Positions 1-64,000 of a stretch of DNA of 64,000 bases are shown here, piece by piece. The stretch is from assembly GCA_943704415.1 (NCBI GenBank), contig CALSCO010001838.1, positions 36,711 to 100,710 on the forward strand. Reading direction: 5' to 3'. The position numbers and the translations under genes are program-made. The notes below the pieces were generated by a model that saw nothing but the letters and a program-made list of their open reading frames with translations, made no database searches and was not told the origin of the DNA. The DNA is from Parvularia atlantis. Lineage: Eukaryota; Opisthokonta; Rotosphaerida. Positions within the stretch are counted from its first letter, which is position 1. Every line of letters begins with the position of its first letter.

Positions 1-3000
1 ACGCGGGCTTCTGGCGCGACTGCGTTGAGCGCGCTGCCGTGGTCGGCGTGGCCACGTCCTCGTCCATCCTCGCCGCTGACGGCGACGGCGATGCGTCCTT
101 CCGCTTCGTGCCGCTGCTCGCCACCACCGCAGGTTCCACCTGCATCGGCGCAAAGACAACGACCGTGGTCTCGGCGCCGGGCTGCGGCTTGTCGGCGTCC
201 TCCTCGGTCTCCATGTCCGACGGCAGCTGGCGCTGGCGCAGCATGTTGAGCAGCGCGCGCTGGCGGTCCTGCGACGCGCCCGCGACACGCAGCACGGCCG
301 AGAGGGGCTGCGTGGCCGCGGCGATGTCCGTCGTCGACGCTTGCGGCGCCGAGGGCACCTCAACCTGTGTGCGCGCGCCCGCCTCGCCCTCGACCAGCTG
401 CAGCATTTTCTTCTGCACGGCCGGCAGCGCGAGCTTGATGTTGTCGATCAGCGACGTGCGCACCTGCCGCACCCCTTCAGCGACCAGCGCAAGCTGCCAA
501 CTGTGTGTGCGCATACCGCGTTCGTGTCGCGCGCGCGCTCGTGCAGGCGCGCGGCCTCGATGTAGCGCTTGCGCGAGACCAGGTACGATACGGCGAACGT
601 TGTCTTGACCGGTGACGACGGCTCGGCCTCGAGGTGCTTGAGCAGCGCCTCGTCCTCGGCCGCGTCCAGCGCGCAGGCCAGCAGCAGCTCGAGCTCCTCG
701 GGCACCTCGCCTGCACGCTGCGTCAGCACAAACTCGGGCGTGGCGCACGGCACGCACGTCGCAGCACGTGCTCGACCATCTCGAGGAAGAGCGCCATGTC
801 ACCCATGGCGCGGCACCGGCGTTGCGCAGCGAACGCGTCGTGCAGCAAACCGTTCGCGAGGTACACGCGCAGCTGCTCGCTGCCGTTGACCGCGCACCGG
901 TCGCACACGAGCAGCCGCAGCGCCAGGGCCGCCTGCGCACAGGTCAGCCAGCTGCGCACAGCCGGCACGGTGACGCGCGCAGTCGCACTTTGCCAGACTG
1001 CATCAGCCGTTGCAGCACGCTCTCGGGCCAGTTGGCCTCGACCTGCGGGTCGCACAGCAGCTCGACGGCGTGCTGCCCACGCGTGCCTTTTTTCAAGCCG
1101 CAAGCAACAACCAAGGCCGCGGCGACGCACCACCAGGTTGCGCTCGTCCTGCGGGTGGTCCAGCAGCCAGTACGCGTCCATCAAGTGCTGGTAGCGGCGC
1201 GGAAGCGACAGGCGCTGCGCAAACATGCTCGCGGCGACCCGGCCGCTGCCGCGCAGGTGGAAGTGCTGTGCAGTGCCGTACATGCCCGCGTCGAGGTCGT
1301 GCAGGAAGTAGTAGTACTGCGCGCCGCGCGCGCGTGAGCGTCGCGGCGGCCTCGCTTGCGACGGACGCACGATGCACTGGATGAAGAGCGAGCCCACTTG
1401 CAGGTCGTCGAGCCGGTTAAGCAGCTCGTACAAGTGGTCCAGCGACGTCGGCGGGTACAGCTTGCCGACGTCGCCTGCGCCCCGCTTCGCGTCAGCCGCA
1501 CCGCACTGCCTGCCACGCGCATGCCGCACCGTCGCCCAGCCCAATCTCGCGCAGCAGCTTGGTCAGGAACAGCTCGTCCTGCAGCGCCGCGCGGTGCTTG
1601 CGGAATGTTGACGCAACGGCGCCGCGGAACACGTCCTTGGACTGCGCGATGCATGAGCGCAACGCCTCAGCGGCCGCACGCGAGACACGCACCATCGCAA
1701 ACAGATGCTGCACGAGCTCGCGGCCCGTGGGGCCCGGCCTGGGCTGCGGCAGCATCGTGCTCGCTGCGTTGGCGCGGTGAGCAAGGAACGCACACACGCG
1801 ACCAACGACGCACAGGCCAGCTTGACGGGCACCACATCGCGCGGCAGGAGCGTGTACAGCTGCCGCTCGGACGGCGCAACGAAGATGTCCTGCAAGCACG
1901 CGCTCAGCGAAGTGCGCCAATGCATGCGCAATGCGGGCGCGCACCAGCACGGGCGCATCCACGAGGCACGTCTCGCCGGTGATCGTCTCGCCGAGCGACA
2001 CGACGGTCAGCTCGGCCTTGCTCTCCACCGGCACGAGCGCATCCAGGACGACCGCGACGCTGCCGCTCGCTGCGCGGTTGCGTCAGAACTGGCACGTTCG
2101 CAACCGTCACGCGCGCGCACCCGGCAGCACGGCCATGGCCGTCACAACCTTGGGCGCCGTCGCGAGGCTGTACGGCTGCATCACCTCGCGCACGGCACGC
2201 GCGGCGCCATCGACTTGGAACACGCGCAGCACCGGCACGGCGTGCTGGCGGCTGCGCTGTGCACCATGCGCGATATAGAGCGCTTCGTCGGCGGCGCGGA
2301 TGGCGACAACGGGCGCTGCGGGCGGCGGGCGATGAGCACAGCGCTGCACAAGGAGGCGCGGCACGCGCTCACCGCCACCGTGTAGCCGTGCGGACGCGGC
2401 GTCCGTGGCGAGCGCGGCGGACATCTGCCGCGTGTCTGTGCTAATCTCGTAGAAGCGCAGCGCGCCGTCGAAGAAGCCCGCGGCGAGGCCAACCGCGCCC
2501 GCGCCGCTCGGCAGCAGGAAGGTGGCGAGCGCGGTGACCTGCGTCTGCGTGTGAGCGGCAGGCAAGCGGTGCTACGGAGGCGCGCACGGCCGTGGACGCG
2601 CCGACCTCGCGCGCGTGCAGGTGTGCGTTGAGCTGCGCGTCAAACGCGAGAACGTCGATTTGCCCGTTGGCCGAGCCGCAGGCGAGCAGATCGCTCGTGT
2701 GCACGCTGCGGCCCGTGTCAGCAGCAACCGCCGACACGTCGAGCGCCGCAGCGCGCACCGGGCCGAGAGCGGGACGGTGGCGACGGCCTCGACGAGGTCG
2801 CGGAGGAGGGCGGCGGCGGGCACGGCGACGATGTCATCGGCGAGCGGGTCGTACAGGAACAGACGCGATTCGCCGCCGCTGGCCGCAGCGTCAGCCGTCC
2901 AATGGGCGCGCGGATGCGGCGCGCACCAGGCGACGACGACGGCGAGGTGCGTGCGCTCGTCGACGCGCAGCGCCGTGGCGGCGACGATTGCCACCTGCAG

Positions 3001-3273
3001 CGTCCCGTCAGCACCACGACGACAACGGCAGCAGCAGCGACGCGCCTCGTCCGGGTCGCGCTCGGCCTCGTCGCCCAGCAGGTCCACGACGGTCAGCCGG
3101 GCGAGCGGTGCGCCCTTGGCCGCGGCCGTCGTCGCGCGCACGCTCCAGACCTCGAGGGCCGTGTCGTCGTGCACCACGCACCACGCGCCGCTCCCGCTGC
3201 CGCCCGCCACGAAGCGGCCGCGGTGCTCGGGCTGCTCAGACGGCGCGCTTGGCGCGGCCGTGTTCCGCCGCAT
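1..3273 (-). CDS. ELYS/MEL-28-like nucleoporin, partial (3' end beyond window)
   Basis: The coding strand runs leftwards from ATG 3273-3271 and is still open at base 1, so the C-terminus is missing. The first third looks like a beta-propeller: a WSVRATTA strand, FLYDPLADDIVAVP, then FDGALRFYEIS near 2450. The middle part (about 1540-1100) carries the helical signature of the ELYS family: YPPTSLDHLYELLNRLDD, then RYQHLMDAYWLLDHPQDE, with FAQRLSLP just before it. More helical repeat follows to about 480 (PEELELLLACALDAAEDE). In animals ELYS recruits the Nup107-160 complex to chromatin; in fungi the homologue sits in the pore outer ring. Introns are short, e.g. one starting GTGCG near 2755. The protein seems to end in a disordered Ser/Pro-rich region. 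Family assignment is by motif memory; other large propeller-helical nucleoporins are the alternative. Confidence 0.5.
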
Positions 3274-3414
3274 CCTTCGTGTGGGACGATGTATCTACCG
3301 CGCGCTATGTTTCAATGGCTACGAGAGATCTGTACAGACAAAGGCCGCTCAGCGTCGCTCCGCCTGCGTGCACAGCAGTTCATCATATCCCACAGGCGCA
3401 CAGGCAGGCAGGCG

Positions 3415-4123
3415 TCAGCCACGGAGAAACTTGGCACGCGCGAGCCACGCCGCAGGGCCCTTGGCGCTGTGCAGACGCTCGAGCGCCTCCTTGTCCGTGC
3501 CCATCAGCACAGCGTCCTCCTCGGCCGTCCATACCGGCACGTCTGCGCGGCGAGCGTGTCAGCGCGGCACAGACACACAGGGTGGGCGCACCGCAGTGCC
3601 GCAGCACGCTCAGCGCCCAGTCCACGTCGCCGCAGCACATGTAGAGCGCGTACAGGCACACGTGCGGCTCCTGCTGCCTGCATCCGTGCGTCTGTCTGCC
3701 ACCAGAGCGCGAAGGCATGCGAGCAGAGACGCACGTCAGCTTCTGCAGGCGCTGCACGGCCTCGCGTGCCCGCTCATGGTCGTTCGGCAGGGCCTGCGCG
3801 CACAACACGGCTCAGCACCATTCGGGCCATCGAGCGCAAACGTGCCTGCGTCGCCTCAATGTCGTCGCCACCCGCGCCGGACAGCATCTGCTCGACCTCG
3901 GCGTCGTCCTCGTCGTCGTCGTTGTCGCCGTTGCGGCGCGCGTACGCCGCCTTGCCCGCGGCCGGCCGTGAGCGCGCCGGTGCCGGTGGCGGCTGCATCT
4001 GCGCGCGCTTGACCGGACGCGTGTTCTGCTCGTCCTCGTCCTCCACCAGCAGCCGCCGCTGAGGGCCTCGCGTCAGCCGCCCGCACAGCATCGTGACACA
4101 GCACACCTTCTGCCGCCGCGCTG

Positions 4124-4157
<34 letters not shown>

Positions 4158-5624
4158 ACGCTGGCTGCGCGACTTGCTGCTCGTCGGCGCCTGCTCGCTC
4201 GCGTCGCTGCCATCGTCGCCGTCTGCGTCGCCGCCCGCGTCCTCCTCCTCGTTGCCGTCGTTGTAGACCGCCGCCTTGGGCCGCGTGGGCTGCAGCGGCG
4301 CGCTCAGCTCGATCTGCGCCAGCTGCTCCATCTTCTCCTGCGAATGTCGGGGCGTGTGAGCGGATGCAGCAGGGATGCGCTGGCTGAAGCGCGTGCCTTG
4401 GCGTTCATCGCGGCGGCACGTGCGCTCGGGCGCCGTGCGTGCGTGGACGGGCGCACGTCGGAGAACTCAGTCCACAGGTTCTGCGGCGCGGTCAGCACGC
4501 CACACACCCCACGCCGCAGCGCCTGCGCGCCCACACCGCGTCCTCCAGCGACGAGGCGACGCCCTTGCGCAGCGGCGGCAGCGCGTGCGGCGGCGAGGGC
4601 GCCCTGCGCGGCCGGCTGGCCTGCTGCTGCACGGGACGGTCAGCACGCATCGCGATCGCATGCGCGTCACGCACACACACCCGCTTGTAGTGCGGCGGCG
4701 CGTAGGCCTCGCTGCCCGAGCCGTCCGAGTCCTGCGACGGGCCGGCCTTGAAGCGGCTGCTGACGATGCGGTAGGCGCTCTCGCGCGTGGGCGGGTCGCG
4801 CAGCGTGTGTTGCAGCTTGTCCTCGGCGATGGCCGCAAAGCGCTTGCTGGCGACCATTTGCTTGAAGTGCGAGTCGATCGACATGACCGTGTGGTTCTTG
4901 AGCTGTGTGCGATGTCAGCCTGTGCGCCTCGCCGCGCGGTCGCCGCACCGACTCGGCACAGAGCTCGAGAAACTCGCTGCGCAGGAGCTTTTCGCTGCCG
5001 TCCTTCTTGTCAATGTGCTCGATGTACAGCCGCACGATCTCGACGTCCTCCTCGGGCGTGTAGCGCGAGCGCCTGCGCATCGCGAGTGAGCGGGCACGGG
5101 CGCGGATCAGCGTGCGGCGCGCACTTGGTAGGCGAGCTGCCGGCCGCGCGCGGCGCGATGTCGACGGACGGGTGCGCGGGCTGCGCGGGCGCGGGTGCGG
5201 GCGTGGTCGACGGGACCCGCGCGGCGTCCTTGGCGGCGACGAAGCGGAAGCGGTCGAGGTCCTGCAGCTGGCCAGCGCGGACGCTCTCGTGCACAAAGTC
5301 CTCGCTGCCGATGCGCCGTCGTCGCCGTCAGCAGGCGGATGGCACCGCGGCGGAGAGACGCGCCTGATCCAGTTCTCGGTCATCGCGACGACGGCCGGGT
5401 CGGCGGTGCGCGCGGCGAGCACGAGCGACTGCCGCGTCGTGTGGCGCAGCAGCTCACCCCCGTGTTCCTTATTCGCCACGCGTCAGGCGCAGCACATGGC
5501 AAGCGGGGGGGCGCCGCGCACCGTGACGAGCCGCGCAATCTCGTCGTGGCGCCCGCCAAACGTCCGCGAGACGTAGAACTGCAGCGGGCGCCCCGCGTCG
5601 CTCCACAGCAGCGCGCGTTTGTCA

Positions 5625-5669
<45 letters not shown>

Positions 5670-5761
5670 GTCGTCGTGGTCGTCGTGGTCGCGGCGGCGG
5701 CGGCAGCAGCAGCGGCGGGCGGCGCCGCGGCGTCGACGGCGCCAACGGTTTCGGGATCCAT
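3415..5761 (-). CDS. RAP1: RAP1 telomere protein (BRCT-Myb-RCT)
   Basis: Shelterin/telomere protein. Start ATG 5761-5759 gives MDPETVGAVDAA, then an Ala/Thr run and a Ser-Thr dipeptide repeat. A BRCT domain follows (LLWSDAGRPLQFYVSR; HGGELLRHTTRQSLVLAA; DFVHESVRAGQLQDLDRF). A 54-nt intron, GTGCG...AAG (5468-5521), lies in the middle of the BRCT and restores the frame. Next is a Myb-type domain (RYTPEEDVEIVRLYIEHIDK, then SIDSHFKQMVASKRFAAIAE), a Gln run and acidic linker, and a Rap1 C-terminal domain. The last contains CCGDVDWALSVLRH and ends with VWTAEEDAVLMGTDKEALER and ...WLARAKFLRG before TGA 3417-3415. That ending is the classic RCT fold seen in vertebrate TERF2IP and yeast Rap1. Its divergent neighbour starts 42 bp away. 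Domain order is complete, so confidence is high. Confidence 0.88.
5630..5674 (-). repeat. Hexanucleotide repeat coding Ser-Thr dipeptides in RAP1
   Basis: About seven tandem copies of GTGCTC (plus strand), followed by a GTCGTG-type run to about 5690. Read on the minus strand they encode alternating Ser-Thr and then a Thr run in the N-terminal tail of RAP1, ahead of the BRCT domain. The repeat is in frame and its length probably varies between strains. Confidence 0.8.
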
Positions 5762-5803
5762 ACGCAGCACTTGTGACTCAGAAACGTCCAGATCTGTGAC
5801 AAG
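5762..5803. promoter_or_regulatory. Shared divergent promoter, RAP1 / FAM210-like
   Basis: Only 42 bp separate the two outward-facing start codons, so both 5' UTRs and any core promoter must lie here or overlap the neighbouring coding sequence. I see no TATA box. The inference rests on spacing alone. Confidence 0.35.
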
Positions 5804-6724
5804 ATGCTCGGTCGAGGGGCACGCGGGCTGCGCGTCGCGAGGCGTCCGCTCTCCGCCGCGGCCGTCCACAGCGCCGCGCCGATGCCGAGCGCAACCGAGA
5901 AGGACGCGGAGGACGCCGTGCCGCCCGGATGGCGAAGACACCTCGCCAGGCGGCTCAACGCGACGTTTGCGGCGCACCCGCTCGAGTCGATGGCGGCCGT
6001 CGTGTTGATCGACATCGCGACCATCTACGGCGCACACACGGCGCTCGTCGCCGCCGCCGTCCAACCGCCGGTCGAGCTCGCGATCGCCTTTGCCATCAGC
6101 CGCCCGCTGCGCCGCTTCCGCCTCCCGGTCGAGCTGGTCGTCGCCGAGGGCCTCGCGCGGCGCGTGCCTTGGCTCACGCACATCCGCGTCTCGCTCATGC
6201 TCAATGCGGCGGCGTGCGCCGTGAGCCGAGGGGCCAGTGCAGGGGCGAGCGCGGCGAGTGGAGGGGCCAGAGGGGCGAGCACTGCAAGCTCGGCCAACGC
6301 AACGGCTAGCACAACGCCGGCCGCACGACCCGGCATCGCGAGATGGCTTGGCAATGCGTTCACGAGCGCGGGCTCGCTCGTGACGCGCGCGCTGGACCGC
6401 TACGGCGTCACGTACACGCTCGCGTCGCGCCTCGTCGGCGTCGGCGTAATCGGCGCCTTGTATGCGGCGCTGGTCAACGGCATGGATGTGAGCAGGCTGG
6501 TGCGTGCGCACAACATGCATGCGAGGGGCTGATACGCCGTCAAGCTCGAGTGGGTCTCGGGTGTCGACATGAGCTCGCCCCTGATGAACTCGCTCGCCGT
6601 GTGGGCGCTCGCGGTCACGAGCACGGCAGTGATGTACCCGCTGACGATCACGAGCACCATCTTCCTCGCCCCGTTCCTCGCGCGCCTCACGCGCGGGCGG
6701 CTGAGTGTCAAGCGCCCGCAATGA
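5804..6724 (+). CDS. FAM210/DUF1279-like mitochondrial membrane protein
   Basis: Start ATG 5804 is followed by an Arg-rich, acid-poor stretch (MLGRGARGLRVARRPLSAAA) typical of a mitochondrial presequence. Two regions look membrane-associated: one around IDIATIYGAHTALVAAAV, and a C-terminal DUF1279-like block (LDRYGVTYTLASRLVGVGV, IGALYAALVNGMD). A 57-nt intron from 6488 (GTGAGC...AAG) joins to LEWVSGVDMSSPLMNSLAVW and then a last hydrophobic segment ending TRGRLSVKRPQ and TGA 6722-6724. FAM210A/B proteins are inner mitochondrial membrane proteins linked to mitochondrial translation and haem metabolism. The tyrosine-glycine start of the DUF1279 block fits, but the match is short. The middle has a low-complexity Gly/Ala/Ser insert. 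Alternative: an unrelated small mitochondrial membrane protein. Confidence 0.5.
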
Positions 6725-6755
6725 ACGTACAGAATGTAGCTGTATGTAGCTATGT

Positions 6756-9403
6756 TCACGCCTCCTCTTTGTGCTGCCACCGCGGTACGGGCGACGACGT
6801 TCTGGCAGGCAGCGCCGGCCGCGGCACAAGCCGCCACAGCAGTGGCGTTGTCAGCAACGACAGTGCCGTGGTGCCGAGCACGAGGTAGTAGCTGTGCGAC
6901 CGCGCGTGAGTGAGTGCGAGCGGCGCGCCAAGGGAGCGCCGCGCACATCTCGCGGGAAATGAGGCCGTACGCGCGCGCCCGCGCCGCCAGCACAAACGCA
7001 AACTCGGACACTTGCGACAGCGCGAGTGCGATTTCGGCCGCGGACGGCGTCGGGAAGCGGAAGAGCGTGCGCAGCACAACGAAGCTGCGCGTTGCGGGAG
7101 GTCAGCGGGCGAACAAGTGCGCACGGATTGAGGCTGCACACCCAAGCACAAACTTGAACAGCACCGTGCCCGCGGTGAGCAGCAGGAGCAGCGGCAGCTG
7201 CTGGTACAGGAAGAGCGGGTAGATGTGCAGCCCGATCGACGCAAAGAAGATCGCGGAGAAGATGTCGCGCACGGGCCCGAGGAGCGGCAGCCCTGCACCG
7301 AAGCGTCAGCGGCAAACACGGCAGCCGGCGTTCGCGCACCGTTCTCGACGTACGAGTGCCGCACGGACGCCTGCAGGCCGGCGACGAAGCAGCCGAGCTC
7401 GAGCGACAGCCCGAGCACGTCGGCCAGGTACATCATCGCGAAGCAGTGCGAGAGCATGCCCAGCAGCGTCACGGCCGGGCTGCGGTGCCTGAACTGCACC
7501 AGGCGCATGAAGCCGATGTTGACGAAAACGCGCGTCGTGACGAAGGCCACGGCCATGAACATCGTCGTGGCCAGGAGCAGGTTGAGCACGATCCACAGCA
7601 CATTCCAGGTCGTGTGCCGCATCAGCGGCATCACCGCCAGCAGCACGCCCAAGTACATGTCCTGCGCACGCACGTCAGCTGCAGATCCAGCAAAAAGGGC
7701 GTGCGCACCTGCAGCACGAGCACGCCGACCGTCGCGCGCCCCTCGGGCTTGTCCATCTCGTCGTGCGTGAGCGTCGTCACGACCACGGCCGTCGACGACA
7801 GCGACGCGCAAAAGCCGATGGCGAGGCCCTCGACCGTCGCGCCGCCGAGCACGGAGCCCGCGAGCGCGCCGGCGCCGCACACGAGCAGCATCAGCAGGCC
7901 CGAGCCGTAGACCGCCACGGTCCACACGCCGCGCAGCTTCTCGAGCGAGAACTCGAGCCCGAGCACAAACAGCATCAAGAAGATGCCCAGCTGCGCCACC
8001 GTCTCGACCTGCACAAAGCTCTTGATCAGGTTAAGGCACGACGGCCCGAGCAGGATGCCCGCGAGGATGTAGCCAAAGATCTCGGGCATGCCCAGCGCGG
8101 CGACGGCCCAGCCGCACGCAAACGACGACACGACGACCTTGACCAGGTCAAACAGCAGGCGCACGTCCTCGTACGGCACCGTCGTGTCCTTGGGCTTGGC
8201 AAGCACGTACACGTTGTTGTCCGGGTCAACCAGGAACGACACGCCCGTCGCCGCCCCGCCGCCGTGCTGCCCGCGCCGCTGCTGGTGCTGGCTCGTCAGC
8301 GTCAACTCCGAATGCTCGGTCTTGTCGCTGTCGGAGGCGGTGGACGCCGCGTCGTCGCCCGCCGCCGCGGCATCATAGTTACCGCCGAGCGCGTCGGCAC
8401 TGCTGTCGCTGCCGCCGTCATCGGCCTGCGCGGTGTCACCGTGCTGCCTGTCCTCTGGCCCGCTCTCGCCCAGTGCGGCCTGCTCGGCAGCGCTGCCGGC
8501 GTCGGCCGCGCCGTCGTCGCTTGCGCCCTCGGGCATGCCGACAAAGGTGATGCGCCCGCGCTCGCCGCTGTCAATGTCCTCGCCCTCGACGCGCAGCACG
8601 GTCTCGATCGTGACGCTGTCGCTCTTCTGCACCTTGTTGAACGTGTGTTCGGCCAGGCCCTTCTCGAGCTGGTCGGCCGCGCTCTTGACGCCGTCGAGCA
8701 TCTCGCGCGGCCGCTCGGTCGTCGCGTTGGCGTTGCGCGGCGCCAGGTCGTCGTCTTGCCCATCGCCCGCGCCTGCGCCCGCGCCCTGCCCGTCGCCCGC
8801 CACCGCCGTCCGCTGCTCGGCCAGCGATCGGTCCGGCTGATTGTCGCGGGAGGCCGCGTCAGCGCCTCCGTCATCGGCACGTGCCACGTCGCCGTCCGCC
8901 GCCTCGTCCGCCGCGGCGCTGCTGCCGTCGCCCGCGTTGGCGTTCTGCTCACGCGCGACCAGCGCCTGGTACTCGAGCTCGGCCCGCAGCGACTCGAGCT
9001 GGGCGGCGCGCATGCGTTCGCGCGTGGCCTTGAGCAGGCCCTTGGTCGGCACGGCGGCGGTGGCGTTGGCGTCGAGGGCGCTGCCGAGCGCGGCGAGGGC
9101 GTCGAGGGCGGTGCGCTCAAGCTCGTTGACGCGCTGCAGCCGGCGCGCCGCGTGCTCGTCGCCGGCCTGCACCGCGCTCTGCAGCTCGCGCGCGACGACG
9201 CTCTTGAGCGTGAGCAGCGCGCGCACGTCGCGCGAGTGCAGCAGCTGCTGCTGATCGGCGGTGGGTGGTGGCGTGGACGTTGACGATGCCGCAGTCGAGG
9301 CGGTGGACGATGCCGCGGCCGAGGCGATGGACGAGGCGATGGCGAGGAGCAGCAGCAGCGCGCCGAGTCGAGGCGGCGGCCGCACGCCTCGCCACCATGC
9401 CAT
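6756..9403 (-). CDS. TMCO3/KEA-like CPA2 K+(Na+)/H+ antiporter
   Basis: Start ATG 9403-9401 (MAWWRGVRPPPRLGALLLLL) gives a signal peptide. A long luminal or extracellular region follows, with a coiled coil around TLKSVVARELQSAVQ and Asp/Ala-rich low complexity. The C-terminal half is a Kef-type exchanger: GMPEIFGYILAGILLGPSCL, LGIFLMLFVLGLEFSLEKLR, FCASLSSTAVVVTTL. After an intron near 7680 come further helices (HTTWNVLWIVLNLLLATT; LGLSLELGCFVAGLQASV) and, beyond an intron near 7310, IALALSQVSEFAFVLAA. The stop is TGA 6758-6756. The signal-peptide, coiled-coil and exchanger order matches TMCO3 in animals and KEA4-6 in plants, which sit in endomembranes and set luminal pH and K+. It faces eIF2B epsilon head to head (103 bp) and meets the FAM210-like gene tail to tail (31 bp). 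Confidence 0.8.
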
Positions 9404-9506
9404 AGCTGCGATTGTCGGCGCGGTTCATGACACCGTGGCCTCCACCAGCGCGCCCATGCTGTGTTTCGCGTGCCCTCGCCTTGGCCCATCGCGTACCCTC
9501 AGCATC

Positions 9507-12320
9507 ATGAGCGGCGGCAAGGCGCGGCCGGGCAGCGCCGCGAGCGAGCTCGAGGACCAGCTGCTGCAGGCCGTCGTGCTCGCCGACTCGTTCAACCGGC
9601 GCTTCCGCCCGCTCACGCTAAGCCGGCCCAAGGTGGCGCCGTGCGCCCCGATTGTGCCCGCATCGAGCTCAATCCGCACTCGCGCAGGCGCTGCTCCCGC
9701 TCGTCAACCAGCCGCTGATCGAGTACACGCTCGAGCTGCTGGCCGTGTCGGGCGTGCACGAGGTCATCGTCTTCTGCTGCTACGGCGCCGAGCAGCTGCG
9801 CGCGTATCTGAGGTGCACGCGGCGGCCGCGATTGCACCATCAGCCGCATCCGCTCACAGGGCGAAACGCAGCACGTCGGCGTGGGCGCGCCCCGAGAGCC
9901 CCTTCGCCGTGCAGGTCGTTGAGGCCAAGGACTCGATGAGCGTGGGCGACGCAATGCGCGACCTTGACGCGCGCTCGCTCATCAAGCGCGATTTCATCCT
10001 GCTCAACGCCGACGTCGTGTCCAACCTTGACCTCGAGCCCGTCCTGCGCAAGCACATGTGCGTGCACCGGCTGGGTGGTGGTGGGGCTGACGGACGTGCG
10101 GGCCGCAGCATGCGCCGCCAGCGCGACAAAAACACGCTCATGACGATGGTGCTGCGCACGATGCAGCCCGGCCACCGCTCGCGGTTCGTGCGCACCGGGG
10201 CTGGTGCACGACTGACACGTGAACGGCAGGCCTGCGGGCGAGGAGGCATGCATGGTCGTCGATCCCGCGACGAGCCAGCTGCTGCAGTACCAGCGCATGG
10301 GCCGCGCGCGGCGCGTGGCCATCGGCCTCGACGCGCTCAAGGAGCACAGCGTGCTGTCGTTCCGCAACGACTTTGCCGACTGCCGCATCGACATCTGCTC
10401 GCCCGAGGTGCGCGAGGCAAAGCACGCTGGCCTGTCTGACGTGGCGTTGCGGGCAGGTACCGGCGCTGTTCACCGAGAACTTTGACTGGCAGGACATCCG
10501 CGACGACTTTGTGCGCGGCGTGCTCGAGTCGGACATTCTCTCGCACAAGATCTACACACACGTTGTGCGCGAGGGCTACGCCGCGCGCGTGCAGAGCCTG
10601 CGCACGTACGACGCCGTCAGGTGCGCCTTGGGTGCAGTGTGTGCGTGCGCTGACGCGGCCGAGTGCAGCAAGGACATCATTACGCGCTGGACTTTCCCGC
10701 TTGTGCCCGACGCCAACCTATTCAACGGGCGCGCGTACGCCTTTGGCCGCAACAACGTCTACAAAGACATTGACGTCGTCCTCGCCCGGTGCGCGCCCGG
10801 TGCGGTTTGCTCAGCGGTGCTGACGCCTTGTGCGTGCGCAAAAGGTCGTGCCGCGTGTTGGGCAACACCGTGCTCGGCGAGGGCACGGTCGTGGGCGTGG
10901 ATACGTTTGTTCGCAGCGCCGTGCTCGGGCGGCACTGCAAAATCGGTGTGCTCCTTGTGCTGCTTGGTGCACGGGGCTGACGGCGCGCAACGCAGGCGAC
11001 CGCGTCACGCTCGAGGACGCGTACCTGTGGGACAACGTGACGATCGGTGAGGGGTGCAGCGTGAAGAGCGCCGTGCTTGGCGACGGCGTCGTGCTGCTCA
11101 GCGGCACCACGGTGTCGCCCGGGTGCATCGTTGCCGACAACGTCTGTGGTGCTGCGGCTGTTGTGCTTGGCTGAAGGGGCGTTTGCGCAGGTGACGCTGG
11201 GACCGGACGTGACGCTGCCGCCGATGACGCGCGTCGCGGCCGTGGTGCAGCCGCGCGGGGCAGGCAAAGCAGGTGCGGCGGAGCGGTGGTTGGGTGCGCG
11301 CGCTCATGTGATGCGCGAGGACAGACCCGCTCGTCGTCGGCGCCGGCAGCAACGCAAACGTGTGGGCGCGACCGGTGCGCAGCGCACGCTCTGTGCGAGG
11401 TGGTGCTCACTCAAACGCGGGCCAGCTCGTTGAGGAGGATGGCGACGACGACGACGACGACGACAATGACGACGACGACGGCGGCACCACTGCAGACTGG
11501 AGCGCCGAGCATGCGTCCTTCGGCTCTGCGCGCGCGGCCGCGCCACCGGCACCAATCGATGCCAACGACGACGAATCGAGCGACGACAGCACGGCCGACC
11601 TCGAGAACGCGGACGAGCAGTCGGATGAGGACGTGGACGACGCGACCCGTTGCGTTGCTTGCCCTGCTGCTTTCCTGGTTTAACCGCGCGTGGCAGGCTT
11701 CCACAACGAGGCGCGGCAGACTGTGGCGCGCGCGCTGGGCGAGAAGCACACGGTCGACAACGCTGTGCTCGAGCTCAACGGGCTCAAGTTTGCGTACAAC
11801 GCGTCCTTCCGCGACTGCTACACGGCGGCGCTCGAGGCACTGCTCGAGTCGGTCGACCCCGCCGCATCGATTGTCGAGGCGCTCAAGAAGGTACGCCGCG
11901 TGTTGCGCGCGTGTGGCCGGCCTGACATCGCGGCGCGGCGCAGCTGATGATGCCGTGGGGCGGCGCACTGCTCAAGAAGTTTGTGCGCACCACAGCCGAC
12001 CAGGTCGACGCAATCCACGTCATCCAGGTGCGGCCCTTCGCCACGCGCGTGCGCACGCGCTCACACGCACCGTGCAGCGCATCTGCGCCGAGCATGCGCA
12101 CCTGCACAAGGCCTTCAGCCCGACGCTGCAGGTGCTCTACCACACCGACGTCGACGTGCTGCAGGACGACGCGCTGGTGCAGTGGGATGGCGACGCGGCG
12201 TACTGGGCCTCGGCCGGCGCCGTCGAGCAGCAGCTGCACGTGCAGGCGCAGAGGTTTATCGCCTTTGTGCGTGAGCAGATGGACGACGACGACGACGACG
12301 ACGACAAAGACGAAGAGTGA
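9507..12320 (+). CDS. EIF2B5: Translation initiation factor eIF2B subunit epsilon
   Basis: Catalytic subunit of the eIF2B guanine-nucleotide exchange factor. ATG 9507 (MSGGKARPGSAA) precedes LLQAVVLADSFNRRFRPL. An intron of about 55 nt (GTGGCG...CAG) then joins to ALLPLVNQPLIEYTLELL, the nucleotidyltransferase-like fold of gamma/epsilon subunits. FTENFDWQDIRDDFVRGVLE lies near 10490. Left-handed beta-helix repeats follow (NTVLGEGTVVGVDTFV, LEDAYLWDNVTIGEGCSV). After an Asp-rich linker (11440-11490) the W2/HEAT exchange domain appears: ELNGLKFAYNASFRDCYTAA, then HLHKAFSPTLQVLYHTDVDV and an acidic tail ending DDDKDEE and TGA 12320. The acidic C-terminus is typical for this subunit. At least eight short introns interrupt it. 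Its stop is 20 bp from the stop of ERO1. Confidence 0.93.
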
Positions 12321-12340
12321 GCCAATTGTCTGTTCTGGCG

Positions 12341-13495
12341 CTACACAGCAAGAAGGGGCGCGATGCCGACGGTGTGCACGGCCTCGGCGAGGCGCCCGAG
12401 CGTATTGAGCAGGGCGACGACGCGGCGTCGCGGGATTGCTGCCACCGGCAGGTTGCGGTCGGCGAGCACACGCACCGCCGTCGCCAGGCCCTCAAGCTGC
12501 AGGCGGCCCCACAGCCGGCAGCGCTCGCAGCCGATGCACTCGGACAGCTCGGTCAGGCGCTGAAGCTGCTCCGCCCAGGCGCCGACGACAGCCGGCTCGG
12601 CCTCGCGTGCGTCGCGCGTCCGCAGTGCAGCCAGGGCGCGGCGCACGGCACGCAGCGGGCGAGGCCACCGGTCGCGCGTCGCCAGCAGGTCCGCGAGGCG
12701 TGCCGTCGCGTCGACATCGTCCAGCGGCGCGGCTTGCAGCCACCCGGCGTCGGTTGCGACGTCGAGCGCGTGCAGCACGAGCACAAACGTCTCCACGAGC
12801 GCGCTCACGCGATCCGGGTGGTCGAGCACGCGCGCCGCCAGCAGGTCCAGATCGGCCACCGTCCCGTTGCCGTCGCGCGCCGGCTGTCCCGCGGCGACGT
12901 GCGCGCTCACGGCGGCGTGCAGCCCGCTCACGGCGCGCGGCAGCAGCAGCGCCAGCGGCCCGGCGTCCACCTCTGTCGTCATCGCCGTCGCGTGCAGCGC
13001 GGCCCACAGCGCGGCGCCGTCGTACGCCGTGAAGCGCTCGGCCGTAGCGGCGAGGTCGTACACGGCCAGTGGCGCGCGGCCCTCGTCGAACGAGAGCGGC
13101 GCGATCCACGCGTCGTCCGCGTCGTCGTCCGCCACGTCGTCGTCCGCCACGTCGGCCAGCGGGTCGATCGCGCACGCCCGCACAGCGCACGTCGCCGCGT
13201 CCAGCACCGCGTCCGGCGCCGCCCGCCGCACCGCATCGGCCGCGCGCGGCGGGCACGACGGCGGCAGCGGCTGCAGCGCGAACCGGCGCACCGCCCGCGT
13301 CGCCAGCAACGGCAGCAGCGACGGCAGCACCGCGTGAGCCGTCGCGTACGACGCGTGTGCCACGTCGCACCCGCACCGACGACGCGTCGCCGTGCGCGCC
13401 AGCGGGTCCGGCACGTCGGTCGTGCGCGGTGGGGCGCACGGGCAGGCCGCTGCTGCGACGGCAAGCAGCAGCAAAGCCGCGCAGGTGATGTGCAT
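12341..13495 (-). CDS. ERO1: ERO1-like ER thiol oxidase (single exon)
   Basis: A single uninterrupted frame of 384 codons from ATG 13495 to TAG 12343-12341. The N-terminus (MHITCAALLLLAVAAAACPC) is a signal peptide. Early cysteines follow the Ero1 pattern (CGCDVAHASY). The shuttle pair is in CAVRACAIDP, where family members usually have CAVxxC. ERFTAYDGAALWAALHAT corresponds to the FTGYxGPxAW region. The FAD-proximal active-site motif is ECIGCERCRLWGRLQLEGLA, which fits C-x2-C-x2-C followed by W-x-K/R-L-Q-x2-G. It oxidises PDI using O2 and FAD in the ER lumen. It is short compared with the usual 450-560 residues, very Ala/Arg-rich, and lacks the GPxAWxIW tryptophans. It is one of the few intronless genes here. 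Confidence in the family is good; activity of this diverged copy is inferred. Confidence 0.82.
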   Translation of the reverse strand: MHITCAALLLLAVAAAACPCAPPRTTDVPDPLARTATRRRCGCDVAHASYATAHAVLPSLLPLLATRAVRRFALQPLPPSCPPRAADAVRRAAPDAVLDAATCAVRACAIDPLADVADDDVADDDADDAWIAPLSFDEGRAPLAVYDLAATAERFTAYDGAALWAALHATAMTTEVDAGPLALLLPRAVSGLHAAVSAHVAAGQPARDGNGTVADLDLLAARVLDHPDRVSALVETFVLVLHALDVATDAGWLQAAPLDDVDATARLADLLATRDRWPRPLRAVRRALAALRTRDAREAEPAVVGAWAEQLQRLTELSECIGCERCRLWGRLQLEGLATAVRVLADRNLPVAAIPRRRVVALLNTLGRLAEAVHTVGIAPLLAV

Positions 13496-13542
13496 CGGGA
13501 TGCGAAAGTGTGGATTGGCACAGGTGCAGCGTGCGCAGTCGC

Positions 13543-13837
13543 TCAGGCTGCAGGCACTGGCACGTCTTTGGCCAAGCGATCCGGCCTCAGCCGCACGTCC
13601 ACAAGCAGCTCGAGCGCGCCCTCAAACGCGGCATCGGTGATCGCGGGGCACCGGCGCAGCCGCAGATCGCGCTGTGCATCAGCGCGGTCAGCACGCAGAC
13701 GCCTTGCACACCCGGTCACGCACGAGATGCGGCAGCGCGGCCAGCCGGCCCGTCCAGGGCGGACGGTGCGCACCGTCCGCACGGCCCTGCAGCACGACGA
13801 GCCACGGGGCGCGTAAACCCAGCCATAACCACCTCAT
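13543..13837 (-). CDS. Small LRR-like protein (about 80 aa, two exons)
   Basis: Start ATG 13837-13835 gives MRWLWLGLRAPWLVVLQGRA and reads to LAALPHL. A 52-nt intron (GTGCGTGACC...CACAG, CTGAC-like branch) then restores the frame into RDLRLRRCPAITDAAFEGAL and ends KDVPVPAA with TGA 13545-13543. The second exon looks like one leucine-rich repeat of the AMN1/F-box-LRR kind (LRL-x-C-xx-ITD-x-A). It fills what would otherwise be a 386-bp gap and puts its start 44 bp from the divergent HbrB gene, matching spacing elsewhere. It might be a fragment of a larger lost gene, or part of DMAC2/ATP5S-type LRR proteins. Function unknown. Confidence 0.35.
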
Positions 13838-13881
13838 GGCCGCGTGTCACTTTCCTCGTGACCTGGACCCGCCGCCGCGCG

Positions 13882-15068
13882 ATGCGCCCGTCCGTGATGT
13901 CGCTGCGCTCGCCGGAGACGGCCACGGTGGCCGCGGCGGCGGCTGTTGCGGCTGGTGCTGCGGGTGGGCCGGGCGGCGCGACATCGCCCGCGTCCACGTC
14001 GACGTCGGCGTCGTCGGGCGTGGCGTCGGCGCTGGGCAGCAGCGGGAGCGGGGGCGGCGGCCCGGGCGGCAACGGCGACCTGCTGTTTGTGACGACGGCG
14101 GCCGCGGCCGCCGCGGCGGCGGTGACAGCGCACCACCGGCGGAGCAGCAGCAACATCGGCATGGCCCTGACCAAGCTGGCGCTGCCGCTGTCGAAGGACG
14201 CGGGTGCGTTTGACCCGACGACGGCGGCGCCGGGCGAGTGCTGGCGCGTGGTGCAGGACGGGACGCTGCCGCTGTTTATGGGCGAGGGCCTGCGCGTCAA
14301 CATTGAGCTGCTGAACGCGGCCGTCGGGTGCGCTGCTCGCGTGTGGCCTTGCGGTGCTACTGAAGGAGAGAGGCGCGCAGACGGATGCTCGAATGCAAGC
14401 CGCACGCGGACGTGGTCAACGACCTGCGCTCGCTGCTGTCGGCGGGGATGACGCCGCTGCGCGAGAAGTTGGTGCCGCTGGGCGACGAGAAGCTGCTGAA
14501 CCGCGTGGTCGAGGTCTGGCTGTTTTTCTTCGGCACACTGCTGCCGTATTTGCTGGTATGTGCGCATGGCGCATGCTGCGGTTGCGCCTAACGCAACTCG
14601 CGCAGGGCGTGTTTGAGCCGCTGCAGATGGGCCGCATCGACCTGTCGAGCCAGCTTGAGTACGGCGACTCGGCGTCGTCGGCGTTTGTGCGCGACCTGAT
14701 CATCGCGTCATTCCGCAAAGAGGTGCTCGCGAGCCAGCTGGACCGGCTGCGCAGTGCGTCTGGCGGGCGTGGTCTGGTTCGCGTCTGACGTGCGCAGGCG
14801 CTGTGGACGCGTTCTGCTCGGAGCCGCGGCCGGAGCGGCGCAACGTGAGCACGCTGCTGACGCTGCTGCAGATCGTCTCGCTTGTGGCGGCGCCGACGCG
14901 CGACGACGAGGTGCGTGTGCGCGCGCGATGGTGCCGCGCCAGCTGCTGACGGCCGCGGCGGCGACACAGCAACGCAAGCTGGACCAGCTCAGCGCCACGC
15001 TCAAGACGACGTACATGCGCTGGAGCCGCGTGCTCACGTCGACGCAGTCCCAGGATCTCCATGCGTGA
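13882..15068 (+). CDS. HbrB/Protor (Bit61-like) TORC2 subunit
   Basis: ATG 13882 starts a low-complexity Ala/Gly/Ser N-terminus (MRPSVMSLRSPETATVAAAA). The HbrB domain begins at ECWRVVQDGTLPLFMGEGLR, the family signature (xxLPLFxGEGLR), then VNIELLNAAV. A 53-nt intron (14328-14380) follows. Then come VVNDLRSLLSAGMTPLREKL and LLNRVVEVWLFFFGTLLPYL, a GTATG intron, GVFEPLQMGRIDLSSQLEYG and VRDLIIASFRKEVLASQLDR. Two more introns lead to the end DLHA and TGA 15068. The VWxFFFxxLLPYLxGVFxPLQ pattern is diagnostic. HbrB/Protor/Bit61 proteins bind Avo1/Sin1-Rictor and tune TORC2 and polarised growth. The long Ala/Gly N-terminus is probably disordered. An in-frame start further upstream cannot be excluded. 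Confidence 0.85.
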
Positions 15069-15098
15069 CGTGTGTACAGCCAGGGGGTGGGTGCGCGC

Positions 15099-15533
15099 TC
15101 ACACTGAGGAGCTGGTGCTAAAGTGAGGCGTAAACTGCGCGGGGAGCTGCCCGTAGAGATCGAGGCTCTTGAGCTGCGCCTGCGTGAGCTCGAGGCGGCT
15201 GTCGATCTTGTCCATCTGCGCGACCATGAGCAGGCCTCGCACGCGCACAGAGAGGGCGTGCGCACGTTGAGCATCGCCGTCTGCCGCGCAAACCGCGCGG
15301 CGTCGACCTCGCCCAGCAGCTTGCCGTCCTCGATGTGCGCGTCGACGAGCGCGCGCCTGCCCGCCTCGAGGTCGGCCTCGAGGTCGGCGACCCACTGCTG
15401 GCACATCGCGCACGCCGCGTCACTCGCGCTGCCGTCGGCCGGCTGCGGGGGGGCTCGTTCGTGCACGCACCGGGCGGGCGGCTTGTGTCGGTGCGGATGC
15501 GGCCTGCGAGGACGATGCGGTGCGTTGCAGCAT
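15099..15533 (-). CDS. Small coiled-coil protein, unrecognised (about 118 aa)
   Basis: ATG 15533-15531 (MLQRTASSSQAASAPTQAAR) runs to a 28-nt GTGCG...CAG intron, then PADGSASDAACAMCQQWVAD. A predicted helix follows (LEADLEAGRRALVDAHIEDG; LLGEVDAARFARQTAMLN). A second intron of about 51 nt precedes MDKIDSRLELTQAQLKSLDL and YGQLPAQFTPHFSTSSSV, ending TGA 15101-15099. Heptad-like Leu/Ala/Val spacing suggests a coiled coil, as in small subunits of BLOC, kinetochore or dynactin complexes, but I could not assign one. A different in-frame ATG (15576) reads MWRTDQSNN... but its splice phase does not fit the second exon, so 15533 is preferred. Confidence 0.5.
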
Positions 15534-15574
15534 CGCCCGGCGGCTTCCAATTGTTCGACTGGTCCGTTCGCCAC

Positions 15575-17221
15575 ATGGCCCGCCTCGCCGTGGCCCTCGC
15601 GCTCGTGCTCGCCGTCGCCGCAGCCGCACCGGTCGCGCGCGCGGCCCCGCCGTACGTCTTCCGCCAGCTCGGCTCGTTCGAGTGGCGCCAGAGCGCCTTC
15701 ACCTTCGCCGACGTCTACCGCGGCGAGCCCGCGCTCTTCATCACGTCGTTCGGCGCACGCGACGGTCTGCGCCCCTCCGCCTCGGCCTGGCCTTGTCGGC
15801 GCCTGACCCCGCGCCGCCTGCCGACAGACACCGTCGCGGTCGTCGAGCGCGTCGGCCAGCAGCTCGGCAACGTCGCGGGCATCAAGCCGGCCGTCGTGAC
15901 CAACGGCATCATCTGGCCCAACGAGGTGCCGCGCGCCCGCTCTGTGCCCCGCGCGCGCCAGATCTCACGTCGGCTGCAGGCGCTGACCATCCCCGAGGCC
16001 GTCTTTGGCCGCAAGGACCTGCTGCTCGTCTGCGGCGGCTTCTTCGCCGTGCCGGGCAAGAAGACCGGTGCGCGCTGCCCCGTCAGCGCTGCTGCTGCTG
16101 CTGCTCACACCGCAGCGCCAGGCGCCGTCGTCCTCATCGACACCAGCAACGGCACGTCGGTCCTGTACAAGATCTCGACCGACGAGACCGACTTTTTCTA
16201 CCACATGGCCGAGTGGCACGACATGAACGGCGACGGTGCGCATGGCCCTCCTCGAGCCTCGTCGGTCTCTCACCCGGTCGCTCAATCAGGCCGCCTCGAC
16301 CTGATCACCGCCAAGGGGCGCTTCCCGACCTTTGGCCAGCCCGAGGGCAAGCTCGTGTGGCTCGAGAACCCGGGCACGCTCCGCCCTGGCCAGGCCTGGC
16401 GCGAGACGTTCCTGATCGACGGGCCCGACGTCTTCTTCCGCCTGCACGACTTTGACGACGACGGCAAGGACGACATCGTCGCGACGCAGTTCTTCACGGC
16501 GCGCCTGACGTACCTGTGGAACGTGGGCGTGTATGGCGCGGCGGCCGACTGGCGCTCGCGCGTGATCGCAGACAACATCGTGCGCGCGCGCCGCCCCTAT
16601 CGCTGCCCGACGCTGACACGCGCCATACCAGGGCTCGCCGTTCGACGTGCGCATTACCGACCTCAACAACGACGGCCGCCTGGACCTGCTCGTGACCAAC
16701 CACGAGAACGTCGCGCTCGAGTCGGCCGTGTACGCGTTCGAGGTCCCCGCCGACCCGCGCACGGGCACCTTCACGCGCCACCTGCTCGCCAACGACTTTG
16801 AGACGCTCCAGCCGGGAACGGGCCAGGCGTCGCCGGGCTCGGCGCAGGCGTTCTTCCCGATCCTGAACGAGACCGAGTACAAGCCGCACATCGTCGTGTC
16901 CGGCGACGGCGCGCAGAAGGCGTACCTGCTTCGCCCGACGTCGGAGGACCCGGCCAACTGGTCGTACCAGAAGTCGGTCATCATTGACGGTGCGCACGCT
17001 TGCCGCCCTGAATGCCGTTCGCTGACTTGCCGGCTCGCGCGCGCCCCCGCAGTCAAGAACACCGTTGGCGGTGCGTGTGGCTCGCTTCCCCCACTCGCGT
17101 TGCTCTAAACACGCGTGGCGCAGGCATCTCGGTCAGCGACACGGACCGCGACGGCGCGGCCGAGCTGTTCATTCCGGAGTACGACGGCGGCCGCGTGCAC
17201 ATCGTCACGTTCGGCGTCTGA
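15575..17221 (+). CDS. Secreted FG-GAP/VCBS repeat protein
   Basis: ATG 15575 starts a clear signal peptide (MARLAVALALVLAVAAAAPV). The mature part holds several FG-GAP/VCBS-like calcium loops: EWHDMNGDG, HDFDDDGKDDIVATQFF, ITDLNNDGRLDLLVTNHEN and SVSDTDRDGAAELFIPEYDG. The last sits just before the stop (TTFGV-like end, TGA 17221). Each loop is D-x-D/N-x-D-G-x-x-D, followed by a hydrophobic beta strand, as in integrin-alpha type propellers. No transmembrane anchor is seen, so it is likely extracellular or ER-luminal. Introns split it at about 15770, 15930, 16065, 16240, 16590 and 16990, all short. It is related in repeat type, but not in length, to the DEX1 gene at the right of the window. 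Role unknown: fungi and slime moulds have many such secreted propellers. Confidence 0.72.
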
Positions 17222-17259
17222 CTTTGCTTGCTTTCCCATTCCTTCGTTACACGTGCTGT

Positions 17260-17572
17260 TCACGACGATGCAGCACTGCGCGATGCCTTGAACAGCGACA
17301 CTTTGGCCGTAAGCTGCTGTGCTGCGGCTGGCGCTGCGCCTGGCGCTGCGGGCTGTGTCCTTGCCGGCTTCTCGACCACGACATCGCGCACTGCCACGCG
17401 CGAGGGCAGCACAGCGGGCGGCGCGTCGGCGGCCACTGCGGCGTCTTCGCCCTCCTCGTCGCGCAGCGGCGGCAGGTCAGGCCGGCGGCGACGCGCCTCG
17501 AGGTACGCGCGCTCGATCTGGTCCAGGTTGGTCATGAATTGCTCGTCGTCGTCCTCCTCCTCCTCCTCCTCC

Positions 17573-17603
<31 letters not shown>

Positions 17604-18228
17604 TGTCCTCCTCTTCCTCCTCCTCGTCCTCGTCGTCATCGTCGGCAAAGTGCACCCGTCGCGTCGGCCGCGGCACCAGCTCGGGCCGCAGCGCGTAGTC
17701 GGTCGGCTGGGCCGTCTTGAGCGTCGCGCCTGTTGGCTTGCGCTCGACCACCACGTCCTGCAGCACCGCACCCGAACGCCCCGCCGGCTTGCGCGTACCC
17801 ACATCCACACCGGCCGCACCCGCCGGCTCGTACGCTGGCATTGACGCCTTGACGAGGCGGTCGTCGGCGTCGTACTCCTCCCACAGGTTCACGATCGGCT
17901 CGCCGTCCTCGGTGAGCGCCACGCCACCCGCCACGCCGCCCGCCACGCCACCCGCCACGCCATCCCCACTCCACGCCTGGAGCCGGCGCTGGGCGACGCC
18001 GCGGGCGTGTTCGGCCGAGCACTCGAGCCAGTAGCCGCCGCCGTGACTCTCGCCGTCGCCGCCGAGGAGCACGACCCACTCGCCCGGGTGCACTATCGTC
18101 GCCCGCAGCAGCGCGCGTCCGCCGCTGATGGGCACGAGCACGTCGTGGCGCAGCCGCCGCGGCAGCGTCGCCAGCGGCCCGTCCGGCGCGAGCAGCTTCC
18201 TCAGCTCATCCATCGGCCACGCTGTCAT
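17260..18228 (-). CDS. URI1: URI1-like unconventional prefoldin
   Basis: A single-exon frame from ATG 18228 (or the next, 18213) to TGA 17262-17260. The prefoldin-like core is short at the N-terminus: LRHDVLVPISGGRALLRATI, then GEWVVLLGGDGESHGGGYWL and ECSAEHARGVAQRRL. This is the beta-hairpin and second helix of alpha-type prefoldins; URI has VxLG-D-xxFAxxSAxxA here. Next are Gly-Gly-Val-Ala repeats (17925-17965), a uninterrupted acidic Glu run (about 17550-17640) and two copies of a DVVVE motif (QDVVVERKP and RDVVVEKPA) near the C-terminus, like the DUF3835 repeats of Uri1. URI works with R2TP and RPB5 in RNA polymerase assembly and TOR signalling. The first prefoldin helix looks reduced. 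Its start is only 17 bp from the divergent PH-VASt gene. Confidence 0.62.
17556..17640 (-). repeat. TCC/GAG tract coding polyGlu in URI1-like gene
   Basis: An almost pure TCC trinucleotide run on the plus strand, with CTCGTC interruptions, encoding a Glu-rich stretch. It is in frame and expected to vary in length. Confidence 0.75.
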
Positions 18229-18245
18229 TAACCGCGATCCAGCCC
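18229..18245. promoter_or_regulatory. 17-bp divergent gap, URI1-like / PH-VASt
   Basis: The shortest head-to-head gap in the window. If both start codons are right, each promoter must lie inside the other gene's coding sequence. If URI starts at 18213 instead, the gap is 32 bp. Confidence 0.3.
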
Positions 18246-21200
18246 ATGGACGAGTCGCCGCCTGTCGTGCGCGCCGAGCCCGTGACGGTGCGCGCGCCCT
18301 CCTGCCCACGCGCCTGCCCATGCGCACTGACGCGGCACGGCACGATGCACACGCAGATCGATGGGCTCGCCGGGCGGCGCATGCTGCTGCTGTTCCCCAA
18401 CGCGCTCGTGCACGCGCGCCCCTCGCGCCGCCGCAGCAATACACACAAGGACGCGGCCGGCGAGGGCGGTGGCGACGGCGGGTGCGCGATGCGTCCGCGA
18501 CGGCGCCCTGTCGCGGCGCTGCTCAGTCGGCCGATCGGCGCAGCGCGACGCCGCCTCCCCCGCCCACGCCGCCCGCGCAGCCGCAGCCGCCCGTGTCGTA
18601 CGTCTGCGACGGCCTCGTCGAGCTGACCGGCATCCACGTCGAGGCGCTGGCGCCGGTCGCGGCCGCCGCCGGCGACGTGCCGTGCAGCCGCATGGCCATC
18701 AGCGCGCCCATGACCGCGCGCTTCGTCGTCAACCTCGCCACCGAAGCCGCGCGTGACGACTGGATCCGCGCCATCCGCGCCGCCGTGCGTCCCTCCCTCC
18801 CTCCCTCGTGAGCACACGCGGCTCAGCCCGTCGTACGCAGGCGCAGCAATACCCGCCCAACCGCACGCCGCCGCTGCTCGCGCGCCGCACCGAGCGCCCG
18901 TCCGCGCTCACATTCAGCGTCGGCTCGCTGCTCTCGCCCACGCTATTTGCGGCGCAGCGCACGCTCACCGATGACGGCGCGTCGTCGGCGCCGGTCGGCA
19001 CACCGCCCTCAGCTGGCAACTTCTCGGCGGGCGTGTCGAGCAGCAAGTGCGTGCGCGCACTCATGTGCCGCCGTCGCGCTCAGACACACGCGCGCGCGTG
19101 GCAGATCGCTCAAGAACAAAAAGCGCAAGGAACAGGTGCCCGCGGGCGTGCTTGAGCAGGAGGTGATCAAGCGCGGGTATCTCAAGAAGCAGGGCGAGAT
19201 GGTCAAGGTGCCGTCAGCGCCCGCCGGGGCCGCCGGGGCTAACTCTGCGCGTCAGACGTGGAAGGCGCGCTGGTTCGTCCTGCGCAAGGAGACGCTGTCG
19301 TACTACGATGTCGAGGAAGACGAACGTGATCTGCCGGTCGAGGGCCTGCTGCAGATGATCCACTTCTCGACGGGCATGTCGGTCGAGCTGCACGCGCAGA
19401 GGCCGGACACGATCGTTCTGCACACGTCCGAGCGCAACTACAACCTGCAGGCAATGTCGGCCTCGGCTTGCTCCGCCTGGATGAAGGCGTTCGAGTGCGC
19501 TCGTTGCTGCGTGTGCGGCCGCGGCTGACCCACAGGCGCGCTCACAGGCTGTGCCCTCTGCTGCGTACGCGCGTGGCCAACGACAGCCCCGACACGCCCA
19601 GCCCGACCGTCATCATCACGCCCGACTACTCGGACAGGTGGCGCGGCTGCCCCATGCACGCGCTGGCTGCTGACGCACGCGCACGCGCACGCAGCGCACT
19701 GGCCATGTCGGCGTCCGAGGACAACATGCTGGGCGTGCGGCGGTCGAGCTCGCTGCATCGGCGGTCGCAGCTGAGCCGGCGCGTCGACGTGGGCGAGGAC
19801 ACCGCAGCGGACGGCGATGGCGAGGCGACGCGGTCATCGATCGACAACAGCAGGCGCACCGTCTCGGACGGCGGCCGCGCGCGCACAAGCTCGATGCAGG
19901 GCAGCGGCGTCACGTCGTCGACTGCGGCAGCATCCGATGCCGTCGCAAACACATCGGCTGAGGACGCCAACGGCCAATTTGCGCCGACGGCGGCGTTGCT
20001 GACGGCGCAGCTGGTAGAGCAGCGGCGCGGCTCGTCGGCCGGGTCGAGCGGCTCAGGCGGGCCGGACCGCTGTGCGTCGTGGCTGCCTGTGCCGTGTGCG
20101 CCGTTGACGCGCGTCCCCGCGCAGCGCCGTCGTCCATGCCGGCCTCGCCGCGCAAGGCAGACGTGCCGCTGCTTGACTTGACCGGGCTCGGCAAGACGGG
20201 CGGTGGCTCGGCAACGCCGTGCGTCGCGCAGCCCTGGCCCGTGTGCGCGTCGTTGCTCATACTTGACCGACATGCAGCAAGAGCCCGTCGGTAGCGGCGG
20301 CGGCAGCTGGATCGGCTTCTGGAGCGCTTGCCGCCGACTCGGACGACTCGTACTCGATCATCTCGGATGGCGAGGTGCGCGGGCTGGCTGGCGCATCACG
20401 CGCTCGCTGACTGCACGCTCACAGGGCGAGGAAGTGAACCTGACGGGGCGAGTGCGTCTCACGCCGCCGTGCGCTCGCTGCTCGCTGACCCGCCGCCGTT
20501 GCCGCAGTCAATCGCGCTCATCCGCAGCCGGCAAGACAAGAAGAAGCTCGCCGGCATGACGCACACCCGCCGCACACAGGCCGCGCAGCTCGCTCACGCG
20601 CGGCGCAAAGCAGAGTCAGAGACGGATGACAAGGAGGAGCGCGAGGAGCGCCGGCACGACTTTGCGCGCGACTGGCAGACGGTGGAGGACTGGATGCAGG
20701 GCATCACGAGCAACATGCGCGCCAACAACGAGAAGATCAACATTGAAGTCCGCAAGGTGCATCCCGCGTGCGCTTGCGTCTCATCGCGCTCACTGCGCCC
20801 GACCGGCAGGCGCTCAAGCGGCTGCGCAACTCCGCTCGCCCGCTGATGGACATGGGCCGCGACATGGGGCGCGACATGCGCAAGATCAACGCGCGCTTCC
20901 GCCGTTTCGGCACGGCTCCTTCGCCCAGCGTGTCGCCCGTGCCGACCGTCGGCCACAAGGCGCGCACCACCGCGCACAGCATGCCTGATTGACGCGCGCC
21001 GCCAGCAGGGCAAGAGGAAGGCCACGGCTACCGACGACGCCGCCGACGCCGAGACACCCGTCACCGCGGCGCAGGACGGGCTAGCAAGCGGGGCGCAGGC
21101 CGGCGCCGCTTCGGCCCTGCCAGCAACCCCCGCGGACTTTGTGATGCCGACGGCGCCGGCCCAGTGCGCGTGCAAGGAGCACGCAGACGTGAAGCAGTTG

Positions 21201-22831
21201 GACGAGATTGTGCCCGTGCGGTGCGTCGCCCCCCTTTCGCTTGCTCGCGCTGCGCCGCATCTCACCTCGCGCGCAGCGTCGACGTGCTGTACGGCCTGCT
21301 GTTTGGCGAGGCGCCGCTCGGCGTGCGACGGCTGCACCTCATGCGAGGCGTCGTCGGTGCACCACAGCGCTTTGCGCGCACCGCTGCCGGCTGACGCCGC
21401 ACTCGCAGACGTGCAGGAGGACGTCGCGGCCAAGACGCCCGACAACGATGCCGAATGGCTCAAGCAGACGGTGCGGTACAAGCTGCCGATCAAGAACCCG
21501 TTCTGTGCGCCCGCCGGGCGCTCGGGGGTTGTTGTCGCTGCTGCTGACCTGGCCCCGGCAACCAGCGCGCAGTCCGACGACGATGTGCGTCGAGAACCAG
21601 GACAAGCTGCTGATCGAGCGCTGCCGGCGGTACGTGGTCGAGATCGAGGTCAACAACCCGGACGTGCCCTACGGCGACATGTTCTACTCGATCGCGCGCT
21701 ACTGCCTCACGTTCGAGACGCCGACGAGCGCGCGCATGGTCACGCACGTGCGCGTGCTCTTCCGCAAGGCGTCCATGCTCAAGGGTGCGCGCGTGCTCGT
21801 GCCTGCGTAGATAAGCTGATGCGCGCACGCACGCAGCGGTCATCACGCGGCTGGCGCTCGGCGCGACGAAAGAGTACTTCCAGCAGCTGCACACGTGCGT
21901 GATGGAGGAGGTCGCCCTGATACGCCCTGGCCTCGTGCTCGCCTTGCCCAACGGCGCGCCTGCCGGTGACGTCGCGCCCATGGTGCGGTCCGCGTCGCGC
22001 GCGTCGGGCATAGCGTCGATCACCTCGCGTGTGGGCGGCGGAGACGGCGACGCCGCAGCGAGCGCGACTTCGTCGGCCAGTGCAGGTGACGCGTCGCCGC
22101 TGCTCGCTAGCATGACCGGCCCGCTTGGCTTTGTGCCGCTCTACGTGCCCATCGTCGCAACGGCCGTCGTCCTCTCGCTCATCCTGCTGCTGCCGGTGCG
22201 TGGGCTGATAGGCAGCGATACACCTGCCTGTTCACTGCCGCGCGCAGATTGTCCCGCGTATGCTTGTGCCGGTCACGTCCGCGACCGACCGCCTCGTGCT
22301 GACGCTGCGCTGCTCGGCGTTCTCGTGCGCGCCCGTCTTTGCCGCGTTCATCTTCCCCGGTGCGCTTGCTCGCTCTCTCGGTGCAGGCAGACGCATGCCC
22401 ATGCTGTGCGTGCGCGGCAGGCCGCAACCAGTTCGAGTCGCTGCACCTGCGGTGCGTGCGCGGCCATCGGCTATGTGTCTGACGCGCCGCACAGGCTGTC
22501 GGTGCTGTTTGTGCTTAGTGCGCTCAGCCTGGCCACGTTTGGCGAGATGGCCGAGCACATGGATACGCTGCTGTTCGCGAGCATGTACCACCTCATGGGC
22601 TCGTTCATGCTGCTGTACCGCAACTTTTGTGCGCGCCGCACGCTGTCGGCCGCACGCACGCAAAATGCTGACCCGCGTTGCCCAGCGTCGCCGCCGGACG
22701 CGCCCCCGCCGACCGTCACGACGTCGCCCGGCGCGGCCCTGTGCGCGACCACGTCGGGCCTGATCATGCTCGGCAACCTCTACGTGTCGCTGGCGCACTA
22801 CCTCGGCCCGCCCACGTCGTCGTCTGTGTGA
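18246..22831 (+). CDS. PH-VASt sterol-transfer-like protein with multi-pass C-terminus
   Basis: ATG 18246 (MDESPPVVRAEPVTVRAP). A first PH-like end is ATEAARDDWIRAIRAAV. A full PH domain follows at about 19160-19490 (VIKRGYLKKQGEMVKV; WKARWFVLRKETLSYYDVEE; SACSAWMKAFE). A long disordered Ser-rich part leads to a VASt domain at about 21280-21890: LYGLLFGEAPL, AEWLKQTVRYKLPIKNPF, YVVEIEVNNPDVPYGDMFYS and VTHVRVLFRKASMLK. An intron restores the frame to LALGATKEYFQQLHTCVMEE. VASt proteins (Lam/Ysp2/Sip3 in yeast, GRAMD1/Aster in animals) move sterol at ER-plasma membrane contacts and usually end in one helix. Here the frame continues past PLYVPIVATAVVLSLILLLP through RLSVLFVLSALSLATFGEMA and a last helix (SGLIMLGNLYVSLAHYLG) to TGA 22831. 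Whether the last part is a separate gene is unresolved; I found no good start for one. Confidence 0.66.
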
Positions 22832-22841
22832 TGCAATGCCG

Positions 22842-23709
22842 TCAATACCACACCCGCCCGGTCACAAAGTCGTCCAGGCGGATGCGCCGCCGGCGGTACT
22901 TTGCAGGGCAGACAATGCGCACGTGGTCGTGCTGCTCGGGTGCGAGGCGCGTGAGTAGGCGATCTACGCGTTTGAGCGCGCGTCAGCTCGCACGCAGCGC
23001 TGCAGCCGTCGCGCGCACCCTTGAGCTGGTGGCAGACGGGCAGCGTGCCCTCGACGATCAGGTGTCCCTTCTCGGGCCGGCCGAGGTCGGTGAACAGGCG
23101 CCTGCCAGTGCGAGGCGTGCGTGTCGGTCGATTTCTCGCGTACCGCGACAGCGCGCGCACTGTGCCGTCGCCGCCAGCGGCAGGAGGTCGTGCAGCTCGG
23201 TGAGGACGGCGGCGTGAACGACGACGTGAAAGGGCACAGGCGGGTGGTCGACGAGGATGGCGCGCAGGCGCAGCGTGTGCCCGCCCGCGTCGGCTTGGGT
23301 AATGCGCCGGCGGATCTGCTTGCAGCGCTCGTGGGGCCTGTGCGCGCGCTCGTGCCGGTCGGCGCGTGCGTGTTTATGCTGGGCGTGCGGCGCACCCGTA
23401 GTAGAGCACGACCGAGCCGTGCAGGTGCGCGTGCAGCGCGAGCGGCAGCGTGGTGAAGTCGGGCATCTGGACGGCGCGGGAGACGATCTCGACCGTGCGG
23501 TGCACCGTGACCTGGTTGTTTGCGCACACGTGTCAAGGCAGTGAGCGATCGTGCGACCTCCCCCGCACCTGCTCGTGGTTGAGCAGCACGACCTGCGCGC
23601 AGCCCCACGCCCGCGCGAACCGCTCGCGGCAGGTGCGCGCCGGCCCCGCGCCGCCGCGCCGCTCGTGGTCATCGTCGGCCTGGTTGTCGTCGTCGCCCTC
23701 GCGGCCGTT

Positions 23710-23746
<37 letters not shown>

Positions 23747-24004
23747 GGTGGCTGCAGCGGCGGGATCGGGTGGAAGCTGGCGCCGCGCTCGTTGGCTCGC
23801 CGTGCGCGCGCGATCAGCGAGGACGCACCCGTGGCGCAGGCACATCGGGCGCCAGAGCGCGCGGTCGGTGTGCGGGTGGTGCAGCAGCCAGCGCCACAGC
23901 ACGCGGCACGTCCGCGCCAGCCGCACCACCGCGCGCGGCTCGCCGTCGCCCGCGACCCACCGCGCCACCTCGAGCTGCAGCTCGGCGGGCAGCTGGAGCA
24001 GCAT
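22842..24004 (-). CDS. F-box protein with acidic insert
   Basis: ATG 24004-24002 opens directly with an F-box: MLLQLPAELQLEVARWVAGD, then AVVRLARTCRVLWRWLLHHP and RALWRPMCLRHG. An intron beginning GTGCG (about 23835) joins to a run of a dozen Asp codons (23709-23750), then RERFARAWGCAQVVLLNHEQ. Later exons read VTVHRTVEIVSRAVQMPDFT, LHAHLHGSVVLYYG, TLRLRAILVDHPPVPFHVVV, RLFTDLGRPEKGHLIVEGTL and finally RIRLDDFVTGRVWY with TGA 22844-22842. No WD40, LRR or Kelch substrate module is visible. The C-terminal beta-rich part resembles no family I can name. It presumably binds Skp1 in an SCF ubiquitin ligase. The stop lies 10 bp from the stop of the convergent PH-VASt gene, the tightest pair here. 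Confidence 0.65.
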
Positions 24005-24094
24005 CTGGAGGCTGGGCCGTTGATCCGTGTCGACGTTCGAGTGAGTGACAGCCGCCGGCTCAGCGCCCGCCCGTCACTCGCACCGGCGCACTGC

Positions 24095-25858
24095 ATGGCA
24101 TTCTACAACGCAGCAGAGGCAGCCGTCGCAGCCGTCGGCGCGCGCATCCTCCTCCGCCGGTCCGCCGCAGCCCCCGCGCGCCGCCCACTCGTCCTCGTCC
24201 TCGCCGGGCCGACCGGCGTCGGCAAGTCGGACGTCGCGATGGCCCTCGCCACGGCCCTGCGCGACGCCCAGACCCGCCTGCGCGAGCGCGCACGCCAGGA
24301 TGCCGCCGAGCCGCACGCGCAACAGCGGCAGCAGCAGCAGCGCGCTGCGCCCAGTGACGACGACGTGGTCGAGATCGTCAACGGCGACTCGATGCAGTCG
24401 TTCGTCGGGATGGACATCGGCACGGCCAAGCCGTCCGAGGACGACATGCGCACCGTGCCGCACCACCTCTACAGCGCTGTGCCCGTGTCGGATGCGCACT
24501 CGGTCGAGACCTACCGCAACCGCGCGCTCGCCGTCATCCACGTGCGCCTCCCGCGCTCGCTGCGACGCGCCTCACGCGCGCCCGCCCCGCCCCCCGCCCC
24601 CCGCAGGACGTGATCGACCGTGGACGCCTGCCTGTCGTCGTCGGTGGCTCGGGCCTGTACCTGCGCTGGCTCCTGGCCGAGTCGGCGCAGATCCCGCGGC
24701 GCTCGCCCGAGGTCGACCGGCGCATCGAGCAGACGCTCGAGGAGGACAAGTCGTGGGACAAGAGGTGCGCTGCTGTCGCCACCCGGGGCCACCGGCCAAC
24801 GTGCCCGCACGCCACGCAGCCTGCAGCGGCTCGCGGTCGTTGACCCGGTCTACGCCAGCGCGCTTTCGCGCAACGACTACCGCCGGCTGCGACGAGGTGC
24901 GCGCGCCCGCTCTACGCCACGCTCGGTGCCTGACCATGCATGCGGCAGCACTCGAGATCGTGCACGTCACCGGCCGGCCCGTGAGCGAGCGCAAGGTCGG
25001 CCCCGCGCAGGGCCTCGTCAATGGCTGCGACTTCCGCTGCGTCTTCTTCACCGCGCCGCGCGTGTCGCTGTACCGGCGGTTGGACGCGCGCGTCGAGGCG
25101 ATGATCTACCGCGGGCTGATTGAGGTGAGGTCTGTGAGCGTGCAGCATTCGGGACTGAGCCGCGCCCGAGCAGGAGACAATCGCCCTGCGCGCGACGGAG
25201 GGGCTGCGGCAAGACAGCGTCGCGGGGCAGGCGCTCGGCTACCGCAAGGTGCTGGAGCAGTTGCGCATCTTTGACGTGCGTTGGCTCGCGGCAGCACGCG
25301 CTGTGCCGCACGCTCACGCCCGCTGATGGTAGGAGCGGCGCGCCGAGCTCAACTCGCGCTCGCGCTTCGAGCACATCATCGACGACATCATGACCGCGCA
25401 CAGGCACGCACGGCTCGTCGCGCGCGCCGCTCGCTCCGGCACCAACGACGCTCACGTGCACCCGCAGAAACTACGCACACCGGCAGTGGATCTGGTTCCG
25501 GCAGGAGCCCGAGTTCACGTGGGTCATGATGGACGCGCTCGCGCAAGCGGTCGAGCGCCTCTGCCACCTGCTCACGCTCGACCGGAGCGAGCACGAGGAG
25601 GCGCGCAAGGTGCAGACCGGGTGCAGCCTCTGCGCGCACAGTGCTTGATACACGCGCGTGCAGGAGATCAACGCCGGCTTTGCCGAGCGCGGGTACATCT
25701 GCCCGCAGGAGGGCGACCGCAAGAGCCTCGAGCTGAGCCTGCGGCTGTACAAGCCCAAGCGCATGATCTTCGACGACGAGCGGTCGCTGACGCTGCTGAT
25801 GGACCGCGTGCGCACGACCTTTCACCGGTACCACCCGCAGCCGTTCAACCTGCTGTGA
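24095..25858 (+). CDS. TRIT1: tRNA dimethylallyltransferase (MiaA/TRIT1/Mod5)
   Basis: Adds the isopentenyl group to A37 of tRNAs using DMAPP. ATG 24095 (MAFYNAAEAAVAAVGARIL). The P-loop is LVLAGPTGVGKSDVAMALAT. VNGDSMQSFVGMDIGTAKPS is the family's substrate motif (usually D-S-x-Q-x-Y, here F). VGGSGLYLRWLLAE and a short run SALSRNDYRRL follow after introns at about 24540 and 24765. Then come VHVTGRPVSERK, TAPRVSLYRRLDARVEAMIY, SVAGQALGYRKVLEQL and HRQWIWFRQEPEFTWVMMDA. The end is YHPQPFNLL and TGA 25858. The C-terminal matrin-type zinc finger of the nuclear/cytosolic eukaryotic enzymes is not seen. About seven introns, mostly GTGCG-CAG. The first residues might be a mitochondrial presequence with internal initiation, as in Mod5, but this is inference. 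Confidence 0.92.
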
Positions 25859-25939
25859 GCTGTCAACAAGCAAAGAAAAAAACAAAGCCAACAAAACAGA
25901 AGCGCGGATGCGCGCGCAGGCCGCCGCACGAGGCGCGCC
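25859..25939. terminator. A-rich tail-to-tail gap, TRIT1 / BSD gene
   Basis: 81 bp between convergent stop codons. The left half is strongly A-rich (AAGCAAAGAAAAAAACAAAG and following), in contrast to the GC-rich surroundings. It probably holds the 3' processing signals of one or both genes. No AATAAA is present. Confidence 0.35.
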
Positions 25940-26163
25940 TCACCGCTGTACGGCGACGTGCACAAAGCCGTCGCGCTCGTCCAGCCGGGGCGAATCGCCG
26001 CGCCGGAGGTCGTCATAGTTGACCTCGTGGAACTCGTCGCCGGCGGGCGTGCCGGCGCGGGGCGATCTCCTGCTGTCGGTGCGCGCCGCCTTGACGGGGG
26101 CGGGCTGCACGCGCGGCGGCGAGGCGGGCGCGACTGTGACGACTATGGGGCTGGGCGCTGTGG

Positions 26164-26219
<56 letters not shown>

Positions 26220-26222
26220 CCG

Positions 26223-26254
<32 letters not shown>

Positions 26255-26956
26255 GTCGTCGACGACGTCGTAGTCGAGACGCTCTGCGGGCGCGCGATCG
26301 TTCAGCAGCCGCGCGGGACAGGGCTGACAGCGACGGTACCGGCCGCGGCGTGCTTGAGGCGCGCGACGTGGTCAAAGTACACGGCCCAAAAGCACTCCTC
26401 GCTCATGACGAGCGGCGTGACGCGGTACCGGGCCCTGCGCCGGGCGTGAGCCGCGCGGCACGAGCGATCGGCGCCATTGGCAGCCGGCGCACGCACGCGG
26501 CCAGCGCCGACGAGCGCGCGAGGACCTCGACGGCGTGCGCCTGCTCCGCGCTGTTCAGCGGGCCGCGCACGCCGCTCGCCGCCGTCGCCGCGGCCGCCGC
26601 GGCCGTGAAGGCGTCGGGGCGGGCGGCGAGCGCGTCGACGGCGGCCAGCATCGCGGCGTCGACGGCGGGCGGCGCGGGCGGCGGGCGGTGCAGCGGCGGT
26701 GCGGCGGCGTCGGGGGCGTCGGGAGCCGTGGCGGCCGCGGCGCCGCCCCCCTCGGCGGCCTCGTCGTCGGCGCGCACGAGCGACCGCACCCCTGTTCGTG
26801 GGGATCAATCAGCCCGCGCGCCGCAGTGACGACGACGACGGCGGCGGCGGCAGGCGGCGCACCGGCGTCGAGGCGCTCCAGCTCCGACTCGACCACGCGC
26901 ACGCCGCTCTCCACCGCGCGCGCCACGTCCTGCACCGACCGCAGGAGCCAGTCCAT
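25940..26956 (-). CDS. BSD-domain protein (BSDC1-like)
   Basis: ATG 26956-26954 gives an amphipathic helix, MDWLLRSVQDVARAVESGVR, like the N-terminus of BSDC1/SYAP-type proteins. After an intron comes GVRSLVRADDEAAEGG and Ala-rich helices. A 27-nt intron (26435-26461) then joins into RYRVTPLVMSEECFWAVYFD and HVARLKHA, the BSD core (P-xxMSEExFWxxYFxxVxxLK). A further intron leads to RLDYDVVDDAPPPPP, a Gln run, FHEVNYDDLRRGDSPRLDER and DGFVHVAVQR, with TGA 25942-25940. BSD domains occur in TFIIH p62 and in synapse-associated cytosolic proteins; this length and order suit BSDC1. Polyproline and polyglutamine tracts come from CCG and CAG repeats. Tandem, 92 bp, with HDDC2 upstream on the same strand. 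Confidence 0.62.
26168..26218 (-). repeat. (CTG)17 trinucleotide repeat coding polyGln
   Basis: Seventeen uninterrupted CTG units on the plus strand, i.e. CAG on the coding strand of the BSD gene. It is followed at 26223-26253 by a GGC run coding polyPro. A pure CAG/CTG run of this length is prone to slippage. Confidence 0.9.
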
Positions 26957-27048
26957 GTCGAGGGGCGGGCGGACCGGGCGAGGACAGGACGAAAACCGTG
27001 ACAATCGCCACAACACAAAGACGTCACGACGGTCACGGCCTCGCGTGA

Positions 27049-27989
27049 TCACTGGGCCTCGCGTGCCCGGTAGCGACGCTCCCCCCCGGCGTGCAGCGCC
27101 GCCCGGCGCGCGTACAGCGACGACACCCAGCCCTGCACCTCCGGGTGCGTGAACCGCCCCGCCGTCGACTCGAAGAAGCTGTCGAGCCGGATGCCGTCGG
27201 CTGCGCGGGTGCAACGGCGCAGGCATCAGTCGGCCGACCGCGCACGCAGCCCTAGCCCAGCATGGAGCCCATGCCAGCCCACACCACACCACACCACGCC
27301 ACGCCACGCCAGCCCGCACACGCGACGCACAGCGCTCGTACTCGTACGCCTGCACGATCATCTCAAACTTGTCCAGGTCCTTGACCACGCGCGCCTCGGC
27401 CGTCGCCCCGTCCTCGTACTCGCAGAACAGTTCGACGATCTCGCGCGCAGCCGGCAGCGGGCCCAGGTGCGCGCACATCTCCTCCATCGCGGCCTGTGTG
27501 GCGGCTCGTCAGCGCGCCCTGCACACCCGGGCAGCGCGCACGCCTTCTCCATCCGGTGCTTGTCCTCCTTGCTCACGCCAGAGTCGGGCGTGAGGTCGCC
27601 GATGATGCTCTCGGCCAGGTCCTGCGCGTGTGTGCGCACGACGCCACCCGATCAGCGCTCGTTCGAAGCGTGCGCGCGGTCACGAACGTGCACGATGGCC
27701 ATCTTGATGCATCTGCACGGCAGCGCACGAGCACGGCCACACGCACGCGAGCACGATCAGCAGCACAGCACAGCACAGCACAGCACAGCACAGCACAGCA
27801 CAGGCACGGCAGCGCGCACCGATGCCTGTCGAGCGCCGGGTCCTGCAGCAGCATCGCCATCACGCCCATCCGGTGCATGTGGTCCGCGATCGACTCGGGC
27901 CGCGACACGAGCCCGGGCGAGCGCGTCCAGCCCGTGCGCGGCGTGCGCTTGAGGCGCTCGCAAAGATCGAGGAACGCGACGACGTCCAT
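27049..27989 (-). CDS. HDDC2: HD-domain 5'-nucleotidase, HDDC2 family
   Basis: ATG 27989-27987 gives MDVVAFLDLCERLKRTPRTG, matching the LKRxPRTGW start of the HDDC2/YfbR family. SRPESIADHMHRMGVMAML supplies the first metal histidines. After an intron that carries a microsatellite, HRCIKMAIVH joins to DLAESIIGDLTPDSGVSKED (HD motif and the E/D pair). Later exons give CEYEDGATAEARVVKDLDKF and EMIVQAYEYER. The end is VQGWVSSLYARR and RYRAREAQ with TGA 27051-27049. Family members hydrolyse deoxynucleoside 5'-monophosphates with a divalent metal. All metal-binding residues appear present. It is divergent from the BAR-PH gene (83 bp between starts) and tandem with the BSD gene. Confidence 0.9.
27761..27803 (-). 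repeat. (CAGCA)8 pentanucleotide repeat within HDDC2 intron
   Basis: Eight CAGCA units plus CAG on the plus strand (TGCTG on the transcribed strand). It lies inside the HDDC2 intron that splits the codon between HR and CIKMAIVH. It accounts for much of the unusual length (about 110 nt) of that intron. Confidence 0.85.
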
Positions 27990-28072
27990 CCGCGCAGGCA
28001 CGGCCGTGCTTTTGGTGGGAATTGTGTGACACGGTGGTGCTTTGCCTGCCTCTGCGTCGCGCCACCCAGCCG

Positions 28073-31000
28073 ATGGACGCCAAGCCCGCGCCGCCCGGCC
28101 TCTGGCCCGCCGCGCCGTTCTACGAGCACCGCACGCGCGCGATGGTCAAGCGCCTGGGCGCGTGGCGCGCCGCGCTCGACCTGTGCGCGACCGCGATCAA
28201 GGGTGCGTGCGCACGTGTGCACATCGTCCGCATCATTCACGCTCGCCCGCACGTCGCCGCGCACCGTCACAAGGCATGGCCGCCGCCGAGCACGCCTACG
28301 CCACCGCCTACAACCGCATCGGCGGCCTGCTGCAGGCCAAGCCCAACCGCTACACCGTCGAGCCCACCCCAGGCGAGTTTGCCACGCTGTACCTCGGCGG
28401 TGCGCGCGCCGCGGCGGCCGACACGCACGCACGCGCACGCTCGTCGCTCGCCGCTCACCCCGCCGCACCGCAGGCCAAGTCGACTGCGCCATCGACGCCA
28501 TCGTCCAGTGCTGCCAGGCCGAGGCTGCGTCGCACGCGCACCTCAGCGAGTACTTCGACTCGCGCTTCACCCAGTCGCTCGCCTCGGCACGCACCGACGT
28601 CGACGAGCTGCTGAACCGTGCGCCGCGCACCGCGCCGCACGCGCGGCTGCCGTGCACTCAGCCAGCCCGCTCTCGCAGGCGTGCTCGTCGCCATCGAGCG
28701 CCAGGAGCCGCTGCTGGTCGAGCTCCGCGCGGCCGCCGGTAAGCTCGTCGAGCAGCACTTCCGGCAGAGCCAGGCGCGCGCGCGCCACTCACCCCCACTC
28801 CACCGCTAACCGCGTGCGCAGGCGTTCAACGCGGGCGAGGACGGCGCGCCCGACCCGGTCGTCTCAGAGATGCAGCTCAAGGACGCGCTCGCGAGACTTG
28901 CAGCGGTTGAGAAGGACTACTTTGCCGTGCGCGCGCACATTCCGGCGTGCTGCGCCCTCGTGACGCGTGCGCCATCGCAGCGCATGCTCGACTGCAACCT
29001 GCGACTCTTCCGCCTCGACGACGAGCTCTCGGCCATGTACCGCAACATCTGGGTGCGCCTCGTACGCTGCGCGTGCGCACCACGCGGCTCACGCACCGCG
29101 CGGCAGTTTGACGTCAGCGACCACAAGCTGAAGCAGTTCTACATCTCGTCGGTGCGCAGGACGCGCCTCGTGGTGCGCTCACATGCTCCGTCCTCACGCA
29201 CGACGACAGGAGGCGTTCCAGTCGCTGCAGAACGTGGTCGTCACCATCGAGCCGTCGCAGGAGCAGCACCACGCCGCAAAGACCTGGTACTACGAGGACG
29301 TGCGCCTGTGGCAGAGTGCGCGCGGCCCCTCGGCACCGCTGGCGTGAGCCAAGCTGACGTCGCGCGCGGCCGCCAGGCGCCGAAAGCAGCAGTCGCCTCC
29401 CGTACCCGTTCCGCGACATGGCCTACGCCAGGATCGCCAAGATCGACTTTGTCGCACGGCGCATCCCGCCCATCGCGCTCAGCAGGTGCGGCGGCAACCG
29501 CTCGCACCGCCTCAGCATGCACCTGACCTGGCGGGCGCGCAGGAAATGGCGCAGCGCCATCCTCGTGCTCACCGACACCGGCTATCTGCACTGCTTCCAG
29601 CTGCGCGACGACCTCTACCCGAGCAAGGCACGCAAACGATCGCCTCGCGCGCCGTCCTTGTGCCGACCGCCTGCCGCGCGCACACAGGACCAGCTGCCCG
29701 AGTGGATGACCGACGCGCACGTCGACACTTTTGCGCAGAGCGCATGGACGCCGGCTGAGCTGCAAGCGCTGCAGTCGCTTGAGGCGCTCGTCCAGCGCGT
29801 GCGTACTCTTCAGAGACAGAGAGCGCGCGCGCTCAGTGACCCGCGCTGCAGCTGGCGGACGAGGCCGAGGCCGTCACGCCGACGTGGTCAATGAACGTGC
29901 GCGGTATGCTGCTCGCTTTTCCGCGGCAGGACAGCGGCGAGCGGCTCATCTTCGAGGTGCGCTGCCGTGCCGCCTGGCCGTGCAACGCCAACCGTCGCGA
30001 GTAACCGCAGGTCGTCCAGCCGCCGGCCAAGAAACTCTTTGGCCGCGAAGTGCGCCACCAGCTGCGCGCGCAGAATGAGGAGAGCCTGCGCGAGTGGGCG
30101 CAGCTGCTGCAGTGCGTCCACTCCGCCGTCGCATCACGCGCTGACGTGCAATGTTGCAGGCAGCGCGCAAAGGACGGCGCGGCCATGAGCCCGCAGGTAG
30201 ACGCGCGCACGCCGTCCAGCTCCAACACGACAGCCAGCACCCGCAGCTCGGCCGACTCGATCCAGACGGTGTCGCCGCAGCGCACACCGACGACACTCGG
30301 CGACATCGACAGCGTCAGCCAGACGGACGCGCCAGCGGAGGACGTTGCGGTCCCCGCAGACACGACCCCGACAGCAACGCAACAACAGTATACGGGCGGC
30401 AAAGCGGTGCGTGGCACATGCACACGCACTGCAGCAGGCTGATGGTGCGTTCAACGTGAACAGCAAGCATGGAAGGCATTTGGAACGGCGCTTGTGACCA
30501 AGCTCCGCGCCGGCAGCCGCGCCTCGCCGAACGAGTCGACGTCCGACTTTCGCTCCGAAGACTCGCCGCCTCCACCGGTGCGTTGCGGCAGCGTTGCGCA
30601 CAACAAAACTGTAACTGCCACCCGCGAAGCCGGCCGCCAACACGCTCGCAGTGTCGGCCAAGCCGAAAGTGCCGGCACGCCCAAACCCTGCGGTCGCTGC
30701 GGCGGTGCTGCGTGAGGCGAACACGTCGGGGACCGCGCTCTCGTCGACCATGGTCATCGCGTCGCCAACATCGTCCGTCTCGTCATCGCGCAGCTCGTCA
30801 CCGCCACCCGGCGCCCCCGCTGCACTCGATCCAGACCGCGACGAGTCTCAGGCGGTCGAGCGGCGACACAAGCCGCTTCCGCCCAGACCAAACCGGCCGC
30901 CGCCCGCACCGCGTGCCGGCAGCGCGATGAAGGACGTGGTGATCGCAAGCCGAGAGGCGACAACCGTCGACGACTCCAACAGCAACTCGCTGCTGACGGC

Positions 31001-31166
31001 ACTCTGGACGTCCGTCGACGTGCTCGCTGAGGATCCGGCCGACGCCATTGCGGCCGTCAGCGCCGCTGTTGCAGAGCAGCCAGAGCCGGACGACATGACA
31101 CCGCTGCCGCAACGGCCGCGCGTCAACATGCCGGTGCTTGCCCTAAACGCGTACGACAACTTCTGA
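28073..31166 (+). CDS. BAR-PH domain protein
   Basis: ATG 28073 (MDAKPAPPGLWPAAPFYEHR). The first half looks like a BAR/arfaptin-type helical bundle spread over eight small exons: MVKRLGAWRAALDLCATAIK, YATAYNRIGGLLQAKPNRYT, LSEYFDSRFTQSLASARTDV, VLVAIERQEPLLVELRAAAG, LKDALARLAAVEKDYFAVRA and LDCNLRLFRLDDELSAMYRN. A PH-type fold follows: AILVLTDTGYLHCFQLRDDL, then an intron and NVRGMLLAFPRQ, then REWAQLLQCVHSAV as the last PH helix. The tail is long, Ser/Pro-rich and disordered, with PLPPRPNRPPPAPRAGSAMK (possible SH3 ligand), and ends LALNAYDNF and TGA 31166. BAR-PH proteins bind curved phosphoinositide membranes (APPL, ACAP, Sip3-like). No GAP or other catalytic domain is seen. Assignment is by pattern, not alignment. 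Confidence 0.55.
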
Positions 31167-31221
31167 ACGTGATTGTTGCCTTCGATTGCCATGCACGTCG
31201 TCGCGCCGACATTACAGCTGC

Positions 31222-34200
31222 TCACTTGATCGACAGAATGATCAGGATGAAGAACAGCACGGCTGCGATCGATCATCTTCCACCTCTCCTCTCAGCTCGT
31301 TGTCTCTTCGGTCACAATCTCGCCGGCGCCAGCCAGGTCGACCACGACGGTCCAGTTGCTCAGCGGCACGTCCGCGACCGCAAGGACCGCCTTGTCTCCC
31401 TTGCCAGCTTCGCGCACGCGCACGACGTAGTCGTGCTCGGCTGTGAGCGTTCGTCAGCCACCAACAGGCACGCCCACGCAACGCATACGGTGCACGTCTC
31501 GGAAAATAAAGCTCGACTCGCCCAAGCGCACGACAATGCTGCGAAGAACAAGCTTCGCAATGGACTTGCGCAGCAGATCAACCTGCGTGCTAGCAGTGTG
31601 AAGAGCGTGCATGCAAAGCGTAGCACACGCACGGCAATGTCTGGCAAAGGGTTGGCTGGCAGCAAGAGACGACCAGCAATGCTCACGGTGCTGAGCCCGA
31701 CCTTGGCTGTGAAGACCAGCCCTGTTGGTCGCGCGTAATGGCTTAGCGCAAAGTCAACGGTCGCACGCCGCGCACCCTTTGTGTCCCGGTTCTCCATAAG
31801 CACTTCATGCCCCTCGAGGGGCACGAACGCCGTAATGAGGTTTGCCGGCCGCGCCTGATGCAGGGTCAATAAGCGCCCGCGAGGATGCGCGCACGCGTGC
31901 ACCGTCACGTCGTAGGTGGTACCGGGCTTAAGCGCGCGGATGTGGAACTTGCCCATGCCGTCCGTAGTCGCCAGCTCGCTGTGCAGACCATCCTTGCTAA
32001 CGGCCTCGACCACAACACCCGCGAGACCGACGCCGTCTGTCGAGTGCACCTACGCGTTGACATCAGTACAAGGCAGGCACAAAGCATTAGTGCGACGCAC
32101 GTGGCCGAGGATGCCGAAGAAGATCCGCGAGCCGCCAAACTGCACGTTGAAGCTCTCGCCGTCCTCGAGGTTGTGTATCTATGCGCAGCATGTCAGCAGA
32201 AAGAACACATGTTGTGCACAACGCACGATGAAGTGTGGCGCAAACACGTACTCGCGCTCAAGCGGGCGCACGTAGTACACGCCTGGTGGCAGTGCCTTGT
32301 CGCACGATGTCAGTCAACGCAAAAAAACAAATGTAATCGCGCACCCAAAAGGTGAGCCGCCCGCCGTCTTCGGTGTAGTTGAGGGCGCGATGGTCGGGAC
32401 CAGTGATTGACACAAGCGCGCCGACCATCGGCAGGTCGTTGTTGCGCGAGACAGTTACTGGAGCGGCACGTCAGCAAGGCTGGCCGTTGCCGGCAGACGT
32501 GCGCAAACCGGTGATGTCGCTCAGCTTACGCGCTACGAAGGCGTATCCCGTTGTGCGCGTGAACGAGTAGCCGTTGCGGAATGGCTGAACGGCGTATTCG
32601 ACGTCGTCGTACAAAGGGCCGAGCTTGAACGAGCCGTCTTCGTTGACCGCCTTCGGTAGTGCACATGAGCGGCAAGCGCCGAATACGGCGAGGACGTACC
32701 CGCTTGACGATGTGCGGCTTGCTAAATGTGTCTGCGGTGACATAGACATCACTGGTCGGCGGCGAAATCGAGCCTGCGACAACGCTGCTAAAGCACTGCC
32801 GACGAACGGGGGACGCGTGCGCGAGACGCACCTGTGATGTACACTGCCGGCCTCGCAACGACTGTAGGTAGAGGCGCAACGCAGCCAATGTCAGGGTCGA
32901 CAGAATAGCTCAGCGTGTGTGGGTAGAACATGGCCTGCGACGCGACAAAGTGAGCATTGCAAGAGCCAAGCAAGGGCACTGTGGCGCACCTCGACACTGC
33001 TGAACGACACCACCATCTTGTGGCCCGCGGGCGCGTGCAGCACGTACCGGTACACGTGCTTGTCGTCGACCACGCCAAGGCCGGCCGCAAAGACGTGCAC
33101 GTTCATCTCCTCGCCGAGGTCGCTCTCGCTCCTGGCAAGCAAGTGTCACACACAGCACGCAGGTGTGTGCGAGCAAACACGCACGGCACGTTTGCGACGG
33201 CTTGGATGTCGCCAAAGGGCACTGCCGACACGACGTGGCCCTCGACAGCGTAGCTGACGATCTCGAAGTTCAAAACCTCCTGTTGCACCCGCGCGTCAGT
33301 TGAGGCGAAGCTGAGTTGGCACACACGAGTGCACACGCACCGGCTTTGATGTGAGGTACTCGTAGTGAGTCTTGGCAAAGCCGAAGCAGCCGCGCGGTGT
33401 GAGCCCGTAGAGCCCTGTGCAAAAGCAGCGTTAGGCAGCAGCGCTGCGAAATCACACGCACCAGGGCGGTTCAGGCAGATTTCCGAAATCGTGTCTGCGG
33501 CTACGTCGACCACGCGCCGGTCGGTCGTGTTGGCCTTGTCGACGACGAAAACGTGCATGGCCTGCGCCGATGTGACGCGGAGCACGTAGCCCGTTTGCAC
33601 AAAGCTGAGCTCGGTCGTCCAGGGGTCAGTGGTGGCTGGCACCTGCGCCGCGGTGCGTGAGCACGGCGCAAACAGGCGTCATGCAGGGAAGCACATCGAC
33701 GTCGACCGAGCTCTGCTCCAGGCACAGCACGCTCGGCGGGCCCAATGTCACCGTGTACCGGCCCGGCAGCACGCTCGCGAAGGTGAACGTATCTGCAGCG
33801 ACGACATGTGAGACCAGGCATGTGCGCTCGGCATGGCAGCAGCACACACCGGTGACGCTAAGCTGTGCCGTGGCCGTGAAGCCAGTGGCAGCATTGGTGA
33901 GGATGGCGTACACGCCGAGCCGACACGGCTTGCGCAGGCACTCGACTTTGCCGGTGATGCTCGAGCGGCTCTGTAGCATCATTGAGCGCGGTGAGAGCGC
34001 GGTCGTCTGCAGCGCACCGGGGAAAAGTGCAGGTCAAGCCGGGGGCTGACCGCGAGGGTCACGTTGAACTGCGGCGGCGCGATCCTGAGGTCGTTGGCAG
34101 TCTCGTCGGGTGTCAGCACCGGCGTCACGCTGTACGAGCCGGGCGCGAGCAGGAGCGAAAAGCGGCCGTCAACGGTCTCGACCGCGATCGTCTCCGTGCT

Positions 34201-35795
34201 CGCGTCGAGACTTGCTATGCTGAGCGTTCGGGGACCAGGCGTGTTCACAGCGCCCGCGAGGCGGTACCTGCGTGGCAACAGGCGTTCAGTCACGGCGATG
34301 TCCTCTGACGCAACGCACTTGGCCACGGCGATGTCGGGCACGACGGGCTTAGCAGGTGATAGGGTGGCCGTCGTCCTCTTAAACTCGACGTCCGGTGCCT
34401 CCACAGTGATCGAGACCGCACCGCTGCGCACTCCCTCGATGCGGTACCGGCCGTCGCGAGTGGTCACGGCCGCGTGTGACGTGACGGACGTTCGCACGAC
34501 GGCGCCGGCCACGGGCGTGGTGCCATCGGCCTGAACGACGCGGCCGACGGCGGCGAAGGCGTGCAGGACAAATGGCTCAATTGCGGCTCTGTGCGCAGTC
34601 GTGAGAAGTGCCCGCGGTGGCTCGTCGGGCGACACACGTGCTCAGGGCGAGCTGGAACTCGCGCATCGGCGGGTCGACCTCGTACACGTGCGCGCCGTCG
34701 CCGTATGTGACGTAGAGCTGGTAGAGGCCGCTCGGCAGGCCAACGAAGGAGTAGGCGCCCTGGCATGCACCGTCAGCGTGTAACGCGGCGGCGGCGGGCG
34801 GCGTGCCTGCTCGTCGGTCACGGTTGTGCACACAAAGGCGGCGTTGCGCGGCAGGCTGGGCAGGCGGCTGTTCACGACCTGGCGGCCGGGGCGGCACTCG
34901 ACCGGGCCGTCGACTTGCAGACCGACGAGGAATACGGCGGCGTCGGGTGTCGGCACGTCGTCACTGCGCTTGCATCAGCTCAGTGGCATCGCAAATGTGC
35001 AGTGAGGTACGCACGTGAGAACTGTGCCCGCGACGCGGTAGCCCGAGACCTCGAAGGTGGCCGGAATCTGCGCGTCGTCGTTGATCACGGTCACACCGAC
35101 AACCGTCTGCGTCGCGGCTGAGTGCGCGCTGCGGCATCGGTGCGAAGGCAGCGCACGGGCGAGAACGAGACGTCCGGGTGGACCAGCCGGACGTGGTAGG
35201 CACCGGTGTGCACGCGCGTGAAGATGAATGTGCCGTTGTCGGCGACTGGCACGGCCTTGACCAGCTTGCGATCTGCGCACATGCGGCGGTCGTCAGCTCG
35301 CGTTGCCGTTTGCCGGGCGAGTCGCGCACCACCGCCGTCGACGATGAGCTCTGCGACGACGGCTTTCGTGGGCGCAGCGCCTGCGAGGGCGCCACGGACG
35401 GTGTAGCCGTGGAAGTGGAAGACTTGCGCGCGGCCGGGGACGCAGTCGGCGTCGGTCAGGGTCATCCGTTCGGGCTCTGCGGCTGCTGCTGAGCAATGCC
35501 GTCGCGCACGCGTCGCGCACGCACCAAAGAACCACGACGGCGGGTGCTGCAGCGTGAGCGTGTACGTGCCACGCTTGTGCAGCGGCGCAAGGACGTAGCC
35601 GAGGTCGGGCGACGGCTCGGCGTCCTCCAGCATGACACCGCGGGCGTCCCGCAGCTGGACACGCAGCGCGGCCGCGTGCACGGGCGCAGTACCCGGTGGC
35701 GCGGCGCGCACGTACACGTCGCAGACGCCCGCCACGTCCGCCGCGGCACGCGCCACAAGCAGCGCCAGCAAGGCTAGGACGACGATGGCGCGCAT
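31222..35795 (-). CDS. NOMO: NOMO (nodal modulator) ER membrane protein
   Basis: Large ER-luminal chain of beta-sandwich (carboxypeptidase-regulatory/transthyretin-like) repeats. ATG 35795-35793 starts a signal peptide (MRAIVVLALLALLVARAAAD). The first repeat, SPDLGYVLAPLHKRGTYTLT followed by LQHPPSWFF, matches the NOMO opening (NGYFMIPLYDKGxF). Repeats recur through the gene, e.g. VADNGTFIFTRVHTGAYHVR, GAYSFVGLPSGLYQLYVTYG, VAGAVVRTSVTSHAAVTTRD and TDGMGKFHIRALKPGTTYDV. NOMO partners TMEM147/nicalin next to Sec61 in the multipass translocon. More than ten introns. The last in-frame segment ends NWTVVVDLAGAGEIVTEETT. The expected membrane anchor (IAAVLFFILIILSIK, TGA 31224-31222) is in a shifted frame just beyond a stop; see findings. 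I place the gene end after the anchor. Confidence 0.85.
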
Positions 35796-35824
35796 AGCTG
35801 CGTTCCACCTTTTTAGCAAGTACG

Positions 35825-36621
35825 GTGTACACAGCGGCGGATGGTGCGGCGGCGGCGGCGGCGGCGGCGCTCGTGCCACCAGCGGCCTTGACGGCGGCAA
35901 GTGGCGGCGACGCGAGCGACCACGGCCGCGAGATCGCCGCGTGGGCCGCCGCGCAGTGCCTCTGCGGCGACGCGTGTGAGTGCCTCGACTGCGTGTGCGG
36001 GCGCCTCCTCGCCGTGCCGGACGGCAGCAGCGGCGCAGCGACGACGCGCCCGGCTGTGGGCAGCTGCTGTGCGGCCCCTGCTACCGCTACGCGTGCGCCA
36101 TCGGCATCGAGCGTCGCGGGGTCGTGCTGCGCGCCAACCCCCTTCTCGCCGGTCGCGTCGTCAATCATCATGCCCGACATCGCGCCATCGACAGCAGTAC
36201 AAGTACCAGCACCAGCACCAGCACCGGTGGCGGCTGTACCAGCGGCAGCCAAGGCCGGCAATGCACCAGTGGCCAAGTGCAGGCGCGAGAAGAGCGAGCC
36301 CGCGGACGACAGCGACAGCAGCGGGCCCAAGCAGCAGCTGTCGGAACGGGAGCGCAACCGCCAGGCGTCGCTGCGGTGCGCGCTGGCTGGCTGCGCGTGC
36401 TCGGCGTCTTATGCGCAGTGCAGGTTCCGCCAGCGCCGGCGCGACGAGATCGTCGAGCTCGAGAAGCACAACGGGCAGCTCAGCCAGCTCAGCTCCGAGC
36501 TCGTGCGCGACATCAATGCGACCAAGCTGGCCAACTGAACATGATGCTCTCCAAGCAGATGGACGCGCTCACGGCGCTCGAGGCACGCCTGACCGCGCGC
36601 ATGGACCGGCACATCACATAG
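35825..36621 (+). CDS. bZIP transcription factor with cysteine-rich (metal-site-like) motif
   Basis: The 5' end is unsure: the frame is open from the stop at 35795, with no ATG before 36171, so 35825 is only the left limit of a plausible frame and a 5' exon may be missing. The N-terminal region has CLCGDACECLDCVCG (about 35960-36000), then SCCAAP and SCCAPTPF. A 49-nt intron joins ERERNRQASLR to FRQRRRDEIVELEKHN. This gives a Yap/Pap1-like basic region (N-x2-A-x3-F-R). The leucine zipper runs on through GQLSQLSSEL; a second, phase-0 GTGCG...AAG intron (57 nt) allows extension to QMDALTALEARLTARMDRH and TAG 36621. The Cys motif recalls the C-x-C-x3-4-C-x-C-x2-C clusters of copper- and iron-sensing regulators (Mac1/Cuf1, HapX). 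Metal sensing is inference. Confidence 0.6.
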
Positions 36622-36695
36622 ACAAGCCCTCGGCCACGTTGTTGTGCCCTGCATGTGCTTTTTTTTTTTTCTCTGCCTCGGCGTCTTACATGTCT
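36622..36695. terminator. T12 tract in tail-to-tail gap, bZIP / COP1
   Basis: 74 bp between convergent stops, with twelve consecutive T at 36659-36670 in GC-rich DNA. It is a likely shared 3' processing or termination region; read from COP1 it is an A-run just after the stop. Confidence 0.35.
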
Positions 36696-39387
36696 TTACA
36701 CGAGCTCCATGATCTTGATCGTGCCCTGGCTGTTGGCCGCCAGCACCACGTTCGTGCCCTTCTTCCAGCAGACGCTGCTCACAAACTGGCCCTCGTCCTC
36801 CTCGCTCTCCTCGCCCTGCGCCGTAGCCGCGTTAGCGCCGCTCGCGTCCTGCCCACACGGGCGGCGTGCGCCCGCACCGTCAGCGGATTGGACGAGCCGA
36901 ACTTGTAGTGCACGACCGGCTTGGACACGGCCTTGTAGTACGTGTAGAGCGCGTTCTTCTCGGACCCGCACGTGATGTACTGCGCGGAGTGCCGTATGAG
37001 AATGCAGCACGCGCCCAGCAGACGCGTGCGCGCACGTCGCCGTTGGCCGTCAGCCCCACAAAGTTCTTTTCGTTCGTGTGCCCCGTGAACGTGCGCCTGC
37101 ACGCGCCCGTGTCGACCGACCAGAGCTTGAGTGTGCTGTCGGTCGACCTGCCGACGCGCGCGCTCAGCGCTCAAAGCCACAGAGTGCGCCGGACTCGACG
37201 CACGCCGACACGAGCTCGCTCCGGTTGAGGAACTTGACGTACGACACGGCCTTGCGGTGGCCCTTGAGCACGTACAGCGGCTCGCGCGGCCGCCGCAGGT
37301 CGTAGTAGTGGATGTGGTGGTCTGCCAGGCGGCTGTGAGCCAACCCGCACGCGCGCAACACCCGCACGTGCGCACCCGCCGACCCGAACGCGATGTTGTG
37401 CGCCGACTCGGGGTTGAACTTGGCGCAGCAGATGTTGGCCTTAGACTCAATCGTCATGGTCGAGTTCTCCGTGTTGGTCGTCCACAGCTTGGCTGGCAGC
37501 GGTGTGAGCATAAGCGCCAGTGCCATGCGCTACCGCTGCTGCTGCACACCGGTCGTGTCATCAGACGCCGAGACAAGCAGCCGCGGGTCGGTGCGCGAAA
37601 AGTCGACGCTCCAGGCGCGCTTCTCGTGTTCCTCGAACTGCATCGTCATCTGCCCGGTTGAGGCTGCGCGGTGCGCAACGTCAGCCGCACTACAGCCGCT
37701 CGCGCGACGCACCATCCCACAGCGTGATGATGCCCTCGTAGTCGGACGACGCGATCTGCGACTTGATGTACGAGTTCCACGAGAGGCAGCTACGGCGCGC
37801 ACCGCGAGCGGGTCAGCGTGCGGGTCAGCGTGCAGTCCCTGTGCGCATGGCTAGAGGCGGCGCGGACCTTATCTTGGACCGGCAGCTCATCTCGCGCATG
37901 GGAAAGTGCACCTCGGCGACCTCGTTGACGATGTTGGCGTACTCGAAGATCTTGATCTTCTTGGTCACGCCGGCCGTCGCAAAGTACTCGTCGTCGCTGG
38001 CGCAGCCGCGGTGCATCTCAGCGGCACCGGGCGCCCAACGCGAATGCACACCGGTCAAACTCGATGCTCGACACAATCGACGACGCGTTGAACATGTCAC
38101 CGTACTTGAGCGTCGCCAGCACGTTGTATCGCGAGTACCGCGTGAAGCTGCCGAGGCTCTCGGAGAACTGCCGAAGGGCATCCTCGGCGCCTGCCGTCGC
38201 AGTGAGCGTCGACCCGCGGCCGCAGGTAGGCAGAGGGCACGGCACCGGCGCGCCGGCAGTCGTAGTAGCTCGCCTGGAGGTCGTCAAAGTGCGCGAGCAT
38301 GCGCTTCTTCTTCATGCCTGCGACGTCGGCCAGCACGCTGATGTGCGTCTGCCGCTTGCCGACGTCGCTGAGCCGCACTCGCTTGCGCCCGAGCTCGCCG
38401 TCGCCATCGGCCAGCGACGGCACCTCTTCGACTGTCGCTGCTACTGCTGCTGCGGCGGCAGCAGCGGCGCTGCGAGTGCGTCAGCGAGCGCGGTGGGTTG
38501 CGCCGATGAACCGCACCTGGGCGCAAGGTCGCGCGTCGTGCTGCGCTCGCGCTCGACCGTCTGAAGGTCTTCGTCCAGGTAGTGCACCTCCTCGGCCAGG
38601 CGCGCCATGAGCTGGCAGGCCCGTGCATCAGCCATGCGAGGGCGTGCGGCTGCAGCGCTCGTGCCCGCACCTCGGTCTTCTGCTCCTTCGCCTTGACCAG
38701 AAAGTCGTGGAGCAGGTCGAGCTCGAGCTCGCGCTCCTCGGCCTCGAGGCGGCGCTTGGCGTCGAGCAGCGTGCCGAGGAGGTTGTTGATGTCGGCGATC
38801 TTGAGGTCCTTCTCGCGCGAGAGAGTCTCGTGGATCTGCTGCACGGGCGAGGCCGAGCTGATCCCGGCGACGGCTTGCTTACTCAGCAGGCGGTTGACTG
38901 CGACGCTGGTTGAGTGCACGCCACGGCGCGCGCGCGCAGGAGGCGCACGCAGGAAGTTGGGAAAGATGCCGTCGCGTGAGAGCGGGCCCTTGCATGTGGG
39001 GCAGTCCTTGCGGATGTCGAGGTGCTGCACGATGCAGAGGTAGCTGCGTTCGCCGTGAGCCATCCCGTCCCCCCGACCATCGCCGCTCGCGCGCACCAGA
39101 AGCTGTGGCCGCAGCGCGTCATGAACGCCTCGCGGATGACCTCGTGGCACACGGGGCTGTCACATCCACGCGTGCGTAAGCCATCGCGTCGCGGTCGCAT
39201 CGCGCGCGCCGTCGCCGCACCACAGCACGTCGCGGTCGGGCGCGGGCGACGCGGGCGACGCGGCCCTTAGGGCAGCCACCGCCGACGCCGACGCCCCTCC
39301 TGCCGCCACCGGCGTCGCCGCCCCGTCCGCCGGCGCCGCGCCCGCGTTCGCGTCGTGTGCCGCCCGCGCCAGAGCGCCGTCCATCAT
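36696..39387 (-). CDS. COP1: COP1 E3 ubiquitin ligase (RING-coiled coil-WD40)
   Basis: ATG 39387-39385 ([20 protein letters not shown]) and an Ala-rich leader. The RING finger is rebuilt by two GTGCG introns: [40 protein letters not shown] and PTCKGPL, so C-x2-C...C-x-H-x3-C-x2-C...C-x2-C is complete. [20 protein letters not shown] and a long coiled coil follow ([37 protein letters not shown]). Then [20 protein letters not shown], the hallmark linker before the propeller. WD40 blades include [60 protein letters not shown] and [20 protein letters not shown]. The end is [28 protein letters not shown] 36698-36696. COP1 is known from plants and animals (light signalling; c-Jun, ETS and p53 turnover) and is lost in many fungi. 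Confidence 0.93.
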
Positions 39388-39429
39388 GGCCGCGAGTGTC
39401 AATGTACTCGAAGTTCGATCCCGTCACAG

Positions 39430-39854
39430 ATGGTCGCGGGCGAGGTGCCGGCGGTCGCGCCCGACGCGCTGCGGCGCAACCTGCAGACGGTCAACTTTGT
39501 GTGCGTTTGTCACGCGCGGATGGCAGCGGTGACTGACGCGCCGCCACCGCCAGCCGCAGCTGCACCGCGCTGCTCACCGGCGCCTGCGCGGGCGTGCTCG
39601 GCCTGACCGGGTGGGTCGGCTTCGCCTTCTTCGCCGTAACGTGGCTGGGCGTGTCGGCCCTGCTGTACGCGCGCACCGCCGGCGACGTCCGCGCCTACTT
39701 TCTCTCGTCCGCCGCGCTTGTCGACGGCGTCGTCAACGGGCTGATGGTGCGCATGCGCAAGCGATGGCCATGCAGGCGCTGAACCGATGTGCGCAAAAAA
39801 CAGTCGTACATCCTCTTTTGGACGCTGCTGTACGCGCTGGTGTTTGTGTACTGA
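39430..39854 (+). CDS. EMC6: ER membrane protein complex subunit 6
   Basis: About 102 residues in three exons. ATG 39430 (MVAGEVPAVAPDALRRNLQT) leads to VNFV. A GTGCG...CAG intron of about 60 nt with phase 2 joins to CTALLTGACAGVLGLTGWVG and FAFFAVTWLGVSALLYAR. DGVVNGLM is followed by a second intron that ends in AAAAAACAG rather than a pyrimidine tract, then SYILFWTLLYALVFVY and TGA 39854. The GxxAGxLGLTGxxGF and YVLFWTxLYxxVxVY blocks are the EMC6 signature. EMC inserts tail-anchored and multipass proteins in the ER. The start is 42 bp from the divergent COP1 start. Length and both helical pairs match the family. Confidence 0.93.
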
Positions 39855-39932
39855 CGCGGGCGGGTACTGATGGCATTCGTGGAGATGGGGAAGACACATG
39901 CGAGCGTGGTCTGCGCGAGCGCGACGGCCTGC

Positions 39933-42039
39933 TCACAGGCTCATGTAGTACTCCATCTCCTCCGCCGGGTACATCTCGCGGCCGAAGAACGCGTTGACCT
40001 GCCGCCATGCCCGGCCGCATCAGGCGCGCGCAGCCGCAGCGGCCACCGTGCGGACACACCTGCTTGCGGATGAACTTGACCGCCTCGCCCACGGTCATGT
40101 CCTCGCCCGTCTGCAGCTTGGCCGCGTCCGTCTCGGTCAGGGCCGAGGCCAGCTGCACAAACTCCTGCTGCAGCTCCGTGAGCGGGCGCGACAGGTCTGG
40201 CTGCACGTGGCGCAGCGAGCGCGTCGGCGCGGGGATGGTCTGCGGGCCGCGTGTGATCGCGTGCCTCGCACGCGCACGCGCACACCGCGTACCGTCGGGC
40301 AGTCGGTGCGCACAGCCGTCAGGTTGAAGATGTCGTGGAACGAGCCGGCCCAGGCGTCGCGGCGGGTCAGGAAGGCGTCGAGGCCAAACATGTTCTTGAG
40401 CGTCGCGTGCACGCTCGAGTGCTCAAACTCGCTGAACTCGCTCGGGCCTGCCCGCGCGCGGTCAGGTGCTGGTGCACGAATGCGGGAGCGGGGAATGGCG
40501 CACCGTTCGGGCGCTTGACGACGAGGCCCTTGGGCACCCACGGCGAGACGACGATCGTGGGCACGCGCACGCCGAGGCTGCACTCGCGGACCATCTCAGC
40601 GCGAGCGCACGTAGCGGCGGAGAGACGGACGCACCGCTCAAAGTCGAACGCCGGATCGGTGCCGACGAGGCCGTCCGGGTTGGGCACGTTCTTGGTCGGC
40701 GTGGGCACGTGGTCGAAGAAGCCGCCGTGCTCGTCGTACGTGATAATGAGCACCGTGTCCTCCCACGCGGGCGAGGCGCGCAGCGTCTCGTAGACCTCCT
40801 TGAACAGCAGCTGCGGGCGCAGCGTTAGCGCTGCGCACACTTGCGGAAATATCGCTGCGCACCTGGCCCTGGCTCACGTCGGCCGAGGGGTGGTCGTCAT
40901 TCTGGGCGTAGCGCGGCGTGTCAAAGTAGCGCGGGTCGATGAACGAGTACGTCGGGAGGTTGCCCGACGCAGCGTCCTGCCTGTACGCGCGCGCGCGCGG
41001 TCAGCACCCGCTGCCGTGGGACGCGCAGGTGCGCACTTGAACACCGAGTAGTGGTGGATGTTGCCGAGCGCTGGCGGGCGGCGCAGGTACTTGAAGAAGA
41101 CGGTCGCGGGCACCTCCTGAAAGTAGCTCTTCCACGTGAGGCCGTTCTGTGGGCGCGCGGCAGGCGGCGTGAGTGTGGCCGCGGCCGCCAGTCAGCCGGC
41201 ACACGCACGTCGTCCATGCTCTCAAAGATCGACTTCTGCGGGAAGCCGCGGATGAGCAGCTCGACGTCGTTCGAGGTGAGGCCGTGCGACGTGGCCGAGT
41301 GCAGGAAGAAGCGGTTGGGCTGGGTCGGGCTGCATGCGCGGGCGGCGGGATCAGCGAGGCCACGCAGCGCGTGCACGGGCCGCACCCGGGGATGCCCGAG
41401 AACCAGCGGTCGAAGACGGCAAACTCCTGCACGAGCGCGGCGGCGACGGGCACGGCGTCCGGGGCGAAGCCGCGCATGACGCGGGCGCCCTGTGGCGGCG
41501 GGATGCGTGAGCCCGCCGAACGGGGGCGGCTGTGTGGCCGCCGTGGGCGCACCAGGCCCTCCTGCACGCGCTCGTTCTGCTGCACGAAGCCGTTCATCGG
41601 CGCCGGGTCCTGCGCCTGGTCGGCCGGGTCCATCGAGCCGAAGACCTGCTCCGTGACGGCGTTGAGGCCGTGGCCGGGGTCCGGGTCGTTGTACTCGGCC
41701 GTGGGCTCGTGGCAGGCAACGCCCTGCGCCGGGTTGGACACGTTGTACGGGTTGCACCTGTCCCACCGTCAGCCGACGTGTGCAGGGCGCGGGCGTGGGC
41801 CGTGGGCGCACATCTGGCCGACGATGCCGTCGATCTCCGGGTTGAGCCGGTTGAGGTAGCCGAGCAGGTGGTCGAACGAGCGGTTCTGCCGCGTCGGTCG
41901 TCTGAGCAGGGCACGCTGGATACTGCGGGCAGCGCACCTCCTGCACGAGCACGACGACGTGCTTGATGCTGTGGCCGGCCGCGGCCGCCGCGAGCAGCGC
42001 CGCGAGCAGGACGAGGCGCGCTGTGCCGCCGCGGTGCAT
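39933..42039 (-). CDS. Phosphoesterase-family (NPC-like) phospholipase C or acid phosphatase
   Basis: ATG 42039-42037 gives a signal peptide ([20 protein letters not shown]) and then [12 protein letters not shown], joining over an intron to [20 protein letters not shown], the metal-binding E-N-R-S-F-D motif of the family. Further conserved blocks are [68 protein letters not shown] (catalytic TYDExGGxxDHV), [15 protein letters not shown] and [16 protein letters not shown]. The end reads [18 protein letters not shown] with TGA 39935-39933. Members include bacterial and plant non-specific phospholipase C and fungal acid phosphatases; substrate cannot be told from sequence. Secretion is supported by the leader. 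Its stop is 78 bp from the EMC6 stop. Confidence 0.85.
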
Positions 42040-42144
42040 CTCAGGGCCGCGCAGAAAGTGCGCACGTGAACGGCCGCGCGACCCGATTGGACGATGGCGC
42101 CGTGACGTCACGCAGCCCGGTTGTGTGACAGCGCATGGTGGCGG

Positions 42145-44133
42145 ATGAAGAAGCGCTACGCCATCAGCGCGGCCGAGTTTGCGGCGACGCTGAGCGCGCT
42201 GCGCCTGCGCCCGAACCTGCGCGCCCGTGCGTCCTCCGCCAGCACGCACTCCGCGCACCGCACCGCATCGCTCACGCCGCCGCCGCGCCAGTCGTGCAGG
42301 TGCTGCCAAGCCGCGACAGCGTCGCATTCGCCTGGCTCGCGGCGCAGTACTTTGAGCGCGCGGGGCTGCAGACGGTGCTCATGCGCTTCAGCGGCACCGC
42401 GGCCACCGCGACCCGCCCGAGCGACGACCTGCTGCTGGCACTGAGGCAGCACATGGGTGCGCCGCCTGCCTCAGCCGCGCTTGCCCCGCGCCACTCACGC
42501 AAACCAGGCGTCGTGCGCGAGGACTACGTCCCGCTGTCAGCCGCGGCGATCGCCGCCAACGAGCGCCTCGCGTCCGACGATGCGCTCCTCTGCGTCGACG
42601 CCGACACGCTGAGGACGGCCGCGCGGCACCTGCTCTACCGCGCCAACGCCCACATCGCCGGGCTGGTCGTCGCCGCCACCGTCACGGACGCGCGCGTGCG
42701 CACCCTCAACGCGCTCACCCACGACCTCAGCCAGTTTAGCGCGCACGGGTCCGCCCTGCACCTGGCCCGCCTGCGCTCCCTTCCGCGCCTGCGCGTGCTG
42801 CAGACGCAGCTCTTCAGCCGCGTGCGTTCCCGCGCGCCCCGTGCCGATCGCGCACCTCTGACGGGCCCGGCCCCTAGGACCGCCTGCTGGCCACGTACGA
42901 GCACGCCAGGCTCAAATTTCCGGACCTGCACACGCCCTACGTGAAGCTGGCGACCGACCGCTGGGCGATCGCGGCGCTGCAGCGGGCGACCGCGCCGAAC
43001 CTGCTCAACCTGCCGGGCCAGATCATGCGCCTGCACGACCACCTGACGGTGCACACGCGCACGCTCGCGCTGCAGGGTGCGCGCGCCCGCACCGCACCGC
43101 AACGCACCGCACTGCACCGCACTGCACCGCACCGCGCTGGCTCCCGGCGCGCATTGACACGGACGCGCAGTCTTTCACGTGCTGCACAACTTCTGCGACA
43201 CAACCCTGAGCCAACACGTCTACCTCGCCCTCACACCGGCCATGGTTGCGTCGCCGGTGCTCGTCCTGGCGGTCCTGCGCGGCATTGTCGCGTGGTTCCT
43301 CCATTCGGACAGCCCCTCGGGCGTGGCGCGCCTCATGCCGTGTGCGTGCGCCTGCTGCCGTAGCGCCCGGTCCGCCAAGCTCACGCTGGCGCTGGCGCTC
43401 AGTCTTGCGCTCGCTTTGGAGCAAGCAGTTTGACGCGAGCATGAACCAGGCCGTGAGCAACCTGCGCATCGGCGTGGTCGACACGCCCAGCCACCCGTCC
43501 ATGCCACCCAGCGCGCGCATGCTCTGCATCTACCGCAGCGCCACCTTCTACTCGGGCCTGATCCTGCCGATCAAGCCGAACATCGCCGGCCAGAACTTCA
43601 TGTGGGGCAACCTGTGGATCCGGCCGCCCCTGTCGGGCAGCGATGACGCGGACCCGGGCTCGCCCAGCGAGGACAACAAATCTGAACCGCGCAAAGACAG
43701 CCCGCCACCCGTGGTCTGCTCGATCGCGAGCGTGCACCCAAAGCTGCTGCCGACCACCGTGTACCAGGCGCTGTCGCATCTCAAGCGGAGCGAGCGCATC
43801 GCAACGCCCGTGATCATGCTCGGCAACCACTTCATCGCCGCGCCGACGCTGCGCGTGTGGACCCGCGACGCCAAGCGCTATGTCGACGCTGTCGTCCCCG
43901 CGCCGCACCCGTCGGCCGATGCCCTGGCCTACTACGGGCTGGACGCGGCCTTCCCGACCCTGCACCCGCCGTCGATCGCGAACGACGCCTTCCGCCCGCC
44001 CGAGATCGACCTGCCTGCGTTCGAGAACCTCCAGCACGGCCCCTTCGACCTCCTCAGCACGCTCGACGGCCCCGCCGGGCCGCCCTGGGCCAGCTCGCCG
44101 CCGCCGCCCTCCGTGCTCGACGACGAGCGCTAG
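42145..44133 (+). CDS. Unrecognised protein, possible membrane segment
   Basis: ATG 42145 (MKKRYAISAAEFAATLSALR). A first GTGCG intron in the codon after NLRA joins to LVQVLPSRDSVAFAWLAAQY and FERAGLQTVLMRFSGTA. Later exons read VREDYVPLSAAAIAANERLA, LTHDLSQFSAHGSALHLARL, DRLLATYEHARLKFPDLHTP, NLLNLPGQIMRLHDHLTVHT, LHNFCDTTLSQHVYLALTPA with a hydrophobic stretch (MVASPVLVLAVLRGIVAWFL), and a long last exon from WSKQFDASMNQAVSNLRIGV through MWGNLWIRPPLSG and TPVIMLGNHFIAAPTLRVWT to SVLDDER and TAG 44133. Alternating helices and strands at the start suggest a folded alpha/beta domain. The well-kept frames across introns show it is a real gene. I cannot place it in any family. Confidence 0.65.
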
Positions 44134-44370
44134 ATAGCACCACATGTTGTACAGTCGGCACGACCCACAAGCGCAGGCGCACCGTGCGCACGTCGGCATC
44201 GCACAGGCGCACGTCGGGGGCGGTTAGGCGAAGGACGCGCTCTTATCGCCCGCTCGCGAGGGCGAGTGGACTGCGGTCTGCTCGTCACGACGACCGAAGC
44301 GTCGAACAGCAGCGCGAGATCTAGATCTCTCATTCCTTCACACACCACCTCTCCCTGTTGCCACGCATGC

Positions 44371-45993
44371 TCACCGCCGCCGACGCCGCCTATCGCTGCC
44401 GTCGCTGTCGTCGCCGCTGTCGAGGACGCGATCATTGTCGTTGCTCGCGTCCTGATCGTCGTCAGCATCCTCGTCCTCGTCGTCCTCATCCTCGTTCGCG
44501 TCCTCCCGGTCTTCGTCCTCGCTCGCGTCCTCCTCATCCTCGTCCTCGTTCGCGTCCTCCTCATCCTCGTACTCGTTCGCGTCCTCCTCATCCTCGTACT
44601 CGTACTCGTCCTCTTCGTCCTCGTCAAGCCCGTCCTCTTCGAGTTCCTCGTCGAGCTCGTCTTCATCACCTCCCTCACCCAGCTCCTCTTCCTCACTCCG
44701 CTCGTTGTCCTCGTCCAACTCCTCATCCTCGTCCAGCTCCTCGTTCTCGTCCAGCTCGTCCTCGTCGTCGTCCGCGCCCAGCACGCGCAAGGCCTCGCGC
44801 TCTCGCCGCCGCGTGAGGCCGTCCGCTGCCTTGGCCACGTTGATCGCCGCGTCGTGCGCGTCAAACGACGAGTCGTACAGGTCCTCGCCGTCCAGTGGCG
44901 AAGGCACGTTGCGCCACTCGCTGGGCCGCTGGTACGACGGCCGCAGCTCCTCGTCTGAGTCGAGCTGCAGGCCCATGATGGTCTCCATCGTGGGCTGGTA
45001 CGACTGCATGCCCTCGCGCGCGGCGTTGGACAGGATGGTCATGTAGAGCTTCTGGGCCGCGCTGGACTCGTCGTTGCCGGGGATGACGTACGTGAGCAGG
45101 GCGGGGTTCATGTTGGTGTCGACGATGCCCATGGTCGGCACGCGCGCCTTGGCGGCCTCGCGCAGCAGCACCAGGTTCTCGACCGGGTTGAAGACGACGA
45201 TCAGGTCCGGGTTGAGCACGGGGCGGCGGTTCTTTTCGCGCACGGCGAGGCCGCGCATGTAGACCTCGCGGTGGTTGGAGAGCGCACCGGGGATCCAGCG
45301 CCCGGCAAAGTACTGGCCGCAGCGGCGCGCTGCGTACTCGACCGCGAGGCGCAGGTTGGGGCGGGACGCGACAAAGAGGATGACGCCGCCGGCGCGTCCG
45401 AGGTCGCGGAGCAGGTTGGCCGCGCGCTTGAGGGCAGCGACGGTCTGCTGCAGGTCGATGATGTGCACGCCGGAGCGCGAGCCGCGGATGTAGGGCGCCA
45501 TGGCGGGGTTGAGTGCTGCGCGTGTGTGTCCGATGTGTGCGTTGGCCTTGGTTGATGGTGAAGTGCGAGCGCGGTGGTGCAAGCGGCGCCGTCAGCCACC
45601 ACCAGCCGAGAGCACACGGCGCCCCACGACGACGCACGTGGTACAGATGCTGCAGCAGGAACGACTGCGTCACCGGTGTCGCCGTGGGCCGGCGCAGGTA
45701 GCGGTAGCGCGGCAGCCCCGGGTTGGGCGGGTACACGAGCGCGTCGACCCAGTCACCGCCGCTGCTCACACGCGGGATGCGCGGCCGCGTGCGTCGCCCG
45801 AGCGGGTCGGCGCTGGCGGCGGGGTCGCGGCTGCCGGGCCGTGCGCTCTGCGCGGTGCGGTGCGGTCAGGAGGGGGGCGGATGGGCGTCAAGGGGCGCGC
45901 GGGCCGCACCGTCGCGAGCGCGGCCGCGGCGTGCGCGCGGGGCAGCAGCGGCGCGGCGCGTCCCTGCGCGGCGCGGGCGAGCACGAGCGCCAT
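44371..45993 (-). CDS. MRPS2: Mitochondrial ribosomal protein uS2m with long acidic tail
   Basis: ATG 45993-45991 (MALVLARAAQGRAAPLLPRA) looks like a mitochondrial presequence. Small exons then give GDWVDALVYPPNPGLPRYRY. The last long exon begins with KANAHIGHTRAALNPAMAPY, the uS2 signature (GxHxGHxxxxWNPxMxxYI), followed by GSRSGVHIIDLQQTVAALKR, GGVILFVASRPNLRLAVEYA, LNPDLIVVFNPVENLVLLRE and VPTMGIVDTNMNPALLTYVI, all classic uS2 blocks. After GLTRRREREALRVLG comes a tail of over 100 residues almost entirely Asp/Glu (44420-44770), ending DGSDRRRRRR and TGA 44373-44371. That acidic tail, capped by six Arg, is not part of uS2 and may bind basic proteins or RNA. The core assignment is firm. Confidence 0.92.
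44420..44775 (-). repeat. Degenerate GAG/GAC repeat coding the acidic tail of uS2m
   Basis: Imperfect tandem array coding Asp-Glu-rich units such as DEEDANEYEDEEDANEDED. On the plus strand it appears as a run of TCCTCGTC and CTCGTT words and creates a spurious hydrophobic frame (Val/Leu-rich). Confidence 0.7.
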
Positions 45994-46146
45994 TCTGCGA
46001 CGTGCGGTTGTGTGTGTGTGTGTGGGCGTGGGCGTGGGCGTGGGCGTGGGCGTGCGTGAGCTGCGAGGGCGCGCAAGACGACGAGGGAAGGAAAGAAGAC
46101 GTCGACGTATACACCCCGTGCGCCAATTGCATATCAAGTCGTGAGC
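45994..46146. promoter_or_regulatory. Bidirectional promoter uS2m / Kv channel with GT tract and five GGGCGT repeats
   Basis: 153 bp between divergent starts. It contains a GT dinucleotide run (46008-46024) running directly into five perfect GGGCGT units (46024-46053). GGGCG is the core of GC-boxes bound by Sp1/KLF-type zinc fingers. The right half is AT-richer (ACGTATACACC, CCAATTGCATATC), where CCAAT-like and TATA-like words occur 25-35 bp before the Kv ATG. Promoter role is inferred. Confidence 0.45.
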
Positions 46147-47783
46147 ATGAGCCAGCTCGCGCAGATCCTCAACGTGCGCCGCGCGACCACGGCACAGCAC
46201 CCGCCTCACCCTTGGGACTGACGCACGCGCGCGCACGCACGGCCGGCCCGCAGCAGCAGCAGCAAAATTCGCAGCGGCAGCGCGACGCGGCCGCCGCTGA
46301 CCCGCTCGCGCCGCCCGACAGCCCGCACGGCGGCGACAAGGCCCAGGTGGCCTTCCGCCGACGCGTGTCGCGCGCGCACGCCGGCTGACCGACGCGCGCC
46401 GCGACCCGCAGGAGACGGCGCAGCGGGCCGTGCGCGGCATCTTCCAGCGCACGGGCGTGCAGCTGTTCGACCACGCGCGCAGCCGCCTGCGCCACGAGAT
46501 CTTCCGCTTCTTTGACGACGCCGAGTCGCGGCCGGCCGCGTACTGGTTCAGCCTCTACTTTATGTTCCTCATCTGCTTCTCGACCATGTCGTTCCTGCTC
46601 CAGACCGAGCGCTCGCTCTCGTCCACGCGCGCGCAGGCGTTCGCCTGGGCCGTGATCGAGACCATCGTCGTCGCGCAGGTGCGCCCCGTGCGTCCGTGCA
46701 CAACACGCACAACAACGACAACAAAGCACCATCGCTCACGCGGCGCACGCGCACGCGCAGTTCACAGCAGACTACCTCATCCGCCTCGCCACCACGCCCT
46801 CGCACAAGGCCTTCTTCCTCTCCGTGCTCAACGCGATCGACTTCCTTTCCATCCTGCCCTTCTGGATCGAGCTCGCCATCATAACCTCCGGCGGCACCAA
46901 GACCGGCATTAGCGGCCTCGCCGTCGTGCGCATCCTCCGCCTCGCTCGCGTCCTCCGCCTCTTCAAGCTCGGGCGCAACTCGCAGCAGCTCAAGCTCGTC
47001 ACCACCGCCTTTGCCCGCTCGCGCGACGGCATTGTCCTCCTCTGCTTCCTCTTCACCCTCGCCGCCGTCCTCTTCGCCGCCGCCGTCTTCTTCTCCGAGT
47101 CGGCCTACTGCACGCTCGACCCGGACACGCGCCTGTGGCTCTACAGCAACGCGACGCTGCACCCGGACGAGGTCTCGCCGTACCAGAGCGTCATCGGCTC
47201 CATGTGGTGGGCCATCGTCACCATGACCACCGTCGGCTACGGCGACGCCTACCCGATCACCCCGCCGGGCAAGGTCGTCGGCGTCATCACGATGCTCTCC
47301 GGCCTGCTCGTCGTCGCCTTCCCCATCACCATCATCGGCTCCAACCTGAGCGAGGTCTATGCCGAGTTCAAGAAGGCCAAGCTCGAGGACGACAAGGCCA
47401 AGCAGGCAGCGCGCGACGCCAAGCGCCTCAAGCGCGCCGCCAACAAGGAGGAGCGCAACAAGAAGCTGCTCAAGGCGCGCGTGCACGAGCACGACGTCGA
47501 GACGATGGTGACGCAGCTCACCAACACCATGACCGACCTCAAGACCTTCACTAGCATCGTCCACGAAAAGCTGCCGTCGCTCGAGACGGCCGAGGACACG
47601 ATCCGCGACGTCAGCCGCGCGCTCAAGGAGCTCGCCGACTCGCTCGCGGCAGGGCCACCCGCCCCACGCGCCCCGCGCGTCGTCGTGATCAACGACAACC
47701 GATCCGACGGCGGGCGCTCGTCCGGCGCCGCGATCGGTCTGAGCGAGTCGTCCGGCGCTGCGCTCATCGGCACGCCCGAATGA
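46147..47783 (+). CDS. Voltage-gated K+ channel, six-helix (copy 1)
   Basis: ATG 46147 (MSQLAQILN), then an intron and QQQQNSQRQRDAAAA. A second intron leads to ETAQRAVRGIFQRTGVQLFD. S1 is WFSLYFMFLICFSTMSFLLQ. S2 carries FTADYLIR after an 82-nt intron (46679-46760). S3 is VLNAIDFLSILPFWIEL. The S4 voltage sensor is VVRILRLARVLRLFKLGRNS, with Arg every third residue. The pore has MWWAIVTMTTVGYGDAYPIT, the K+ selectivity filter TVGYGD. S6 is MLSGLLVVAFPITIIGSNLS. The C-terminus is a charged coiled coil (KLEDDKAKQAARDAKRLKRA) and a tail ending SSGAALIGTPE, TGA 47783. No BTB/T1 tetramerisation domain precedes S1. The PITIIG in S6 replaces the PxP bend of Shaker channels. A close paralogue lies at 49111-50576. 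Confidence 0.92.
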
Positions 47784-47870
47784 CCCGTTGCCGCTCGCTG
47801 TTGCGCTTCCCTGCCTGCTTGCATGCTGCCCCCCTTGCTTGAGTACAGGTTTTTTTTTTTTTTTGCATAA
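47784..47870. terminator. T15 tract in tail-to-tail gap, Kv copy 1 / METTL22
   Basis: 87 bp between convergent stops, with fifteen T at 47850-47864. Read from METTL22 it is an A-run just downstream of its TAG. Confidence 0.35.
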
Positions 47871-48999
47871 CTATGACGGCCGCAGACGCAGCCGGAACAT
47901 GCACAGGTCGCTCGTGCGCTCGTACTGGAACCACTGCCGCGGCAGCGGCTCAATCGGCTCCATGCTGAGCCCGCGCCGCACGACCTCGCTCTCGAAAAAG
48001 TCGAACGCGGGCGCGCGCGTCGCCAGATCGGCCATGGTGAAGTTGTACCTGGCGCCCCCCGCACGCCACATTCAGCCGCAGTGGCGCAGTCGCGCGTGCA
48101 CACGGACCGCTTCTCCATGGCGAGGACGAGCGCGGCGTCGGGCGCGCGTAGCAGCCGCAGCAGCCGCACGACCGTGCGCACGAGGCTCTCGGTCGCCGTG
48201 TTGTCGTACACGACTGCGCGCGCGCGTGCATTAGCCCTGCACCGCCCGTGCGGCGAGCAGCGCCGTGCCGTCGGCGGCCAGCAGCGTCGTCACGCGCTCG
48301 CGCGCTGTCGCGCGGTCCTCGTCCGTCCAGCGGTACGCCTGCCCCCCGCACGCTGGCTGAGCCTGCGCGCCGACATGCAGGTTGCGCACCTCGGGCACCG
48401 TCGGGTCGTCGTCCAGCAGCTCGCCGAGGGCCCAGTCGAGCGCGCGCACTCTCACGCGTCCGTCGACGCCATTGCGCGCCGCGTTGGCGCTGCAGTTGTC
48501 GAGCACGGCCTGGCCGACGTCTGCGCGCGCCGATCATCGACAGCACGCGGCACGCGGCGCGCAGCACGCAGCGCACGGCACCGGTCGCGTAGACGCCCGC
48601 GCACACGCCGAGCCGCGCGGCAACGACGCTGAGCAGGCCCGCGCCCGCGCCGAGCTCGAGCGCCCAGGCGTGGTGGTTTGGGCCGAGGCCGCGGTCGCAC
48701 AGGTAATCGGCCAGGAGCAGGGCGCCGCGCCAGACCTGCAGGCCGGCGTCGCGCAGAGGCGTCTTCATCCGGTGCCCGATGCGCAGCCGCAGCACCGCGC
48801 CGTCGTCATTGTCGTCGTCGTCGTCGTCCGGTCCGTCGTTGTCCTTGTCGTTGCGTCGCCGCGGCAGCACGAGGTCGCCATCTGCGTCGACGCGCGGCGC
48901 CGGGTCGCGGCCGACAAAGACGGTGACGCGCGGCGCGGCGGCGTCGTCGGCGGGCGCGGTCGGCACGACGTGCACCTCGCTCAGCACCTCGTCGCCCAT
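47871..48999 (-). CDS. METTL22: METTL22-like lysine methyltransferase
   Basis: ATG 48999-48997 (MGDEVLSEVHVVPTAPADDA). An Asp-rich insert (NDKDNDGPDDDDDDN) precedes TPLRDAGLQVWRGALLLADY, the family's VWxGALLLADF block. Motif I is WALELGAGAGLLSVVAARLG. An intron leads to VLDNCSANAARNGVDGRVRV and RALDWALGELLDDD. A VVYDNTATESLVRTVVRLLR segment (motif akin to AADVVYDxxxTE) follows, then LVLAMEKR, an intron, and YNFTMADLATRAPAFDFFES with the end SDLCMFRLRLRPS, TAG 47873-47871. Human METTL22 methylates the DNA-binding protein Kin17 on lysine. It sits between the two Kv channel copies but on the opposite strand, tail to tail with one and head to head with the other. Confidence 0.85.
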
Positions 49000-49110
49000 G
49001 GGCGGATGCGCGGGACCCGCCGATCCCGCAGTGCGGCGACAGGCGTGGCCGCGCGTATTATTGTTGCTTCCTTCTCGGCACTCGCTGTGGACGGCGGGCA
49101 CACGCGCAGC

Positions 49111-50576
49111 ATGAGCGACAGCGGCACGTCCGACGACGACGGCTCGAGCCAGGTCACGGGCCTGACCGGCATCACTGTCTCGTCCGTGTCGGGCACGGGC
49201 CTGGGCGTGGGCGACGACACGGTGCGCGCACGCTCTCGTGTGCAGGGCGCGTCGCTTATCGACGCACACAGGAGGCGACGCGGCGAGCGATCGAGAAGCT
49301 GCTCGGCGGCGGCGAGAAGGCCGCCGTCGTTGTGCCGCGCACGCGCTGGGGGCGGCTGCGGCGCGCCGTGTACCTCTTCTTCGACGACAGCACGTCGAGC
49401 ACGCTCGCCAACTACTTCACGCTCTACTTCATCGCGCTCATCATCCTCTCGACCCTCACCTTCTGCCTCCAGACCTTCGCCAACCTCTCGGCCACGCGCG
49501 CGCAGGCGCAGGCGTGGGCCTACATGGAGGTGTTTATCGTCGCGCAGGTGCCTCGCGCCCCGTGTCGTCCCGCGGCACACGGCCATCGCTCACGCGCCGC
49601 GCCACCGCAGTTCACGGCCGACTACCTCATCCGCATCTGCACGTGCCCGCGCGTGCTCAGCTTCTTCGTCGCACCGCTCAACGTGATTGACCTCGTCGCC
49701 ATCCTGCCCTTCTGGATCGAGCTCATCCTCGTCACCAGCTCGGGCTCGTCGGCCGGCGTGAGCAAGCTCGCCGTCGTGCGCGTGCTCCGCCTCGCCCGCG
49801 TCCTCCGCATGTTCAAGCTCGGCAAGGGCTCGCTCCAGCTGCAGCTTGTCACGACCGCGCTGCGGCGCTCGCGCGACGGCATCGTCCTCCTGCTCCTGCT
49901 CTTCCTCATGGGCTCGATCGTCTTCTCCAGCGCGATGTACTACGCCGAGACGGCCTCGTGCTACCTCGACCCGGACACGGGCCTGTGGCTCTACAGCAAC
50001 TCGACGCTGCACCCGGACGAGGTTTCGCAGTTCCAGAGTATCATCTCGACCATGTGGTGGGCCGTCACGACCATGACCACCGTCGGCTACGGCGACGCCT
50101 ACCCGATCACCGACGCCGGCAAGGCCGTCGCCGTCGCCACCATGCTCGCCGGCATCCTCGTCGTCGCCTTCCCAGTGACGATCATCGGCGGCAACCTGAA
50201 CGAGGTCTACGCCGAGTTCCGCGAGGCCACGCTCAAGCAGAAGAAGCTGCAGAAGCTGCGCACGAAGGCCAAGCTGGCGCTGGGCGTGCGCGATGCGCTC
50301 AATATCATGCGGCCGCAGCAGGTGCAGCTGCGCTCGCTCTCGGCCGAGCGCGCGCAGGAGGTCATGAGCGAGCCGCTTGAGCTGTCGGCGCGGCGCGTGG
50401 GCGAGGAGCTCGCGTGGACGATCACGGACGTGCACGAGTCGACTGCGGCGATCCGCGAGCACCTCGGACGGCTCCTGGCCGCGCGCACGCGGCTCGAGCA
50501 GCTACACGAGGAGCTCGCCTTCCTCGTCGAGAAGCAGAAGAGCCTGCCGGCGGTGCGCGTGAGCGGCGAGAGCTGA
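49111..50576 (+). CDS. Voltage-gated K+ channel, six-helix (copy 2)
   Basis: ATG 49111 (MSDSGTSDDDGSSQVTGLTG). An intron from about 49226 joins to EATRRAIEKLLGGGEKAAVV. S1 is YFTLYFIALIILSTLTFCLQ. A 63-nt intron (49548-49610) sits at exactly the same codon as in copy 1 (IVAQ|FTADYLIR). S3 is LNVIDLVAILPFWIELILVT. S4 is VVRVLRLARVLRMFKLGKGS. The pore has MWWAVTTMTTVGYGDAYPIT, and S6 MLAGILVVAFPVTIIGGNLN. The C-terminal coiled coil includes LKQKKLQKLRTKAKLALGVR and TRLEQLHEELAFLVEKQKSL, ending RVSGES, TGA 50576. It lacks a T1 domain, like copy 1. The shared intron position, shared extracellular loop (LDPDT-LWLYSN-TLHPDEVS) and near location show an old local duplication. Confidence 0.92.
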
Positions 50577-50671
50577 CCGCCGTGAGACTTTTTTTTGTGT
50601 GTGTGTGCTGCTGCCACTGCCCCTCTGCATTCAGTTCACTCTGTGACTGTGACTGTGTTCTCAGTTGCGTG

Positions 50672-50732
50672 CATCCACCAGGCTTGACACATCGCGTGAC
50701 TGTGTTCATCCACCAGGCTTGACACATCGCGT
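50672..50732. repeat. Two direct copies of a 26-bp word, 35-bp period
   Basis: Copies at 50672-50697 and 50707-50732, sharing CATCCACCAGGCTTGACACA and six more bases, each preceded by GACTGTGTTC-like sequence. They are exact over the 26 bases. Placed upstream of HPS3; a regulatory role is possible but unproven. Confidence 0.8.
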
Positions 50733-50777
50733 CTCTGTGAGCTGTGAGGCGAAGCGGTCGCGGCCGGGGTCCGATCA

Positions 50778-50837
50778 GAGGGCTGCGAGGGCTGCGAGGG
50801 CTGCGAGGGCTGCGAGGGCTGCGAGGGCTGCGAGGGC
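50778..50837. repeat. Nine-base tandem repeat GAGGGCTGC, six copies plus part
   Basis: Six perfect GAGGGCTGC units followed by GAGGGC, ending 70 bp before the HPS3 ATG. It would be in the 5' UTR or promoter. Confidence 0.85.
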
Positions 50838-50907
50838 AGAAACACAACTCGGAACCAAACTGAATGGCTCTAAGTTCGAGCTGTCACCGTGCGCCTCGGC
50901 CCGCGCC

Positions 50908-53900
50908 ATGGTCAAGGTGCTGCTGTTCCAGCTGTTCTCGCGGCACCAGGTGCTGTCGACCGAGCTCGAGCCGGTCGACACGGCCGTGGTGCGCGACGAC
51001 GTGTTCCTGCTGGCGACCAAGGAGGGTGCGCCGCCGCGTGCCGCGCTGCTCAGTGCTGCCGCCCAGGCCAACACGGCGCAGGGTCGATCCAGGCGTACTC
51101 GTCGGCGGACGAGTGCGTGCTCATGCACCAGTTCTTCGTCGCGGGCGCGTCAGTGCTGTCGGTGCAGTATGTGCCGCACCTGGACGCGTGCGTGCCGTGA
51201 GCCCCCGTCTGTCTCGAGCGTGCACCCTCACGCCGCCGCCCGGACAGCGTGCTCACGCTCGAGCGCAACTCGGACAAGACCGGCTCGGTCGTCGTGCGCG
51301 CCTACCTCAACTGGCGCCAGGCCCTGTCCAGCACCGCGCCCGCGCTCGTCCCCGTCCACGGCGCGCGCGGCGACGGCGCCGAGGCTGCCGAGGACGACGA
51401 CGCGCCCGCCTTCGAGCCCGAGAAGCACGCCTCGGTGCGCCTCCGTGTCCCGGCCCCGCACGAGCACCCGCCCACGCACGCGCGCACACACACACGCGCA
51501 CAGGCCGTCTGGATCTACCGCTTCCCCAACATCGTCACGGCCACGGCGCTCGCCGTCTGCCCCGTCTCAGGCAACATCGCCGTCGCCCTCGGCAGCAGCA
51601 TCCGGTGCGCGCCCCGTGACGCAGCTCCCCCTTCCTCGGCCGCCGCTGAGCAGCTCGCGCCCGCCCGACAGCGTCTACGCCCAGGCGCACCTCGCGCACG
51701 GGCTCGCGCACCCGTTCACGTGCTTCCTTGAGGTCGACTCGTACTTTGACGTGACCATGCTCTCGCTCTGTATGCACACCCTCGCCTTCGCCTGCGCCAA
51801 GGAGCTGCAGGTCATCCGTGTCGACCTACGCAGCGACCCCTCACGCGCCAACGGGGTGCGCGCCTCACTCGTGCGCGCGCATGCTGGCTGAGCGTAAGTA
51901 CCGCAGCATCTCAAGCTCGACACGGCCGCCGCGATGGTCCGCGCGTCCTTCTCGGGCACGACGCCGCGCTCGCCGGCTGCCGTCGTCGACCTCGACCTGC
52001 CGCAGCCGCTTGAACCGATCAACGACACGTACGTCGTCGACTGCGAGTTTGACCAGGGCGGCGCCCTCCTCCCTGGTAAGGTGCGCGCCAGCTGCGCACA
52101 CATGGCGTAGCCCCCCTCACCCTCGCAACCAGGCCCACATGACGCTGCTCCTGCCCGGCATCCCGACCACGCAGCAGATCAAGCAGGCTGTCTCGTCCAA
52201 CCAGCGCGGCAGCGCCAGCCTGCAGGTCGTTGGCCCGCGGCGCTGGACCGACAACACCGTGCGCGTCGTCGCGCAGCCGCACCAGCAGCCGCAGCAGCCA
52301 CCCGCGGCCGCGTCGTCATCATCGTCGTCGTCGTCCTCCGCGGCACTCGCACGCACACCGCGCATCGGCAGCTCGCCCAGCCTGGGCCTGTCGGCAGATG
52401 CGGGGCCGAGCAGCGGCATCTCGGCGTCGGTGAGCACAACCGTCAGCGGGGGCGATGCACTCATGCTGTGTGCACGCGCGATGCAGCAGACAGCGTTGGT
52501 GCAGGAACAGACCATCCCCGAGCACCTCTACGTCGCCGAGGTGTGTGCACGCGTGCGCCTCGTGCCGCGTATGCTGAGGTGCTCGGCCTACGCAGGTCAC
52601 ACTGCTGCTCCACCGGCGCCTGGCAGACGGCAACGACATCAACAAGATCTGCCTGAACCCGGAGCTGCGCTCGCCGTCGTCGCAGGGGCCAACCTTTGCC
52701 CAGGCACGATACAATACGCGCGGCGATCCTCGCTGACACCGCACATGTGCTGCAGGACGACGACGGGGCCAGCCGGTCGCCGAACGGCGCATCCGTGTCG
52801 CCGCTGCTGCGTCGCAGCGCCGAGGCACGCTCGCGCGCTCGTTGCCTGGTCGCGCTGTGCTCACGCCGCGCCGCAGGTCCAGCGGCTGCACATCTTCTGC
52901 TCCGACTCGCAGAATGGCCTGCTGTACGACGCGTCGTCGTGCCGGCTGCTCGCGCGCTACTCGTACACGAGTGCGGCCCGCCAGCGCTCTTGTACTGCTT
53001 CTGCCGCGCTGAAACGGCGAGCGCAGGCATCGCGTGCGACGCCACGCTGACCAACCTGTTCCTTTATGTCGTGACCGAGGCCGGCCTCGAAACGTGGACC
53101 GTGCGCAACTCGCTCACGAGTGCGTGCGCGCTTCTGGCCGGTGAGTGTGGCTGACCGTTCCCGGAGGCCGCGTGCACAATGATCCGCTCATGGCCGACGT
53201 CGACTGCCCCGAGCCCTGCCTCATCGGCTTCCAGCCGTTTATGTCGGTCAAGGCCGTGGTCGCGTCGGACTCGTTCGTCGTCGTCCTCTCCAAGCACGTG
53301 TTTGAGGTGCGCAGCACTTGCCCCTCCCTCCCTCGTCCGCGCCTGCAGCCTGCTTAGCCCGCCGCGCCAGAAACCGCCACCGCGCCGTGGCCCGGGCGGC
53401 GGCCGCAAGCAGTCCAAGGCGCCGCTGACCGACGTCATCGAGGGCGGCTACGTCAACATCAGCACGCCGTCGTCCAACTCGGCCGCGACGTCAACGCGGT
53501 CCTTCGCGTCGTCACCGCGCTCCTTTGGCGCATCCTTCCGCGGCCTCACGTCGCTCACGGCGCTGGTCCTCGGTGACGAGCGCGACGTCGTCAGCACGGT
53601 GCGTGCGGCTGCATGCAGCTAAGTCCTCGGTCTGACGCGGACGCTGCGCAGCTGGACAAGGACGCGGCGCAGTTCCTGCCGGCGCCGGGCGAGATTGCGT
53701 CGTCGTCGTCGTGGGTGCTCTACGTGCTCTCGCCCGTGCCGCTGCTGTCGCTGGTGGACGAGATGAGCCGCAGCGCGGCCGCGCAGCGCTCTACAAACCC
53801 AACCGTGCACTTCCTGCTCCTCCTAGAGGCGTTCCACCTGCTGCAAACCAAGGTGCGCGCACGGTCTGGCCCTGCTTGCGAGGACATACAGGGGCCAATG

Positions 53901-56900
53901 CGGGGTGCGCCGCCGCAGCTGCTTTTGGTCGAGTCGGCGCTGCAGCCGCGCGATCCCGTTCCGGCTGCGTCGGCCTCAACTACTTCCTCGCCTGCCACTG
54001 CACCGATCATGTTCCGCGGCATGCTCCGCCGCACGCAACCGGCCGCAGACCCGGTCAAGGCGCTGGCCTCGTCGCTCGAGGCAACGAACCTGCAACGTCT
54101 GCTTCAGGCCTCAGCACTGGCCATCGCTGGTGCGCAGCACGAGAGCCCCGCGCGATGCATGTACTCACCGTGCGTTGCGCTCAGACCTCTTCCTGAGTGT
54201 CGAGCAGTACACGGCCGCGGCGCACTTCCTTGTGCTGTCGCGGCGGCCTCTCGCGGAGGTGCGCCGGCCGTGTCACTCGCACTTGCTCGCTCACCTCGCG
54301 CATCGCAAGGTCATGGCGTTCATGGACGTGACGTCCATGGCCGATGACAGCAGCAGCGCACTCGCGGGTCGGCCTGCGTGCGTCAGCGGTGCCGCGCCTG
54401 CCACGCACAGCGCTGAGCCCGTCGCCCGCAGCGTCAGCGGCGAGACCATGGCCCGGGCGCGCGGGCTGCTCGCGTACCTCGACCGCGTCCTATTCGACCC
54501 ACGCCTTGCGCCGCCGCTGCCGGCGCACGGCGAGGACGGCGACGTCTCAAACCAGATCCTGCGGGTGCGCGCTGGCTGGCACAGCGTCGTGAGCGCTCAC
54601 GCGTCCCGTCACCAGTTTTACTGCAAGTACCAGGACGCGCGCCTCTGCGATGTCGTACTTGACAGCGGCCTGGACGAGTATGACCAGGAGCTGGCTGTAC
54701 AGCTGCTCGAGGGCCTGCACAAGCAGCGACTGATGTCGCAGGGTGTGCGCACATTGAGAGCGCGGCGCCGCCATGTGCTGACCGCCCCGGCGCACACTCA
54801 GCGCTGCTCAACGAGGGGCGCATTGAGCCCAGCGTCTCGTCCATCTCGTCGCGCCGGCCGCGTGAGGCGTTTGCGCTGGCGCTGCTGTGCCTCGATCTCG
54901 GGCGCCCGCTGACAGCCAAGCAGCGTCTGACAGAGATCGAGCGCGGTGCCGTCGTGCCGCTGTCTGCCTGCTGTGTGCTCACGCGTGCGCCGCGCAGGCG
55001 ACCTCGTGGCCCTGTGCGTCGCCTACGGACACCTGCTCGGCCCGCAGCCGTGCGTGCACATGTGCCGTTGGTCGCGCGGGCTGACACGCCTGTTCCGCAG
55101 TGCGTCGACCGAGCCTCCTAGCGCGGCGGAGCTCGTGCTGCGGCGCGCGCAGGCGGCCGTGCCCGTGTGGAGCGACTCACCCGCCGCCGCGCCGCACTCG
55201 CCGTCGGTGGCGGACGGTGCGCCAGCGGTGGCGGTGGCGTGTTTTCGTGCTGACGATGCCGCGGCACGCCAGACATCTTCTCCGCCGACTCGCCCGACGC
55301 CTCGACCGTCCTCGGCGCAGCCAGCGGGACAAGCGCAGCAAGTGTGTCCGTGCCAGACCTCGCGCCGCTCTCGCTTGGGCAGCTGCTGCGCCTGGCCATG
55401 CCGTCGGTGCTCGCGGAAGCGCTGCGTCGCATCTCGTCGGCCATCCCGCTTGCTGTCTCTGTCGAGGTGCGCCTGCCGCGTGCGCCGCACATTGCGCGCG
55501 CTCACACGCGCTGCCCACGGATGCAGCTGCTGCGCTTCATGTCGGACACGTGGCGCGACCTGCGCAACGCAGAGGACACGGCGGACACGCCCTCGCTCTT
55601 GCGGCCCTTCCTCGAGCACGTGATCGTCTTGGCCGAGCTGCCTGCCACCAAACGCGCCCTCGCCTTCCGCGAGCTTGAAGCGCTCTACGTCAGCGCCGTG
55701 CAGACCGCACTCACCGCGCCGCGGCTGTCCGAGCCGGGTGCGCCGTCGTTTGTTGACAGCGGTCGTCGCTTGCTGATAAGAGGTGACGCGCAGACATGCA
55801 GCCCGCGCCGCTCGCCTCGCCCGTCCTCGCCGTGGGCCCGACGCTGTCGCCGGCGAGCGCGCGCGCCTCTGCCACCAGCCACCGGCGGTGCGGCGCGTCG
55901 CTGGCGTCTGCCGCTGGACTGACACGCGTCTGCAGATCGTCCAGCTCGTCCGTTGCCGAGGGTCACGGCGGCGCACCGGCGTCGAGCGCGTCGCTGGACA
56001 AGCTTGGGGCCATCGGGCCGTCGCCGCGCCTTCCCGGCCGCACTGGCGCCCCGTCCACGTGCGTGCCCGCTCAATGAGATGCTGTCGCGCTGACGCGCGC
56101 GCAGCGCCGTGTCGTGGCCGTCGCTGCGCCCCGAGTGGCTCGACGTGCTCGCAGGAGGTGCGTCGTGCTTTGCCTGGCCCGCTTTGCTCACGGCGCCGCG
56201 GCAGACGCCGAGGTGGACACTGCCCGCCGGCTGCTGCACAACCTGGAGGTGCGTGCATTGATTGCTGGCAAGCGAATTGACGCAGCGCGCGGCAGGGCAT
56301 CACCTTTCACCACTTTTACAAGCATCGCGAGCGTCTTGACGCGGCACGCGTCCCGGTGCAGGCGGGCGAGGCGCTGCAAACCGTCGCGGCGCTGCCTGCG
56401 ACGCTCGCGGGACCACTGCGCGTGCTGCTGCTCCCGCTCGCAAGACGGTGCGTCTGCACACGCACGCGCATGCACACGCTGAACGTCATCGCATGCGCCC
56501 AGCATGCCCGAGGCCGTGGAGACGCTGCTGGCGACGGAGACCGCGACGCCAGACGCCGTGCTCGGCTTTGCCAAGAGCGTCTGCGGCGACGACGTGCGTG
56601 CGGGGGGCACCGCACGCCCGTCTCACGCCCCCGTGCACGCACGCACGCAGATGGCGCAGTGGCAGCGCGTGCTCGACCTCCTGCTGCAGGCACGCGAGGC
56701 CGCCCCGCGCGAGGACCGGCGGCTGCGAAAGGCACGTGTTTCCTCGCACGTGCGCGTGCAGCGCCGTTAACGCGGCGCGCTCAGCTATGCCGCGAGTCGT
56801 ACGCGGCGCTGCTGTGGCACCTGGCCGAGCACGTTGAGCCGGCGACGCTCCTGCGCCTCATGCCCGACCAGGGCGCGCTCACGTTCTTCCTGCCGATCCT

Positions 56901-57003
56901 CGAGGCCGCGCTGCACCGCAACGCCGCCGGCGCCGTACGCGAGGCGGTCAAGGCCGACGCCACGCGCTTTGCACAGGTCGAGGCGCGCGAGGCCGCGCGG
57001 TGA
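50908..57003 (+). CDS. HPS3: HPS3-like BLOC-2 subunit
   Basis: ATG 50908 gives MVKVLLFQLFSRHQVLSTEL EPVD, comparable with the start of HPS3 (MVxLYNLHPFxSQxVxxxxLEP). RAYLNWRQALSS near 51300 matches the HPS3 RAYVNWR block. IYRFPNIVTATALAVCPVSG (VSGNIAVALGS) and LEVDSYFDVTMLSLCMHTLA are further propeller-like strands. The central exons (52080-53600) carry disordered Ser-rich inserts and GLETWTVRNSLTSA. The second half is helical: FQPFMSVKAVVASDSFVVVL, LARGLLAYLDRVLF-like AR ARGLLAYLDRVLFDP, YDQELAVQLLEGLHKQRLMS, LLRFMSDTWRDLRN. The end is LMPDQGALTFFLPILEAALH, matching the HPS3 tail (LPExGxATFFLPYLL), then AREAAR and TGA 57003. About twenty short introns. BLOC-2 directs cargo to lysosome-related organelles. 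The two end matches make the call good; the middle is diverged. Confidence 0.72.
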
Positions 57004-57087
57004 TAGGGCTTGCAGATTGCAATGATCAAGGTGCAGCACCCGCACAGGCAATAGCCAGAGGTGCTGTGCGCAACTATGGGCCACTCG

Positions 57088-60000
57088 TCAGCGTCGGTGC
57101 GTGCGCGCCCGGGTGACGCGCAGCTCGTCGCTGTGGAGGGCCTTGACAAAGTCGTCGGCGTCGTCGTCGTCATCGCTGCGCTCGGCTCCGCTGCCGTACT
57201 CGCTCTCGCCCGAACTGCTGTCGGCCTCGTGTGTGCCACCACCGCGCTCGGCGTACGTTACAGGCGCGCGGCGCGTCGACCGCGTCTGCGTGTGCAGTCA
57301 GCGCCACAGTCTGCACAGTCGGCCTGCGCGCACCGGCCGCCGCGACGCCTCGTCCTTGCACGACGGGCAGACCCATGCGCCGCTGCGTGGCCGCGCGGTG
57401 AGCTCACCGTCGCAGACGCGCGCGCACTTCAGGGCGGGCGCACCGGGGCACGCGACGCAGCGGAGGGCGCAGGCAGCCGAGGTGGAAGGCCTTGGGGCAG
57501 CTGTCGCAGCAGAGCAGCTCACCGCCCTTGCTGCAGCGGGCGCATTGGTCGCTGTGCGTCTGTCGCCGAACGGCGTGAGCGCGCACGGCATGCAGGCGCA
57601 GCCCCCGCACGCGTACATCGTCGTCCTCGTCCGCCTCGACGTCCACGTGCTTGTCCGCCTCGGCTGCGCGCGTGCGCTTGCCGACGCTCCGGATCTCGAC
57701 CGCGACCACCGGCTGCGAGCTCTGGCTGCCGTCGATGAGCACGTCCTCACTCGCCGCCTCGGCTTTCCTGCTCACGCCCTGCGTTTGGTGGCACCGCAGC
57801 GCCAGCGACGCCCACGTCGGCGGCTGCGACGCGTCCCCAGCCGCCGCGCCCATCAGATCAAGCACAGCCGCAAACGATGCGACGTCCTATGAGGGCGTCA
57901 GCGCCACGGTCTGCCGCATGCACTCGTGCGCACGCACGTAGGCCGTCTCGACCGCCGACGCAGACTCGTCGTCCGTGTCGGCCGCAGCAGACGCGCTCAC
58001 CCCGCGCCGGCGCTTCGTGTGGTGTGCAGGCTTCGGTGGGTTGAGCCGCTTGCGCAGCTGCTGGATGCTGCACGCAGCCGTGAGCACCATGATAGAGCCG
58101 CGCTGAGCGTCGCATGCACCGCTGACGAAGCTTGCTGCGCAGCTGCGCGGTGAAGTGTGTCTTGTTGTCGATTCGCACCACCTCGCCGCCGCTCTCCTGA
58201 GCTTCGATGCGCTCCTGACGCGCGCAGACCCAGTCGCCCATCGCGACGAAGGCGGCCCCGATTTCGTCCTGCACTACCGCGTCAGCGCGTACGGCACCGC
58301 GCAAGTCTGGCAGGGACGTGCCTTGTGCTGCTCGAGCGCCTTGATGAGCGCACTCTCGCGGATGCCCTGGCGGTTGAGGCCGCCGCGGACTGCGTCGGGC
58401 GCGCGTGGATCAGTGCAGCTGCGTGCGGAGCAGTGTGTGCCGGCGGCGCACCCTTGGCCAGCAGCTCGGCGCTCTCGAGGTAGTACCAGCTAGACATATC
58501 GTCGTCCGCGATCTCAACGAGCAACGCGTTGCGCAACGTCGGCACGAGCCAGAACGCGCGGAAGCTGCGGTCGCGCCCGAGCGCCGCCAGGCGGATGTGC
58601 CGCTGCTTGCGTTCTCTGTCCTCGCGTGCGGTCTCCTGTTGCCTCTGGCGCCTGAGCTCTTCATCGCGCGCCTGCGCCACTTTGCGCTCCTGCTCGCGCT
58701 GGGCGCGGTGCGCCGCGGCCTCCTCCAGCCGCCGACGCTTCTGCAGCTCGATCATCTTGCGGCGCGACATCGGGCGGTCCTCTTCCTCCTCCTCCTCCTC
58801 CTCCTCCACCTGCTCGTGCTCGCCCTTGGCCTCCTTGGCGTCACCCTCGGGCGCACTTGGCCCTGTCGACTTGACCGCTGCAGATGCCTCCGCAGTGCTG
58901 GACGTCTGCTTGTCCTTACCCTTGTCCTTGTCTTTGCGGCGCTCGTGCCACGCCTCGCGGCGCTGTTCGATCGTCGCCTCAAGCGCCGAGCTGATCTCGT
59001 CGGCAAAGTGCGGCAGGACCGCGTCGACGAGCGCGCACGCCGCGCGCAGCAGCGTCACCGCGTCGAGCTGCACCACGTCGTGCTCACGCAACGCCTGCAG
59101 AGGTGGCTGTCAAGTCATTCACGGCTGCTGACGAGACGCACCTGCGCGAGGTCGCCGTGGCCGAGACGCGCAAGCTGTGCGCTCCAGTGCAGCGGGAACG
59201 TGAGGATGTCCATCTTGGGCAGCGCGGCGAGCGCGTCCTTGGCCTCGTCCGCGAGCACTGCGACGGCGACATCAGCAGGAACACGGCAAGCGCAGCAGGC
59301 CAGCCGCACCGTTCAGCATCGCCAGCACGACGGCCGGCAGCGTCGAGAGCTCCTCGTGCCCGCACATCTCGGCCTCGAGCGTCACTGCCCACTCGCGGTC
59401 AGCAGGGCGACGCGCGTGTGGCTGGGCAGCGCACCCGCGTCTGGCTCGACGTCGCGCTCGTCCAGCTCGAGCAGGTCCGCAAACGCGCGCGTAAACTCGC
59501 TCAGCATGATCAAGTTGGCAAAGTGCTCCTCCGGCAGCGTCGCCCGCCCCTGCGCGTCGAACGGCACGCGCGTGATCCACGCGACGACGATGTCCTAAGC
59601 CGCACACGGGCGTCAGCAACCCGTGCAACGAAGCAGCAGCATCGGCACGTAACGATGCTCGCGTTGGGCAGGCTCAGGTCCTCCACGAGCGGCTTGCGGC
59701 CCCTTCCGTGCTGCTTGAGCTGGATCAGCGCGGGCGCGGCGGCCGGAGCGGGTCTGCCGAGAGCGCGAGTGAGCGACGCACACCCGTGGCAGGAGCGGCG
59801 CACTGGAAAGCGCTGAGGAACTTGCGCTTCTCGGGCGAGGTGGCGATGCTGTTGCCGAGCGAGTGCTTCCGGGCGAGGCTGCCCGGCGGCGCGGTGGTCT
59901 TGCTTGGGCTCGTCGGGGCGACGAGCTTGCTGCGAACGGCGGCGACGGGCTTCCTGTGTGTCACGCTCACGCGTGAGCGTTCGGGGCGCGACGATCAGCC

Positions 60001-60584
60001 CCTTGCGAGCGCACTTCGTGACGAGGGCAAAGTCGTCGAGGTCGCGCGCGGCCGCGGCCTGCTTGGTCGGCGACGTCGACGCCATCTCCGCAAACATCTC
60101 GTCCAGCACGCGGCTCGAGTGCGGCCGCGCGGGCGACGACGCCGCGCGCTTGACCGCGCCGGAACTGCCGCTGCGGATGCGCGCCAGCTTGTCGCTCAGC
60201 GTCGGCGTCTTGAGCGGCTGCGGCGGCTGCGGCTGCGCCTTGCTGGGCGTCCACAGCTTCCCGTTCGCGCCGCCCAAGTCGCCTGCACGCCGCCTGCCGT
60301 CAGTCAGCCCGCGCCGCCGTCGCCGCACCGTTGATCACGACGTCGTGCAGCGCAGGACGCGCCGCAGTGTCGCGCGGCTCAACGCGGTGCAGCCTGCGCG
60401 TGCGCCCGCCGTCAGCCGTCGCACCCTCGGCACCCCCTGGCGGACGCCGCACCAGCTCGAGAGCGTCTTCTGCTGCTGGCCGGGCGCGGCCGGCGCGGCG
60501 GGCGGAGGCCGGGGCGCCCACATCGCGCAGACGCAACGGCCGCGCGAAGCAAGTGCGCGCCAAAAAAGTGTCACCCTTCGCCAT
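57088..60584 (-). CDS. DDT-WHIM-PHD chromatin-remodelling factor (BAZ/ACF1/Itc1-like)
   Basis: ATG 60584-60582 ([20 protein letters not shown]). A GTGCG...CAG intron joins VVING to [16 protein letters not shown]. Disordered basic part, then a DDT domain: [60 protein letters not shown] follows. A long Lys/Glu coiled coil ([20 protein letters not shown]) precedes the WHIM-type block [20 protein letters not shown]. Near the C-terminus is a PHD finger: [26 protein letters not shown] and, after an insert, GAWVCPSC. The tail is acidic ([20 protein letters not shown]) and ends [15 protein letters not shown] 57090-57088. DDT and WHIM form the ISWI-binding module; PHD reads histone tails. No bromodomain is seen, so a RSF1/Itc1-like or partial BAZ order is as likely as true BAZ1A. 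The PHD contains extra cysteines ([12 protein letters not shown]) that may be an unspliced piece. Confidence 0.7.
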
Positions 60585-60697
60585 GCTTGCTGATCGGCCG
60601 ATCCAGAGCCGCGCATGGTCCGTCACTACGTACGGCGTGCCGAGTGCAACCCTGTGCGGGCCGCACGCCGTCGCCGTGAACAACACACAACAAGAGT

Positions 60698-63600
60698 CTA
60701 GGACCCACCGCGCCACACGGGCAGGTCGGGCAGGTCCAGCTGCCGCGCAAACGTCAGCACGACCGCCAGCGCGACCAGCGGCGCCGCCACGAGCCACTTG
60801 AGCACGCGGTAGAAGTAGACGTTGAAGCCGAGCGTGAAGCTGTCGCTGTACGTCTCGTGCAGCTCGTTCGTCATCACCACGCGCACCGTCCCGACGAAGC
60901 GGATGTCGGGCACTGCGCCGACCGTCAGCACTGGCCGGAGCACGCGACGGCGCAGCGCACCCGTGATCTGCTCCGCGTACGCGCCCGCGGCGTGGTACGT
61001 GCTGCGGAAGAGCAGCGTCGAACCGGCAACGTAGATCTGCCGCAAGCGCCCGGCTGAGCCACGGCAACACCGCACGCGCACAAGCGGCGGAGCAGCACCT
61101 TGACGTGGTACACCGGCATGTAGTTGGGCGTCTGCACGAGCGGTCGCTGGTCGAGGATCTGAGCGCGCAGGCGGCCGTCAGTGTCGCGAGGCGCAAGCCT
61201 CGGGCGCGTGTGCCTCGAAGCGTAGAACAAACGAGCGCCCCGTCACGTGCATCAGCCGCCGCGTCTCGTCCTGCACGGCCACGCCCGTGTACCCGAAGCG
61301 GTACGGCGTGGGCGACGACGCGAGCGGCGACCTGTGCCGTGCGGCCGCGTTAGGACTGCCACACCACGGTGGTGCGAGCTGGCCGCGCTCACGTCGCGCG
61401 CAGCGGGTGGTAAGGCGCCTCGGTCGAGAGGCAGATAACCTCGCCGTCGGCCGAGGCCAGCAAAAGATCCATCTTGCCGCGGTTGCTCACGTTCTCGGCG
61501 ATCACGCGCGAGTAGCTGTCCCGGCGTTTGAGCGGCAGGCGCAGGCGCAGGCGCACATGGGCTGCGTACGCACACACGCGTGCCGAGGTCGATCTTGTCG
61601 ATGCACCCGGACGGGTTGACGATGTGCAGAAAGCCGTCGGTCGATGGCACAACGATTGTCAGCGAGCGGTCCTTGGCACTGCCGCGGCGCGCCGTGTGAG
61701 CCGTGCCGTCGCCATTTGTGTAACGTACTCGAGCGCCACGAGTGTGGGCGGCGCACGGATGCCCTGCACGCTCAGCCGGATCGGGTAGTGGGCCAGGAAG
61801 CTGCCAGTCTGCGCGTTGATCAGGTACAGCAGCCCGGCCGACGTCGCCTGCACGTCTCACCATCAGCCGGAGCAGCACAATCGCACGGCGCGCGCACCAC
61901 GACGAGGTCGAGCACGCCGTCTACGTCGACGTCGCCGAGCGCCATTGCCTCAGCCGGGTAGCCCATCAGCTGCGTCTCCCACACCTGCGGCGGATGCTGA
62001 GCCGTCGTTGCGCCCACCTGCCCGACGCAGCACCTCTAGCGGCTGCGCGTCGTACGCGACAATGTTGCCCGAGCGGTCGGCGACGATCAGGTTCATCTTG
62101 CGCTTGTTGAACAGGTCCGCCACAAGCACCTGCGTGTGCACCTCGTCCATCGTGATCGGAAAGCCCGGCATGACGATGCCTGTGCGGGCTGCGGATGAGC
62201 GAGAGATGCGCATGTGGTGGCTGAGCCACGCGCACCGTCCTGCGTGAGCACGTACACAAAGCCGACGGATGTGCCGACGACGATGTCGAGCGTGCCGTCG
62301 CCGTCCACTACCATCGCGCGGGTGTGCTTGAGCGCGCGCAGCTGGAAAAGGGGAAGCGGCGCACCGTCGGCGACCGTCGGCGAGGATACGAGGTACGCCG
62401 GCCAGTCGGCGCGGGCGGTCGTGAGGTCGAGCGCTGCGGCGGCCTCAGTCGCGGCCGCACCGCAGCACGCGGCCACACCGTAGTTGTTGATCACGGCCGC
62501 GTCCTTCAGGTCGATCACAAGCACCGAGCACGCGACGTACTTGGTAATGTCGATGTCGGCGCCGAGGCGGTCGCGCTTGCGCGGGTCGCGGTACTCCTCG
62601 CTGCGGCGTCCTCCCCGTCAGGCTGGACTCGAGCCTGATCGCGGCCGCACACCTGTCAAAGTAGTACGTCACGGGCACGATCAGCTCGGCGACGCCGTCG
62701 TCGTTGAGGTCGTGCAGGACGGGCGTGGCAAGGATGTGCGGGTCGACGTAGACGTACTTGGACGCCTGCGCCTCACGCACGATATCCTGCTCGCTCGCGC
62801 GTCACATAAAAAGCTGCTGTTCACAGTGCGCGCGCGCAGAGACACACCTCGGGCTGCCGCGGGTCGTCGTAAAAGTACTCGTAGTACGAGCCCTGTACCA
62901 GCGCGCGCGCGTTCGCGTGTGAGCCCCCCGGCGAGTGAGCACACGCAACGGCGCACGTAGCGCGTCGCCCCGCCGCCAAACGTCTCGCCGATGCGGTGGT
63001 CGAAGAGCGAGAAGGTCGCAGACGCGTTGGGTGAGTCGATACCGTCGGCCCAGTCGACGTGCACAGGCAGCTTGGGCAGGCGGAAGGCCTGCGACAGCAA
63101 CCGCTCGCCGCCGGGCGAGAACAGGAGCAGCGAGCCGGACTTGGTCGCCGCCAGGACCTCCTCGACGCCGTCCGCGTTGACGTCAACCAGCACGGGCGCG
63201 GCTACAAACTCCTCGCGCTCGGCGACGTACGGCCACCCTGCCCGCGCGTCAAATCAGCGGCCGCGGCCTGCTGCACTCGGCGCGCGCCCGCACCCGGCAT
63301 CGGGTGCCCGTCGTGGCCGTCCAGCAGCTCGAGATAGAAGCGGTGCGCGGCGACGACGACCTGGTTCTCAAAGACGCTGCGCGACGCCGTGCGCGCCTCA
63401 GCCACCACCAACACCGCACGCGCCAGGATGCGCCTCACCCCTGCACGTCGGCGACCAGCGGGGCGCTCAGCACGCCGCTGCCGACGTCGTTGCGCCAGAG
63501 GATGTCGACGTCGAGCCGGCACGCCTTGAAGTCGAGCGGCTTCTCGCTGCCCCTGCCGCCGTCGTCGATGCTGCGCGCCGCTGGCCGTCAGGCGTCTTCC

Positions 63601-63936
63601 GATCGTGCCGCACGCGCGCGCGCGCCAGCCCCCCCAAAACACGCACGTTGTGCGCACGGCGTGCGTCGGCGAGGGCCGCGCACGGTACTTGTTCGGGATC
63701 GCGTCGGCATTGAGCCGGATGATCTCGGCGGCCCGATCGAGCACGTACGGCTCCGTGCCCTTGGCGCCCTGGGCCGATGCACCGCGCGCGGCCCCGCCAA
63801 GTAGCGCGCCGACGACGAGCGCGGCGCCGAGCACGCCGAGCAGCGGCACGGCGCCTGATCGCGACGACCTCGCGGGCATGGCCGCCGCCGCTCTGCGCGC
63901 GCCTCGCACCATTGTGAATTGCATCTCAACTCTCAT
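60698..63936 (-). CDS. DEX1: DEX1-like FG-GAP membrane protein
   Basis: ATG 63936-63934 (MRVEMQFTMVRGARRAAAAM), then a signal-anchor (LLGVLGAALVVGALLGGAAR). The order of blocks follows plant DEX1 closely: EIIRLNADAIPNKYR, FYLELLDGHDGHPMPG, APVLVDVNADGVEEVLAATK, YVYVDPHILATPVLHDLNDD, AELIVPVTYYFDR, DIDITKYVACSVLVIDLKD, DGDGTLDIVVGTSVGFVYVL, KMNLIVADRSGNIVAYDAQP, ALGDVDVDGVLDLVVVRAP, SLTIVVPSTDGFLHIVN and MDLLLASADGEVICLSTEAP YHPLRA. The C-terminal end, FTLGFNVYFYRVLKWLVAAP, supplies the single membrane helix before VWRGGS and TAA/TGA at 60698. Plant DEX1 is an ER/plasma-membrane protein needed for pollen wall exine patterning. Outside plants the role is unknown. At least ten introns. The match is extended along the whole length. 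Confidence 0.85.
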
Positions 63937-64000
63937 GTAGGGAGGAGGATCCTGGGAGGGGAGCGGGTCGGAGGGCGGGCACACGACGGCGGGGGAGAGT

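Follow-up and report, generated by a model that had tools for sequence, protein, structure and literature searches.

Neighbouring genes of Parvularia atlantis point in opposite directions at about three quarters of the junctions that we sampled. Across four contigs, amounting to 296 kb of a 16.25 Mb assembly and including a stretch of 64,000 nucleotides (the window), the coding strand switches at 102 of 137 junctions (p=4e-9). When strand labels were shuffled within contigs, the observed number of switches was reached in 0 of 20000 trials. The genome is very compact and GC-rich. In a CCT-theta tree the organism, which is single-celled, groups near Fonticula and falls outside Fungi.

Strand switching in the sampled contigs

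In the window, a splice-aware HMM followed by merging of split calls yielded 29 genes with the strand order --+-+-+-+-+-+--+-+-+-+-+-++--, so that 24 of 28 junctions are of the opposite-strand type (p=9e-5 against 50%). If a doubtful LRR gene is counted as well, the ratio becomes 24/29 with p=2.7e-4, in line with the original prediction, which had counted 24 opposite-strand pairs among 29 and estimated by a hand binomial that at most five same-strand pairs would arise about 3 times in 10,000; the raw HMM calls without merges give 24/31. The same prediction had treated switching near 50% elsewhere, or unseen genes breaking the pattern in the window, as counter-evidence. A further 232 kb of this assembly, lying beyond the window, contains 109 junctions, of which 78 switch (72%, CI 62–80%, p=4e-6 against 50%); nine short loci from other contigs show 9 switches among 11. 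No pattern-breaking genes were found in the window, where Rfam at gathering scores likewise returned no matches. The idea of local chance, a lucky stretch amid random strands, could draw on the higher rate of the window (24/28 as compared to 78/109), but the difference is not significant (p=0.15), the remaining contigs are themselves far from 50%, and the label shuffles never attained the observed total. We thus give this idea almost no weight, and for the four contigs examined it is already refuted. Given the switching outside the window, the bias belongs to the genome as sampled: same-strand neighbours make up about 26–30% of junctions rather than 50% (35/137 overall, clearly below half).

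The alternation had been described as a sustained chain. The high switching stands, whereas the chain wording was overstated: we looked for dependence between successive junctions and found none (Fisher p=1), and an alternating run is what a switch rate of 72–75% yields. Alternation is a bias acting per junction, with no long-range chain. Long same-strand runs of the kinetoplastid kind were not seen in the sample, the longest comprising six genes at the end of contig C570.

Gene content of the window and reliability of the gene models

The window opens with two minus-strand genes, encoding an ELYS-like nuclear pore assembly protein (1..3273, running off the window; Pfam ELYS, 1e-35) and a RAP1-like telomere protein (3415..5761; Rap1_C, 9e-9). 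Strands then alternate through a FAM210-like membrane protein, a weak assignment (5882..6724, +; FAM210A-B_dom, 0.005, below cut-off), a TMCO3/KEA-type cation antiporter (6756..9403, -; best named homologues ~40–45% identical, with PF00999 precomputed for those homologues) and eIF2B epsilon (9507..12320, +; LbH_EIF2B, 1e-34, and W2, 3e-8) to ERO1 (12341..13495, -; ERO1, 5e-28 on the part common to the first HMM model). The HMM gave ERO1 a false long intron; on reading, we corrected it to a single 384-aa frame with a signal-like N-terminus (13495-12341), which alters a gap and no strand. The doubtful LRR-like gene, a stretch recognised by eye, lies beyond it (13543..13833, -). It is followed by an HbrB/PRR5-like TORC2 subunit (13882..15068, +; HbrB, 2e-24), whose predicted start differs between two HMM trainings and may be 14161.

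Downstream, the HMM placed a small protein without Pfam match (15099..15533, -), an FG-GAP protein with a signal-like N-terminus (15575..17221, +; FG-GAP_3, 4e-13), an acidic protein of no convincing family (17260..18213, -; Pfam matches below cut-off and in the acidic stretch only), a large protein of 22 exons that looks PH/VASt-like by eye (18246..22831, +), a protein with an F-box-like N-terminus, again by eye (22842..24004, -; ClpS, 0.002, below cut-off), and tRNA dimethylallyltransferase (24095..25858, +; IPPT, 4e-55). A BSD-domain protein (25940..26956, -; BSD, 1e-4, just below cut-off) shares its strand with the next gene, an HDDC2-like HD nucleotidase (27049..27989, -; HD_3, 8e-42 over two joined HMM pieces). 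Alternation resumes with a 750-aa protein, F-BAR-like by eye (28073..31166, +; 16 exons, no Pfam match). The sole ARAGORN tRNA call in the window (29737-29811) overlaps an exon and is probably false.

NOMO (31292..35795, -; Pfam NOMO domains) precedes a bZIP factor (35841..36621, +; bZIP_2, 9e-6; with a merged 26-aa tail piece), a COP1-like RING-WD40 protein (36696..39387, -; RING and WD40 in one HMM piece, WD40 in the other), EMC6 (39430..39854, +; EMC6, 3e-18), a phosphoesterase-family enzyme with a signal-like N-terminus (39933..42039, -; Phosphoesterase, 2e-96), a 553-aa HMM call without Pfam match (42145..44133, +), a ribosomal protein S2 that is probably mitochondrial (44371..45993, -; Ribosomal_S2, 1e-50), a first Kv-type channel (46147..47783, +; Ion_trans, 1e-33), a member of the lysine methyltransferase family (47871..48999, -; Methyltransf_16, 1.5e-14) and a second Kv-type channel (49111..50576, +; Ion_trans, 5e-38). 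The latter is followed on the same strand by an HPS3-like gene (50908..57003, +; HPS3_N, 1e-21), for which a homologue search gave one distant match. Two minus-strand genes close the window, encoding a WSD (DDT/PHD-type) chromatin protein (57088..60523; WSD, 1e-11) and a DEX1-like protein (60698..63879; Beta-sand_DEX1, 3e-18).

The gene finder was trained unsupervised on this genome and retrained on the four contigs; its introns have medians of 54 and 56 nt, with donors mostly GTGCGY and acceptors CAG. The idea of an altered U1 matching these donors was rejected, the U1 start being the ordinary AUACUUACCUG. A finder that fused same-strand neighbours into one gene would inflate alternation, and the small margins (from 0.3 nats) by which some split models differ in score from fused ones, the hand correction of ERO1 and an in-frame stop in a model outside the window (C570:6735) lend this concern some substance. 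When gene units were flipped at random, however, the finder fused only 20 of 258 artificial tandem junctions, and in all 16 runs the count of strand switches came out exactly right. As the flipped units were the genes called by the finder itself, there is some circularity in this test. Corrected for fusion, the switching rate is still 73% across the four contigs and 70% if the window is left out. Moreover, none of the 27 window genes scanned with Pfam, 20 of which match a family above cut-off, contains two unrelated families, and the reverse error occurs as well, with HDDC2, COP1 and a septin each split into two same-strand pieces. A likelihood test did not separate such false splits from true tandem pairs (HDDC2 scored 0.4 and COP1 2.0 nats, as compared to 1.9 for a CCT-theta/WD40 pair that reading shows to be two proteins), and we therefore merged only those pieces that their protein content led us to judge one gene, using Pfam for HDDC2, the domains for COP1 and reading for the septin. 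The bZIP tail, the third merge in the window, was joined by judgement. Taken together, we regard a gene-finder artefact as very improbable.

Spacing between genes

Gene spans cover 93.6% of the 296 kb. The convergent gaps of the window measure 31, 20, 30, 38, 10, 81, 125, 74, 78, 237, 87 and 84 bp, and eleven of the twelve equal the values first reported, the exception being 125 instead of 55 bp. For the divergent gaps (120, 103, 386, 41, 32, 90, 83, 45, 42, 105, 153 and 111 bp), eight are identical and two lie within 2 bp; the two that differ are RAP1/FAM210-like and ERO1–HbrB, the latter having uncertain start codons. Over the four contigs, median gaps are 92 bp for tandem, 101.5 bp for divergent and 74 bp for convergent pairs. 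Divergent gaps (n=50) have an upper quartile of 182 bp and a maximum of 606 bp, all thus within 1 kb, as measured between predicted start codons, with transcription starts possibly lying elsewhere.

These values bear on pure space saving, by which a shrinking genome would favour alternation, as divergent genes share promoter space and convergent genes terminator space while tandem genes need both in a row. The dense packing fits, as do gaps much shorter than the means of 1343/688/1230 given for fungi (PMC2871058) and convergent gaps being the shortest class (p=0.08 against tandem). Yet space saving predicts the longest gaps for tandem pairs, and divergent spacers were not found to be shorter than tandem ones (p=0.98). 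As tandem gaps do not exceed divergent ones in length, space saving alone is not supported, and we consider it possible but rather unlikely. Same-strand junctions with hardly any spacer are tolerated, as 11 of 35 such gaps are of 50 bp or less. Spacers are compact in yeast too, where one-way and divergent promoters have a similar minimum size, an observation that has been related to bidirectional promoters (PMC3128071); these minima are ~80–260 bp, whereas here 14 of 50 divergent gaps measure at most 50 bp between predicted start codons.

Short elements at gene starts and gene ends

Two different short elements mark gene starts and gene ends. Counting words in gaps of 5 to 400 bp (48 divergent, 51 convergent and 36 same-strand), we found TGACA/TGTCA in 27 of 48 divergent gaps, where 8.0 were expected and 200 shuffles gave 15 at most; both orientations occur together in only one gap, and 21 have neither. 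The word is not enriched in convergent gaps (7/51, 11.0 expected), nor is the five-letter form above chance in same-strand gaps (10/36, 7.1 expected; 4/9 and 6/24 in two sets), even though every such gap must hold a promoter. The longer GTGACA/TGTCAC exceeds chance there (4/9 with 0.9 expected, 5/24 with 1.9 expected), as promoters would lead one to expect. In the window, TGACA/TGTCA lies in 8 of 12 divergent gaps (9428..9432, and starting at 5797, 13845, 18223, 24046, 28027, 39397 and 42126), one of 12 convergent and three of four same-strand gaps. TGACA is also present in introns, in sense orientation and a different context, probably as a branch point.

The palindrome TGTACA occurs in 9 of 51 convergent gaps (0.8 expected) and in one of 48 divergent gaps (0.4 expected), at 2.3 per kb in convergent gaps as compared to 0.19 in CDS. 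TGTAC is likewise above chance in same-strand gaps (10/36, 3.2 expected) and is therefore better read as belonging to 3' ends than to convergence as such. It is missing from both strands in 35 of 51 convergent gaps. The window carries TGTACA in one convergent gap (15073..15078) and TGTAC/GTACA also at 6727, 44148 and 47843, in total in 4 of 12 convergent gaps, besides two of 12 divergent and one of four same-strand gaps. We picked both words after looking at all these contigs together, and each is enriched in C442 on its own as well as in C570, C485 and C127 taken as a second set; in the nine short loci outside this discovery set, TGACA is found in one of four divergent and TGTAC in three of five convergent gaps. 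EM motif learning on contig halves gave mixed motifs without clean agreement, the word counts being clearer. TATAA does not occur in any gap, and AATAAA turned up just twice, once in a divergent and once in a tandem gap, though neither is often expected there. The shared control at gene ends that the original prediction proposed gains support at the sequence level from TGACA in divergent and TGTACA in convergent gaps, while the bidirectional promoters and overlapping 3' UTRs that it read from the alternation are putative.

Discussion

As judged from these sequence patterns, we lean slightly toward two-way promoters and palindromic gene ends having led to junction-by-junction selection against same-strand neighbours. 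Promoters would be short orientation-neutral modules, with a TGACA-type site in either direction and firing both ways, and gene ends would be orientation-neutral TGTACA palindromes able to serve both convergent genes. At a same-strand junction with almost no spacer, a two-way promoter would be set against the 3' end of the preceding gene, and transcription could read through into the next start. Because of this clash and read-through, rearrangements creating same-strand junctions would be lost more often, and alternation would be the sum of independent selection at each junction. Against this reading count the many divergent and convergent gaps in which the respective word is missing, the chance-level frequency of the five-letter TGACA in same-strand gaps, the excess of TGTAC in those gaps, the choice of both words on the contigs in which they were counted, the tolerance of very short same-strand gaps and the presence of TGACA in introns. 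A broader version, to which we attach considerably less confidence, sees the genome as built of reversible junctions, its symmetric gene ends fitting best start-to-start or end-to-end, such that alternation would follow genome-wide from having no directional intergenic regulatory DNA. Loss of RNAi, which could have made antisense overlap cost-free and so allowed convergent genes to build up, is scarcely credible: an RdRP (2.7e-101) and a Piwi-domain protein (1.3e-16) are encoded, and the divergent excess would be left unexplained.

The pattern had also been called unusual, which is fair against a 64-species survey reporting about 50% co-directional pairs in the majority of species (PMC2871058). 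Among its few named exceptions are Monosiga, Cyanidioschyzon, Thalassiosira and Cryptococcus, which share a non-random orientation with the present case. It is not unique, as such a strand bias is already precedented in Ectocarpus, for which a relatively strong opposite-strand tendency has been published (PMC7784034). There, 61.7% of genes at TSS-adjacent spacers are in divergent pairs; here, 50 divergent and 35 tandem pairs give 100 of 135 gene 5' ends (74%), though definitions may differ. In Ectocarpus, divergent spacers fall far short of tandem ones in length (medians 409 vs 2293 bp), whereas the two are alike here (101.5 vs 92 bp); Ectocarpus belongs to an unrelated lineage, and gaps here are far smaller.

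A strongly biased compact genome in a lineage next to Fungi represents an independent case besides Ectocarpus. It bears on whether gene order is shaped by transcription, through two-way promoters and shared ends, as opposed to spacing, and the TGACA and TGTACA elements render this question testable.

Gene content of the window and placement of the organism

Because genes in this eukaryotic stretch of 70% GC carry many short introns each, we chose a splice-aware HMM, trained first on the window sequence alone and later on that sequence together with 232 kb of the same genome. Introns learned from the larger set had a median length of 56 nt. Across four contigs of the assembly (C442, which carries the window, C570, C485 and C127), donors were most often GTGCGC or GTGCGT (690 of 1175 introns) and acceptors CAG, and GC donors also occurred (among them GCGCGC, 28, and GCACGC, 25). 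The 5' end of the U1 snRNA (L033:706-869) is the ordinary AUACUUACCUG, despite the GTGCGC/GTGCGT donors. In one gene model, C570:6735-9918 (L013), a stop codon lies in frame where a splice junction falls, a limit of the gene finder.

By sequence comparison, most predicted window proteins are recognisable. A Pfam scan covered all of the 29 genes but those at 6756 and 18246, 27 genes as 28 query sequences (COP1 in two pieces), and 20 of the 27 exceeded the family cut-off: RAP1, eIF2B epsilon, ERO1, HbrB, FG-GAP, tRNA dimethylallyltransferase, HDDC2, bZIP, EMC6, a phosphoesterase, S2, two Kv channels, a methyltransferase, ELYS, NOMO, COP1-type domains, HPS3, WSD and DEX1. For four more, matches stayed below the cut-off (FAM210, BSD and the genes at 17260 and 22842), and the remaining three (at 15099, 28073 and 42145) had no Pfam match; homologues found by search mark the gene at 6756 as encoding a KEA/TMCO3 protein. 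The two similar Kv channel genes (46147-47783 and 49111-50576) share a strand, and between them a methyltransferase gene lies on the other one, an arrangement that would result if a duplicate pair had been broken up or inserted with alternation kept. Opposite ERO1, at 12564-13337, runs a long open frame whose third codon positions are strongly GC-rich; it was read as an antisense shadow frame. An ARAGORN tRNA-Cys call at 29737-29811 overlaps an exon of a protein gene, had no Rfam match at gathering score and is probably false. The genome (16.25 Mb, with a GC content near 70% in the parts analysed) encodes HPS3, COP1-like, Kv channel, DEX1, RdRP and Piwi proteins.

The protein matches listed include no close named relative. 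The best named matches of the KEA/TMCO3 protein were fungi, at about 40-45%. CCT-theta shares 77% identity with a metagenome protein and at most 65% with named proteins among the 120 matches listed. A tree of 31 rows joins CCT-theta to this metagenome protein and to Fonticula (94/79), and to a further two metagenome proteins (100/98), placing it outside the fungal rows. From this tree, which had no rozellid or aphelid rows, a nucleariid-like organism is likely rather than certain.

Strand switching is a bias at each junction

The original prediction that 24 of 29 neighbouring pairs in the window lie on opposite strands was reproduced by our gene models: strands switch at 24 of 28 junctions, or 24 of 29 if an uncertain LRR gene is counted. 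Agreement extends to the four same-strand pairs that are sure (ELYS/RAP1, BSD/HDDC2, Kv/HPS3 and WSD/DEX1). These counts involved merging four split calls by hand (HDDC2, COP1, the bZIP tail and a septin), dropping two calls below 50 aa, both outside the window, and setting ERO1 to its own open frame; raw HMM output gave 102 switches at 143 junctions on the four contigs.

The window is C442:36711-100710 in an assembly of 16.25 Mb and 616 contigs. Outside it we sampled 232 kb of about 16.2 Mb, namely C442:1-36710, C570 in full and 50 kb from the start of each of C485 and C127; the last three contigs were picked because they proved long by kinase matches. Instead of switching near 50%, which the prediction had named as evidence against itself, 78 of 109 junctions in this sample switch (71.6%, CI 62-80%, p=3.9e-6), without significant difference from the window (Fisher p=0.15). 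Pooling the four contigs gave 102 of 137 (p=4.3e-9), and among nine short loci of further contigs 9/11 junctions switch.

As a control for gene-finder artefacts, contigs were cut into gene units, each unit was randomly flipped and the finder re-run, 16 times. In this control, which is partly circular since its units were the finder's own genes and in which splits present in the real sequence did not reappear, the number of strand switches was exact in 16/16 runs, none of 572 units was split, 20 of 258 true same-strand junctions were fused, and switching was called at 0.556 against a true 0.536. Corrected for fusion, switching is 70% outside the window and 73% overall.

Successive switch indicators were independent (74, 27, 24, 8; Fisher p=1). 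The alternating chain proposed earlier is thus a per-junction bias rather than long-range order: a high switch rate at single junctions is enough to yield the alternating runs, which reach 13 genes. Tandem (same-strand) neighbours with unrelated products lie 34-36 bp apart at C485:42562-46863 (L027; by eye, CCT-theta and a WD40 protein) and C127:2191-4817 (L028; also by eye, a HEAT-repeat and a nitrilase-like protein), and are possibly co-transcribed.

Short words enriched in the gaps between genes

Words were counted next to raw calls with at least 150 coding bases, in gaps of 5 to 400 bp. TGACA, in either orientation, occurred in 27/48 divergent gaps (8.0 expected; both orientations in one) and 7/51 convergent gaps (11.0 expected), and was not above chance in tandem gaps, which still contain false splits (10/36 vs 7.1 expected). 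TGTACA was found in 9/51 convergent gaps (0.8 expected). TGTAC on either strand was present in 16/51 convergent (4.6 expected), 5/48 divergent (2.7 expected) and 10/36 tandem gaps (3.2 expected), and with 8 sense and 6 antisense cases it looks orientation-neutral in tandem gaps also. Split by contig, which is no true hold-out because all four contigs had served to choose the words, curated divergent gaps contained TGACA/TGTCA in 13/19 cases on C442 (3.3 expected) and 14/29 on C570, C485 and C127 (5.3 expected), and curated convergent gaps TGTACA in 4/21 (0.3 expected) and 5/30 (0.5 expected), respectively. Within the window, TGACA/TGTCA occurs in 8/12 divergent, 1/12 convergent and 3/4 same-strand gaps, and TGTAC/GTACA in 2/12, 4/12 and 1/4.

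TGACA is also enriched in introns, in sense, where it follows C in at least 61 of 93 cases, lies a median of 22 nt from the 3' splice site and is probably the branch point. Unannotated introns are nevertheless an unlikely source of the divergent-gap word, because its context differs: of the 32 cases listed, 2 have C before it and 16 have TG or AA.

Possible origin of the alternation

Were alternation a means of saving space, same-strand gaps should be the longest; this is not supported by median gaps of 92 (tandem), 101.5 (divergent) and 74 bp (convergent), measured from predicted start codons and exclusive of UTR extents. Nor is loss of RNAi the reason, as RdRP and Piwi genes are present. We favour selection at each junction, which would act against an orientation-neutral promoter that comes to lie behind the end of another gene.

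A majority of 64 surveyed species have about 50% co-directional pairs, with a few exceptions named (PMC2871058), and promoter spaces in yeasts bottom out at about 80-260 bp (PMC3128071). Ectocarpus shows the same opposite-strand tendency, with divergent starts sharing chromatin and transcript levels uncorrelated (PMC7784034), which warns against presuming co-expression of divergent pairs. The present genome looks like a variant of this tendency that is more compact and, by the comparable figure, more strongly biased than Ectocarpus.
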